From Microbotryomycetes sp. JL201 (lineage: Eukaryota > Basidiomycota > Microbotryomycetes), in the NCBI GenBank assembly GCA_033819885.1, contig JAQYUZ010000064.1, positions 1-61,195 of the forward strand: DNA of 61,195 nucleotides. Reading direction: 5' to 3'. Shown in pieces: positions 1-61,195 of the stretch. A program made the translations under genes and the position numbers. The notes beneath the pieces were generated by a model that was not told the origin of the DNA, searched no databases, and saw only the letters and a program-made list of their open reading frames with translations. Each line of letters starts with the position of its first letter. The first letter of the stretch is position 1.

Positions 1-75
<75 letters not shown>
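1..75. repeat. poly-C homopolymer at the left end
   Basis: The first 75 bases are all C, followed at once by complex sequence. It is not a telomere repeat such as (TTAGGG)n or its complement. A G/C homopolymer exactly at a contig end is typical of poly-G tails from two-colour short-read sequencers carried into an assembly, so I read it as an artefact marking a contig end rather than chromosomal sequence. Confidence 0.9.
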
Positions 76-76
<1 letters not shown>

Positions 77-321
77 CTACTCTTCGCGCGGCTTGGTCAA
101 CCGTTTTACTAGACACCTGGAGTTGGCGTCAAGGCCACAATGACGAAAATGTGTTGACACCTGTACCTCGTATAAGGCGGTTTTGATCAACTGCTTCAAG
201 TCTACACCTCGTGCAGTGCGCTGTGCTGCAGCTCCTGACTGGTGACAGTTTCCGAGGAGTTTGTGGCTATATCCTGTAAATAACAGTGTCAGACGTTGCA
301 ATATGTCCAGCCTCTCCCTCA

Positions 322-1400
322 ATGACCTCAACAAGGCGCGAAAAGTCTTTCGAACATTCGTTTGGCGAAGTGATCTGGCTAGCAGAATGCTACCTAGGCA
401 TACTTCATGTGCCGGGATCCGCGACGAGATACTGTCACAATGGCCCTATCGCACTGACCAAACCTCGCGAGCTTCTTCAAAAGGTGAATCGTTGCCGGAT
501 GACTTTCACGTATCTTCGCTTATGCCTGTATCTTTGTGTTTGTTAGGCGTTCAGCTCAATCGAGCGGGGCCACTTTGAAGCTCGCCTCGTGCAGGAAGAC
601 GGGACCTCGTACCGTCTCATCAACTGGAAAGGATTAGAAGAAATGTTTTCTGGTGCATGTAACGCTGCAGCGGCAGGTTTTCTGTCAGATGAAGGTGGCA
701 AGACGCTTCAAGAAACAATCGAGGAGAAACTCGAACTTGCAAAAAAGCAATTCAAGAAAACACCGCGCAATTTGACTCTAGAAGTCAACGTTTTTCCGAT
801 CATTAACCAGATTTGGAACTTGATCAGACGAAGCTACGCGCATGGCGATCCTCGACGGCTGAGGCAAGTGTGGCGCGGCGAGCTGGACTGGATCGCGCTG
901 GTTTTACTCCACACTTGCCAAAGCGCTCTTTTCAAAAGCGGTTTGAGATTGAAGGACACAGATCATCCTACGGAGAACTGGCTGAACCATTTCCGTAAAG
1001 GATTGCGCGAGCAGGTCCAATTGGTGCGTTGGCGGGATCAGTTGGCAAACGAAACTAAAACTTTGACCCAAAATGCCGTACGCAGGTGATCAGCACTTCA
1101 GTGCTCACACCAGAAATGGTAGACTTGTTCAAAGAGCAAGCCTTGGAGCATATTGACGCAAATAAGGCGACTCGCAACGCCAATTACGACGTCAAACTCC
1201 AAAAGCACGCGGAAACATTGAAACTCGCTTTGTCATCTGGCGCGGCAGCGGCTGACGAGACTCAACACTTTTCCGAAGCGTTGATTGGACTGTATCAGTG
1301 TGCGCAAGGCGAGCACGGGAGGATCTCGGAAGTGAATTCTCTGGGAATATTTCATCCTGCAGCTCGTGAGCAGCTTCAACGTGCTCGCGTTTGGATGTAG
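322..1400 (+). CDS. Member A of the Trp-landmark module family (two modules)
   Basis: Three exons, about 315 residues: 322-483, 547 to about 1022, and about 1086-1400. The ATG at 322 is the first in frame. Module 1 opens with GEVIWLAECYLGI and closes with PIINQIWNLIRRSY. Module 2 opens with GELDWIALVLLHTC and closes near EALIGLYQC. The tail NSLGIFHPAREQ-like segment, ending RARVWM just before the stop, matches the tails of members 8-60 kb away. Intron 1 (63 nt) falls inside module 1. For intron 2 two in-frame donors (about 1014 and 1023) fit the same acceptor at 1085. No signal peptide or membrane span is visible. It lies 92 bp upstream of ILV3 on the same strand. Function is unknown; I do not recognise the family. 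Confidence 0.6.
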
Positions 1401-1492
1401 CATATCAGAATGGTGCTAAAAGGCACATGTGCAAGGATAATTCGGAATGACTCTTCACAGCCGCGAAGCAATCTCGTTTTAATCCCGTCACC

Positions 1493-4262
1493 ATGTCGAC
1501 TGTAGCGATGCACCGATGTGCGTCGCATATGCGCTTGCAAGCGTCTCGTGCTGGCTCGGCGCGTCGTTTGGTGCAGACGAGCGCACGAGTCAACGCCGCG
1601 GCCGATCAGCCGATGAACAGGTACAGCCGTCTTATCACGTCCGACAAGACCCAAGGCGCCAGTCAAGTGAGTTTGAAAACACTTTTTGCGCTCTTTCGTA
1701 GACTAGACACGACGGCGTTGATGCGTTGTGAGGCCCGCGAGCATTCGAGGCGCTAATCCAACCGCCTCACCATGTGTAGGCAATGCTGTTTGCAACGGAC
1801 GGTATCGACTCTGAATCAGATCTGGCCAAACCCATGGTCGGCGTTGCCAATGTTTGGTCAGTGACATGCGTCGAATTGTGCTCTGCGGCGAATCACGGCA
1901 AAGCTAAATCATCGCATCGATGTACGCAGGTACGAGGGCAACCCGTGAGTCTCAATCAGACATTCCAAGCTTGCCATGAATACTGATTCTGACCTCTCTA
2001 GCTGCAACAAGCACGTGCTCGGCCTCGGCTCGCGTATCAAGGCGTCCCTGCAGAAAGCTGGCTTGACAGCTTACCAGTTTGGTACCGTCGGCGTGTCAGA
2101 CGGCATCTCCATGGGCACGTTCGGCATGAGCTATTCGCTCCAGTCGCGCGACTTGATCGCAGATCAGGTCGAGACGGCAGCCGGTGGCCACTGGCTTGAC
2201 GGCATGGTTACAATCCCCGTGAGTACATGTCTCCACAGAGAGTGTGATGATGGCTGATGTGCCTGTGGTTCAAAGGCGTGCGACAAGAACATGTAAGGCG
2301 GAAAGAGTTTGTCATCCCGCATTTCGCTAACAGTCGCCCCAGGCCTGGTGTTCTGATGGCGCTCGGTCGCCTGAACCGACCTGGACTGATGGGTAGGTTT
2401 TATTGTGGCTGATGAGTGGTCGTCGCTGACGGACGAATCTAGTCTACGGTGGAACGATGCAACCTGGATCTTGCGAGGGTCAGCCCGTGTTGGACGTCGT
2501 GTCTGCGTTCCAGTCGTACGGCAAATTCTTGGAGCAAGGCGCCACCCCGGAGGCCGAGAAGGTGCGATATGACACAGTCAGGAATGCATGCAGGAAAGAG
2601 GGTGGCTCGTGCGGAGGTGAGATATACTAGCGGGAAGCTAAGACACCAAGACTGACTGACGTTTCGCAAACAGGCATGTACACTGCAAAGTGAGTGCATC
2701 GCAAACTCCTGCCTAACAACCTTCCGTGACAAATCGTTCCGTGCAGCACAATGGCCAGTGCCGCAGAGGCCATGGGCATGACCTTGCCAGGCTCGTCGAG
2801 CACACCTGCGGCGTACAAGGAAAAGTTTGAAGAATGCGACTCGGTTGGAGAATACATGTACAACATGCTCAAGCACGATATCAAGCCGCGGGACATTATG
2901 ACGCGCGAAGCGTTTGAGAATGCTTTGGTACGCGCATAGGTGTTGCTCCGTCTGCCACGAAGGTCCATAACTGTTCTCATTCAGGTTCTCACAATGATTT
3001 TGGGTGGCTCGACGAACGCAGTCTTGCACTTGATCGCCATCGCTCACTCGGTCGGCCTCAAGTTGACGATCGATGACGTCCAAGCCGTCTCGGACCGGAT
3101 ACCGTTCTTGGCCGATTTGAAGCCTTCCGGAAAGTATGTTATGGAAGATGTGCATAAGATTGGCGGTATTCCAGGTGAGTGCAACTTGACTCTCGCTGGG
3201 CCTGGCGCGCCTCGCTGATGAACGTGCGGATGCAGCCGTTTTGAAGTATTTGCACCAGAACAAACTTATCAACGGCGATATCATGACTGTTACGGGCAAG
3301 ACTCTAGCAGAGAATCTGGATCGCGCGCCCGATATGCCTCGCGGCCAAGATGTTATTCGACCGCTCGACAAGCCGATCAAGTCGACTGGTCATCTTCGGT
3401 GCGCTTGTGCCAGCGTCTTTCGCTCTTGCAGTTTTTGTTGACTTTGCCGTGCTCCACAGCATCCTCCGCGGCAACTTGGCACCCGGCGGTTGCGTCTCAA
3501 AAATCACTGGCAAGGAAGGCCTCGAGTTCAGGGGCAAAGCCCGCGTCTTTGACAACGAAGACGACGTTGCAAAGGCGATCGAGTCAAAGTCGATCAAGGT
3601 TGGCGAAAAGACGGTCATCATTCTGAGGTACCTTGGCCCGAAGGGTGGACCAGGTGCGTTCACATTGATCGCTCATCGACTACAAGCCCACTGACTTTCT
3701 GTTCTTCGTACCACGCCAAGGCATGCCCGAGATGCTCAAGACGACCAGTATGGTCATGGGCGCCGGACTGGGTATGGACGTTGCTTGCGTTACCGACGGC
3801 AGGTTCTCTGGTGGAACGCACGGCTTCACGGTCGGTCATGTCGTGCCGGAGGCGTTCGAGGGCGGTCCGATTGGTCTGGTGCAAGACGGAGATGTGCGTT
3901 GCGGCGATGTTCTTTAAGGCTGTCGAGCCCAAGTTTAGCTGAACTGATTCATGTTCGCGTTCGCAGGAGGTCTTTATTGACGCTGTCAACAACACGATCG
4001 ACATGAAAGTGTCGGAGGAAGAGCTTGCCAAACGGCGAGCTGCATGGAAGCCAAGGGAGCCAAAGGTCAAGTCTGTGAGTGCCCATGACCAGACGTGGCT
4101 TTGCATATCGACTGCAGCTGACGACGTATCTTCTCAAGGGCACGCTGTACAAATACATCAAGTCAGTATCGTCTGCATTGGCTCTGAGGCTTATTGTACT
4201 GACCTTTTCGCTTGAATAGGCTTGTGGCCGACGCGTCGCATGGTGCAGTCACGGACGCATAG
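1493..4262 (+). CDS. ILV3: Dihydroxy-acid dehydratase, mitochondrial
   Basis: Dehydrates 2,3-dihydroxy-isovalerate and 2,3-dihydroxy-3-methylvalerate to their 2-keto acids, the third shared step of valine and isoleucine synthesis, in the mitochondrial matrix. The first 40 residues are rich in Arg, Ser and Ala and lack acidic residues, as in a presequence. Family signatures follow in order: [36 protein letters not shown] (the Cys residues that hold the iron-sulfur cluster), [21 protein letters not shown] and [14 protein letters not shown]. The gene has about ten short introns, including one that splits the ACDKNM-PGV signature. The length, near 600 residues, is usual. The start is the first ATG and gives a good presequence. 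It ends GAVTDA. Nothing suggests disruption. Confidence 0.93.
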
Positions 4263-4526
4263 ACGTAGTGCATACTCTTATGTTATTCTTGAAAATGTAC
4301 ACTTTGGCAATTTTTTCTGGCTTGGATGTACGCGATGAGAATGCGAGGCAGCCTGCAGCCCGTCGAAACTTGGACAAGCAGGGCTTTGTGTTGGGAAGGA
4401 GTCGCTGGCTCTTTGCATGGCTCTCGGTCTTGTACGAACAATTTTCGAAGGTGTGTGCCGCGCCCGTCAAATTGTCAATTTGAAATAAGCTCGGGCCTCT
4501 CATTGCTCCCACCTGACCTAACGACA

Positions 4527-5235
4527 ATGTCAACCGACACACCACCGTGGCATGCCGCTTTCCCGACACCAAAGTCACAACCCGAGCAAATCAGTCACGA
4601 AGAATTGTACAGCCGGATGAAAGAGAACGGTGGCACAAAGGACTTTGTCGTCGTTGATGTGCGACGGACGGACTTTGAGGTCAGTTGGCGATGCTGAAAC
4701 TTCTTCATAAGCTTTGATCAAGACATTCGAGACTTCTGTTCCGAATTTTGTGGTCTTGAACGGCTGTTTGCTGTCATTTGGAGCTCCACTCGGGCGAGCC
4801 TCAATGCATTGCGCGTTCGCAGAGTCATTTCGCGACCGAACGACGATCAATATGATTGACTTGAGAATTTGCTCGGCAGGACTCTATGGTACGCGGCGCC
4901 ATCAACATCCCAGCTCACTCGTTCTACGAGTGCCTCGACGGGTTATTGCCAATACTGTCACAGTGAGTTTGATACCTCGTTGCCAGTTCAGACTGAGCCG
5001 TTGAACGTGAGATTCTCTGCGGCAATTGCGTGTCAACAGGTTCAAAGACGTCATCTTTCATTGCCAGTCCAGTTCTGGAAGAGGCCCTCGCTGCGCAGGC
5101 TGGTACCAAGACGCGCTCGATGAGCAAGGAATCACTCAAAGTAAAGCACGAGTGCTGACGGGAGGTATCAAGTTGTGGCGACAGACGTACGCAGGCGAGG
5201 ACGTCAATGTCCCGTTGAGCCAAAAATCTTCGTAA
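4527..5235 (+). CDS. Cdc25-like rhodanese-domain phosphatase (Ych1/Ibp1 type)
   Basis: Small single-domain rhodanese of about 150 residues. Exons carry the N-terminal SHEELYSRM and VVVDVRRTDFE segments, then GAINIPAHSFYE, then the active-site region VIFHCQSSSGRGPRCAGWY and the closing VLTGGIKLWRQTY. The loop C-Q-S-S-S-G-R has the C-x5-R spacing of Cdc25 and Acr2-type phosphatases or arsenate reductases rather than the shorter loop of sulfurtransferases. Yeast Ych1 and fission yeast Ibp1 are the nearest known type. Their exact substrates are poorly defined, and arsenate reductase activity is an alternative. Two or three short introns interrupt the gene. It ends about 30 bp from the stop of the convergent ARP6 gene. 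Confidence 0.8.
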
Positions 5236-5264
5236 CTTTATTCTTTACAACATGTTGCCCTTGG

Positions 5265-7404
5265 TCAAGCATCCGTACCGTTCACTTCCAACTCTACACC
5301 GTCCATGGCTTCGCGTTCTTGCTGCGCCAACCTTTGTTGCTCTTCCATGTGAGCTTGGACCATCAGCGCGCCAGCTTCGTCCGCAGCCTCGTCCTCGGCG
5401 TCAAGCTCTTCCCTTAGTGTCTGCTTGTCAAAATACCATGTACCAAACTTGCGTCGACATGCATTGCTGCCCGCTTCTTGATACTCGGCTTTCGTAACGA
5501 ACCAGTCTTGGAGAGCGGCTGAAGGAGTCGCGAGCGCCTCGGCCGACCCCGTAACGATTGTGTTGATGGGACTGCGGGAAGATAGATGTCAACAATGATT
5601 ATTCGGGGGAAGGGGAAAACATTACTGACTCTGCCGAGAGAATGACTTTTGGCTCGTACTCGACGGGAGCGAATTTGCGCAAGTCCATTCGTCTGCATGC
5701 AAGCAAACTTTGAGCCTCACTGCTTTTCAACAGGTGCCTCTCGTCGAGACTCACAACCGCTCGACAAAGCCTGGAAACTTTGCTGATCCTCCTACCAGGA
5801 TGATGTTGTTCCACATCATGCCTTGAATCTCTTCGGGCAGAGCCATGATAGAGTCAACGATAACTTCAGGCAGTCCGCCTTGATTCAACTCTGTAGACTG
5901 AAGATGAACATCGGGCCGACTTTGGTTCCGGGGCAAGATCTTACCGATCGTTGACGGATTGAACAAAACCTCTGGGATAACGAACCTTTCGTTGTTCATG
6001 TACAGCAGTTGTTCCTCGGTGACACCTGGTTGTCCGCCCGGTGCCATCATAGATCCGTCGACGTTTTGGTGCAAGTTTTGCGCCCCGCCGTTCTTGCTAT
6101 TGCGCTGATCAACGTCGGAAGATTCCCGAACGTAGCCGAGCTTGTTGGAAGAGTCGGGCAAAAAATCGGGCAAGACATATGTTCTCACGATGGGGTTGTG
6201 TCGATCAGAACGACTGAGGCAATACCTCGTCAGCCACTGGTTTCCGGGCTCGTGCTCGAGATGCTCACTTTGCTACATCCCAATCGTGCGCCCATTTTGT
6301 TGTGACGTAACAACATTGTTCCTTCGCGTGTTCCATGACGGCAGTTTGATCCATCATGTACCACTGTCTGAACGAGACAAGCTCTTTCAAATAGTTTGTC
6401 ATCAACTTGCCGCCCACATCAATCCTGTGTTTACCAGGAGATTGAGTGGAAGATTCAACACATCACTGTTGACCGTCTCGTACCTTCGGACTCCTTGCGC
6501 AGCTATTGAACCACGCACGAGCGGCACGACATGAGTAAAGCTGTGTCCAGCGTCAATGACAAGCACGCCTTCCGGCGCCTCGGGCATGCTGCCTTTGATG
6601 TCGGGAGCGTACGGCACCATTGCAGGGCCTGCGATCAGGCTCTGTTCAGCTGGCGAATGCCGACAACGGCGAGAAGACGTGGCTGACCTGGAGCGCGCAT
6701 GTAGCTCATGAATTCGTACTCTTCGAATATCATTTGGTCGTAATGTTCTCCAACATTCGTCAAGTTGAACATCGGTTCCGTGATGAATAGAGGCGTTGTC
6801 GATGGGTCGACCTAAGAACGGGTTAGTCTCCGTTTAATGAATACGCCGGCCTGGCTTACATTCAAGCCTCGACCTTTTGAGCTGAATATTCTGTCCCAAA
6901 CGGCTTTTTGCACATCCCAATTGTTGAGAATGCCCTGTGAGCGAAGGGTTTGGAGTGTGTCAGTGGCGAGTGCCTTTCCCATCAAGACTGTGCCATTGGA
7001 ATCGTGTCGAGAGCCACATAATGACGGAAGCACAAGCACCTGATCGCATGCTAGCATCAGTTATTTACTCACCCTCTCAAACGGTACTTTGAATGTCAGG
7101 CCGCCAAAGTCGCGGCATTCGTCCCATTCGTCTGCCACAAAGTTCCTGCGCTCCGATTTTGACCTGATGATTGCGTTGCGAAATAGTCTGTGTAGTTGTG
7201 CACCCGTGACGAGGTTCAGTTCAGTGCAATATCGCTGCCGAGCCCTTCGGCGGTCGTCTCCGGGAGCAAGAAACCATAAAAGCGGTAGTCAACGAGCCAG
7301 TCTTGGTCTTACATTGGATCTGTTTGTCTCGGGTGCATCAGTGCCTTGATTGTGTGCGCTCCGTTGTCGAGGACAAGCACGGGCGAGTTGATGTCGAGCG
7401 CCAT
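5265..7404 (-). CDS. ARP6: Actin-related protein 6 (SWR1 chromatin-remodelling complex)
   Basis: Actin-fold subunit of the SWR1 complex, which exchanges H2A for H2A.Z in nucleosomes. The start is the ATG at 7404, giving [14 protein letters not shown], the usual ARP6 opening. Downstream landmarks are [112 protein letters not shown] and [10 protein letters not shown], then [10 protein letters not shown]. The C-terminus carries an extra acidic, Gln/Glu-rich extension of about 40 residues ending EVNGTDA, beyond the usual ARP6 end. Introns are short. It is tail to tail with the rhodanese gene, and its 5' side faces the 3' end of the first family array. Confidence 0.9.
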
Positions 7405-7956
7405 CGTTCCCGCCAGCTCAAGCGACACAGCAGGACAGCCGGGTGACCGTTTGGTGCACGGTGGACTGCCGCGAGCGATGACTTAGGCGCAGTGAAATCG
7501 CCGGCGCTCGTGGCGGGTGACAACAGGCTGATGCGGTTTCGTGCACACAAATGCGATCAACAAATCGAAACCAAAGTCTCCATTGTTGACATGCGAAGAT
7601 GAATCTGGCATTTCTGACGCTTCCTAATAGATTGCGTTGCCTTTCAAAAGTCGGCCGATGCCACATGGCCCTCACCAAGAAGTTCGGACTAGATGTCAAT
7701 ATTCTCCAGCGACACGTTACCAAATTATTGCCATTCAATTCTTCGGTACTCGTCTCACATGCCAAGCAAGCTTTAACGAACTCGACGCCCCTCCCTGCCT
7801 CGACAGCCTCTTTCACAGAAAGAATGCTGATGCACACCCGTCTGTAGTGTGGACACCTGTCTGTACCCAGTAGCACTCGCTCGCCGAAAGAAAACTGGCA
7901 AATTGCTTTCAAGCAAGGGAAATATCATTGCTCGCACGGAGAAAGAGGCTGAACTA
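7405..7956. other. Gene-free stretch between ARP6 and the first family array
   Basis: About 550 bp. Open frames exist on both strands (for example about 165 codons on minus, 7418-7912), but none gives a recognisable protein or the family landmarks. It must hold the ARP6 promoter on its left. A decayed family copy cannot be excluded, since the minus frame ends in a weak tail-like stretch. Confidence 0.5.
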
Positions 7957-9089
7957 TCATGGGCAACCCCTGCGTGAGCGCGGCACATAGAGTGACAAGC
8001 TATGCGCCGAGATATGAGGCCGGTGTGACTCTTTTGAGGATGGACGAGAAGGGGCGCCCAAGCCAAGGTTCCTTTTTGTCTGGATTGCCAGCCGATTCTG
8101 TAGATGGGCTACATGGTCGCTGTATAGACCCACGAAAAGCCACGACAGCGTCTCCGCTTTGCTATTTTGATCCCAGGATTTGTCTTCTGGACAGTTGATC
8201 CAGTGCTGCCACTCTTTGCGAACGGTTTCAAGGGATTGCTCGTGGTCTCCGTGCTCCGCCTCAGGCAGTTTGGAAGTGCACGCGCTCCAAATGACGTCGA
8301 ACATTTCTTCAGAAGACCACCCATGCTTGTTACGAACTTCAGTCGTTTGGCGAATAATAAACAGCAGTCCCTGCAACATGACCAGTCATTGATGATCCTC
8401 GACAGGTCAGCGCCATCGTTTTCTAACTGACAAGTCTGAAAAAAATTTTCACTTCTTGTAGCATGTCTTCTGTGTGCCTGTCCTTACTGTGTGATTGCAG
8501 TTCGAATAAACGAGCGTGTGTTGCATTATAGATACCGACTGGTACAGCACTTAATGGCGGGCAATGTTCATCAAGAGCCTTGAATACTGCCAAGACGTAT
8601 TGCAATCGCTGGCGCAGCACCCACCGTCCGTACCAATGCCAAGCGCTGAACAATGCTTTCGTAATGTCCGCTTGAGGGATCGAATTTGACTGACTAGCGG
8701 TGCGTATACCTTGCTCAACGTGTGTTTTGACCCACACCTCTGCTGTCCGGTCTGGGATTGGCTTCACAAAAAATCTGATGAGCCCTCGCGGCACGTCTGG
8801 GTCGTGCGGTACCCGAGCCTTGAGCCATTTCTCCACGTATTCGACAACGATCTGGTCGGATTCTTGTCAGAATCAATGTATCAGACAGCCTCGTTTGACT
8901 CACTCGTTGAAAGAAAGAGAGGATAACGTCCATCTCTTTGGTCTTGTGTGGCTCTCCGCTGAGACGTATTTTCAGCGGTTGGATCACTTCTTCTTCAAGC
9001 TGCTTGCTTTCGTGCATGCCATTGCACGCCTGAGCAACTTGCAGCATCCAGAGGCTCCATAGCTCGGTGCTTTCTTCTGAATCATCCAT
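7957..9089 (-). CDS. Family member 1 (two modules)
   Basis: Three exons, about 360 residues, starting at the ATG at 9089 (MDDSEESTELWSLWML). Exon 1 ends in FFQR at a GTGAGT donor. A 54-nt intron leads to IVVEYVEKWLKARV, and a second intron of about 60 nt follows FFRL. Module 1 runs from ELWSLWMLQVAQAC to ALFSAWHWYGRW. Module 2 runs from LQYVLAVFKALDEHC to LSWLFVGLYSDHV. The tail is HSLSLYVPRSR, a shorter version of the family tail, and the stop follows six residues later. The acidic start and lack of hydrophobic segments argue against secretion. This is the last gene of the minus-strand array; the next member starts 450 bp beyond its stop-to-start neighbour space. Function unknown. Confidence 0.6.
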
Positions 9090-9344
9090 GAGGGTATCTG
9101 GAAGAAAAGTACCTCAAAAGCTATAGTCACGGATGAGAAGAAGTCCGAGGACTTCTGACTTTCAGGAGCGTACCATTTGCTGAGCGGTGTACTCTACAGG
9201 GCGAAAAGTGCCATATTTACACATCATTGCCAAAAACAAGTCTTGGCGAAAGACCAAAGTATATAATTCCACTCATAGGTTATTCCGAGCTGTCATATTT
9301 CAGACATTCATGCCGAGGAACCACCTGGTACTACAAAAACATGC

Positions 9345-10536
9345 CTAACAGTATCGATCTCGATAGTGAAGGCGAGCACGAGGGACAAAGACAGCTTTAG
9401 ACAAGCTGTTGGCATTGTGTTGCCGAGTTGCACCCGCCCTTGTTGAATTCGAAAGGACAATCCCAAGATCTGCGCAAATTTTGCATACCTGGTTGTGATG
9501 CTCCACCTGAACGTGGTGACTCCAAATCGCGCCCAAGGACCGCGCCGCCGCATCGAGCGCATGCAGACGTTGTTCTTGACCAAATTGGACTGGCGGAGAC
9601 TCGGTCCAAACAGACCATACAGCCTGAGCATTATCTTTGCTAGGGAGGTTCGCTACTTGATGTCTTCCAATTGTGGCCTGCAAAGCGGACACCATAGCGG
9701 ACCAATACTCCTCAAAGACGGCGGGTTGACTGGGATTTGGTTCGCGGCGCATCAGATGCTGCAAGCACTGCATGCCAGTCACAAGGTCAGAAACAATTGG
9801 GAATAGTCTAATTATGCACCCCTTACACATTTGAAAGCAAGCGCACAGCTCTGCCAATTCTTCTCTATAGCTTCCTTTGATTTGGTTTGTACAAGCATTC
9901 CAAGCTCCACCTCTTCTTGCAAAGTTTGGGTCACAGATGTCTTCGTTCCTGGAAGTGGGTCTTGTTGTTCAGACAACAGGGTCTGCAATATGGTTATGAT
10001 CCTTGTGATATGCGCCGGCGCTAGAGTTTTCCCTCTTTGCTGCAGTTTTTCAAACACACAGCGGATCCATGTTGCTTCACCGACCAGTGCCCAAATTTGA
10101 TAGATATGCCAGGTCTTAGCGCAGACAACAAGAAGAGACTTGAAGTCGAGGCGCCGAACGCGAGTTCGCACGTAATCGCGTGCTCGAGGATCAGGAATTG
10201 CGATGATCAGAGCATCAATGATTGGATCCAGGTTCTCATTTTGACCATGCCTTTTCCATTGTTCGAAAATGCTGTGGATGTCCTGAACGGACACCCGCAA
10301 AGTCAGCCTTCGGTCACTGAAAAGTCAGGCAAACTCACGGATTGAAACTCACGTGCTGCTCCACGTAGAGATTCATCTGAATGCTCAGAGCTATAAAGCC
10401 ATGTTCTCAGCTTGTGGACGCTCATGGGAATAAACACAGGCACTGAAACAGAGTTTTCGGGCCCAACGAGCCGCAGCTTTTCGATCACACGAAGCATCCA
10501 TAAAGCATGCAGCTGGTTCTCCGTAGCGCTGTCCAT
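9345..10536 (-). CDS. Family member 2 (two modules)
   Basis: Three exons, about 375 residues. The start is the ATG at 10536, giving QLHALWMLRVIEKL as the opening landmark. Exon 1 ends at EFQS. Exon 2 begins DIHSIFEQWKRHG, carries the first module's close KSLLVVCAKTWHIYQIW, and at once opens module 2 with EATWIRCVFEKLQQR. After a 61-nt intron, exon 3 carries FEEYWSAMVSALQ and the close SLGAIWSHHVQV, then the tail NSLSKAVFVPRARLHYRDRY. All joins keep frame and use GT-AG borders. It lies 255 bp upstream of member 1 on the same strand. Function unknown. Confidence 0.62.
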
Positions 10537-10857
10537 GGGTCCTGTCTTATCTTGTTGGACGAGGCGACTGAAAGATACCGCAGGTATGGAAAAGCCGGAC
10601 TTGTGACATTTCCCGCGAGGAGTCTACCCGCACTCAGCGAGACCGCAATCATAGTTGGGCATTTTTGTTCGTTGTTTTCCGTCACTCCGTGGCACGCTCC
10701 AAGTGCCTATTCTAGAACTCTTGTATGGATGCGCTACCTCGTCCTCTGTAGTCGTGAGTGCGAGCAAAGATGGGAAATGGTCCGATGGGCCAGGAGCACG
10801 CGGTGCAACCCGAATTTTGAACATTCCCGCGAGAGGTCAGAAGTTAAGACAGTGCAT

Positions 10858-12093
10858 TTACAGAGTATGTCTCCACACAGCAGGCTTGTACGGCCATGCT
10901 CGTGCACGGGGAACGTGCGACATTTCAAAGACGCGTGGATTACGTCCAACAGGTTCCATTTCGTGGTCGACGAAAGCCGAGAGGTCGGGCACGTCTAGGT
11001 CTGCAGAGAGAGTTTGTTGAGTGATTGCCAGTCTTTGCAAGTCGGTGATCGGCACGCACGAGGACCATAAAAGGAATGACGGTGCCATATAGTGAGCACA
11101 ATCTTTGCAAGGTGCTCGAATTTTCGCGCGTGACTCCAGTCCGTGCAAAGCTTGAACGTCCGCAGCTGCATCTTGAGTGACGTGACTAGGTCGGCTCGTC
11201 TGTGAAAGTCTGGCAGTGAGTCAAGTGCCGCTTGAACGATTTTCTTGCGGCTCTTGAATGCGTCTGGGTCGCGGGAGGATGCAATCATCTGACAACATGT
11301 TGTCAGCATGTGTGCATCAACTGGGGAAGATTGTTGACTTGCATTACGCAATACAGCTTGTGTTGTTTCAATGTACGGTGCCACCATTCTGTATTGCTGT
11401 CGGACGGAAACGTCCGTGTCAAATGAGCCGAGAGCCACGAGAAAGCTTTTGACAGCATTGAGCATTGATAAATGATCGTAGTTCAATACGCGAAGCAAAC
11501 GACGATTACTGATGGCGTTCAACGTTTTCGCAAGCCAGGCGACATGATTGAGCGCATCAAGGAACGGTGGCTCGATATAAGGCGCGAGATCGGGAGCAGG
11601 CGGGCCTGCGCACCAGTCAGCGGATCAGTTGGTAGATTTATCAAATTTGACTTACGTGGGTCTGCCTCTTCAAAGCATGACCACACTTGCACTACGAGGT
11701 TGCTCAAGTGCTCTTTGATGTCGGCCGCAAGGGGCCAGCGCATGTCAAAGTTCACCAATACTCGGTCCATCTTGTCGACGAGGTTTGGCTGGCCCACGTA
11801 CTGTGGCAGTGAAGCTATGCAGACGAGAAAGATTTTCTTGGCATCGAGTGTGCGCTGCTGCAATAGACTCTGCACCAAATTCAGGGGTAGTTCTGTACGC
11901 AATCAAGTAGTCTCACGTCGTGTAGCATGCTTTCCATCTCGCGCTGACAGTTCTTGACGTCATGGCCTGCGATGCGAGTCTTGACGGCCTTGCTGACAAC
12001 GAGCCACGACCGGTGCGTCTCGCTGGATGGCGCTTGGCACCTGTTGATCACTCTTCCATAGTACAGCAGCTGCTGCATGGCCATGAGCGACAT
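10858..12093 (-). CDS. Family member 3 (two modules, extra tail intron)
   Basis: About 360 residues in four or five exons. The ATG at 12093 gives MQQLLYYGRVINRC as the opening. Exon 2 (SLLQQRTLDAKK onward) closes module 1 with LSNLVVQVWSCFEEADP. A 49-nt intron leads to DALNHVAWLAKTLNAI, a textbook module-2 opening, and module 2 closes with LAKIVLTIWHRHSFYG. A final intron precedes a tail exon with LDVPDLSAF and then MSHVPRARAWPYKPAVW. An in-frame intron of 66 nt near 11,290-11,355 is likely by analogy with other members but uses a weak GTATTG donor. Function unknown. Confidence 0.58.
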
Positions 12094-12320
12094 CGCAGGC
12101 GCGAACGCGGACAACAGAAGACACAGTGCCCGCGTCCCGCCGTTGGACCAGCCCGGAGCGTTCGCTAGGAGTCTAACATTTGTCAAATATGACTTTATAC
12201 ATTCGGCCCGAGCACGAGTAGCGCCATAGAATGCGTCGACGAGGCAGAGCAAAGACGCGAAGCTAACGGAGTAAGGACATGACACATTCAATTAATTGCC
12301 AGCTTGTCGGGGATCACCTG

Positions 12321-12384
12321 GCTGTACCTGGTAGACGCTACGCATCGCTGCTGGACCCCTCGGGCTGACCTAGCCAGGTACAGC
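12321..12384. repeat. Short intergenic hairpin
   Basis: GCTGTACCTGG at 12321-12331 is perfectly complementary to CCAGGTACAGC at 12374-12384, with TAG/CTA extending the pairing past a small bulge. It sits in the 340-bp space between the start of family member 3 and the end of member 4. It lacks the T-loop and D-loop of a tRNA. It may be a 3'-end or promoter element; nothing more can be said. Confidence 0.4.
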
Positions 12385-12436
12385 GGGTCAGCCATTTGTC
12401 GAACGCCAATTTGCTTCTCAATTCGGAAGAATTTGA

Positions 12437-13304
12437 CTACCGGCACAGCACTAACGACAGTCTGAAAGTTTTCTCCGCTGCATTACTGTAATCACTCGCG
12501 GAGGCGCCTCCAGACGGCAACACGAGACGCGGTTTGGCGAGAACCGGGATGCAATCGTGCAAGACTGTTGCTGTCATACGTCCCTTGTCGCTGCCGCGAG
12601 AGCTTGAAGGACTGTCGCCTGGCTTCTGAACAATCTCAAACAACTCTCTTTTCTTGTGCAGTTCCCACTTGGCAAAGTCTGGTGCACCAAAGATGCCTTG
12701 ATAGTCTGAAGATCGCAGTCAGACGGGTTTTAAAAACGATCAACAGGTTCTCACGTGCCTTCTGATGGGGGCCGGACAGACAGTGCTGCCTCGCTGAACA
12801 AAGACAGTAGGTGCACTGCAAGCGTGCTAGATGCAGCCGGAGCCCTTCGCTGGCAAATCGTATGGAGACGGTCGCGAGTTGGCGGGCTAAGCGGCAATGC
12901 TTGAACGAAAGCAGACCAAAAAAGGTCAAAGTTGTGCGGCGTTGGCTCTGTTTCCCTGATGACCTGCAGCACCCAGTCCTTAGCTGAAAGAATAAGTAAG
13001 CTTTTCCGCTGCCAGAGAGACCAACATGATCTAAAAGCAGACGTGCAGCTGTCATTGCTGCTTCTATGGCAGTGATACGAGCTTCTCGTGCCTTCCTTTC
13101 CGCATTCTGGTGCTTGGGATGGAGATGATGTCCAAGGGCAAACTCCTTGCTTGTGATGTCGTCTTCTTCGTGGCACAGTTCGATACTGCTCTCAATCTTG
13201 GCCCGCAACTCGCCTAAGTGTTCGGTCTCGACATTTGTGTGGAGCTTTGACAAAGCTGTGTAGATCCACAGTACCTCATTGACCGCTCGATTACGGCCTT
13301 GCAT
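12437..13304 (-). CDS. Family member 4 (one clear module; C-terminus uncertain)
   Basis: The ATG at 13304 gives AVNEVLWIYTALSKLH as the opening landmark. Exon 1 runs to LLLDHV. An intron of about 42 nt leads to AKDWVLQVIRETE, and the module closes with LAVHLLSLFSEAAL. Unlike other members, exon 1 holds an added charged stretch (HHLHPKHQNAERKAREAR). The last exon is unclear. One frame stops early after a short basic peptide. The better-looking frame (WELHKKRELFEIVQK, then PVLAKPRLVLPSG) cannot be joined without breaking phase at the visible splice sites. So the stop at 12437 is provisional, and this copy may be damaged or may use a splice I missed. Function unknown. Confidence 0.42.
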
Positions 13305-13451
13305 GCGTTCGAAGCTGAGGGCAGCCGAGAGGGGTGTGAAGAAAAAGCCTTCCCACCGCGGACCCGTGTGTGTGAGGAGTCTTGCGCAACTACGGCGGAA
13401 TGGCACTTGTAAAAATCCAAACACAAGCAGCGATTTGCTGGCCCTGAGCAG

Positions 13452-14170
13452 CTACACTGATTCAGCTCCCTGCCATACTTGGGGATAGCTGGACCCAAAC
13501 AGTCGACGACCAAACGGCCAGAATCGAGTGGCCTTTTTTGGGATAGGCGGTGTGTTTGTGCCAAAGTGTGATAGTGAGTCGGGCCCAAAGACAGGTTTCG
13601 GTGGCCGTAAGGCTAGCGTATCTAGAAAGCGGATCAGAGTGAGCTGCAAATTGTACTAAAAAAGCCGGATCACGGGTGATTCACGTTTGTCATATTGGGA
13701 GCAGCTGAGAACAAAAGGTTTCCATATCTGAAGTAGATAGTGAATTTTCTCTGCAGAACTTGAATCCCTGGGCTGCTCTCGCTGGCAGTACTCAAAGAAT
13801 GAGTTTTTTTCGATGCGGCCATGAGGCGGCAGAGTGCGCAAGAAACTTGTGCGCAAGTTGTCAAAGGGCACTTTGATGACGAGTGTGTCCAGTATCTGTA
13901 TCTCAAGTCAGAGGTGCCTGAGCACCGCCACTGGCAAACCCTCACCTTTGCAACGTCATCATGGCACTTGAGCAGCTCGAGAGCCACAGTCTGGGTAGCT
14001 CTGGGACCACGCGCATCAAAGGCAGTTGTAATGCGACGCTCCAAGGAAGCCAGCGAGCTGCGACTGGCAAAATCCAAGTTTTGCACGCCGAGATCCAGGC
14101 AAGCGCGTGTTGCCTCTCGCAACCAAAGCATGCAGTGGAGCTGACACTCTTCCGATCGGTACAATTCCAT
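13452..14170 (-). CDS. Family member 5 (single-module form)
   Basis: Three exons, about 205 residues, the shortest apparently intact member. The ATG at 14170 gives QLHCMLWLREATRAC. Exon 1 ends KCHDDVAK at GTGAGG. Exon 2 (ILDTLVIKVPFDNL onward) closes the module with IHYLLQIWKPFVLSC. A 61-nt intron (GTGAAT...TCTAG) joins QYDK to the tail exon, which ends RFWPFGRRLFGSSYPQVW. That tail keeps the family's P-x-x-R and final V-W spacing. Having one module plus the tail shows that the module, not the whole protein, is the unit gained and lost. Function unknown. Confidence 0.55.
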
Positions 14171-14378
14171 GATTCAGTCCACCTCGGACAGGAGCAGGTC
14201 GGTTGCCGTGTCGCAACTGCCGAGAAGCACAGCATTTGTCGCCGCGTTCGGAGGGCATACAAAAAAAGAAAAACTCCTGTTGCGTCGGCGAAATGTGCAT
14301 TGATCACATATGAGTACGTCAATAGTTTGCTGAATTATTTGTAACAAAAGCTGAAGCTACAAAAAGCGTTACAAAGCC

Positions 14379-16505
14379 TCAGAAATTCATGTACCGCTGT
14401 TGTGGAATGAACTGAACCGAACCGGCCATAGGCTCTGTGCGCATTCGAGGCTCAGGATGCCTGAGAGTGTGCGTGTGTAAGCTTCTTTCTTTGGGTGGAC
14501 TGCTGATCCGACCGAGCTCTACACATTCTGATGCGTCAATCACAAATCTGGGTGTACGACTTTGATTCGTTTGCTTACCGCCCTTGTGGCGCAACAGGAC
14601 CACGTACCAAGACCATATACCGAAAAGATCACGTGCAAAACTGATTGAATCTCCAGTTGTACTGTACTCGCGTTCGATGCGCCTATCTGATCCCGGCAGC
14701 TCAGCCAAAAAGCAAGACAAATACTGTCGAGGTGTATGACGATGCTGATGATCCTGGAGCTCGAAAGCCTGCAAAACCGTCAGCGAAGCCTTGGCTTATA
14801 ATAATATGAATTTATTATCTGAAAAAAAAAATAGAATAAAATACAAAATCCCCGCTTACATTTGAAACGATTTGATGGCACTCGTCACGGATTCGCTCCA
14901 AATTCAGGACCTTCTTTACTGCAATGCTTTCGAGCTCGTTAAGAGCAAGCAGGAAACTCGGCTTCTGGCGCTCAAATTCTTCATAGGCACGAGAGACGGC
15001 TCCTTGCAGACTTGTTTCGGCCGTACCGAGCACTCGCAGCTGTGCGTGCTGCATTGCGACACACTTTTTAATGGCCTGCCAAAGCCAGGTGATTTCGTGT
15101 AGAACCATGGCAGGTGATTGCCCTTGTGGGTGAAATGTTCCAGGCACCTCATAATTCGCAGCTTGCAGGCTCAAGCTGTTGTTGCTCGGTTCCCACGGCA
15201 GTTCTTGAAGCACGTTGTAGACCTCGTGATCTGTATCCCCCTTGTCAGCGCACACTGGTTCTCTTTTTTTTTTTTGTTCGGGCTTCGAAACTCACAGCGC
15301 GGATCTGTTGAAATAATGCCGTACGCCGTGTTCCAGATTGTGAGCAGCGCGTCACGCATGAATGTTGCAAGCTGCGACTCGGCGACCTCTTGCAAAGATG
15401 TGGTGAGATTGTGACAGAGTTGCCCAAGATCAGGGGCTTCATAATGATCAGTGGGGTCCAATCGATTGTTTAGAGAGCGTAAGAAGCATTCTAGCCACGG
15501 ATGCCATTGTTTTCTGAGATCTTGAGACTGCTTTAGAGCCTGTCAGAAATGTTAGTACTTGTTTATGTCTCACTGGAATCCGCAGAACCAACCACCAAAA
15601 GGGTTTCTCTGACATTGTCCAGTTCGTGCTCAATCATTGGTATCGCATCTTGCACGATGTCAGAGCGCGCGGAAAGGCGGTGTGTACCGCATTCTGCCGC
15701 GAAAGCAGCTTCGATGTGATGACGCAGGCTGACGAAAAGGTCGCAGGTCATGCGAGCTCCGCGCACGTGAAGACAGTTGCTCAAAGCGTCCAAAATCCAG
15801 ACCATTTCATGCAGTGACTTTGACATGATCATTTGATGGCGCGGAGGAATTTTGACGGATGGAATCTGGCTCATCGCTCTCGAAGCTGCGAACAAATTGT
15901 CTGCTTGCACGATCAGTCTCGTGTGCTGGGCTTTTCAAAGTCAGCACACACCTTTGCTATTCCTTGCTTTCTTCACGTCTAACATATAAATTGACCACAC
16001 TTGCTCGAGCCACATTTTCATGTGATCATCGTGATGTATGTCATAACCTTGTACCCTTGTCGCCTCGTCTCCTTGTCGCATCCGAGAAGCGTAATCTGTT
16101 GTCAGACCGGGTAATTGACGAACAAACACCATTTTGCATTTATGCATGACAGTCATCTTGTCGTAGGCATAGTGTACTATCTAAGGAGTACACGTGAGCT
16201 TGATCAAGCTGATTTGCAAGCCAAGACTGGCTCACGCTTTGCGCGTCTCCGCGACAAAGATTAAGCCAGAGCGTCAACTTTTCTTGGCTTATAGGGTGGC
16301 GGACTGCGTTTTCTGCTTCCCTTGCGGTCGAGCATGCCAGATCTAAGACACTGTCAAGGTGCTGCATTCGTCTACCACCGATGATGGCACCGGAAACGTT
16401 GCGGCAAGCAAAAGTTGCTTGCCGTAGCCACAGCAGCTCATGCATGACTGTCCATCGAGGCAGCTCGGTGGTACGTTCCGAGTCTGATCCGCTGTCGGAA
16501 GCCAT
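14379..16505 (-). CDS. Three-module family member
   Basis: About 590 residues in six exons, the longest member. The ATG at 16505 starts a Ser/Asp/Glu-rich leader (MASDSGSDSERTTE). Module 1 runs from MHELLWLRQATFAC to LEQVWSIYMLDV. Module 2 runs from LHEMVWILDALSNC to ALLTIWNTAYGII. Module 3 runs from LHEITWLWQAIKKC to LFGIWSWYVVLL, and the tail is GSVQFIPQQRYMNF. Joins that keep phase were found at about 15,946/15,894 (51 nt), 15,597/15,540 and 15,293/15,212. An intron of about 100 nt near 14,860-14,770 has a long T tract. The three openings LHEL, LHEM and LHEI are far closer to one another than to other members, suggesting internal module duplication. It is the first gene of the minus-strand array. 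Function unknown. Confidence 0.58.
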
Positions 16506-16696
16506 GAAAAAGGAAACGAGAGATTGTGAGCGTTCAAACCAATTCGTTTGCCGGCGCTCCGCGGAGCATTCTTTGTTCAGGAGCCACAAGGTGAGCTACT
16601 GATTTCGGTAGAGTGATCTTATCAATTTCGCCCGACTTGCTCACTGGATCGGGGATTTTTCGCCCAGTGTCGACCCAAGTCGGATCAGGTATTTTG

Positions 16697-16706
16697 GTCA
16701 CGTGAC
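16697..16706. promoter_or_regulatory. Palindromic E-box overlapping a TGACGT half-site
   Basis: GTCACGTGAC, a perfect 10-bp palindrome with a CACGTG core, is followed by an overlapping TGACGT. It lies about 190 bp upstream of the three-module gene (minus strand) in a 600-bp space otherwise without genes, so it may serve that gene or the DUF3602 gene on the other side. CACGTG suits bHLH factors and TGACGT suits ATF/CREB bZIPs. This is a sequence match only. Confidence 0.4.
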
Positions 16707-17126
16707 GTGTCAAGCGATAAGCATGCTTGGAACAGATCGTTGCTGCAGAACTCTTTGACTCTGCACTGATGTGATTGAGCGGTCAACTGTAAAAGGTCCA
16801 CCCTGTCAGCGATAACGACGTCGGGGCGTTCTTGGCATTGAGCGATTGCCGTTCTCGTCAGTGCGATCGACTTTCGCGCCCTCGTCGGATTCTTGCCTCT
16901 GTAGACAATGTTTCAAAAGATTAAAGACGCCGTTCGAGGTGGTGCCCATGAAGGTGAGCCCTCGGCTCTTCAACTCGTGTACTAGAACTCGCTGCACGTC
17001 ATCGTGTTTGGTCGCGTCGGAGCTTATCGGTTCGGCCTCGGCCGAGCGAGCTTGATGGACGACAGACGCGCCCGCACAGTACCATCATGCTAGGATAAGC
17101 TTTTGAGACTGATATGATGATCATCG

Positions 17127-17663
17127 CGTACGCGATTGAACAGATCGAGGTCGCTCTGATGGTCAATCGACGTTGGCGCCGAGCGACCGTTCGCGATCGC
17201 GCGGACGTGACGCAGAACGACCACACGCTATCGGACGAGGTCAGTCTCTGTACTTTTTTAGATGCTCAGTATTCCGGTGTGACTGATTGCATGTTTGTGC
17301 GTCGGTTTGATCGCAGGCGGTGCTGGCAACATGAGTCGCTCACGTGTTCGTGGGGGCGATGAAGATCCAGCAGTCATTGCGGAAGCTCGTTCACGTTCAC
17401 GTTCACGTCAACGTGCCGCCCACCACGGACACGATGCCCCCGCTCCTGCAGGACGAGGTGGCGCAGGCAACGTCGTTCGCAGTTCTTCACGTGACCCTGC
17501 CAAGGAAGCTGCAGAAATGATGCAGATTGAAGAACATGATCAACAGGTTGAAGCAAAGTATAGAGCTTTACACAAGAATGAAGAACACGCTGCAGGAAGG
17601 GGCGGGTTCGGAAACGTGCCCCATCATCATTCGACGCTCAAGACGAGCACGATAGCCGAATGA
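17127..17663 (+). CDS. DUF3602 / PAR32-like protein with GRGGAGN repeats
   Basis: Low-complexity, charged protein carrying the short family repeat three times: GRGGAGN just after a spliced junction (exon end near 17241, acceptor about 17317), GRGGAGN again, then GRGGFGN near the C-terminus, ending STIAE. The upstream exon reads SDRSRSRGRDAERPHAIGR in the matching frame, so the intron splits the first repeat. Yeast Par32, of this family, is a phosphoprotein that inhibits ammonium transporters when TOR is off; whether that holds here is inference. The true start codon was not found: the upstream frame opens only after a stop near 17125, so a 5' exon is probably missing from this call. Confidence 0.6.
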
Positions 17664-17999
17664 CTTTTTTTCGGCGTTTTGTGAGCGTGTGCGTTTGTGC
17701 CTTGTTCGGTTTGTCATGTGTAGTGTTTGCTGTTTGTGCCGTAATCAATACTGGGCGCCGCGTGACTTTTGATTCTGGAATATAATGCAGCCTTGTCTGT
17801 TTCAACCCGCGGCGAGACAAGTGCAGCAGATCAGACGATAATATTAGAATGCGTTGAATGCTATTGCAACAGGACCTTTCCTGTCTTGCCTTGAAGAATA
17901 TGCTCGAGATAGAGAGAGGAGATAGCGAGAGCGAGCGAAAAGATCTACAAGAATCTGTCGCATATGCCACAGTGAGATTTGTACACGAGACGAGAGAAA

Positions 18000-20900
18000 T
18001 CATGCAGTCGGGGTCGTGGCGCCATCCTTTTCTTTACCGTTGACCAACCCTAGACTCGTATTCGATCCGAGGTTCGGGTTGATGGGCGTAGAGGCAGACA
18101 TCATTGTTCTTCCGACGGGTGACACGAATGCGTGTTGACCATTCGTTGATGAAGCTGAAGAAGTCGAAGACGCTGCTGGAGTTGTCGGTCTCGAAGGTTG
18201 AGGAGTGTGAACGGCAGGTGTGCTCGGGACTGTTTGACAATCTCATGTAAGCATGGCAATCGTCCGACCATAGGAGCGCAACGCGACTAACCACTCCTGT
18301 TCAAGGCCAAATGAGATTTGACTAAAGAGCCAGCGGCTAAGGCTGCCATGAGCGACAACTCTCCAGCAAGTACGGCCGCGCAAATGACTCTCGCCAATCG
18401 TTGAGCGTTCTCGCCCGGATGGGTAGGGTGCGGTCCCCTGACTCCCAACAAGTCGAGCATCGAACCTTGAGGCAACAAAATCGTACCTCCGCCGACCGTG
18501 CCAACTTCGATCGAAGGCATCGAGCAAGACACCAACAAGTCTTGACCGTCGTTGATTGCCTCCATCAAAGTAATGCAGTTGGCGCTCTCGACAACTTGGG
18601 CAATGTCTTGACCTGTCGCCAAAAACATTGCAGCGACAATATTGGCAGCGTGAGCATTGTTGCCGCCCATTGTACCAGCCATGGCACTTCCAACCAAATT
18701 CTTGGTAATGTTGAGTTGAACAATATCTTTGACTGTCGTCTTGAGGATGCTCTTGACGGCTTCACCTGGCACGATACCTTCAGCGACAACGCTCTTGCCT
18801 CGACCTTCAATCCAGTTGATAGCCGCAGGCTTCTTGTCTGTGCAATAGTTGCCAGACAACGCTACGACTCGCATTTCTGGAAAGTACTCGGTCTGCATCG
18901 TGTCGAGAGCTCGCTCCGTGCCTTTCGAGATCATGTTCATGCCCATGGCGTCGCCAGTCTGATCCGTGTCATCGTCAGCCTCCTCGCTCGCAGACGGAAC
19001 CCAAGCCAAGACAAAAACAGAATAAAACAGGACTTACCTGAGTCGCAAACCTGACATACAGATTCCTGCCAGCCATGCTCGCCTTCAGACTCTTCAGCCT
19101 AGCAAACCTTGAAGTAGAATTAAAGGAAGCCTTCATCGTCTCTTGACCCGAATCGCTGTCGATCCATCTCTTTGCAGCAGCGCACTGAGCCGCGTTTGGG
19201 AAGGCCAAAGCAGGTCCGCGAGTCATGGCGTCCTGTGTAACGACGGTCGTAACGCCGCCGTTGACATTCAATGCTTTGCAGCCACGTGAAGTGGAAGCGA
19301 CGAGAGCACCTTCGGCCGTCGCCATAGGAATAGGCAACACTTCGTTATCGATCCGCAGAGGTCCGGCAATACCAACTGGCACAGGCATGTAGCCGACAAC
19401 GTTTTCACAACATTGACCCATGACACGAGAATAATCGAAATGCTGGTAGGGCAGGTCAGAGGTTTCCAATGTCTTTCGGGCAGATGCGCGAGCTAGTTTT
19501 CAGATGCCGAGACTTGTCAGTCGAGGATGCCTCGCAAGTTGCCGTGTCCGACGACTTACAGATAAGGGCTCGTCGGATCGACACGGCCCGCTCATAATCC
19601 TTGAGCAGCTTTTCGAGTGCGTAAGCTTGAATCTTGCCCTTCTGAACGAGCATTATAATCTCCTCATCGTTCAACAGCAGTGCACCAGCACCGTTGTCGA
19701 AAATTTTCACGCAAACATCCAACTCTCTGGGTGTGTCTGGGACGGAACCGAGGGGCACGAGTGCGACGGTGGAAGGCGACAATTTGATCTCTCGTTGCTG
19801 GGAATGTGAGGTCTGTTGCGATGGAACAGATAAAGAAGACGACGAGACGGAAGTAGGTGCTGTCGAACTCGTCTCTGCATCCGCAGCAGGTGCTTTGCGA
19901 GGTTTGGTTCGGATGAGAATCGGCGAAGGAGGCGGCGATGCATCCGAAGAATCTTCGTCGCTGTTCTTGTTCTTCTTGGTAGCGCTGACTTTGACGACTT
20001 CTGGAGCTGCCTTGACGGCTTCCGCGTCCGCCTTTGCTTGTTCACGTCGGTGTTCTCGGGTCATGGCTGCAGCGTCCTTTTCGGTCCATTCGTTTTGCAA
20101 ATCCTTGTTCAAAAAGCTGAAGCTCTTTTTCAATTGAGCTCGTTGCGAACTGTGATCAGTCTCGTTGTCGTCCAAAGCCGAACCGCCATTCGTCGAGGCC
20201 AGCAAGATGCGAGCGGCCGCTTCAGCTGCCGAACCCGAATGAAAGCTAGTGTCGTTGGACGCGATGCCCTTGAGCAGGTAGCCGTTCAAAAACAACGAAA
20301 TGCCCAGCGCGACGACGATCCATTTCGAGATGAGTGGATCACCGACGAGTCTAGTCCAGCGAGACATGAACTCGTCCAAGTTTGCAAGTGAGCCAGAATC
20401 GTCAGAGCGGGACGGAGGTGTCAGGGTAGGCTGAATATCACGCGAGACAACGGTCGGGTCGACAGCTTCGTACTGCAGAGCTGGCGCAATGTGCACGTAC
20501 AACTCGGTGCCTCTCTCATGGGCGGCAACGAGCTGGGCTAGCGCCGTCGAGTAAAGTGGCAAGTTCGTGTCGATCGACGGCGTCGTGCTCGTTGAAGGCG
20601 CGTGCTCGCGGGATCGACCGAGCGCAGTCTCACGCGTCAGAGTTGTAACCAAGTTGAGCGCGTGCAGTACCAAAAACGATGACAAGAGCAAGACTTTCAG
20701 TCGAGCCGTCGGACTGTTGCTCTTTTTCTTTTCGCCGGGAGCTGTGCCAGTTGCAAGCTTGACGAGCCTTTCGCGCAAGGTGAGAGCTTGTGCCGGCTCA
20801 TCGTCGTCTTCGGAGCCCGATCCAGCCTCTTCCTCTGGCATTGTAGTTGGGTCGTCAAGCAAGCGAGCGAGATCTGCAGATGAGTCAGTCCTCTGCCAAT

Positions 20901-22982
20901 GGCGCATGACCTTGATGCGATGAACCTGTGTACGCCCATCATGTTAGCGACCGGTTCGAGACGAAAGCTGAAGCAACAATACTCACCTCGACCATGATTG
21001 TCAACACGGCGACGTAAAAGCCCATCAACATGACGCAGTCAAAGACAAGAATCAATGCTGCCAATTGGCAGAACTCCTTCAACCCTTCAACGCGACTCAT
21101 AGCTCCGATAACGAGCACGGCCACTTCGATGCAATAGTCGCGAACGATCGGTACACCGGTCTTGGACACTGCTGACAGAACGATCTCGCGACTAGGAACA
21201 GGCGGTGCGAAACGCAAGCCAAGGCGCGCTGTTGGCGGGAAGCCATTGGCGGCGCTCTGTGACGAGAACGAAGGGCGCTCGCTCAGATCTGCTGGGCGTA
21301 GAGCGGGGCTCGAGGTCCCTCTGCTTGCTGGGTAAGCTCCGGACGGACCGATAGCTGGATTACTGAAGACGGCGCGCGTAAGCACAAAGGGCTTTTCGAA
21401 CCCAACGGTGATGACCAGGAACGGCAAGGCTTCGCCTAACAAGACCGGATTGACTGAAATGTCGAGGTACCATGCCGTCAAGAGCGCCACCATGAATGCC
21501 AAACACGACGAAACGAGTGCGCACGTGGCGAGCCACCAACCCGACGAGCGCGATTGCGGACGCAACGACAAGGACAGGCGACGCATATTGAGGTAGAGCG
21601 AGATGAAAGTCGAGTGCATGAGCAAGTATGCGATGAGCATGACGAAAATGTCGGCAGAGTCGGCTTTCTGTATCGAGAGGTTGCAAGCTTCGCGTCAGCT
21701 GCTGTCAAGGCGCACGCTGAAGGGAGTCCTTGCCCACCTTTGCAAGTCCATAAAATCGCATCACGAACGCACGAGCAGCAAAGAGCATCCACTTTGCGCT
21801 GCGCATGTCTTCGAGGCTCTTTTCATACACGCCGTCGTACTCGCCCGCCTCTGCCTCTGCGACCACGTTCGAGTGTTGGTTCGAGCCGTCGTCTGACCTG
21901 CTGAAGAAGCTCGCGTACGATCGGGTGACGCGTCTGCGGTGCTTTGGCTTGAGCAGGAGCGAGTCTGACGACAGTGACAGAGACGCGAATGTCGAGCCAA
22001 ACTCGCGCGAGGATGTAGCGTCCGTAAACACGAACGAGCGAGCCGTGCGGTTCAAGGTTGGTTGAGTTTCGACTGTCCAGCACTGGTGCTGCTTTGGCAA
22101 CTTGTAGCAGTCGACGGCGACGAGGGCGTGTTTTGTGCTTTTGTCGAGCGTTTGTTTCACTTGGTTTGTGAGTGAAGGTGACGCGTGGGGTGGGCTTTCG
22201 ACGACGATTTGTTTCATCCACAGTTCGCGCGTGTTTGTCGCGAGTGTTTGAGACGAGTCGGCGTTGGGGTTATGGTTGAGCGGCAAAGAGGCGGTCGTCG
22301 GCAAAGCGGACCACAAGCCGGTTGAAGGCGAGTAGCTGATGAACGGGTACCATGACTCTGGCGCAACCGAGAGCGAGTCGTCGTACAACAGGAAATCAGA
22401 TGTTCTTACGAGCTGTGTGTGAGTGGGCAAGGACTGTCAGTACCCGTGATCTTGCGTTCCTGGGGAAACAGGTTGGTGCTGAGCGTTGAGAGAAGCGGGT
22501 TTGTCGCTCGAGGCAGCTCCGAGCACCACGCAGAGCACACAGAGAACTCGAGCGTCGCTGACTGTGTCGTGTGTGCATTGTCGTGTGCCAGGTGTGTACG
22601 CACGAGCGCGCGCACACCCAAGGCGAACACACGAGCGACGGAAGTGCTTCACCTAGCCGTCGAGCGATACGACAAACGCCGACCAAATGGTGTGGCGACC
22701 GAGTTGAGTCGTGTGCTCGTCTTTGGCGCACACTGTTGAGCGTAGCGCGCACCCAAAAAGAATCGGCGTCTTTTTTGGGGAGCGGCGGCGGCGGATTGCG
22801 CGCAAGGACATGATCGACAGCGAGAGCGGCGCACTCACCTGGAGCAACTGAAAGTATACGAGCGTGCACGCGCAAAAGACGGTTACGATGACCTCGATCG
22901 GGAACGATGCGCCGACGCGCGCGAGCCTCAACAGCGGCGGCCTGAGCGACGAAAACGACGTCGCGCTCGTCGCAAACACCAT
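18000..22982 (-). CDS. HMG1: 3-hydroxy-3-methylglutaryl-CoA reductase with sterol-sensing domain
   Basis: Rate-limiting ER enzyme of sterol and isoprenoid synthesis, reducing HMG-CoA to mevalonate with NADPH. The likely start (ATG at 22982) precedes [21 protein letters not shown]-like membrane span 1. The sterol-sensing part reads [33 protein letters not shown], then further spans. A long Ser/Ala/Glu-rich linker follows, then the catalytic domain: [40 protein letters not shown]-region, [46 protein letters not shown] and HLALNR. The catalytic Glu, Lys, Asp and His are all visible. After the catalytic domain comes a Pro/Ser/Thr-rich tail of about 75 residues ending GATTPTA. Intron 1 is unusually long (426 nt). 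Confidence 0.94.
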
Positions 22983-23226
22983 CGCGACCGAAAGCGAGCG
23001 AAACCAAACCAAACACGCCGAGCGACGCGGGGCAGTTGAGGCCGTGAGCACGCGCTGGGGTTGCAAGAAACCCGCGAGCGGCGACTGGCGCGCGCGCGCG
23101 TCGGACGACAAAAAAACTCGCGACTGCGCAAAAAGAACACACGATCAAACAGTCGCACGATCAAGACAGGCGGTGCAGTCACCAGCCAAGACCTGGCCTT
23201 CCAAGACGACACGCTATCAACACATT

Positions 23227-24165
23227 CTATTGCACTAGTCCCTTGACCACACCAACTGCCATGCCATATGCCTCGTCCTTGGCCTCGACGTCACGATCCG
23301 ACGACAATTGAATATCAAACGCGTGCTGCACGCCTGTAAACCTTTTGACGACAACCGTGCGCGCCGCCGCCCCCGCTGCGCCACCACCACCACCACCGAC
23401 CGACGCCCGCGTCCTCGTCTGCCTGAGCTTGTCCGCAAACGCCTCTGCCTCGGGCGCAATCAGGTCCAACCCTGCCGTCAACACGACAACCGTGTCCGGC
23501 ATAGCCTCCAGTTGTTGCTCGTTCGTCGAATACGAAAACCTCGGATCCTTTTTGACCAGCAAGACTTGATCCGCACCGTCCTCCGTCACTCGTTCAACTT
23601 GACCCGACAAAGACAAATAGCTCTTTTCGAAAAAAAAAACTAATCAACATCATTCCAATGTCGGTACCACCTTGTTTGTGTGGACCGTCAGAGGCCTGTG
23701 GCGGCTGCTCGGGCGCGACTCGCGTTCGAGGATCCGTACCAGTGTCTGGAGGATAACTATACAAGCTCGAACCTTGTCCCTCAACTCGAGTGGCCCGTTT
23801 GAGCTGACGCACAGAGCCAACGTTCCACCCGCCGAGAACCCGCTCACGACGATCGGCACGTTCGGATGTGCCTTGACGACGTGCTCGAGAACGTCTTCGG
23901 CGTCGTTGTAAGCAGCCGGGAAAGGATACTCTGGAGCGAGTCTGTACGTTACGTCGTACACACTGACTTGGGCCTCGTCTCGCAACTTTCGACAAAACTC
24001 GTCACTCTCGCCGTGCAGCCGCAAAACGTAGCCTGAACCGTGCAAATTGATTACAACCGCGAGCGCTGTTCGAGCTGTCGCAGGCTCGTACAAGTGAGCT
24101 TTGAGTTTGTGACCGTCTCGAGATGTGATGTAAATCACCCTGTCGGGCATAGGATAGGTTTCCAT
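23227..24165 (-). CDS. Alpha/beta hydrolase, hormone-sensitive-lipase type esterase
   Basis: Exon 1 starts at the ATG at 24165 and shows the family order: VINLHGSGYVLR (oxyanion loop, HGSG in place of the usual HGGG), VTYRLAPEYPFPAAYNDAED, and the nucleophile elbow VVSGFSAGGTLAL. The last exon holds TVVVLTAGLDLIAPE with the acid Asp region and FTGVQHAFD with the catalytic His. Between them the reading frame changes at about 23,760 (ACIV, then a SYPPDTGTDP-like segment in another frame), and no good GT-AG pair explains it; a second junction near 23,650-23,610 does look like an intron. Either a short non-obvious intron, a sequence error or real damage is present. The substrate is unknown. It stands head to head with the small gene at 24,488. 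Confidence 0.72.
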
Positions 24166-24487
24166 TTGCGAGTGACGCGAGTGACTGTGCGGAGCAAAGT
24201 GGCGATCGATTTCAATTTGATGTAGTCAAACATGGGCGCCATGCTCCGGCGGAATGCTAGGCCAAAAGGAAAGGGAGAGAGGAGAGCAGAAACGCCGGCG
24301 CGCCCGAGCTCGTCCCTCTCTTGAAGCGCGGAGCGAGTGCCTGTGGATAGCAGGAAAACCGTGGAATCGTGTGCTCTTGAATTGAAATCGAAATTGCCTC
24401 TGTTTGATAGCTAAAATGAGGGCTTTCGTATTTTGTGCAGAATCCGTTCCGAGACGGATGCGAACATCTTGCACCTTACTTGAATAC

Positions 24488-24742
24488 ATGATCCGTGCTC
24501 ACTCGCTGGTTCGAGCGGGCAAGCGAGCAGTGCATGTGACTACTACATCTTACTGCCGCCAGATGCGCAAGAGTCAACGAAACTCGTCAAATGGCAGCGA
24601 CATCGCCAGCGGCGGCGACTACCCAAAGCACTTTAAGGCTCAGGAGTACTCGTTTGCAGCTGACACGTCCGGCATGCATGCATCGTTCGGCGCCTCGAGA
24701 GCACCGAGTCATCTTAGCTCATCTTCGGGACGACTACTCTGA
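24488..24742 (+). CDS. Small hypothetical protein, possible mitochondrial presequence
   Basis: 84 codons from ATG at 24488 (an in-frame ATG lies upstream at 24416). The first 22 residues, MIRAHSLVRAGKRAVHVTTT onward, are basic, hydroxylated and free of acidic residues, as in a mitochondrial presequence. The rest is polar, with DYPKHFKAQEYSF and a Ser-rich end. I recognise no domain. It could be the first exon of a longer gene or a chance frame. Its position, divergent from the esterase, leaves about 320 bp for a shared promoter. Confidence 0.35.
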   Translation: MIRAHSLVRAGKRAVHVTTTSYCRQMRKSQRNSSNGSDIASGGDYPKHFKAQEYSFAADTSGMHASFGASRAPSHLSSSSGRLL

Positions 24743-25293
24743 TCGAAACAGGAGGCTCACGGCTACGTGCCTGCCTACAGATGGCACTTATAGCTGACTG
24801 CTCACTCTTGTATACGAACATAGCTAAATGGCGTAGTCGTATGAAAAGATAGAATATCAAAAAATGGTGTTGACTGAGCGGCGCCGCGCTTGAATCGCTC
24901 GACAGCGTATTTCTCAACACTCGATCAACTTTTGAGGGCACGAGCACCGCAGGCAGCTCGAACATGACTGAATGAAAAATTTGCGATGCACTCACCAGAA
25001 GACGTGCTTCTCGAGGTGACAGCCTTTCGGCGTCGTTCGTTTCCAAACGCAATCCGGCGCGCGTACGACGATGCCTCGAGCTAGGCGCGCCCAAAAAACA
25101 GCGCCCCCCCCCCCCCTTTGCTTTTGAAAGCGCAGGCAGGCAAGGCGCGGCGAGTCGATTTGAAGAGCAGCCGCAATCGTTTCAACGTCTCTCTCTCTCC
25201 TACACATCACTTGATCTCGTCAGTCCATCTCGTCGAGTCACAAACAGAATCTTTTCCGTCTGACCACCTACATCCGCACCCCTAATCTAGACA
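24743..25293. other. Upstream region of histone H3
   Basis: About 550 bp with no supported gene. It contains a run of 13 C at 25104-25116 and a pyrimidine-rich segment (CTCTCTCTCTCC near 25,190) close to the H3 start, as often seen in fungal promoters. No histone H4 frame was found here on either strand. Confidence 0.5.
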
Positions 25294-26255
<962 letters not shown>

Positions 26256-27191
26256 GCCACACGCTTCGAGACTGTCTTGAATTAGAGTCAAACACACTTC
26301 TACGTCGCTTGTTGATACCCCTTTCTGATCATGACGACTACGGCTTGACGATGATCTCGCCTCTTGTCCTTTTTCTTTCGCGTTTCCGACTCCTCTGTGT
26401 AGTTCACGGCCCGGCACCCAAGGGCTTTTTTACTTTGTTGAATCATTGCTATGTGCTCTGCTTGATTCGCAATTTGCCAAATATGACGCCCATGCAGCAG
26501 TATGACGTTGTGTTCTGCCGTCTTGGGATGCAAATAATGATCTCGACGGATGTTGTGGTTGAAAGCGCGCGAGCGCGAGGTGGCGACTTGGCGTGCTTGT
26601 TCTGCACGAATCTGGCCTTGTATGCCTTCGCGCTACACAAATGACACAATATCGTGCGCCATGTGTACATTATGCATCCTTTGCGAGGTTGTGAGCACCG
26701 ACTCGGCCTAGGTGACGACAAGTGACGCCCCGACGCCACACCTCGCCAGCAAACGTCACTTTGATTAACGCGAAGCTCCCCTTTTTTTTTTTTTGGCATC
26801 TTTTCTCCTTCCTTACGCAATGTTCTCTCGAATGTTCTTGTTCTTTCACCCTTTCGGCGTCCGTGATGACCAACATGCAGATTGGTGGATTCTGCAAGCC
26901 TCGCGAGTCTTCACGTGACCTCTCTGTTCACGGAGCGATCCAGTTCGGACGTCGATCCCAGGCGAACGCAAAGGCCTCAAAACGTTCGACCCAGCGGCAG
27001 GGCAAAGTGGGGGCCAAGAGGCTGATTCCTTTCTACGCTACAACCGTGCAAAGTCAAGAGCAGCACAGAAAGCAACTCTCTGTTGTTGCACTGCCCCTCG
27101 ACCTGAGATCCGTTCACGTGTGCGTTTTTTGCGTGTGTTGTTCGAGTGACTAGAGTTCGACGAACCGGCGATCGCAGTCGCACCGACAGAA
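26256..27191. other. H3 downstream region and bZIP upstream region
   Basis: About 930 bp. It contains T-rich stretches (11 T at 26784) and an open frame of about 95 codons from ATG at 26866 (MTNMQIGGF) with no recognisable domain. That could be an upstream ORF in a long bZIP leader or a missed 5' exon; the bZIP's own first exon follows a TCGCAG that could be an acceptor. No other gene is supported. Confidence 0.4.
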
Positions 27192-29360
27192 ATGCAGGCT
27201 TTGAGCGCTGTACAGCAGCAGGGTGAGCCCGGCACAGTCACGAACGTCAAGTTGAACTATTAACAGATTTTTTGGTGTCGCAGAATCGACGGCTCCGTTG
27301 ACGCCTGGCAGTGCATGGAAGAGTTTCGTGTCGCCGAGCTTGTTCACGGCCGGGCTTGACAGTCCGTCGTCGTCGACGCCTGCTGCCACGTACAACCAAA
27401 ATGGACGCGTGACTAGTTCGATGCACGAAAGAGAGATCAATCCGTTCAGTGATGCATTTGCGTACCCTCCTGCTGCTGGATCGAATCCGGGCGCGGACCA
27501 GGCTTCGTCGGACAACGATCTCGGCCAGATGCTCACGCGCAAACGAGCTCAGCGGGCAATGAACGCGACTGGATCGAGTGGGTTAATCAACAACACCTTG
27601 GATAGCGACGAAGTTGCTTTGCGTGACATGAAGAGGCCCCGGCTGGCAGAAGATGCCATGTCGTCCTCGACGGAAGCCCGATCGGTAGCCACTACCCAGC
27701 AGTCCGCGGGGCAATCGACCAGAACATCGGCTCCCGTGCCAGCTCGCACAGACACAAACTCGACCTCGGACGCAAGCTCGGGCGGATTCGCGTTTGATGA
27801 TGCGACAAGCGGTGCTGAATCAAAGGCTGCGACAGAGAGTCCGGCTTCGTCCACTGCCCCGTCACCAAAACCTGCTACCAATACCAGCAATAGCACCACC
27901 GGCAACATTGGCAAGAATCACGATTTGATCGGGCAGCTGCACACTCGCGTGGAACAGCAGGCGCAACTTGCTCAGCAACAGCGGTACGAGCAGCAACAGC
28001 ACCAGTCGACCCAAGGACCCGCCGCATTTCATCATTTCCAGCCTGCGCCTCTGCCAGTCCGGTATGGTCAGCATCATCAACAACAACATCAGTCTGCAAT
28101 GGACATGGTGACCGGGCCTTCGGATTACTACACGATCGAGACGACGGTCGCTCCCGCCGCCACCTTGCCTGCGGCTTTTGCACCGATCGGAGAGGATGCC
28201 GCGGCAATCGATCCGATGGTCGGTGCTTATGACATGGGCATGCTCTCAAATGCGTATCCTCAACCTGTTGACGACATGATGGCCGCTCCTACGCCTCTCG
28301 CGCTTGGACCTTCGACGACGACGAGACGGATTCACATGCCAGTCTCGCAGCCGAGTTCGACTCCGGCGTCAGCAGTCAGAGCGCCTGTCAATGGACCAGG
28401 CTCAGTCATGGCCGCGGCTGCGTACATGAACGTTCAGTCGGCTGTCAACAGTGCAGCCATGAACGGCACAGCAACTCGCGTCGGTTACGATTCTGCACAG
28501 ACTAGTCCGGCTTCGAGCGCAGCTCCTACTCCTGCAGCAAACCAGGCAAGAACAGCGTCAACTGCCGGACCCCGCAAACGCGGTCGCAAGCCAAAAGTTC
28601 CGGACCCAAACGCGAGCATGATCGACCCCGAAGTCGAAAAGGCCGCAGCACTAGAGCGCAACAGGATTGCCGCCAGCAAGTCTAGGTTGCGGAAAAAGGA
28701 ACGTGTGCATAACCTTGAGCAGAGTAAGCCCCTTCTAACCGATGTTGCCTCTGTCGTTGTCTCGTTGCTGACTTGTTCGCTTCAGCTGCCGCCGAATTAT
28801 CGCAGGCCAATTCTGCATTGCAAGCGACATGCCACGCTCTGCAGCAAGAGCTCGCCTCTCTGCGTCAATTGCTTGCGTCAAATCACCCTTCCAGCTTGTG
28901 CACTTGCACTCACGTTCAGGGTTATCTCCGACGCGAGTCGACGGGTGGCGGCATTCCTGCGATCGAGCGACTTGCCGGCGACACGTTGCAAAAGAGTTAC
29001 GAACAAGCAGTGTCTTCTCCATCTGCCGGTGGTGTCCCAGACATGTCGATCAAAGAGACGGCCGTGTTGGCTCACATGGAAGCACAGTCGAAATTTGCTG
29101 CTCAACAAGCTGTTGTCGTTCACCATCATCAACAGCAGCAGCAGCAGCAACAACAACAACAGCAAGCAACGGCCGACGGCAGACCTACACGGCGAGGCAG
29201 GTCAGCGAGCTCGTACTCGCAACAGCAACAGGACCCAAACACGGGAACGTCTTTGATGTTGCCACCGAGACCAGGCTCGCCTCAAACGACTATCGACGTC
29301 GAAAGACAAATGTCCATTAACCGTAACGCCATTCCTATTCGAAAATCGTCTCGCGTCTAA
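27192..29360 (+). CDS. ATF/CREB-type bZIP transcription factor
   Basis: Three exons. Exon 1 (MQALSAVQQQ) joins after a 62-nt intron to APLTPGSAWKSFVSPSLF, resembling the stress-activation (HRA) region of fission yeast Atf1-type factors, followed by EREINPFSDAFAY. A long Ser/Thr/Gln-rich middle leads to the basic region ERNRIAASKSRLRKKERVHN (N-x7-R). A 68-nt intron lies between the basic region and the zipper, whose heptad Leu are in LEQTAAELSQANSAL and HALQQELASLRQLL. A poly-Gln tract of about 12 follows, then GRPTRRGR and a C-terminal RKSSRV. It is expected to bind TGACGT sites as a dimer and act in stress responses; the target set is inference. A 5' exon upstream cannot be excluded. Confidence 0.88.
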
Positions 29361-29651
29361 GCCTTGTCCGCCTTGGTCGACTTTTTCGTCTTCCTCCGTG
29401 ACATTGACATACATATCAATAAACCCTCCTTCTATTTCGAGCTTCTCTTAAGTACACACATACGATTCCACCTCTCTTTTTTTTTTGGCCCTCGGGGACC
29501 ACTTTTCCGCGTTGATCGAGGCGCGATATACGAAATACGTTCGCTTTTTGCTTAGTTTGTTGTGGCAACGACACCAAGTTTGAAATGAGTACAAGTAGTT
29601 TCTTTCTCCTGCTTTGTGGTCACCGGGCCGATGGCAAAGAGGCTTACATTT

Positions 29652-30890
29652 TCAAGCGTGATCTAAAAGCAAACAGACCTCGTACAAGGTTTTTTCAACG
29701 TTTACCGAGCTACGTTCGTTCGTGTTCCGTGCTACGATCGGTTGTTTTGTACTTTCTAACCAGTGAAAGAATGGGATGAGGAGTGGTGAAGTGCAAGAAC
29801 GAAGTAAACGTGGTCGAACGTTGATATTGATTCGAGTCGTTCGAGATGGATCAGCGTTGCAATTGAGTTTGGACAGCGTTTGATAAGTCCAGTGTAGTAT
29901 GTTGTAGAGGCTGTTTGCGAGCAGAGGGTAGCTAGTTGGTGTGGCTAGAGCGATTTGTTCGAGGTTGTGTATCACGCTTTTGAGAAAGTGCTGACTGAGG
30001 GTACGAAACGTTTCAGAGCTCAAACGAGTCGTAACTATAAGTTTGTGAATGACTCGAGTTGAATTGGATACTGGAGATGCAACGCCGACCTCGACCCGGC
30101 CAAGGAGAAACACGACAATGTCAATGATTGCAGACTGTTGCTTCGAGCAAATCAGCGCATTGTTTGATGTTTTGCCAGAGACCGATTGTCACCTCGGCTT
30201 CGCTCTGCAAAAGGTTGTCTGTTCCAATAGCGAAAAGACTCGAAAAGTCGAGCTTTTCCACAGCCAAGCCTATGGCCATCTCGAGCTCGTGTGCCTCGCA
30301 TCTACGGTCCGTCGGTTGGAATGTTCTGACAGCTCTGGAAAGGATTTCGAGCACATCATTGACGTCTCTTGCGTTGGTCAACTTTGATTCGCTGTAAATC
30401 CATGCGTCTTTTCAAACCCCCGAGCCCGACCGCAAGCCAGCCAGCCCGAAAACCGTCAACGAAGCTCAGCAACGACTCTTTCCGAGCGTTTCTGATTGAG
30501 CTTACAGCCGCTCATTGAAACAGTCGAGCTGGTACCGCAATCGGTCAACAACCCATACAGCGTAATCCGAGCTTGAACGTGTTTTCGACTCTGCGAAATG
30601 ATTTCTGCAAGGTATCGTTGGTTTGGTGCACGGTGAGTACACCGGGTTTGAACGAGTACAGACGTCTGACCTTGTAGGTCAGATTGCACAACGCAAGACT
30701 GGGTTCCGGCAGTCGGAGGAGGATCGGGAGAACGGTGGCACAATCGCCGATCAAGCACCCAAAGCGCCTACGAAGAAAGCGGAACAAGTTTGAGCAATGT
30801 TTCTCTTGAACGTATGCGGCAAACTCGCAACTGCTACGGCCAGGCTCGGGCTGATCGTCATGTGGAAGAGAAAGTGCGAGGACGGACAAG
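29652..30890 (-). CDS. Uncharacterised coding region, possible diverged family member
   Basis: Several open segments on the minus strand with protein-like composition but no settled exon structure. In order they are FAAYVQEKHCSNLFRFLRRR, then LPEPSLALCNLTYK, a GT-AG intron of about 57 nt, EIISQSRKHVQARITLYGLL, then VNDVLEILSRAVRTFQ, EVTIGLWQNIKQCADLLE and finally LANSLYNILHWTYQTLSKL. The segment LWQNIKQC resembles LWQAIKKC in the three-module family gene, and LPEP followed by a K-x-x-A-x-(I/L) stretch resembles members at 56-59 kb, so it may be a very diverged relative. An upstream Phe/Leu-rich stretch could also suggest a signal peptide for an unrelated gene. No start codon is assigned with confidence. 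Confidence 0.3.
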
Positions 30891-30991
30891 AAAAGCCAAA
30901 GGAAAAGAGCAAAGCTGTTCGTATTTGCATTTTGTTCTCGTCCCTCGTTACGTCACGCCAGTCTCAACAACACGGCGATCAGCGGCGCACG

Positions 30992-33900
30992 CTACAAATC
31001 GCTGCCACTCCAAGTCTGACCCAACGCTTTTGCAGCGTTTGCAAACGCCAATGGCCCTCCTTCGCTTCCTCTCTCGACGTTATCTTCATGTCTTGGTCGA
31101 TCATCGCCGTCGTGACTTTGTTGACGAGATGAAGACCTTTGACCATCATCAGATGACAAAATTCTCCCCAACAAGGGTCTGAAGAAACCAGACAAGCCAC
31201 CATTCGAAGAGTCTTCGCTGACGTGTGCAGATTGACCAATCGTCGAGCTTGGTGTAGTTGCATCAGACAAACCACCAAAGAATCCGCTCTGTCGCTGTTG
31301 TTGCTGTTGCTGATTTGCAAACGTGTTGGATTGGTTGTCTGACGTCCACAAGTCGCCCAAAGTTGCATCCATCCAGTTTTGACCTTGAAACTGGTTCAAC
31401 AATGCGTGTGTGTGCGGACCTGGAGAATCGGATCAGTCGAGATGGCATACCGTGCGACGACGCAAAACAACTGACCGTGGTGCACGTCTTGAGCGACGTC
31501 GCCCGCTTCACTACCAACACTTCCGCTTTCTCCTACGACGTCGCCAATCCTCGTCTGATTGGCGTCATTGATATTGATCAGAGGCACGTTCAAACTAGAA
31601 TCACTGTTCCAAACGACGCCGCTCGTGTCGAAAACGTAGGGCACTTGAGCTGAACTCGAGTCGAACGCTTCAGACGTTGGCATCGGATCGTCCTCAGAAG
31701 GCTCGTTCGGGTCTGGATCTGGAACTGATTGACGCTGAAGGGGGTCCTCTTGGAGAGGCAGTTGCTCTGCTTAGATGGGTTTGTAATGACAGGCTTCAGC
31801 AAGAATGCAAAGGAGCGTTCTGAATTCAGACTGACCATGCTGTTGGGCAAAAGCTTGGTGTTTCTTTCTCGCCTCTGCGAACTCGCGCAAGCGGACGCCA
31901 GCAAGCGGAGTAAAGTAACAGGCCAATTCAAGAGCTTGTCGGATCCTGCAAAGGTGTGCAAGCATTATGAGTTGCTTTAGTCCATCTTTCGGTAGTTCGG
32001 AGTGACCCACCAATCCAACTCTTGATCGGTCAATTCAAACTCGTGAGAGACCGGACCGCCAGGGGAGCCCAGTCTCTGTGAAGCAATCTCGGTCCACCCA
32101 GGCAGCAACTCGAGTTGAACCACAATATGGTGAACGACATGCTTGTCGGATGAAGCCAAATACAGTTGCGAGTAGAATCTGCCATTTCATCACAAAGTGT
32201 CAGCACACCTTCTTGAAGCATAGAATTTTGGATCAGAGGTCGACTGACGCAATCAATTTGAGACATTTTCTGACCCGCAACATGCTCTCCCACCTCAACC
32301 TGACTAATCTGTCGTCGCCCTCTAAAGCAAAGTCTTGCTTGTTTCTCCTCTCTTCCGTCGTCTGACTCGCCACCGGTCTCTTTTTCAACAACCAATCGTG
32401 AATCAGATTGACCAAGTCGACTAAGTACGTGTCTGCCCTGACGCCGAGAAGAACAAAATGATCGAGAGCGTAAGGATCTCCCTCGCAACCTGCCGGCACA
32501 TGAGAGACTCCAACGAGGTATTGCTGAAGATTCTGTATAGCAGAGTGGGTAGAGTCGATCAAAGAGTAAAGATTGGTAATTTCTTCCAAATGAACCGCGC
32601 GGTCGCGTTCACGGTCTACAGATCGTATGCTGTGAGCGATTTATGACCACGCGTACAGTGAAAGCAGACTCACCGCAAGAGATTCTCGTAAACTTCCATT
32701 GAGCGGCGCAGACCCACAGCGCCACTTCGATCAAACTGTTCTCCAGTTGATCTCTTGTCGCTGGTTCAGAGTTGAGAATGTCCTGCAGGCGATTTTGAAG
32801 CGTTGTCGACTTGACGTCGGGCAGTTTGACGCCGAGCGCGGTAAAGTAGTCCGAGATCTCGGATGCGGCCACTTGACAAGGCATTTGAAACCGTGGACCA
32901 ATTGTCAAGTCGTTTCCCTGCGGACGCCTGTGTCGGTACGAACGATATACGCGATGGTTCTCTCGCCCGACATACCAGGAGAGATGTTGCAATACTCCGT
33001 TTCATTTCTTGGTTGGGCTCGTCGTCCGACTTGGACTGTACGAGACCAATGAACATGCCGATCGAGTTTCTTGAAAAGAAGCGACTCTGCTTGGCACGCG
33101 CTTCTTCGACTGCAAAGAACAGGAATCGATAAGCTTTTGGAAACCTAGAAACTGTCTAGTCCAGACTTGCATATGAGCAACTGCGTCAAGGCAGCTAGTA
33201 CTGTAATATTTGTCCAATTATCATCTTGCAAGACTCGTCCGGCCCAAGCGATTTCGTTCGCCCTCGCCTCGAGCGCCCTGACGGCTTTTTCACGACGTTC
33301 TCCAGCAGACAGATACAAAGCGGGCGTTGCCGAGCCGTCTGACAGTGACTGTGTAGGAACGCCAAGCAAAGCCTGTCTCGGAGCCGCCGTCAGCGGTTGT
33401 CCAATCGGAGACGCAGGAGATGGCTCACCGAATGTGGAACTGCTCTTGCTCCAAGCGAACACAGCACAGCTACGCCAAGCTGTAACGCAAATCAACTCAT
33501 GCATGAGAAACTTTGTTAAGCGGCCCTTACCTGTCCGGCGGGATCCAATGCGTGGAGATCCGCCTTGTATTTAGGGATTTTGTCGATCAAATGTTTGAGC
33601 GAGGGCAATTTCGAGCAGCATGCGCGTGCACTTGCTGCAAGTCGAGACGTGTCAATGACGTGACCGTACGTGGCAAAGTCGTTTTGAAGCTCACCGTCCA
33701 ACAAGCTTAGCGTCAGTGCATCTGCCAGCACTGACTGCGACATTCTCGCATCTGGACTGAGGTATCCGACATAAACTTCGCCATGCTGCATCCGTTCAAG
33801 CTCTAGGTGAGCTTTGAGACTGGCAATCTGCTGTTGTGTCGGTGAAGGCAACACTTGAGAAGCGATCGAGTCTGTGAACGTCCGACTGGCCGACTGGTGG

Positions 33901-35155
33901 GACGAGGAAGACGACGACGAAGGTGCCGGGGGGACCGAGGTTCTGGCAGTCGATCCTGGACCTTGTGTGGATGCAGTATCAATTCCTCTTGAAGATGAGG
34001 ACGAGTCTGATATGAAAATGGGCGGCGATGGACGAAATTCATGACCTCTGTCGAGAGCTGCGGCCCTCGCCTGGGTCGATTCATGTAATTGTTGTTGGAC
34101 AGTAGCTGTGAAGAAGCAATGAAGTGTGTCAGTCTGCAGGTTTTGCATCCTCTGACGGCTGTTTCCAGTCCATATTGCATTGACGTCAACGAAAGCGAAT
34201 GGACGATCTTTTTGATGAAAGATGTCCCGGTTCACGACTGCAAGCTTCGCCCGGCCTAGTCTGTAGCGCACCTAATTTTGCCTCGAGTTCTGCCACCCTA
34301 GGGTCTGACTGTTGCTCTTGTTTTGATTGACTGTGAGCGCGAGCGCCGTTAGCAATGACCCAGACGTGAGCGAGGTCGCGACATGGACGCTCGGGAGCAA
34401 CGCCTGTCGGCCGACGGCAAATGACTGACACATGAGCGTGCTCGGGGTACTTGCACTGCTCCGAGCGCTTTGTACACCTGTCACATCTCGGCCAGGCCCT
34501 GTCGCACTTGACTCTTCTGTCCCTGTCAACGAGTTATGGCCGTGAGAATTTGCGCGATCGTCCGCGGACGGAGTCCGCCGACTTGCCTGCACTGTTTGCA
34601 GCTCTTGTCCGATACGATCTGGCTCTCTATCCTTGATGTTTTTGCTGTTGCTGTAGATGGCCGTGTTGAATACGTGTTGTCGGGTGCGGGCTCGGCGTGT
34701 GTATCGGTGTATTCGGCGTCGAAAGCTTCGTACTGCATCGGCGCATGTGGGTGCGGCTGGACGCCCATCGGGAGTGGGTTGTAGGGTTCGATGCCTGGTC
34801 CGCGCGGTGGGAACCCTTGCAGCTCGTGCGTGGCCGGGAACGGGTGGATTACGGCGAGCGGCGGTGGGGCCGCGCGCGAGGCCGACGCTGTCGCACTAGC
34901 CTCGTTGTCGTCGCGCGTGTACGCAAACAAATAAGGCTCGTACAGCGAGCTCGTTCCAAAGTCGGATTGCGGTGCAGCACTTGGCTGCTGGGTCGTTGCA
35001 AACGAATCGTACGCCAGTAAATCGACACTGTCGCCCGCGAGCGCACTACTCGTACTCGTCCCCGTCGCCGTCGGCGTCGTTCCAACGTCAAACTCAAACA
35101 CACTCAAGTCTCGTGACAAGTACTCGTCCTCGTCGTCTGGTCGGCCACGAGACAT
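30992..35155 (-). CDS. Zn(II)2Cys6 fungal transcription factor
   Basis: DNA-binding regulator of about 1,100 residues in about ten exons. The start is the ATG at 35155 (MSRGRPDDEDEYLSRD), followed by an acidic, low-complexity region. The zinc cluster reads SCKQCRDRRVKCDRAWPRC then DRCTKRSEQCKYPE, with perfect C-x2-C-x6-C-x6-C-x2-C-x6-C spacing once a GC-AG intron (34586-34523) is removed from its middle. A Ser-rich linker (DSSSSSRG, PSSSSSSS) follows, then a helical middle region of fungal-specific factors (ALEARANEIAWAGRVLQDD, SLIEVALWVCAAQWKF, DLVNLIHDWLLKK). The C-terminus has a Gln run and NQFQGQNWMDATLGDLW, a common activator-like ending, then QTWSGSDL. Targets are unknown. It is divergent from the phosphatase-like gene across 400 bp. 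Confidence 0.85.
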
Positions 35156-35350
35156 CGGGCGACAACGCAATCCATGGCCGTTTCAAAGATCAGCGACCCC
35201 TGACTTTGCACTTGACGTCACCGCAAGATAGATCACTGCCTTTGAGCTGGCAGGCCTCGCGTGTCAATATATCTCGCTTGCGTGGTTTGAACAAATCTGT
35301 GTTACCAAAGGTACAGCACATCTCGTTACGATCATCTCGTTGCGATCAAG

Positions 35351-35358
35351 TCACGTGA
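35351..35358. promoter_or_regulatory. Palindromic E-box in a divergent promoter
   Basis: TCACGTGA sits between GATC repeats (GATCA at 35344 and GATCA at 35357) in the 399-bp space between the start codons of the Zn2Cys6 factor (minus) and the phosphatase-like gene (plus). Its position, 195 bp from each start, fits a shared bHLH-type control site. Sequence match only. Confidence 0.4.
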
Positions 35359-35554
35359 TCAACGGGAATACTCAATCAATCTAGAGCACGGTGCTGGAAA
35401 TGGGAGTGGCGATCCACTCTTGTATTGACTGTCAACGCACAGCTGGCATTTGGAGGAAAAGTCGTGCAGAAATAGTTTGGGCGGCGCACGTGCGCGATGG
35501 AAAACACGCCGCGTCCGGCACTTGGCCATTCGCCGCATTGACGTACAGCCAAAG

Positions 35555-36579
35555 ATGCGCCCGACGCTCGGAGCACGGTCTCGTGGTCTATCACTCGGGT
35601 CACTCGCTATCGTCATCGCTGTCGTCTTTATCGTCGGCGCACTGTGCGCGTCGGCGTTGCCAGCCTCGGCGATAACAGCAAGTGCACGCGATGGCGACTC
35701 ACCAAGCAGCTTGCAGTGGCTCGATCACGACTTGACAGACGTACAGGCACAGACAGTGTACGACAAGATACCAGCAAGCTCGCGCGTCGTCTTGATACGT
35801 CATGCAGAGAAACCAAAACACGACAAGCCTGGATTGAGCAGGAAGGGTGTCAAGAGAGCTCAATGCTTGAGAAAGGTGAGCAGCCTCAGGCCAGAAAATC
35901 CAGGAGACGGTCAAGCTGAACGCAGCCTCGCCGGGGCCCGGTGTTTTGTGCTCAGGCCCTCGGACCAAAGTCCAAGTACGACTTTGGATTGATCATTGCA
36001 CAGAGCTACAACTCTGCGACTGGGATGCGCAAGCGACCATACGATACGGTCAAGCCGCTCGCGGACGACTTGGGCATTCCAGTCAGGACAGAGTGGCACG
36101 TCCTCCCTCTTTCGTGATTCCTTGAGCACAGCCCGAGACAGCTGACACGCAAAATACGTGCAGCGAGCGAGACGACCCAGCCTGCGTCATCCGAATCATC
36201 AACGAGTTTTCGAAACACGAAGAGAACAAGGGCAAGGACGTGCTAATTTGTTGGAAGCACTCGTTCCTGCACGTCATCGCCAGAGCACTCGGCTCGCAAA
36301 CAAAGTCCAAGTACCCGGATGATAGGTGTGTGGGCTCTTGTCAATGCTCGTTGAAACGCGGAACCGTGCTGACGCGCCGTTACAAGATACGACATTCTTT
36401 GGGTAATGCAGAACCGCAAGATCATTTCAAAGGAGGCGGAACACTGTCCCAAACTCGACAAGCAACACAAAGCAAAGAACGATAAGCAGGATCCAGATTT
36501 GCAAGTGTCGGAAGACGGTGTGAACGAGGACTGGTTGTCTGATCAGGTCGAACAAATGACGCTCGGCAATCGCCAGTAG
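35555..36579 (+). CDS. Membrane-anchored histidine-phosphatase-like (phosphoglycerate mutase fold) protein
   Basis: About 280 residues in four exons. The ATG at 35555 is followed by a basic stretch and one hydrophobic span (LAIVIAVVFIVGALCASAL), giving a type II membrane or signal anchor. Next come VVLIRHAEKPKHD, with the RH-A catalytic His motif near the start of the fold, LSRKGVKRAQCLRK, the segment DFGLIIAQSYNSATGMRKRPYDTV in place of the usual SPxxRT motif, and DVLICWKHSFLHVIARALG with the second catalytic His. The C-terminus is charged (EDGVNEDWLSDQ). The lumenal or cell-surface side is likely. The substrate is unknown; a role as a phosphatase is inference from the RHAEKP and WKH motifs. 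Confidence 0.75.
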
Positions 36580-36645
36580 ATTCGCCAAGCTTTCGCTTAT
36601 CCTGTAGGCTTGATTATGCTTTGTCTGTTGTTTGAACTACGTATT

Positions 36646-37020
36646 TTATGTGTGTGTCATGTACACAAGCGGTGACACCGCAAAATTCGGCATTTTCGCC
36701 AGTTGATCAAAAATCCGTAGCTCTCGCATGCTCCGGGCTTGTAGCGTGACCTGTTTCCGCCCAGATACCCGCAGATCACCGCCTGTGTGGTCCAGTACGT
36801 ACGCTAGAACTGCTATGTTTGGTGTTTCTGGTTTGTGCGGCTTTTCATTGTCGCTTTTTGCAGCCTGCTCTGTCCGCGATAGTTGATTAGCCCACATCGA
36901 TGATGGCATGGCGTTGACTGTAAGCTGTTGGCAGGCTATTGTAGCTGCATGACACTTTGCTTGCTTCAGAAAGGCTGTGCAACGCAGTATAGACTCCTCG
37001 TGGAGCCTCTCGCTCGGTTT
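36646..37020 (-). pseudogene. Possible family fragment, antisense to the next family gene's leader
   Basis: An open frame on the minus strand reads LHEESILRCTAFLKQAKCHA at its upstream end, weakly like the LHELLWLRQATFAC openings, and runs on through MWANQLSRTEQAAK and LAYVLDHTGGDLRV to a stop at about 36646. An in-frame stop lies just upstream at about 37,025, and no acceptor or further module was found. It may be a decayed copy left in reverse orientation, or simply a chance frame in the 500 bp between the phosphatase-like gene and the next family gene. Confidence 0.25.
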
Positions 37021-37076
37021 TTACGTCGTGCGATGCTCGTTGCCTACTCTGTCTTCTGATCTCTTTCATAATTTGC

Positions 37077-38444
37077 ATGTGGGTGCGCAATGCGGCACTG
37101 CAGCATCTGCTCTGGTACAACAAACTTGTTCCACGATTCCAAAACAAGCCATCCCACTCATCACGGACAGCCGACCGCATGGAGCTCGTCCTTGTACATG
37201 CCATCAGAGTGGCTTCAGTGACTGACCCGCACGAGCAACAAACTCAACCTGACACAGAACTTGGTTTCCTGGAGGAGCGCGCCTCCGACATTTTCCGAAA
37301 TGTTGAGCTGCAACACACTGTGCGTGCAAGCTGAGAGCTGACTTGCATAGTTCCAAGGGTTGTCGTTCGCTTGGCTCGGTCAAAGAAACGTTTTCTGAAC
37401 GCTGCTGGGTCGCCTTTCTTGCGCTTCCGGACGCGAATACACTGAAAACTGTCAACATCTTCTGCTTCCTCGCCTCAGAAAGGCCGATCACGAGAGATGT
37501 TCTCAAGACGATCTTGAGAAACTTTAACCAGAACTTGTTGATCAGATCTGGCAGGACTTTGTTTTACATAGGCGAGAATGTCAGTCCCAGCTGCAACTTC
37601 CATCTTCGATTAATTCCTCACAGTCTGCGAGTGTCTCTAGCTCTCCGAGCACCAGACATGGAAACTCTGCTTGCTGTTGACGCTGGGCTCGGACACTTTC
37701 AATATCGATTTCAGTGGATGGTCTGGTTATCCAAGACGGCTCGAGCTGTGTCTGCTTTAAAGTGGAACAGACTGTTCTCGTTCAAGGTTCACCTGAACGA
37801 AATTGATGATGCATGCATTCGCGCCATCCAGTGGACCAAGAATGTGGCTCACGAACCAGAATGGGCAGCGGATATTCGAGATCCCGGACTCGGATTTGAC
37901 AGGGACTTTGCCAAGGTCATTTGCAAGGGCAAGCAGGCTCTTGACAAGGTAAGTCTACATATTGATCGCCTGCCCCCCAAAAAAAAAGAAGCCGGGTGCT
38001 CATGTTGATCCACAGATGCTTGATGACTGCATGACATTGAAATCCCGTTCAGAAGAATTACTTCAAGCTGGTTTGGCCTGTCTGCCGCCGCCTTTGCAGC
38101 ATGAGCCATACAAGGACGAAATTTCTCAGATCGCCAGTACGGGCCTGTCGTCTGCATTGACTGCCAATGTTACGGACGAGGAAAGGCACAAGCTTATCAA
38201 ACGTGCCGTCCTCAAGATTTGGCAACAGACTAGAGTATTTCGGCACGTGCCAGAGGTACAGCGTAAGCACAACTTTGAACTTGTTCAGGCCCACAGTTGA
38301 CCTTGTGTGTTGGTCTCGACAGGATGCTTGACGATGCCCGACTTGCGACATTTCTGGGACATCCAGGCTTCTCGCGAGCACGCCAACTTGCACGTGTCAA
38401 ATCTTTATCCAATCTCTCGACGCCCAAATAGAGCAATGGACTAG
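37077..38444 (+). CDS. Family member P1 (two modules)
   Basis: Four exons, about 390 residues. The ATG at 37077 gives ALQHLLWYNKLVPRF as the opening. A short intron (38 nt, GTGCGT...CCAAG) leads to GCRSLGSVKETF, and module 1 closes with DVLKTILRNFNQNLL. Module 2 opens with FQWMVWLSKTARAV. An intron of about 67 nt after QALDK leads to MLDDCMTLKSRSEE, and the module closes with LIKRAVLKIWQQTRVF. A last intron (GTAAGC...GACAG) joins the tail exon, which ends LYPISRRPNRAMD, a looser version of the family tail. All joins keep frame. It is the first of two tandem plus-strand members between the phosphatase-like gene and MTR4. Function unknown. Confidence 0.55.
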
Positions 38445-38719
38445 CAATAGAGTTGCTTGACGACGTCCCGTCAACAACAACGTGAAAAGATTGAGTTTGA
38501 GCCTTGCAAGCGAATTGCGCGACACGCAAGATGTGTAAATCTACAGACTCCTTGCGGGACCGACAGACCGGTTGGAACTCAATTGTCAACTGTCATGTTG
38601 GTGAAATCCGAGGCTGTGCGGATGCGGACCCGTGCAACAATAGCTCCTCAAGGAGGAACAAAGCTATGCAACTGGACAGAACGGCGGCACCGCTTTCTAT
38701 CACACTCGAGCCACTTCAT

Positions 38720-39564
38720 ATGACTGACTTGCCTCACTATGTGATCTTACAGCTGAGGGAGCTCGAGTGGTACGTCAAGCTTATGGAAGAGTTTTCCGAG
38801 GTGCCTGGGTTGGCTGGCACGTGCGCACCCATGAGTTCAAGACGCCCAAGACAATGCACTGTAGACAAGATTGGTTGAGGTGTGTCAGAGACGGGTTCAG
38901 CCTGCCGAAGCACGACAGGTTGCAATTCGCAAAGCATTGCACAAGCGAGTGCAAAGATCATGGGACGAAATGTCCAACTTACTTGTCGCGATCGATTCGC
39001 ATCGCCCTCCGTCAATCACAGACTTTGAGACAAAAGTGTGTGCCGGTCTGATGGGTGCTCGAAACATTATGCGCGGGGTGAGTGCCAGGATAAAAGTCAA
39101 TCGTCCCAAAGGCGCCAGGCGCTCACGTCTCGTACACGACTTGATAGGCAATCTTCTGCTTAGACCATGTCGTAAAATATGCAAATATGTACTTTGACGT
39201 CGCGACCGCATGTCTGCCCCTTACTCGCTTGACGTCAGGAACTCGAGATGCAATCAGTCACAAGGGTCGACATGAAATGCTCGGCAAAAAGGATCCAAAC
39301 GCAAGTCTGGAACTACCGATTCAGTTGCTCAACATGTGGCGCGATTTGAAAAGACGCCGTCAGGTGAGCTTTCCATTTTTTTTTTTTTTTTTTATTTTTT
39401 TTCCCTTTTCACTTGAGGAATGTGTCCAGCTTTGGAACTGGACGTGCCCGATCTTTCGGGCTTGCTATTCGTATACGCCATCATCATTGGCACGCAATCT
39501 CTCTCCCGTGTTTGTGTCACACGCACGAGCGTCGAAACGGTCCGCCGTGTGGCGTCGAGAATGA
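38720..39564 (+). CDS. Family member P2 (two short modules)
   Basis: Four exons, about 240 residues. The ATG at 38720 gives LRELEWYVKLMEEFSE. The next exon (VCQRRVQPAEARQ onward) closes module 1 with LHKRVQRSWDEMSNLL and leads into DFETKVCAGLMGARN. Exon 3 closes module 2 with LPIQLLNMWRDLKRRR. The last intron carries an 18-T run followed by more T-rich sequence. The tail exon ends NLSPVFVSHARASKRSAVW, one of the best matches to the family tail. In another frame the start of this tail exon reads LDVPDLS, the same words as the start of member 3's tail exon, so the frame in this exon may have shifted since the two were related. Function unknown. Confidence 0.5.
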
Positions 39565-39800
39565 GTCGTATACTTGTGCATTGGCTCCCACGTATGCGTG
39601 GGTGGGTTTCGTAAGCGTCGGGGTAGACTGTGAGATGCAACGTGATCTTTCCTCGATTGTCTGCCCTGCTTTCTATTCATTTTACGGTGCCTTTGGGAAT
39701 GAGCAGCCGAAACCAAGCTCAGTGCAGAGTGGAACGTGTCAAGATTAAACAAGCACGACACAAGGAGGTATCACAAATACTGTGTGAGCGTACTCGCGAG

Positions 39801-42800
39801 TCAGTCTTTCTGTGAAGTAATATCGAAATCCGACAGAGGATGAAAGGCAAACTCACCAAACTGGCAGCGAACGCAACAGAGTTTGTCCTCTCTAGCATCT
39901 CTAAACTTGACTCAAACTTTTGCTCAAGTTCTTGAGATCCGATCGCTCGTGCCGCCATGGCCATTTGTCGAATCAATTCTTGCAATCGTCGAAACACTCG
40001 GCACAATGATCCTTCGAAGACGTCCGTCATCTGTTCAGCATACCAGAAAAGATACACATTTTTCAGTCGTGAGCGATGAAATGAATCGAGCATGACAGAG
40101 AGCGACTTTTTACCTTGCATATTTCGGAAAAAGAAGAGCCGTTGCACCAACTAAAGACGGCGTCCATCAACTCTGGCTTGAAGCTCGCAACGTACTCGTC
40201 TTCGACTAAGGGCAGTTTTGACTCGATGGCGATTTTAGCGATCCGCCTCGCAGACTCTTGCATCACCCGAAGAGGACCCGACAGTTCGTCTTTCAGTTTG
40301 CTCGTTTGCTCAGACTGCCCAGAATTGCGTGTTAGCACGAGCCCGAGCCCGCTACGAAAGCGATAGATCGAGTGAATCACTCACCTTTTCGTCGAACACG
40401 AAACAACTGAGCAAAGCAGCGCACTGCTGCGGCGTCAAGTCGTTAAATACGCCATTGAACACCATCTCTGTCAACAACAATTCGTCGCCCGAGCTGATTT
40501 CACAAGCGACTCGTCCTTTTTGTTCAACAACATCGTCATTCGTGCAGAATCCTAATCGACGAAGACATCGTTTTCGGTTTTTAAGTTCGTCCAGGTGCAT
40601 GATTGAATGAGCATTTTGAATCTTTTTCTTGACTTGACGGATTTTCGTTTGAAGGTCGACTTTACGGGTGTATTGGTCGTAAAGCTCTGGCAACGCGCTG
40701 TCGGCATGCAAAGGGTTTGCAACCAGTCGAGCTTCCAAGACTTCGATTTTCTGCATCGCCAGAGACGCCGATGGTCATTGGTTGTTCTTTCAAACGTGAC
40801 AATCAAGAGTGGCAATCAAATCGGAAGCGTACCTTGAGCAATTTCTTGAAAGCCTCATCTTTGATGCCCATGTTTTCGACCGGGTCCAACAATGCGACGC
40901 CGTCAGGAAATCTTCTCTTTACTTCTTGCACACTCTTCAAAGCTTGTTTCCTCGCGTCCAACGGCTTCAAATCTTTGGCCAAGAAGATTCGAATGTGAGA
41001 AATACCGTCGAGCGTGGACAACAAGACGGGCACGACGCTGAATTCGCCTTGTTCGTTTAGAGGACAAGGTCGGATGCCAGATGGGGATGTCAATTGACCT
41101 TTACGGGCAGAAGGCGCAGGCGAGGTGCCAGTGGCGCAGTGTAACAAAACATCGACAATGTACTGGTTCTGAGCAGGTTCCTCAGTCGAAAGAGGTTTGC
41201 CCTAGAGGAACAAACAAGTCAACCAGTGATCGCATTCGACACGCGTAGGCATGCTCAGCTTACCTTTGGTGCCATCCTCTTTTGATAATTGACGACGACG
41301 CCCCAACCAAAGTCCATGTCTTCATGCTTCACTCGAACGAGCCGACCGGGTTGCAAGAACGGCAAAGCGTACGTTGGATGGTTCAAGACATCTCGCAAGT
41401 CCTTATTTAGAATATCGAGTTGTTGACGCAAATCGTAATAATCTGCGACCGTATCTTCGTCCGAAATGAGAATGCCCGACCTCTCTTCATCAAGTTTTCG
41501 CAGCTCTGCGATTTGATTGCGTCAGCCTACGCGCGCACAAAGTTTGAGATGCGTTCGCAATCCGAGAGCTGACCATCTTCGAGGTGCGGCACGCTCGCCG
41601 TGTTTTGGAATTGATAGAAACACCTTTCGAGCATGTACTCTGGCGTCAAACCTTCGACCCTCATCAGATTGAGAATCATGTTGTAACCCAAATGGAACGC
41701 AGAGTCCAGCCTGTCTGCCTGTCCCTTGACCATGCCTTTGGCCGCTTGGGGTTCGAGCTTTTCGTCCGTCATCATGATGACGATTCCACGGTCGTCCAAT
41801 CCACGTCGACCTGCCCTACCCGACATTTGAATGTATTCGCCGCCAGTCAAAGTTCGAAACTCTCGTCCATCATATTTGCGAACGGTCGTGAACACGACCG
41901 TTTTTGCTGGCATGTTGAGACCGATCGAGAACGTTTCCGTCGCAAACAAAACCTTGATCAAACCCTCTTGAAACAAGATCTCGATGACTTCTTTGAGAAT
42001 CGGCAACAAGCCACCGTGATGAATGCCGATGCCGCGTTTGAGCAAGGGCAAAATATGTTCAATTTGAGGTAGCTGCCTGTCGTCGTCCCTGAGGTTTGAT
42101 ATGGCGTTTTGGAAGACTTGTTGAACCATGTCTCGTTCGTCATCTGTATTGAACTCGAGCTTTGACATTTGGAGTGCCAGACCTTCACATTCGCGTTTCG
42201 AAAACGCAAACACAATCACAGGGTTATAGTTCTTGACCATGATCATCTTGACAATTTTGTAAATGTCACTTGGTCCCTTGGTCGAGCCGCCTTTGCGAGT
42301 TTTGCCCTTTCGGCCTTTGCCGCTATCGATGCTCGCAGGATCTTCACCTTGAGCCTGAGTGAGAGCTCCCATGGCTTTTTGAAAGTTGTCTTCACGGAAG
42401 ACACCTTTTTCGTCGACTACAAGATGGATACCGTCCGCGCCAGCTGGAAAGAGGTAGTGCTGCAATGGTGTAGGTCGGAAATCGGTGTAGACGACATGGC
42501 AAGGTTGCTGGTGCGTTGTGCAGATCCACTCTGCAAATTCCATGGCGTTGGGGATCGTGGCCGAAAGAAAGACGTAGTGCACCTTGTGCGGCAACAGAAT
42601 GATTGTTTCTTCCCACACAACGCCACGCTCTGTGTGGACAATACCGTCAGAAGCGCATTGAAAGTAAACCGACGCAAGAGTCGAACGGACCCTTGTCGCG
42701 CATGTAGTGAATTTCGTCAAAGATGACCCATGCGACCTCGCGCATGATTTCCGATCCTCGGTACAACATTGAACGGAGAATCTGCGCCACTTCATGTCAA

Positions 42801-43882
42801 TATGATGTCACGGACAGCGTTAGGAGCATGCGCACCTCGGTCGTCATGACGAGACAACTTGCGGACGGATTGATGGTCACATCGCCCGTCATGAGGCCAA
42901 CGTCGCCGAACTCTGCGAGCATTTCACGATATTTCTGGTTCGATAGCGCCTGTGAATGCGGACACGGTGTCAATATGCTTGTCGAGAGCGCATCGAATGC
43001 ATGTCCGCGCAGTCAACTAACCTTGATCGGACTGGTGTAGACGACGCGCTGCCCCTGTTTCAAGCATTGGGCGATAGCGTACTCTGCGACGACTGTCTTG
43101 CCTGCTGATGTGTGTGCCGACACCAGGACCGACTCGTTGCGTTGAATTGATGCGACGGATACTTTTTGAAACGGATCAAGCTCGAACGGGTACGTCCTCG
43201 CTGGTTCGGCCGGCGGAATATGCTGAGCGATTGGCACGTAAGGGTAGTTGGGAGGTAGTGCGACTTGGTGACGGACCTGTCAAGCAAAGTTTCGGTGTCA
43301 GCTCGCAGTCTTTCGTTGTTGGCAGGGGCCCGAGCGGGGCAACGGGTGCAAGTTCATGCCGAGCGGCGGCGCACAGGGGCACAACAACGAGCGCACAAGT
43401 GATTCGACCGCAAGGCATGGCGCAGACGTGCAAAACATGCTCGCGTTGGTGCCGTGTGAGCGCATCCAACAAGACCGACGTCATTCCGCGGCTGCACGCA
43501 GACTTACAGCGTGGCTGAGCACGAGACCTGTTCCAGCGTCTGTGTCATCGTTTGTTGATGCACCCTGGGCGTTCGCTTGGGCTTGCAGTCCTGCGCTGGG
43601 CTTGATTTCCTGTTTTGCTTCAGTCTCGAATTCGTCAGCCTGCAGGACCAATGGCTGCGTTGCAGGTTTTGCGGGTTCAGTCTTGATCTTTTTGTTGCTT
43701 GTGGACTCTGCTGTGTGCGTGTCGCTTGGAGGCGTCGTCGGTGACGGCAGTGATCGCTTCGAGGACGCGGCAGAATTGGACGCTTGGCCCGAGTCAGCTT
43801 GTGCAGGCGCCGACTTGGGCTGCCTTGACTTTTTTGAGCCAGACGCGCCGCCTCCGAACGACGCAAACAGCTTGTCGCTCAT
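39801..43882 (-). CDS. MTR4: Exosome-associated RNA helicase Mtr4 (Ski2-like)
   Basis: Nuclear DExH helicase that, in the TRAMP complex, unwinds and feeds structured RNA to the nuclear exosome (5.8S, snoRNA and aberrant transcript processing). The start is the ATG at 43882 ([12 protein letters not shown]). A low-complexity, Lys/Thr/Pro-rich leader is followed by [11 protein letters not shown], Walker [16 protein letters not shown], motif [11 protein letters not shown], motif III SATIPNA, an insert with [49 protein letters not shown] and [10 protein letters not shown]. The arch and helical C-terminal (DSHCT) parts follow, ending [16 protein letters not shown] and VAFAASL. The last intron (47 nt) leaves only KD before the stop. 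Full length, about 1,080 residues. Confidence 0.94.
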
Positions 43883-43964
43883 GTTCGGGCGCGCGTCTTG
43901 AGGCCAAACGGCGGCCGAGAAGCGAAACGCACTTTCAACACCCTCCAAACTCTCTCTCGGCACC
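43883..43964. promoter_or_regulatory. 82-bp divergent promoter of MTR4 and RPP1
   Basis: Only 82 bp separate the start codons of MTR4 (minus, 43882) and RPP1 (plus, 43965). Both leaders and the shared promoter must fit here, or the transcripts must start inside the neighbouring gene. No clear TATA box is seen. The two products both act in nuclear RNA processing, so shared control would make sense, but that is inference. Confidence 0.6.
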
Positions 43965-45354
43965 ATGCACGGCTACATCGACTCATTTCCAGTACCTGTG
44001 CATCCGCCCAAGTCTTGGCTGACAGCAGCAGGGCCGTCCACGACGAGCAAAGGCAAGCACAAACAGCCGCAGCAGCAATCATCATCAGAAGACGGCACGT
44101 ACAACGTCACTGCCAATTGGACGCCAGCAGAAAAGAAATCAGTACAGCACAGGGTGGAAATGGCAGCCAGGCGTCAGTCTATCGCGCTTCAGGGAAACTG
44201 GCACAGAGAGGCCCGAGCTGAGCTTACTCGTCTTTCTTGCATCTGATGCACTCGCTCGCAGTCGGCTACTCGACAGTAGTGCTCGTCATCCATATTACAC
44301 CCACGACCAATCCATCGACGCTCGTGTTTCCGACACCGCTCATGCCCGAACTCGACCCGCGCACAGCGAGTTCGAGTGATCAGCCAGCAAACACCACCGG
44401 ACTCGTGTTGCAGCTGTGGCGGATACATGTGGGCGAGTATTCAGACAGTCACATCAAGAGCGCATCCGTCAAAGGTCACTATGGTTTCGTGAGCTTTTCG
44501 GCGATTCGACCTTGTTTGCGCTTGGGCTCAACTCTTGTCGCGTGGGCTCGTGCTCATCGTTGCAGTCTAATTCGACAGCGTCTCTGTTTCCACCACAGAC
44601 TTCGATTCTGTCCGTCACGCCGACGTCTGTCACGTCATTCTCTCACGTGTGCTTGTCATTGTCCGCGCCTTCACCTTTCTCACCGACAATCGTTTCCATC
44701 GATCCGAGCCTCAACACACGTCTGCCTTTTCCGTTGAAGCGAGGTCTTGTCTCGACCTTGCTTCGATCTGGTTTGTGTATCGAGATTGTTTACAGGGGCA
44801 TTGTCAAACAAGAGGAAGCTGGCTCGACATCTACTGCTGCCACAAGACGGAGAAACTGGATCAGTGGCGCGCGAGAGATTGTCAGAGCTTTGGGAGGCTC
44901 GAATATTGTCTTGAGCTCTGGCGCTGAAAGCAGTTTCGAAATGAGGGCCAGTCAAGACTTGATCAACTTGTGAGGACCTTTTTTTTCCGCTGAGAATGCT
45001 GGCGCTTTGCTCAAGTGCAAACGCACTCTTTCCAGGTGCACGTTGATTGGTCTGACCCCAGTCCAAGCCAAGAATGCATTGACGAGCACACCTCGAGATG
45101 CCATCATGCGCGGGCGTAAGTGACAGCGTGTCTAATATGTGCATATCCAAGCTCACTGCCATCGCACTGCACCGCTTCTTGCAGTGGCAATGAGGCAAAC
45201 TCACAAAGGAGTGATCTCGAATCCGTCACTCGTCGTCACGAGCACCACAACACAACCAGCCGATCCCGAACTGGCGAACGGTGGCACAAGAAAGAGACGC
45301 GAGTCGCATCCGGCGCAGATCGAAGCCGCATCTAGCAAAAAGAGAAAAACCTAG
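43965..45354 (+). CDS. RPP1: RNase P/MRP subunit Rpp1 (human RPP30 type)
   Basis: Protein subunit shared by RNase P (tRNA 5' processing) and RNase MRP (pre-rRNA processing), with a PHP-like TIM barrel fold. Exons in order give the Pro-rich start HGYIDSFPVPV, ANWTPAEKKSV, VLQLWRIHVGEYSD, then FPLKRGLVSTLLRSGLCIE and YRGIVKQEE, and the family's most conserved block, REIVRALGGSNIVLSSGAES then SFEMRASQDLINLC. GLTPVQAKNALTSTPRDAI precedes the final exon, with a basic tail ending SKKRKT, a likely nuclear signal. About five introns are present. It starts 82 bp from MTR4 and is followed within 130 bp by URB1 on the same strand. Confidence 0.85.
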
Positions 45355-45481
45355 TCTGAATCGCCAACCCTTTTAGCATGTCAATTGATCAGTGTTGCGC
45401 TCGGGCCCCGCGCGGGTTTTTTTGATATTTCGCCGCCGCCGAGCGAGAAAACCTGCGAACGTTGACTTGCTCGGCCACGCG

Positions 45482-48400
45482 ATGGCTGACGAGGCATCAG
45501 TGCCTGTCAAGCGCAAGCATGACACACAAAAGTCACATCACGCCTCCCAAAAGGGCACAATCAAGCTGCCTGTCGTACAAGAGTTTGGTTCGGTGAACGA
45601 ACTCGAGGCGGCGATCGACGTCAGACTCAATGAAGCCGCTTACGTGACTGCAGGCGAGTCAGAGCCTCGTTCGAGCCCTTGGTCTATATGCACCCGCGGG
45701 ACTGACACGCCCACGTCACGTGCAGCGTTGATTCAATTCGACAAGCGACTGCGTCAAGTGTGTGCGCAAGCGACAAGCACGCAGGCGGCAGCGAGTACCC
45801 TGCCAGTAGTGCAATACATCAACAAGGACCCAGCGTGTCAGCTCGTCTTCCAAGCTTGGGACTTGAGCAACAGAGTGAGCGCCGAGCCAGCACCGAACCA
45901 GTCTCGTGCTGCCCACGCCTGCACATACACCGCACTGACTGCGATGGGCTACAGTCAAACAACCCTCAACTGTCGGCGGCGTGCTTGGACTGCTTTACAT
46001 CGATCTTGCGATTCGCGAGCTTGGATCCATTCGCGACCAAAGACTCGCCCATTTTGAAACAGCTCTTGTCGGCAACAAACACAGCTAGCACTGCCAGCAG
46101 CTCTTTTGAAACTTCTTCAAAAGCTCCGTCAAAGCATCAGTCGAGCGCAAATCACCTGGACAGGGCCTTGAACCCGGGCAGGAACGATGTGACGACAAGC
46201 GCGCTCAAATTGTTCAACACGATTGTCGCTTACAGGAACGGAGCATACGCCAGAAGACTGTTTCATTGCTTGAGCTTGAGCCCAAAGGTCAGCTCCATGC
46301 AACATGTTTCGTCTCCAATCGAGTTTGTATGGCAGCTAATCAGCTTTTCGTGTAACAGACGACGTCCAGGTTGTTCAAGACGAGGTTAAAAGATCAAAAT
46401 AGGGATCCGCTACAAAAACCAGACATCCGGACGTTGCTTGTCGGCCTGGTCTTGGGTTTTCTGTCAGCGTCGGATCCTAAACTGAAATCAATGGTCATCG
46501 AGCATCGTGGTCTGTTGTCGGGCATGGTCAAAGGTTTGCACGAGGATTCTCAGATTGTCATCAACCACGTTTTGACCGTCTTGTGGCGAGACTTGCTGGA
46601 CGACAGGTCCGTCGCACTCGAGACGAGGCGGTCGACTGTCGATGAAAGTCTAATCAACGAAGTGAGGCGTCGCTCATACGTCCTCTTCAGAAATGTTGAC
46701 AAGCATGCTATTGCTTCGTCAGCTTGTCAAGCTCTATAATGTTGTTTCAACGGACAGCGCATCATCTGATCAGGCGACTCGAACATCGGCGCATAGGTTC
46801 TTGCTTGTGGTATCAGACTGGTTGGCCGCTCAAATCGATACGACAAAAGCATCTGGCGCATACAATGGTGCAGCTAGGGCTCTGTCTACGGTGCTCAAGA
46901 GTCTAAAAGTCACAGAAGACGCTTTGCAACGTGACCTTGCTCTGCGCATACTCGAACAAGTGCCAAGCTTGACTGGAACGTGAGTCGGAACGTACTTCTC
47001 TTGCGTTTTTCTACTGTGTGCTCAGACTAACTCTGTCGTACAGCTTCTGGAGCAAGTTTCCATCGTCTCTCGATCCTCGCTTGTCTTCTCGGTGGATTTC
47101 TGCAATCACTTTTGCCACTCAAGTCGTCTCTCTCGCTCCGCAGCAGCTCGTTCCGTCAGCGACGACGCTCGACACGACACTTGCTCCACCGACACTCGCA
47201 TCGTTGACAGACACGTGCTTTCCACCAAGCTTGGCCAAAGCTTGGTTTTCCAAAAGCTTGCAACATGAAAACTCTCTCGTATCGTTCCTGTCCTCAATTC
47301 TGCTTGTCGCCGGACTGCAGAAAGCTTGTCGAATCCTCGAAGACATCCAACGAGTCGCAAGCTTACTGGAAGAAGATCAGGCTATCGACAACAAGGCGAG
47401 TCAGACTGGAGCCGGAGGCGTTGGAAGATGGACACTGCTCGGTCTCAGACTGCGAGATTGGTTGAGAGCGAGCGTCGTTCCTGATACTCAAATCATTGTC
47501 TCACTCATGACTGCGTCGACATCAGTGTCTTCAAAAAAGGACGCGTCTTTGACAACGAAAGACGCTGCAGCGACAAAAGAAGCGTCTTTGACAACGCCGG
47601 ACAAGGTGTTTTCGTTGCGGACAAATGTGGCGTTGAGGTTACTGTGGCTGTACCACAGAGCGATCCCAATGTCGATTTCCACCGTCAAGTTTGATTTCAA
47701 TAAGCTGCCACAGAGTCTTGCTCTCAGGGAAGCCGAGGGCGTCACAGCGGATGACCAAGACGACGAAGGGGATCACACGGACGATGGTGTAGAAGGTGTC
47801 AGGGCAATGTCGGCTGCTTACGCGCTCAGGCTGGCCGCCGTGCATAGTGACAGCATGAGTATGTCGAAGCCAGGTGAGTGATTCGTTGTGGAGCCGTTCA
47901 GCGCATCAGAAAGCTTGCTCACGCTGGATCTGCTGCAGCCGAATATTTCAAGACGACACTTTTGCCTCTGTTTGAACTTGACCGCACGCGCCTCACTCGC
48001 TCGAATCGAACCTTGCTACGATCTAACCTCGCCCGTTTGTTGAACACTTCAATTTTGTTTGGCAATTTCGTTAATACGGACATGGACAACGACGGCGCAA
48101 GACGAGGTTCGATCGTCCATGTTTGGCTTCGAGCCATGCCCGATCCTTCGTATTCGTCAGCACGAACCAATGACGATGCTGTCGTGCTCGATTTTTTCCA
48201 GCAAGCTGTGCACGACACATTGACGATGCCGATCAAGCGGTCTACAGCCAGTCAAACTGTTCCAACCGATCACGCGATCCCGTTGCTCGACACCATTCTC
48301 GAATCTTTCGTCAAACGAATTATTGCAACAGACTCTCAAAACGAAACCGATTTGCTGGTCGAATTTGTTGAATCTGTCTGGATCGGTTTGATCGGGTATT

Positions 48401-51400
48401 TCGGAAGCAAGGACGTTTTGAAATCTTGTTTCGAACTGGTTCAGACAAGACTGGCGGACGACGGGTCGTCCGACGCGATTCAAGAGGTGTTGACGTTTGT
48501 GAACGAATGCTGGGCCGTTGTAAATGGGGAACCACGAGGTGCAGCTCCGTTGACCTCGAGCAGTGGGCGCTCACGGCCTCCATTGTCGCGAAATGTGTTC
48601 GATTCATTTCAAGAAGATAACGATGGTCTGAAAGAGTGCGTCGAGCATAAAGATATCTTTCCGCTTCTCTTTTGCTCGAACAGAATGAATGATGAACTGA
48701 CCGCTGCGTGTTTTGAACAGAACGTTGCAAGAATTGCCAGTCGAATTGGTTGCCTTGCACATCGACGACCGCGTCTTGTCTGACCGACTCGTCTCAGACC
48801 TCGTCGTTGCATGCATACAGGGCCGAGACCTTGCAGCCGCCATTCAAGTGCTAGTTCATCGTCTCACAGCGGGCGCTTTCGCCAACCCGACACATTTCTC
48901 TTCAGCTTTGAGGCTGATCGAAGATGCAGTCCGAGGTCCAACGAGCAAAGTCCTGAGACAGATCTTGTTTGACGTCAATGGTCTGTACAAACTCGTTGCG
49001 AGCGGCGACGACAATACTCGAAGGCAAATTGTCGATTTGTTGGCTCGGATTCTGGACAGCAACAACAATTGGGACATCAATCTGGCCCAGCTTTACTGTG
49101 ACATCGTCACTCCTTTGCTCGATTCGTCGACAACTGCCGGGCCGATCAAGTCGAAAGAGAAGAAACGAAAGCGCCAGTCCGACGTTGGGACGAATATCGA
49201 ATGGGCCATACCATTGTTGTCTTTCTTGCCTCAGCAAATTGCTCTAGTCTTGCTTGATCGACTGTTGACTCGATTAAATCCGGTCGACGAGTTTGATGAG
49301 GCAACGCTGACGAGCTTGAACGACGCAATGTCCAGAGCAAGAACTTTGGGAGACGTTACGTCCTTGTGGGTCAAACATTTTTCGACTTTGGTCAAGATGG
49401 TCGTCGCCAGTAGTAAAGACAGTGAATCGGCCTCGGTTGGGGGAAATGTGCTCGTCTCGGCCGCACAAAGTCTCATGTCGGTCAACTTTGTTGGCGCAAA
49501 CGATCAATCGCTCAGAGGACTTCGAAGACGCAACATTGCCGAGCCTGAATGGCAATCTTCCGCTGAGGAGTGGACGACGAGTCTGTTGAAGCATCTCGAG
49601 AGTGTAACCTTGCCGCCGCTAGTTAATGTGCTCGTCGCTCTCGTCTACCGTTCCTCTCAAGCCCGTTCGACTTTCGTCGATTGGATCAAATCAGGCAAAC
49701 GTCTAGAATCTGCGCTTCCACTGAGATCAGTCTTGCTCGCTCTCGCGAAGGTTGGACGAGCGCATGGAGATTCAAGCGTACCCACGTCGGCTGTCACCAA
49801 TTTGCTTCAACTTTCGTTGTCCAAAGCTGCCGAGCTGAACGTTGCGGCATCTCGAACCGTTATCGAGGTTGTTGTCACTGCCGTTCAAACGTCGACCGAA
49901 AGTGCCGACGCGGTCAACGACATCATGCACAAGCATCTGGAGTCACTTTCAAGGGATGATTTTACGGCTTTCCATATTGCATTGTCAGACGCTCTCATTC
50001 GAGTTGATCAACGCAATCAAGACAACGCCCAGGGATATGCGAACGGCTGTCTCGAGGGTTTGACAAGAAGATTTGCAGAGGATGAGTACCTTTCAGAATC
50101 TACGCTCAGGTTGGCACAGGAATTGGGTAAGTTTGTCTCGGCCCGGTCTTCCTTCTCGCTCGCCCCCTTCTGATTCCTGTTGTGTGGCAGCTCGAATGGC
50201 ACAGAGTGGACTCATCAAGTTCAAAGGCCATCTGCTGGACACTCTCGTGACTGCCGCAATTCAATTCAAGCTCGACTTGCATGACGTGGTCGACATGACA
50301 ATGAGACTGGTCGAAGCTCACGATTGGAAGGACAACGAGGTTACGCGACATGTCAACGCAGTCATTGCCAAAGCGAATCTTGGTCGGATCGAATCCACCT
50401 CTATCGACAGCGCTCTTCTGCAAAAGAAGATTGTCGAATTTGTTTTGGTTCTGGCAAAGGCGTCGTTGGCTTCGGCTGCCTCGAACAGGATTGTCGAAAA
50501 GCTCCTTCCCTTGTACCGAGGTACTCTAGCCCACCTGGATCAACAAATGCTTGACGTATTCCGAAGCGTTGAACTCGTCGCCGGCGAGTCGCTCGCACTC
50601 GCTTTGCGAGCGTGGTCACCCACATCAGACGCTGTCGGACTGTCTGATCCGAACAGTGTCGCCTCGTTGACGGGTTTGTCTCCTGTTGCTCTCCGTCGAT
50701 GCTGCGTCTGCATCTGCTCTTCGTCGAAAATGTCAAGTTTGCCCGAAGCTGATGCCTCGACGTACGATCCCGCCTTTTTGTTACCGCTCGTTTCCAGCAT
50801 CGTGTTGAACGACGATCTCAAGGTGCACGATTGGGTCGCGATACTAGAAGGAGGAGCGCTCAGCCTGCCGATTGCTGCACTCGCCTCTTCACGAGAGGCG
50901 ACGAGATTGATCGCGAGGGCGACGCTTGGTCGCGCAATCACCAAACTCGAGGTACGCTTATGTCATGGGCTAGAATCTAGGTCTTGCGCTAACGAGACTC
51001 ACTGGTAGTCTCTGCCAGAATTGAAGGAGCGCGACGAACTCTTGCTCGTCCTGTCTCAAGCTCGAATGTGCCTCTACTCTCCAGCTGGCGAGCCCATCCC
51101 TTCAATCATAGCCTTGTTCTTGTCCGAGGCTATGGCTACGATCGGTCGACCTGCTTCACCCCGCTATCCACTGTTCGTCCGGTTCCTGCTTCAGCGTCCA
51201 ATCCTCGATCAAAAAGATGTTCCGATGATGTATCAGATGTTTTACTCTACGAGCGATCACCCCGTCTCGGACAGGATTTGGATTCTAAAAATGGTAGAGA
51301 TGGGCTTGTGCAGGAGTCAGGATTGGAAAGTGTTGAGGAGGAGGCAGGTGTTTGAGTTGTTGGCGAGCTTGTTCGAGACGGCAAACGTATCAGGAGCGGT

Positions 51401-52186
51401 GACTGGGTACAAGACTCGGGCACAAAACGAGCTCGTTAGGCAAATGGTTCTCCGAGTGCGTCTTTGGTTCAGCTCGAGCGGTGCGACTCAAGATGCTGAT
51501 GCTCCTTGCTCTTGTTGATCAGGTACTCGTCAAGGCGACCTCGATCGCTCAAGCTGGCCGTGAACTCTTGTCTCGCAATGGCGTCCTCAGCTGGATTTCT
51601 GCGCAATCAATCTCAAACGTCACCGAGGCGAGCTTGATGCTCAAAATTTTGGCAAACTTGGCCTTGTCGACGTCTGAACGTAAAGGCTCTGAAGTCGCAA
51701 GTGCATTCGAGGCGTTACTCGTTGTTTGTCGGACCGTCAAGCAATGCAAGTACCGCTGCCAGACCTGACAATTCGCAACCGTCGGCTGACCTTTTTGAAT
51801 ACATTGCAGTGACAGTTACTGACCTTGTTCACGTATGTCTGACCGTGACAAACTTGTGCGCCAAGCTGTCCGTCATCGTTTCCGACGAAACAGCCGATTC
51901 AGTATCGCAAATCGCACTCGATCAAGCTCAAAACGTCTTGTCGATCGTTCACGGTTCTTTACCTCGCATTGATCAGCAAGACTTGACAGCAACTCAACGT
52001 GACCTCGTAAAAGCGTTCTACGGAGCAGTCATGCTGTACGAATACGTCTTGTCGCAAAAGACGGCACGAACGACGACTAGCCAGGACCATCAATTGTATA
52101 CGACGGCCGTCGATTTGATGCTCGCTTTCGGCGACTCGGACGCTTCAGACTTGGAATCTCGAGTCGTTCAACTCACGTCTGTTTGA
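45482..52186 (+). CDS. URB1: Nucleolar pre-ribosomal-associated protein 1 (Urb1/Npa1)
   Basis: Very large helical-repeat scaffold of early 60S pre-ribosomes, known in yeast to work with Urb2, Nop8, Rsa3 and Dbp6 in shaping the 25S rRNA root. The ATG at 45482 gives MADEASVPVKRKHD. The diagnostic Npa1 domain lies in the first third: SALKLFNTIVAYRNGAYARR, then KPDIRTLLVGLVLGFLSASD and SMVIEHRGLLSGMVKGLHED. The C-terminal domain includes VARIGRAHGD-like and NELVRQMVLRVR segments and ends RVVQLTSV. Roughly 2,050 residues are spread over about nine exons, with long exons of 0.9-1.5 kb in the middle. Identification rests on the Npa1 block and overall size. It converges on the ABC transporter gene, with 104 bp between stops. 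Confidence 0.83.
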
Positions 52187-52290
52187 GTAGAAAACAATTG
52201 CAATACGCGGGAAAAAAGAAACAACGCGTTATCTTACAAGCATGGTTTACTTTGAATCACCTGTCCTGAGATTGAGACGGGACAAGCTTG

Positions 52291-55200
52291 CTACTCTGGT
52301 TTCTTGAACGCCAACTCTTGTTCGATCTCTCTCAACCGAGACTTCCATTGATCAACGTCCCTGAGTTTGTCTTCCAGTGATTCAATCTCTTTCTGGAATG
52401 ACAAAGTCCTACCAGACCCGACAATGAGCAGAGTCAATAATTCGAACGCGACGACGCGATGTGGTGAGGACGAGCTACGTACTCGACTTCGGTACCAATC
52501 TGAGTGGTTTCCCACTCTCCGTCGTGGCCCGTCAACCTTAACAAATGTTGATGATACTTGAACAATGAAGGTCGATGTGAGATCGTGATCAAAGCTGTTG
52601 CAAATTTGCCACAGTCAGTCTCGAGTTTCGCACATCGTGATAGAGGATTGAAGAGGACTGACTGATGCCAAGATCTTTGGCGTGTTGGTACATCATGCCT
52701 TCCACGTCTGTCGACACTGCAGAAGTGCATTCGTCCAAGACACCATACTTTGGCAGATGGTAAAACAGCCTGGCCATGCCCATCTGCCCAATCGAAAAGA
52801 GACAGTGTCAGCTCGCCGTGTATACCAGAGTGGATACTGAGATCGAATGCGCACTCGTTGTTTCTCGCCACCACTCAGGACGTCCTTCCACTCTTTGCGC
52901 GTGTCGAGACCTCCCTCTCGGCCAGGCAAGTAGGCCAAGTGGACATGCTTGAGAATGTCGAGCAGCTCGGACTCGGAGCGACCGGACGCAACGAAATCGG
53001 GGTATGCGTGAGGGTAGATGATTCTATCGAGCGAAATTGTGAGCCTTTCTTTCTGTCAAGCGAGGAGAGGAACGCACTGATCTCGGAGAGAGCCGGCAGA
53101 CAAATACGGTCGTTGGGGCAGGAACATGATGTCCTTGTCTTCTGGACGACGCACGATGCCTTCAAAGACAGGCCACAGCCCAGCTGCGTTCACCACATGA
53201 AAGTCAGCGATCGTGCCGGAATCGATCCCCTTGACAAACAACTGACCCAGAACGCGCGCGACACTCGTCTTGCCGCAACCGTTCGGACCGGTGATCAACA
53301 GATGTTCGCCCTTCTTTATCTTGCAGCTCAACTGCTTGACCAACTCTTCTCCTCCTCTCGCCATGCCAGGTGCGGGGGCGACGATCGGCACCTTGTCAAA
53401 AGCAACGCCTTCCTCATCTTCAAAACCTTGCAATGGCTCGATCTGCAACTTGCCATTGATTGTACCCAAGTCGTAAAAGGGCGTCGAGCTGGGCAGCTCG
53501 GCAGGGCGAGGCATCGATTGATATTTGGAGCCGTCGAGATCGTGCAGGGTGGACAGAAGGGTGTACACTCGCGATGTGTATCCTGCCAATTCTGCCAGGT
53601 CTTTCCAGGAGTACATGAGTCGGCCTCCAGCATCTGCCAAGGCAAGCAACAAACGCCTGTTGGAAATGTAGTCTTCCGTTCGTTGGGCGACCTTGTCAGC
53701 GTCGCCACGTTCTCCGGCAGGTTTGAGTGTGTCTTCGCCAATCGCTTTCCGACGGCCGGCGGCGAAAAAGACGGGAATCGAAATGAGGCAGTAGCCGCAC
53801 GCGGACCACATGTATTTGACGATAAAGTCTTCAATCATGCCATACAAGATACGGATCTGCAGAAGGGAGCAGGAGTCAGTGTCCAGCGTCGGCTGAGAGC
53901 GCTAAAGGCGCAGCAAACTTGCCTTGAAGATGGAGTTGACGTGCTTGATCAACCGCAGGTAGGCTCTGTTGAGAATGTCTTTTTCGATTGGTGCACCGTC
54001 GTAGAATCTGCCAAAGTTCCGTAATGAGACATTCTGCACTTTATCGTCTCAATCAGAGCTTATAAAGCTTACGCGATCTCTTCCGCGTTGATGATCAGTC
54101 GCGAATGAGCATTCCTAAAGTCGCCTTCAAGCTTGGCCTCGATAGCGGCGAGTTTGCCGAATGCAGGCGTGACCTTGCGCAGCAAGACAGCCGTCGCGAC
54201 GTACGATACGAATAAGCCGATCGAACCTCGCGTGCCGATCGAGCGACCAAGTTGAACATTGAACAGGATCAGATCGAGCGTGGGCTTGGAAATGTTGGAA
54301 CTGGATATGGATGGTAAGCGACGTTTGTAATTTAAGAGACCGAGCGTTCTTACTACAACGCGCTGAGCGTTTCGCAGAATCTTGCAATGTCTGTCGTCAA
54401 GAATTGATCCGCGCCTTCGATCCTCGAGTCCAAGTTGACTACTTTGTAGAACGTGTTTTTGGGCGACAAGTACAAGTCGTGAGCATACCGAGTCAACCTC
54501 GTCCTGAACGAAATAGCAAGCTTTTGCTGAAGATATCGAATCATCGAGTTGGTGTACACACTCGGAACGGCTAGCATGAACCAATACATGAGCCCCTGTG
54601 CAAAGCCCTTGCCGTTTGCTGATACGAGGTCACCAACAAGTCGGCCGTCTAGCTTGGCGACAAGCAGCGACAAGTAGGTGCGTAGCAGAAGAAAGCTGGT
54701 GTGCGCTGCGACCAACAAGACTTCTTTGCTCGTCCATCGAGGCATGATGATCTTGAAAATGGCAGATAGCTGGCGGAAGAATTCTTTGTTGACACCGACA
54801 CGCTGCGCTTTTTGCGGTTCTGACCCGACGGCTCTTTGTGCGTTGGCCGGTCTGAAGTATTTGCGGTGGGCATCAAAGGTCGATTGCTTCGTCGGCTTAA
54901 CGATGACCTTTGAGACACGGCCTCGGCTCGGTACCAGGAGCTCGCGTGCGCCTCCGGGCAGACTGACAAGGCAACTCAGTACACCAAAATCCTAATACGA
55001 TGTTCTGATTGGCTCACGGCTTGTACAAGTCTCGCTGTGCGAGCTCGAGTTGCGGCGTCGTTAGGCTAAGCGCATCATTTTCTAACATGCGCGCATTTTG
55101 GATATCAGCATCATGATGCATCGACATAGGAGCACTTGGACTGACTTTTCTTTTGCGCGGCAGCTTTGTTGACCAACCTCTTGCGCAAGACGTACAGGGC

Positions 55201-55311
55201 AACAACGAGTGGCAAAGCGAGTGCCGCCGGACTCGACTTGCCCGAGAGCAAGCTCGCGAGAGTCGAGGTGGTCGTTTGAGCCGTTGCCAGCTTTGACTGC
55301 GAAGGTGCCAT
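52291..55311 (-). CDS. Peroxisomal ABCD-type half transporter (Pxa1/Pxa2 type)
   Basis: Imports long-chain acyl-CoA into peroxisomes for beta-oxidation, working as a dimer. The start at the ATG at 55311 precedes one hydrophobic span and a Lys-rich stretch. The membrane domain opens with the ALDP-family block [20 protein letters not shown] and has [59 protein letters not shown] and [20 protein letters not shown] (the EAA-like loop). The nucleotide-binding domain has Walker [33 protein letters not shown], the signature VLSGGEKQR, Walker [13 protein letters not shown] and the ISHRPSL switch His. It ends [10 protein letters not shown]. About eight introns. I cannot decide between Pxa1 and Pxa2; a heterodimer partner is not in the window. 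Confidence 0.9.
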
Positions 55312-55943
55312 GCCGGCAAGCCAGGCGCGGACCTTGCATGTGACAGGGGGCGTGTCAGCGGACAGTGAGCGAGATCGGTAGAGTGCGGGTCCCATCGGGT
55401 GGATCCCAAAGCTGTAACATTGTCCACGCTGCTGTATGAGCCTGCTGATTGCATGTTCTCGGTCGTCGAAGCGAGCCCCTCGACGCTCGGATACGTCCTG
55501 CACACATCCAAGCATTCGGCAAGCTCGCACAGTGCCTCAGGAGATGCAATGGTCTCCGGGAGTGGGCTTGCCTGACCGTGTGATGCTCTTACAGTGCCGT
55601 ATTCGGTGTGTCGTGCGCTTCGGCGTTCTTGCGTAACCGGCTGTCGCCTCTGCAGCCTCACACACGATCGCAAGTGCTCACCTAGATAGCTGCGGACCTC
55701 TTTGACAGACTGAATAGGCGGTGAAGCTGCCTCAAGGGTGTCGACTGGGCATGCAAAGACGACAAGATGACCATTCGCGAGTCGCGCGTGATCGCGTCGG
55801 CGCCTGTGCGCAGTCATTACTGTCCTAGCTCAGACCTTTCGATTGCCCGTTATCAGTTTCCAGCTCACACTAATCCTTCACGCCCGTCCGCCAATTTTCC
55901 AGCCGCATCCATCTCCATCTCAGTTTCCACCCCCTATCCCCTG
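55312..55943. other. Space between the ABCD transporter and the second family array
   Basis: About 630 bp. A minus-strand open frame of 267 codons (55014-55817) crosses this space but overlaps the transporter's first exon in another frame and shows no domain, so it is probably chance. The rest is pyrimidine-rich near 55,880-55,950. The transporter promoter must lie here. Confidence 0.5.
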
Positions 55944-57158
55944 TCAAGCTGACCACACAGGCGCTGTGCTGGCACGAGCGCGCGGCACGAGAACAAACTG
56001 TCTACGAGCCAAACTTGATTGGCGTCGCGACTGACGTCCGGGGGAAGCGGTGGCATGCTCTTGTGCGGCGATCTGAGGCACCCAAGTGACAATGACAGAA
56101 TGATAAACGTCGTACGTTTCCGTGAGCGCTTGTTTGAGGTTCTTGAGAAGCTTTTCGTAGTAACCTCGATGGAGCTCGTACTGGTGATCAAAATGCATTG
56201 CGTCATGCTTTGACATTTCACGAGCAGAAGCGCTCGTTGCAAAGACTTGGCACAACTGCAAACAAAGGTCTGCGTGAACTTTCTTGCGCCAGATGTTGCC
56301 CGCTAATTTATTGTTGTGGCGCAGAAAAGGTTCTGGCAGGGTGTCGACAAGCGCTCGGACGATCTGTCTGAGGTCGTGCAAGGTTTCCTTTGTCAATGCC
56401 TGCGCAGTGTTTCAGTCAGACAATGTATACACGCATAGGAAATGCTGTGGCCTGCCTGATCCAGCACGTCGTGAACATTTGAACGAATAGCAGCACCTGA
56501 CAAGCGGCCAGTGTACATCTTATGGCCTAGTAAAGCCTTGACTAGATGGGCGAGCCACGATTTCATGCCTTCCAACGGGTTGGAGACAATGTCAACCATA
56601 ACAGAATTTGAAGTTTGGGCCGCCATTCCTTCTTGCAAAGAGCCAGCGATCGAAAGAAGCTGCCATGTATCAGCCAGTGTCTCCGCAATGTGCTTGCGAG
56701 TGACAGCATTGCTTGTGTCCCAAAATCCCACCGTGGCAAGAGCAGTGCATAAGCGCGTTTGCACCTCGTCCTCGAGCATGATGCGAAATTCAAGCGAAGA
56801 ATTGCCACCACACAAAAGGGCTGACTCTACCACAATGCGCACTGTCTCGTCTAGATGCAAGAGGTTACTACCTTGAAGCACCTTCGGGGCTGCAGTGATC
56901 AGCCAATACCGCAGTTTAGCCGCGCGCCTGTCTCACGTGTTTTAAAACCTGCTGCAGCCTCATTTTGTCCGACAAATCGATTTTATTCTTTGCGCGTATG
57001 AGACTGAGCAATGGTGACAGCGCCGGCTCGGGCTCGCCCGGGGAAGACGCAGCAGAAATTCGAGTCTCACGTAGCCTGTCCACAACGTTCTCAATCCACG
57101 CAGCCTCTGATGGAAGTTGAGGCACTAGATCGCCTGGACGACACCTATCCTGACTCAT
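55944..57158 (-). CDS. Family member 9 (two modules)
   Basis: Three exons, about 375 residues, starting at the ATG at about 57158 (MSQDRCRPGDLV). Module 1 opens with EAAWIENVVDRLRET, passes an intron after LQQVLKH, and closes with HIAETLADTWQLLSI. Module 2 opens with GMKSWLAHLVKALLGHK, passes an intron after VLDQAG, and continues LRQIVRALVDTLPEPFLR, RKKVHADLCLQLCQVF and the close LTETYDVYHSVIVTW. The tail is FVLVPRARASTAPVW. The LPEPF segment recurs as LPEPV in member 12 and LPSVN in member 10, marking these as a closer sub-group. It is the last gene of the second minus-strand array. Function unknown. Confidence 0.62.
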
Positions 57159-57340
57159 GACGTGGAAGATTCAAGAGAAACACGGGCAAAACAGGACTGC
57201 AAGAGTATCATGGGCGCCGCGGAGCAATCGATCTCTCAGGAGCTGGCTTCAAATTGTCTGCGCCTTCGGTGCAGAGGAGAAGGGGAGGCACCAAGCAGGC
57301 ATGAAATTGTATATTTACCAGGTCAGGCTACTCCCAGTTT

Positions 57341-57777
57341 CTATGTTATCGAACAACATTTGTTCCATGCGAGAATCCGGCTGAAACGCGCTTGAGGGAC
57401 AAATGTAGCGAGGTCATGGCCCAGAACTTGATTTGCTCTCGGGGACGTTCTCGCATGACTATGTTCCGGGATCCATCTCACAAGCACGCTTTTGTAGCAC
57501 AGCCACGTCTCGGCAAGTACTTGCTGAACCAGCTTGATCCTGTTGCCTTGCTGAACGAGGGCATGGCAAATCATGAGCGCAAGGTCGGCGTGAAAACCCT
57601 AAGCATTTTGTCGGCCTGCTCCATGTAGAAGCTCGCGTGTATTGTCGTCAGAATGTTGTCAATTGTGATCTGGGCGTTTGCGCTTGAAGCAATTGTCAAG
57701 TCGATTAGGTCAGCAGCAGCTAGCTGTGTCACCACGCTTTTGCTCCATGCTGTTTGAGACGCGATTTGAGAGCTCAT
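57341..57777 (-). pseudogene. Truncated family member 11 with a frame change
   Basis: The ATG at 57777 begins a single short module: SQTAWSKSVVTQLAAADL as opening, then SFYMEQADKMLRVF. At about 57,592 the reading frame changes by one, and the other frame continues FHADLALMICHALVQQG, the close LAETWLCYKSVLVRW and a perfect tail LATFVPQARFSRILAW. No GT-AG pair of reasonable size explains the change, and the LPEP-like part present in its neighbours is missing. So this copy has probably lost its first module and carries a frameshift, although a sequence error or unseen splice is possible. Protein-level likeness to member 9 is clear at FHADLAL versus VHADLCL. Confidence 0.45.
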
Positions 57778-57927
57778 GGGATGAGAAGACAGGAGAAAAT
57801 GATATGTGCAGATACTCCGCGGCACACTGTTCCATCAGGAGCCGAATTTGAAGAAAACAGAAAGCTGGACTTCCTGCACTGCCAGCTTGTGCCCTGAAAA
57901 AAATTGTTTCAATTGAAATGCAGATGT

Positions 57928-59046
57928 TCATTTCCACAATGTGACTAAGTTGACCTGCGCGCGTGTTTTTGGCAGGAACACAGACAAGCTGTTTACTTCT
58001 TTTAAAGGAGGCGTAGAGTCCTCCAAAGCTTTGATCGTGCGAATATAGGCTGGCCATGTTTCCAGCAGAGCCGCGCGCAGTTTTGGAAGCCGCTTGCCTG
58101 ATGAGTTTGCCAAAATTGCTGAAATTACGTGGGCCGCTACTTTGTTGAAAACGCGATCGCGGCATTCCGGAAAATTGACACTGGGCAGGGCATTGACAAA
58201 AATGGTCAAAAATAAGCTTGTCTGGTGCGCTTGTAGCTGATGAACAACCTAGAAGCAACATTGTCAACATTGATGGAGATGCCGTGCCATTCTTGAGGTT
58301 GACCGACCAATTTCAGCGTTTGAGCAATTTCAGCCTCCGACATGGCCACAATATGGGTTTCAGACGGCCAGTCTTCTGGCTGCCAATGCATATGGCCCAG
58401 TAACGTTCCCATGATTCGTACAAGCCAGGCAGCTTGACCTTGGTCCCCGGCTCCTTCAGGCTCCAAAAAAACTGGATTGCTTTGTGTGCGATTGCTCATC
58501 TTGACTCTTCTTCTGGCAGCCAAAAAATAATGCCAGACATTTCCCAGCACCTTGAACACTTGTTCTTTGAGCTGTGGGTCATCAAGCCGGAGATTTTCCA
58601 TCTCGATAAAGCTTGGATAACGCCCATTTTGCACAGTCTGAGTCGTCAGCGCCCGAATCAAATCGTTCCGGAGAGCTCGGAGAAATACGAGGTGAGTCTT
58701 GAGATCATGAGAGGGAAGAAGCACTTCCAAGCCAGAAGCTGTTCGTGAGGCCGCTCTGACGGTTGTTTGCATAAGTCCCTGAAGGTGACAATTTCAAATT
58801 GTCAGGTGTGAGCACTCGCTCCTAAAGACTCCTTGTCCAACAAACATTGTGCAATAGGCTGTCAAGTATGTTCTGACTATGCTCGTCAACCAATTTTTGA
58901 TGATGTGCTTTCACTGTTATGTTTTCGAGTGCGCGCAGCTCCTCGGTCGAAAATTTTGCAAGCTTGGCTTGTTCAAAATTGCCTACAACCCTGTTGATCC
59001 ATACCACCTGCTCTGGCAAAGCTTCGGTGAATCTCATGTCTTGCAT
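57928..59046 (-). CDS. Family member 10 (two modules)
   Basis: Three exons, about 350 residues. The ATG at 59046 gives LPEQVVWINRVVGNFEQAKL. Intron 1 (about 67 nt, GTTTGT donor) follows DSLLHN. Module 1 closes with QVFKVLGNVWHYFLAARRR. After a linker with PVFLEPEGAG, module 2 opens with QAAWLVRIMGTLLGHM. A 41-nt intron after NVDN leads to TSLFLTIFVNALPSVNF and RVFNKVAAHVISAIL, and the close is LRAALLETWPAYIRTI. The tail NSLSVFLPKTRAQVNLVTLW is the best match to the family consensus. Intron positions match member 9 residue for residue in both modules. Function unknown. Confidence 0.65.
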
Positions 59047-59239
59047 GACAGCGAGTGAAAGTCGCAAGGGTGAAGTGAAAGCGACCGTACATGACGAGTT
59101 CGCACAATCGGATGCTAGAAGATCTCCTCGGAGCAGTGCAAGGAGTCAGGCTCAACACAGCCGTACTTTGCCATGGTTTGGAAGTGAATCTTGAATGCAA
59201 GACTGAAGAACAAGTTGCCAAGAATCAAAGAATACTAAT

Positions 59240-60344
59240 CTATGACCAAATTTCAACGGCACGAGAGCGCACACGGGGCTCAAAGACTGACACTGCGTGC
59301 CCAACGGAATTGGACAGAGCTGTATTGACTCTTTTAGATTGTTCCGCCTTTTGGCTCCCATTGAGAATCTTGGTATACTTTTCCCATGTCGCACGTGCCA
59401 CGTTTCTGATCACGCTGATCGGCTCGGCTGGGTTGTGTGGGGTGTTTGAGGGCTTGGGTCCGCGTGTAAGCACCTCCACAAACTTCCATGCCATTTTTCC
59501 TTGCAACTGTGCCCTCCAATATAAACTGAGATGTGGCGGTTTGGGAACTGGCTCGGGCAGGGAATCCACCAACAACTGGCAGACTTGCATAGTTTCATTG
59601 AGCGGCATTTGGCTTAAAACCTGCAAAAATATGGAGAGTTGAGTATCGCACCAATTAGTCATACTTGGTCAAGAAGTGTTCAAGGTGTAGAAGTGCTCGA
59701 AGCTTACAGCATCAAACGTGGGTACGACTTTGCCCAAGCTCACCGGCTTACGCGAAACCTTATGAAGCTTGTCAATCTCTGGGATGACAAGGCGGCGCCA
59801 ATCTGTCTCGCCGGTAGCAGTGCTGTTGCTCTTGTGCTTTGTGCCTGACTGGACTGTCTTTGACGCTGACGTGACTAGCTTCCAGGTGGAGCACAGAGCA
59901 AGTACCACTTGGCCGCGGAGACGCTCTTTGTGAATGTCAATGCTTGTGCTCAGTAATTTGGCCATATTCGTAGCTAAAGCTGCCTTGACCAGGACAATAA
60001 CGCTTGAGATGTCAGGTTCAGTTCCGTAATCGACAGTCGTGACGTGTTCCAAGCAGATTGTCATGATCTGAGGCAATTCTTCGATCTTGAAGCTTGAAAA
60101 CGCCTGGCAGACAGTCGAGCCAATTCATCAGCACCACGGTCACACTTTGGACCAGTGTTGTCCTTACAATGTGAAGAACCTCGCGCGCCCTCTCAATGTC
60201 CTGATATTTTATAACAGAGACAGGTTTCTTGATCCCCTCCAGTTCGTCAACGAGCTCGTGCGCGCGGGCATCGCTCAGCAGCGAATTAATCCGAGCCCGA
60301 TGAGGTCCTTTCTGCGAGATTTTCCTTCCGGCTCGATGCACCTC
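59240..60344 (-). CDS. Family member 12 (two modules, start uncertain)
   Basis: The clear part has three exons. The first found ends INSLLSDARAHELVDELEG, ERAREVLHI at a GTAAGG donor. The second starts AFSSFKIEELPQIM and closes module 1 with VVLALCSTWKLV. Module 2 opens near TDWRRLVIPEIDKLHK. A third exon holds VCQLLVDSLPEPVPKP, YWRAQLQGKMAWKFVEVL and the close ARATWEKYTKIL. The tail is AVSVFEPRVRSRAVEIW. Exon 2 begins AFSS, as exon 2 of member A does 58 kb away. No ATG or Trp opening was found in frame upstream of 60,344, so a 5' exon, perhaps across the duplicated segment at 60,400-60,457, is missing. Function unknown. Confidence 0.5.
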
Positions 60345-60399
60345 GGACTTTTCTTGTTCCAGGAGTCAAGACCAAAGAACGGAAGCGGTGCAAAGTCAA

Positions 60400-60457
60400 T
60401 TGAGCGGAGACACAGCTCTTGAATCATCTTGAGCGGAGACACAGCTCTTGAATCATC
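60400..60457. repeat. 29-bp perfect tandem duplication
   Basis: A 29-bp unit beginning TTGAGCGGAGACACAGCT occurs twice without a gap (60400-60428 and 60429-60457). In the minus-strand frame through it, it would repeat MIQELCLRS. It lies where the missing first exon of family member 12 should be. A 29-bp unit is not a multiple of three, so the duplication would shift any coding frame. Confidence 0.9.
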
Positions 60458-60616
60458 CTGTTTCTGTGCCTTGTCACAAGAGTCAGGTGCGCGCGTGCTC
60501 TGTCCCGTATGCACATTTCTTGACGTCAGTTTACAAGTGAACAGCAGAACAAGCTCACAGTACTCCCCTCATTTTTGCGAGATTGTTCTGCACGATACCA
60601 CAGCTTGTATTGCATC

Positions 60617-60904
60617 TCAGTTCTTCCAGACATTGATCGCGGCCAATCTTGCGCGAGGGACTAGAACAGAGTCACTCCTTCTCAGATGTAGGCTGTGAGC
60701 AGCATTTACCTTGGCCAGCCTGTTGACTAGCTGACGATAGGCAGGCCACAGGTCTTTCCAAAAAACAGTACAAAGAGGATTGAATGTCTGATTAGGTTGA
60801 AAGTGAATGGTCCAGGACTCTGGCATGGAATTGGCATTTGTGATTGCTTGAAACAACCGATCGGCCATCATTGAGTGCAGCTCAATCGGCCAGAGAGCGT
60901 TCAT
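60617..60904 (-). pseudogene. Family member 13, C-terminal half only
   Basis: A short frame from ATG at 60904 (MNALWPIELHSMMADRLF) runs to the close VFWKDLWPAYRQLVNRL and the tail SDSVLVPRARLAAINVW, stopping at 60617. It corresponds to the last exon of other members: the second half of a module plus tail. No upstream half was found on the minus strand. Instead a plus-strand family gene begins at 60903, so the two start codons overlap. I read it as a truncated remnant, although NALWPIELHSMM could by itself serve as a Trp opening for a very short protein of 95 residues. Confidence 0.4.
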
Positions 60905-61195
60905 GCGCGAGGTTTTCAGTCCGATTGGGTCTATACAGGAGCTTGCCAAGCATGACTACCGCGAACTCCATCAAGGGACAGCTGTCACCGGCGACTCTGC
61001 CCGTCTTGATCATGAGCAAGAGGTCAAGTGGATGCGTGCCGTTGTGATTGCGTCGCCACTAGAAAACAAGCCTCGTGACCCAGCGCGCTTGCCAGAAATC
61101 CCTCTGGAGCGTGCTTTTCAAAATGTCATCCACCAGGTCAGCAGGAATTTTCATATCTCGTGAACAGGACGATGACATTTTGAAAAGCACGCTCC
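60903..61195 (+). CDS. Family member 14, 5' part, cut by the window end
   Basis: The ATG at 60903 (MREVFSPIGSIQELAKHDY) opens a frame with the landmark EQEVKWMRAVVIASPLE, much like VVWINRVVGNFEQ and AAWIENVVDRLRE in members 10 and 9, and ends FQNVIHQ at a GTCAGC donor at 61136, the usual place of the first intron. The remaining exons lie beyond the window. It is the only plus-strand member of the right-hand group. The sequence after the donor runs into an inverted repeat that may be an artefact, so nothing beyond 61,135 should be trusted. Confidence 0.45.
61106..61195. repeat. Perfect 25-bp inverted repeat ending at the last base
   Basis: Bases 61106-61130 (GGAGCGTGCTTTTCAAAATG onward) are the exact reverse complement of 61171-61195, with a 40-base spacer. 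The right arm stops at the last base of the window, and the left arm lies inside the first exon of family member 14. A fold-back of this kind at a contig end is typical of a chimeric read or an assembly turn-around. A genuine palindrome cannot be excluded. Confidence 0.85.

Follow-up and report, generated by a model that had tools for sequence, protein, structure and literature searches.

Member genes along the contig

The window analyzed here is the whole 61,195-nt contig JAQYUZ010000064.1 of Microbotryomycetes sp. JL201, a basidiomycete yeast. It holds at most 13 member loci of the family (A1, B1-B5, C, D1-D5 and E), a figure lowered from the 15 or more of the first-pass annotation. The loci lie in four groups, with A at 0.3-1.4 kb, B at 8.0-16.5 kb, C at 37.7-39.6 kb and D at 55.9-61.2 kb, and together span about 27% of the window. 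Most genes contain two modules, and the module total, originally put at roughly 25, comes down to 21 strings and three fragments (D1, D5 and E). The region at 29.5-33.5 kb gave no match in a profile HMM scan and was rejected as a family member. The loci are as follows.

303..1400, plus strand: A1, 322 aa; exons 303-527, 595-1023 and 1086-1400; two modules, tail SLGIFHPAAR
7957..9089, minus strand: B5; exons 9089-8904, 8851-8432 and 8370-7957; two modules, tail SLSLYVPRSR
9345..10536, minus strand: B4; exons 10536-10339, 10282-9827 and 9767-9345; two modules, tail SKAVFVPRAR
10858..12099, minus strand: B3; exons 12099-11917, 11869-11656, 11605-11060 and 11000-10858; two modules, the second within one exon; tail FEMSHVPRAR, the weakest of nine
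12754..14170, minus strand: B2; first module in exons 14170-13946 and 13895-13674; second at 13290-12754, from two open frames provisionally joined by hand; no clear tail
14379..16505, minus strand: B1, an open 586-aa model that may be more than one gene; modules HELLWLRQA, HEMVWILDA and HEITWLWQA; tail candidate GSVQFIPQQR
37697..39564, plus strand: C; first module in exons 37697-37948 and 38016-38262, second in 38750-38820, 38870-39077, 39148-39363 and 39430-39564; start and join of the halves provisional; tail candidate LSPVFVSHAR
55944..57158, minus strand: D4, 364 aa; exons 57158-56937, 56881-56433 and 56367-55944; two modules, tail RQFVLVPRAR; AAG acceptor required for intron 1
57341..57777, minus strand: D5, one short module and tail DLATFVPQAR; provisional splice model
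57928..59046, minus strand: D3, 327 aa; exons 59046-58846, 58778-58249 and 58180-57928; two modules, tail SLSVFLPKTR; weak donors GTTTGT and GTTGTT
59240..60121, minus strand: D2; exons 60121-59708 (provisional start) and 59620-59240; two modules, tail AVSVFEPRVR
60617..60955, minus strand: D1, a fragment consisting of a closing helix and the tail SDSVLVPRAR; exons further upstream provisional
60903..61195, plus strand: E, possible opening helix VKWMRAVV; weak, sequence only

D1 and E are both fragmentary and overlap on opposite strands; E is possibly the start of a gene that would run past the contig end. We picked the module borders, the landmarks and some of the splice sites by hand or with a simple Viterbi program of our own. 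A first version of this program, trained on housekeeping-like frames, wrongly split and fused genes and was dropped, and the models used here come from a later version combined with hand splicing. The initial joins of B1, B2 and C contained 13, 2 and 5 stops, respectively, and these models were later rebuilt.

One locus has already been deposited: B5 corresponds to the NCBI entry ‘hypothetical protein OIV83_006147’ from Microbotryomycetes sp. JL201. Exon 1 and the starts of exons 2 and 3 are identical in the two models, whereas the 278-aa deposited protein departs from ours in its intron 2 donor and in its end, leaves out part of the second module and lacks the tail. The entry names neither a family nor a function.

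Landmarks, tail and gene plan shared by the loci

In varying degree, the loci share module landmarks, a C-terminal tail and a gene plan. A module typically starts with a Trp helix and ends in (I/T)W-x-x-Y, and an additional LP landmark, absent from the first-pass annotation, lies about 28-80 aa upstream of the closing Trp. We located the opening, closing and tail landmarks in translated sequence at the places originally claimed. The proposed three-part plan holds as two modules followed by a tail in A1, B3, B4, B5, D3, D4 and the partial model of D2, but not in every detail: Tyr replaces Trp at the first opening of B3, at both landmarks of the second B5 module and at the last closing of D4, and the first module of A1 has no identifiable opening.

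An unsupervised EM motif search of the 21 strings recovered the opening at a width of 14 (z 13.3 over 20 shuffles) and the closing at a width of 10 (z 6.2 over 20 shuffles), while a width of 20 gave a mixed motif (z 4.1). By the EM lists and manual reading, the opening block is present in 16 of the 21 strings, as is the closing (I/T)W-x-x-Y block. Mean pairwise identity is 0.21 among openings (n = 16) and 0.20 among closings (n = 20), both hand-picked sets, and 0.12 for modules over 135 aligned columns (0.06 unaligned). No repeat of at least 22 bp was found between copies (seed 14), which, with only 12% identity in aligned columns, indicates either ancient duplication or extreme divergence; tandem expansion, as proposed earlier for the family, thus stays a conjecture, as does its fast evolution.

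The most conserved part is the tail, S-L-x-V-F-x-P-R-A-R, with a mean pairwise identity of 0.40 (n = 11, two weak candidates included). It is carried by nine loci, common to groups A, B and D, and mostly followed by a Trp 6-8 residues on, close to the stop. When each tail was left out in turn, eight of the nine were surpassed by at most four of 29,870 ORF-end windows, and that of B3 by 67; the candidates in C and B1, with 73 and 694 better windows, were not significant. The starts of 20 other contigs (200 kb, of which 10 kb N), scanned for the tail, gave 13 matches of at least 9 bits, the best at 14.7. Scored in this way, the nine window tails reach 20.9-26.6, but with a matrix trained on them; left out of the matrix they score 3.3-21.2, and only two exceed the best background match.

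Five genes (A1, B4, B5, D3 and D4) have a common three-exon plan. Mid-module introns are in phase 0 in 15 of 18 cases, compared with 12 of 36 introns in neighboring housekeeping genes modeled by the same program, and 11 of 17 lie 19-23 aa upstream of an LP-like landmark; both family counts are non-blind, since borders, landmarks and splice sites were chosen by us or by our Viterbi program. A phase-0 intron occurs in groups A, B, C and D, and both introns of A1 (67 and 62 nt) are of this phase. Seven models (A1, B3, B4, B5, D3, D4 and the partial D2) have no internal stop, and in these GC1 exceeds GC2, as in housekeeping exons. Codon choice correlates with that of housekeeping genes at 0.868 in frame, 0.856 and 0.809 in the shifted frames and up to 0.859 in antisense, and thus does not set the true frame apart.

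Module homology was assessed with HMMs built without the module being scored. Ten of 20 modules, including both of B3 and both of B4, outscore all 3,067 background ORFs, and eight of these ten belong to group B. D4b was recovered by an HMM built without its own gene, and so was D3a, less cleanly, with one of 200 self-shuffles scoring higher. The ten modules missed are mostly outside group B; the background ORFs scoring at least as high number 1 for B1b, 6 for B1c, 12 for D4a, 28 for C2, 40 for D2b, 52 for A1b, 168 for B5b, 176 for D2a, 178 for D3b and 1,672 for A1a. An hhalign comparison of 11 B modules with 10 from A, C and D was not significant (19 columns, score 13.85), with one of 30 shuffles higher (16.64) and the reversed control at 8.70; first against second modules aligned over only 20 columns (score 15.60, without shuffles). 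The profile test proposed at the outset therefore separates half of the modules from background but does not join B to the other groups, and homology of modules across groups appears less well supported than the tail and the gene plan.

Database relatives and alternative explanations

The proteins look helical and soluble, as first proposed. Ten concatenated models show a periodicity peak at 100 degrees (z 6.5), and the highest 19-residue KD value in ten models is 1.5. Judged by hydropathy only, no signal peptide of the kind that marks a secreted effector family is apparent, the highest 10-residue N-terminal KD mean in ten models being 1.52, with the starts of D2 and C provisional.

Searches of Pfam, NCBIfam and PDB gave no relative of the family that passed controls, and none of the titles and abstract openings returned by searches of an open-licence library concerned such a family. 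The family can still be called undescribed in that no named family with such a plan was found, but not in the sense that none of its members had been deposited, given the B5 entry. When a full-length profile of six genes was searched against the 8,000 candidate proteins sharing most words, B5 was the only one of the six found annotated at a comparable length. As had been anticipated for pairwise comparison, single-sequence searches missed the relation: D3 and two concatenations (without B2b, D1, D2a, D5 and E), used as protein queries of the whole genome, found only their own loci in this contig, plus a single match at E 0.5 on C13. Eight matches at E ≤ 10 came from a pair of consensus queries of the genome; every one lies in this contig, and only in parts of D1, D2, D3, D5, C, B3 and B4, so these queries miss most known members; diverged copies may exist elsewhere in the genome.

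That the loci form a real family is, in our view, very probable. Their modules could nevertheless be a form, diverged beyond sequence detection, of an alpha-solenoid fold already known (HEAT, Armadillo, MIF4G or similar) and new only as a branch, which we regard as a possibility, if an unlikely one. Helical periodicity fits this explanation, as do sub-threshold single matches in Pfam to Armadillo-like (E 0.041) and GCN1 N-terminal (E 0.065) entries. Our first module profile also gave a weak match, around the LP helix, to the MIF4G region of human UPF2 (PDB 4cek; E 2.3e-4, 24.8 bits), but the reversed-sequence profile already reached 20.6 bits (E 0.006), and the match was lost with a cleaner 18-row half-module profile (best E 0.18), while the best hit of the six-gene profile had E 0.61. 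The Pfam hits of six full-length models and 16 modules included no MIF4G family. An identity with UPF2/MIF4G was rejected after these controls.

It is improbable that the loci are relics of an old tandem array, partly decayed under relaxed selection and now functionless. Very low identity between copies, provisional models for B2, C, D1 and D5, the weak splice sites of D3, the AAG acceptor of D4 and the recovery of just one of six profile members as a protein of comparable length would all suit decay; the seven stop-free models, the 586-aa open frame of B1 and the retention of the tail and Trp landmarks argue against it. Still less probable is that group B on one side and A, C and D on the other represent at least two separate helical families without common origin, alike only through generic amphipathic Trp helices. 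The hhalign result and the concentration of eight of the ten clean recoveries in B agree with such a split, but A, B and D have the same tail, the three-exon plan and phase-0 intron cross the groups, and D4b and D3a were recovered without their own genes. Gag capsids likewise have two helical domains per protein, yet descent of the family, by domestication, from a viral or retroelement capsid or Gag-like protein is very unlikely, as six full-length models and 16 modules had no notable Pfam match, the six models had none in PHROGs, and one module scanned against viral contigs found no relative.

A possible recognition family

The best explanation as a whole, a real family acting by recognition and docking, is held tentatively, at less than even confidence, and its mechanistic half on its own is doubtful. 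Under this explanation, the members would be soluble, helical and about 320-370 aa long, typically encoded by three exons, with a pair of homologous modules ahead of a short constant tail. Through the conserved Trp, LP and IW positions, the modules would pack into a helical scaffold whose remaining surfaces have diversified, perhaps to bind different partners, and the tail would dock every member to one constant partner. Such a layout of variable recognition and constant effector might serve non-self recognition or the control of selfish elements. The general idea is shared with fungal NOD-like receptors, intracellular families linked to non-self recognition (PMC4986451), whereas Pfam gave no NLR domain in the members scanned. 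In a stronger version, which seems to us a long shot, a single neighborhood would hold a fungal intracellular recognition family of a kind not seen before, its diversified helical modules having a new fold and binding variable targets, and its tail coupling all members to one effector.

Most of the family is seemingly invisible to protein databases. Should arrays as diverged as this one be frequent in basidiomycete yeasts, orphan-gene catalogs would overlook them. A constant tail on otherwise unrecognizable modules offers a handle both for finding further members and for pulling down a shared partner.

Gene models and their surroundings on the contig

Contig C61 (61,195 bp), which the window covers from end to end, belongs to the 17.15 Mb, 92-contig assembly of Microbotryomycetes sp. 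JL201, a basidiomycete of the Pucciniomycotina. The four groups of family loci (A, B, C and D) together span ~16.5 kb (27%) of it; the first-pass annotation gave about a quarter. Among the family genes lie others which, judging by eye from translations, we take to be ILV3, an actin-related protein, HMG-CoA reductase, histone H3, a bZIP factor, an MTR4/SKI2-type helicase, a URB1-like protein and an ABC transporter. Further features are:

31771-33504, minus strand: 478-aa gene model that the module HMM does not match
60400-60457: perfect 29-bp tandem duplication upstream of locus D2
61106-61140 and 61161-61195: arms of a 35-bp inverted repeat at the contig end, 89% complementary, with a 20-base spacer

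The inverted repeat is possibly a foldback artefact. The contig starts with 75 C in a row (1-75), and 20 other contig starts include one poly-G (C11) and one poly-C (C19); such starts are perhaps assembly ends rather than telomeres. Positions 1-10000 of contig C13 are all N.

The family landmarks are visible in six-frame translations of all four regions, and splice models were built with a small Viterbi program and hand splicing. A1, B3, B4, B5, D3, D4 and a partial model of D2 have no internal stops, and B1 is open as a 586-aa model. Earlier exon joins of B1, B2 and C were discarded (13, 2 and 5 stops, respectively); in the exons finally adopted, B1, the first module of B2 and both halves of C are open, the second B2 module and the join between the C halves being provisional. 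The NCBI model of B5 (OIV83_006147) matches ours on exon 1 and on where exons 2 and 3 begin, and differs in the intron 2 donor and the end, with no tail.

Shared modules, tails and introns

Modules, mostly two per gene (a, b), open with a Trp helix and close with (I/T)W-x-x-Y. Given no position information, an EM motif search recovered three blocks: opening (w=14, z 13.3), closing (w=10, z 6.2) and mixed (w=20, z 4.1), with 20 shuffles each. When each module was scored with an HMM excluding all modules of its own gene, 10 of 20 outscored every one of the 3,067 background ORFs. Eight of these are among the 11 modules of group B, and the other two, D3a and D4b, among the nine elsewhere. The poorest, A1a, was outscored by 1,672 ORFs. 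Profile-profile alignment of B with A/C/D covered 19 columns (score 13.85; 1/30 shuffled controls higher). Group B modules thus appear clearly related to one another.

The link between group B and the other three groups draws on the tail, the gene plan and the introns more than on the sequences of the modules. Each C-terminal tail (S-L-x-V-F-x-P-R-A-R) was scored with a matrix built from the other eight; of nine, eight were outscored by at most 4 of 29,870 ORF-end windows and the ninth by 67. Left-out scores averaged 11.4 versus -5.7 (highest -1.5) for 200 shuffled-core sets. The tail test is partly circular because cores were chosen by their P-x-x-R anchor. Tail candidates in C and B1 reached no significance.

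A1, B4, B5, D3 and D4 share a three-exon plan (186-225, 420-530 and 253-424 nt) in which the first module finishes and the second begins within exon 2. Mid-module introns are in phase 0 in 15 of 18 cases, compared with 12 of 36 introns of neighbouring genes for which the same program supplied the models (p 1.9e-5 at the neighbour base rate, 0.004 at one half), splice-site choice not being blind to reading frame. Such introns fall 19-23 aa before the LP landmark, or residues we judged its equivalent, in 11 of the 17 with a computed distance; B3b has none. Weak donors are used in D3, and D4 requires an AAG acceptor.

The loci form an orphan family, beyond chance and largely as first described, with weaker between-group module links. 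The original observation is partly confirmed, given fewer than the at least 15 loci claimed, no opening identified in the first module of A1 and some provisional models.

Searches for relatives

Pfam, NCBIfam and PHROG gave no family at a convincing score for the members scanned, and the literature searches showed no description of this one; the original view was that no named family is known with this plan. The single PDB lead, UPF2, did not hold up against a reversed control or when the profile was made cleaner. D3 as sole query found nothing at E<=10 among 5.8 billion proteins. A profile search with six models (8,000 candidates scored) retrieved B5 alone, a JL201 hypothetical protein; this suggests that the database searched lacks the other five as proteins of similar length, and relatives in sister yeasts may therefore be unannotated as well. 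Whole-genome protein queries gave no convincing match beyond this contig, at a sensitivity that is low because most cross-matches between known members were also missed. One off-contig match to D3 (C13:264618-264782, 25% identity, E 0.5) is probably chance. Viral contigs held no relative of the one module scanned, and prokaryote genomes none of B5.

Protein character and proposed role

The predicted helical character is supported by hydrophobic periodicity, which has its maximum at 100 degrees when ten models are concatenated (z 6.5; -1.8 to 1.4 across 140-180 degrees; 0.9 to 4.3 for individual models). Maximum 19-residue hydropathy in the ten is 1.5. Identity is highest in the tail (0.40), followed by openings (0.21), closings (0.20) and aligned module columns (0.12; unaligned background 0.06). 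Because a constant tail sits on strongly diverged modules, we infer a mechanism of recognition plus docking, in which the diverged modules would recognize partners and the constant tail would dock.
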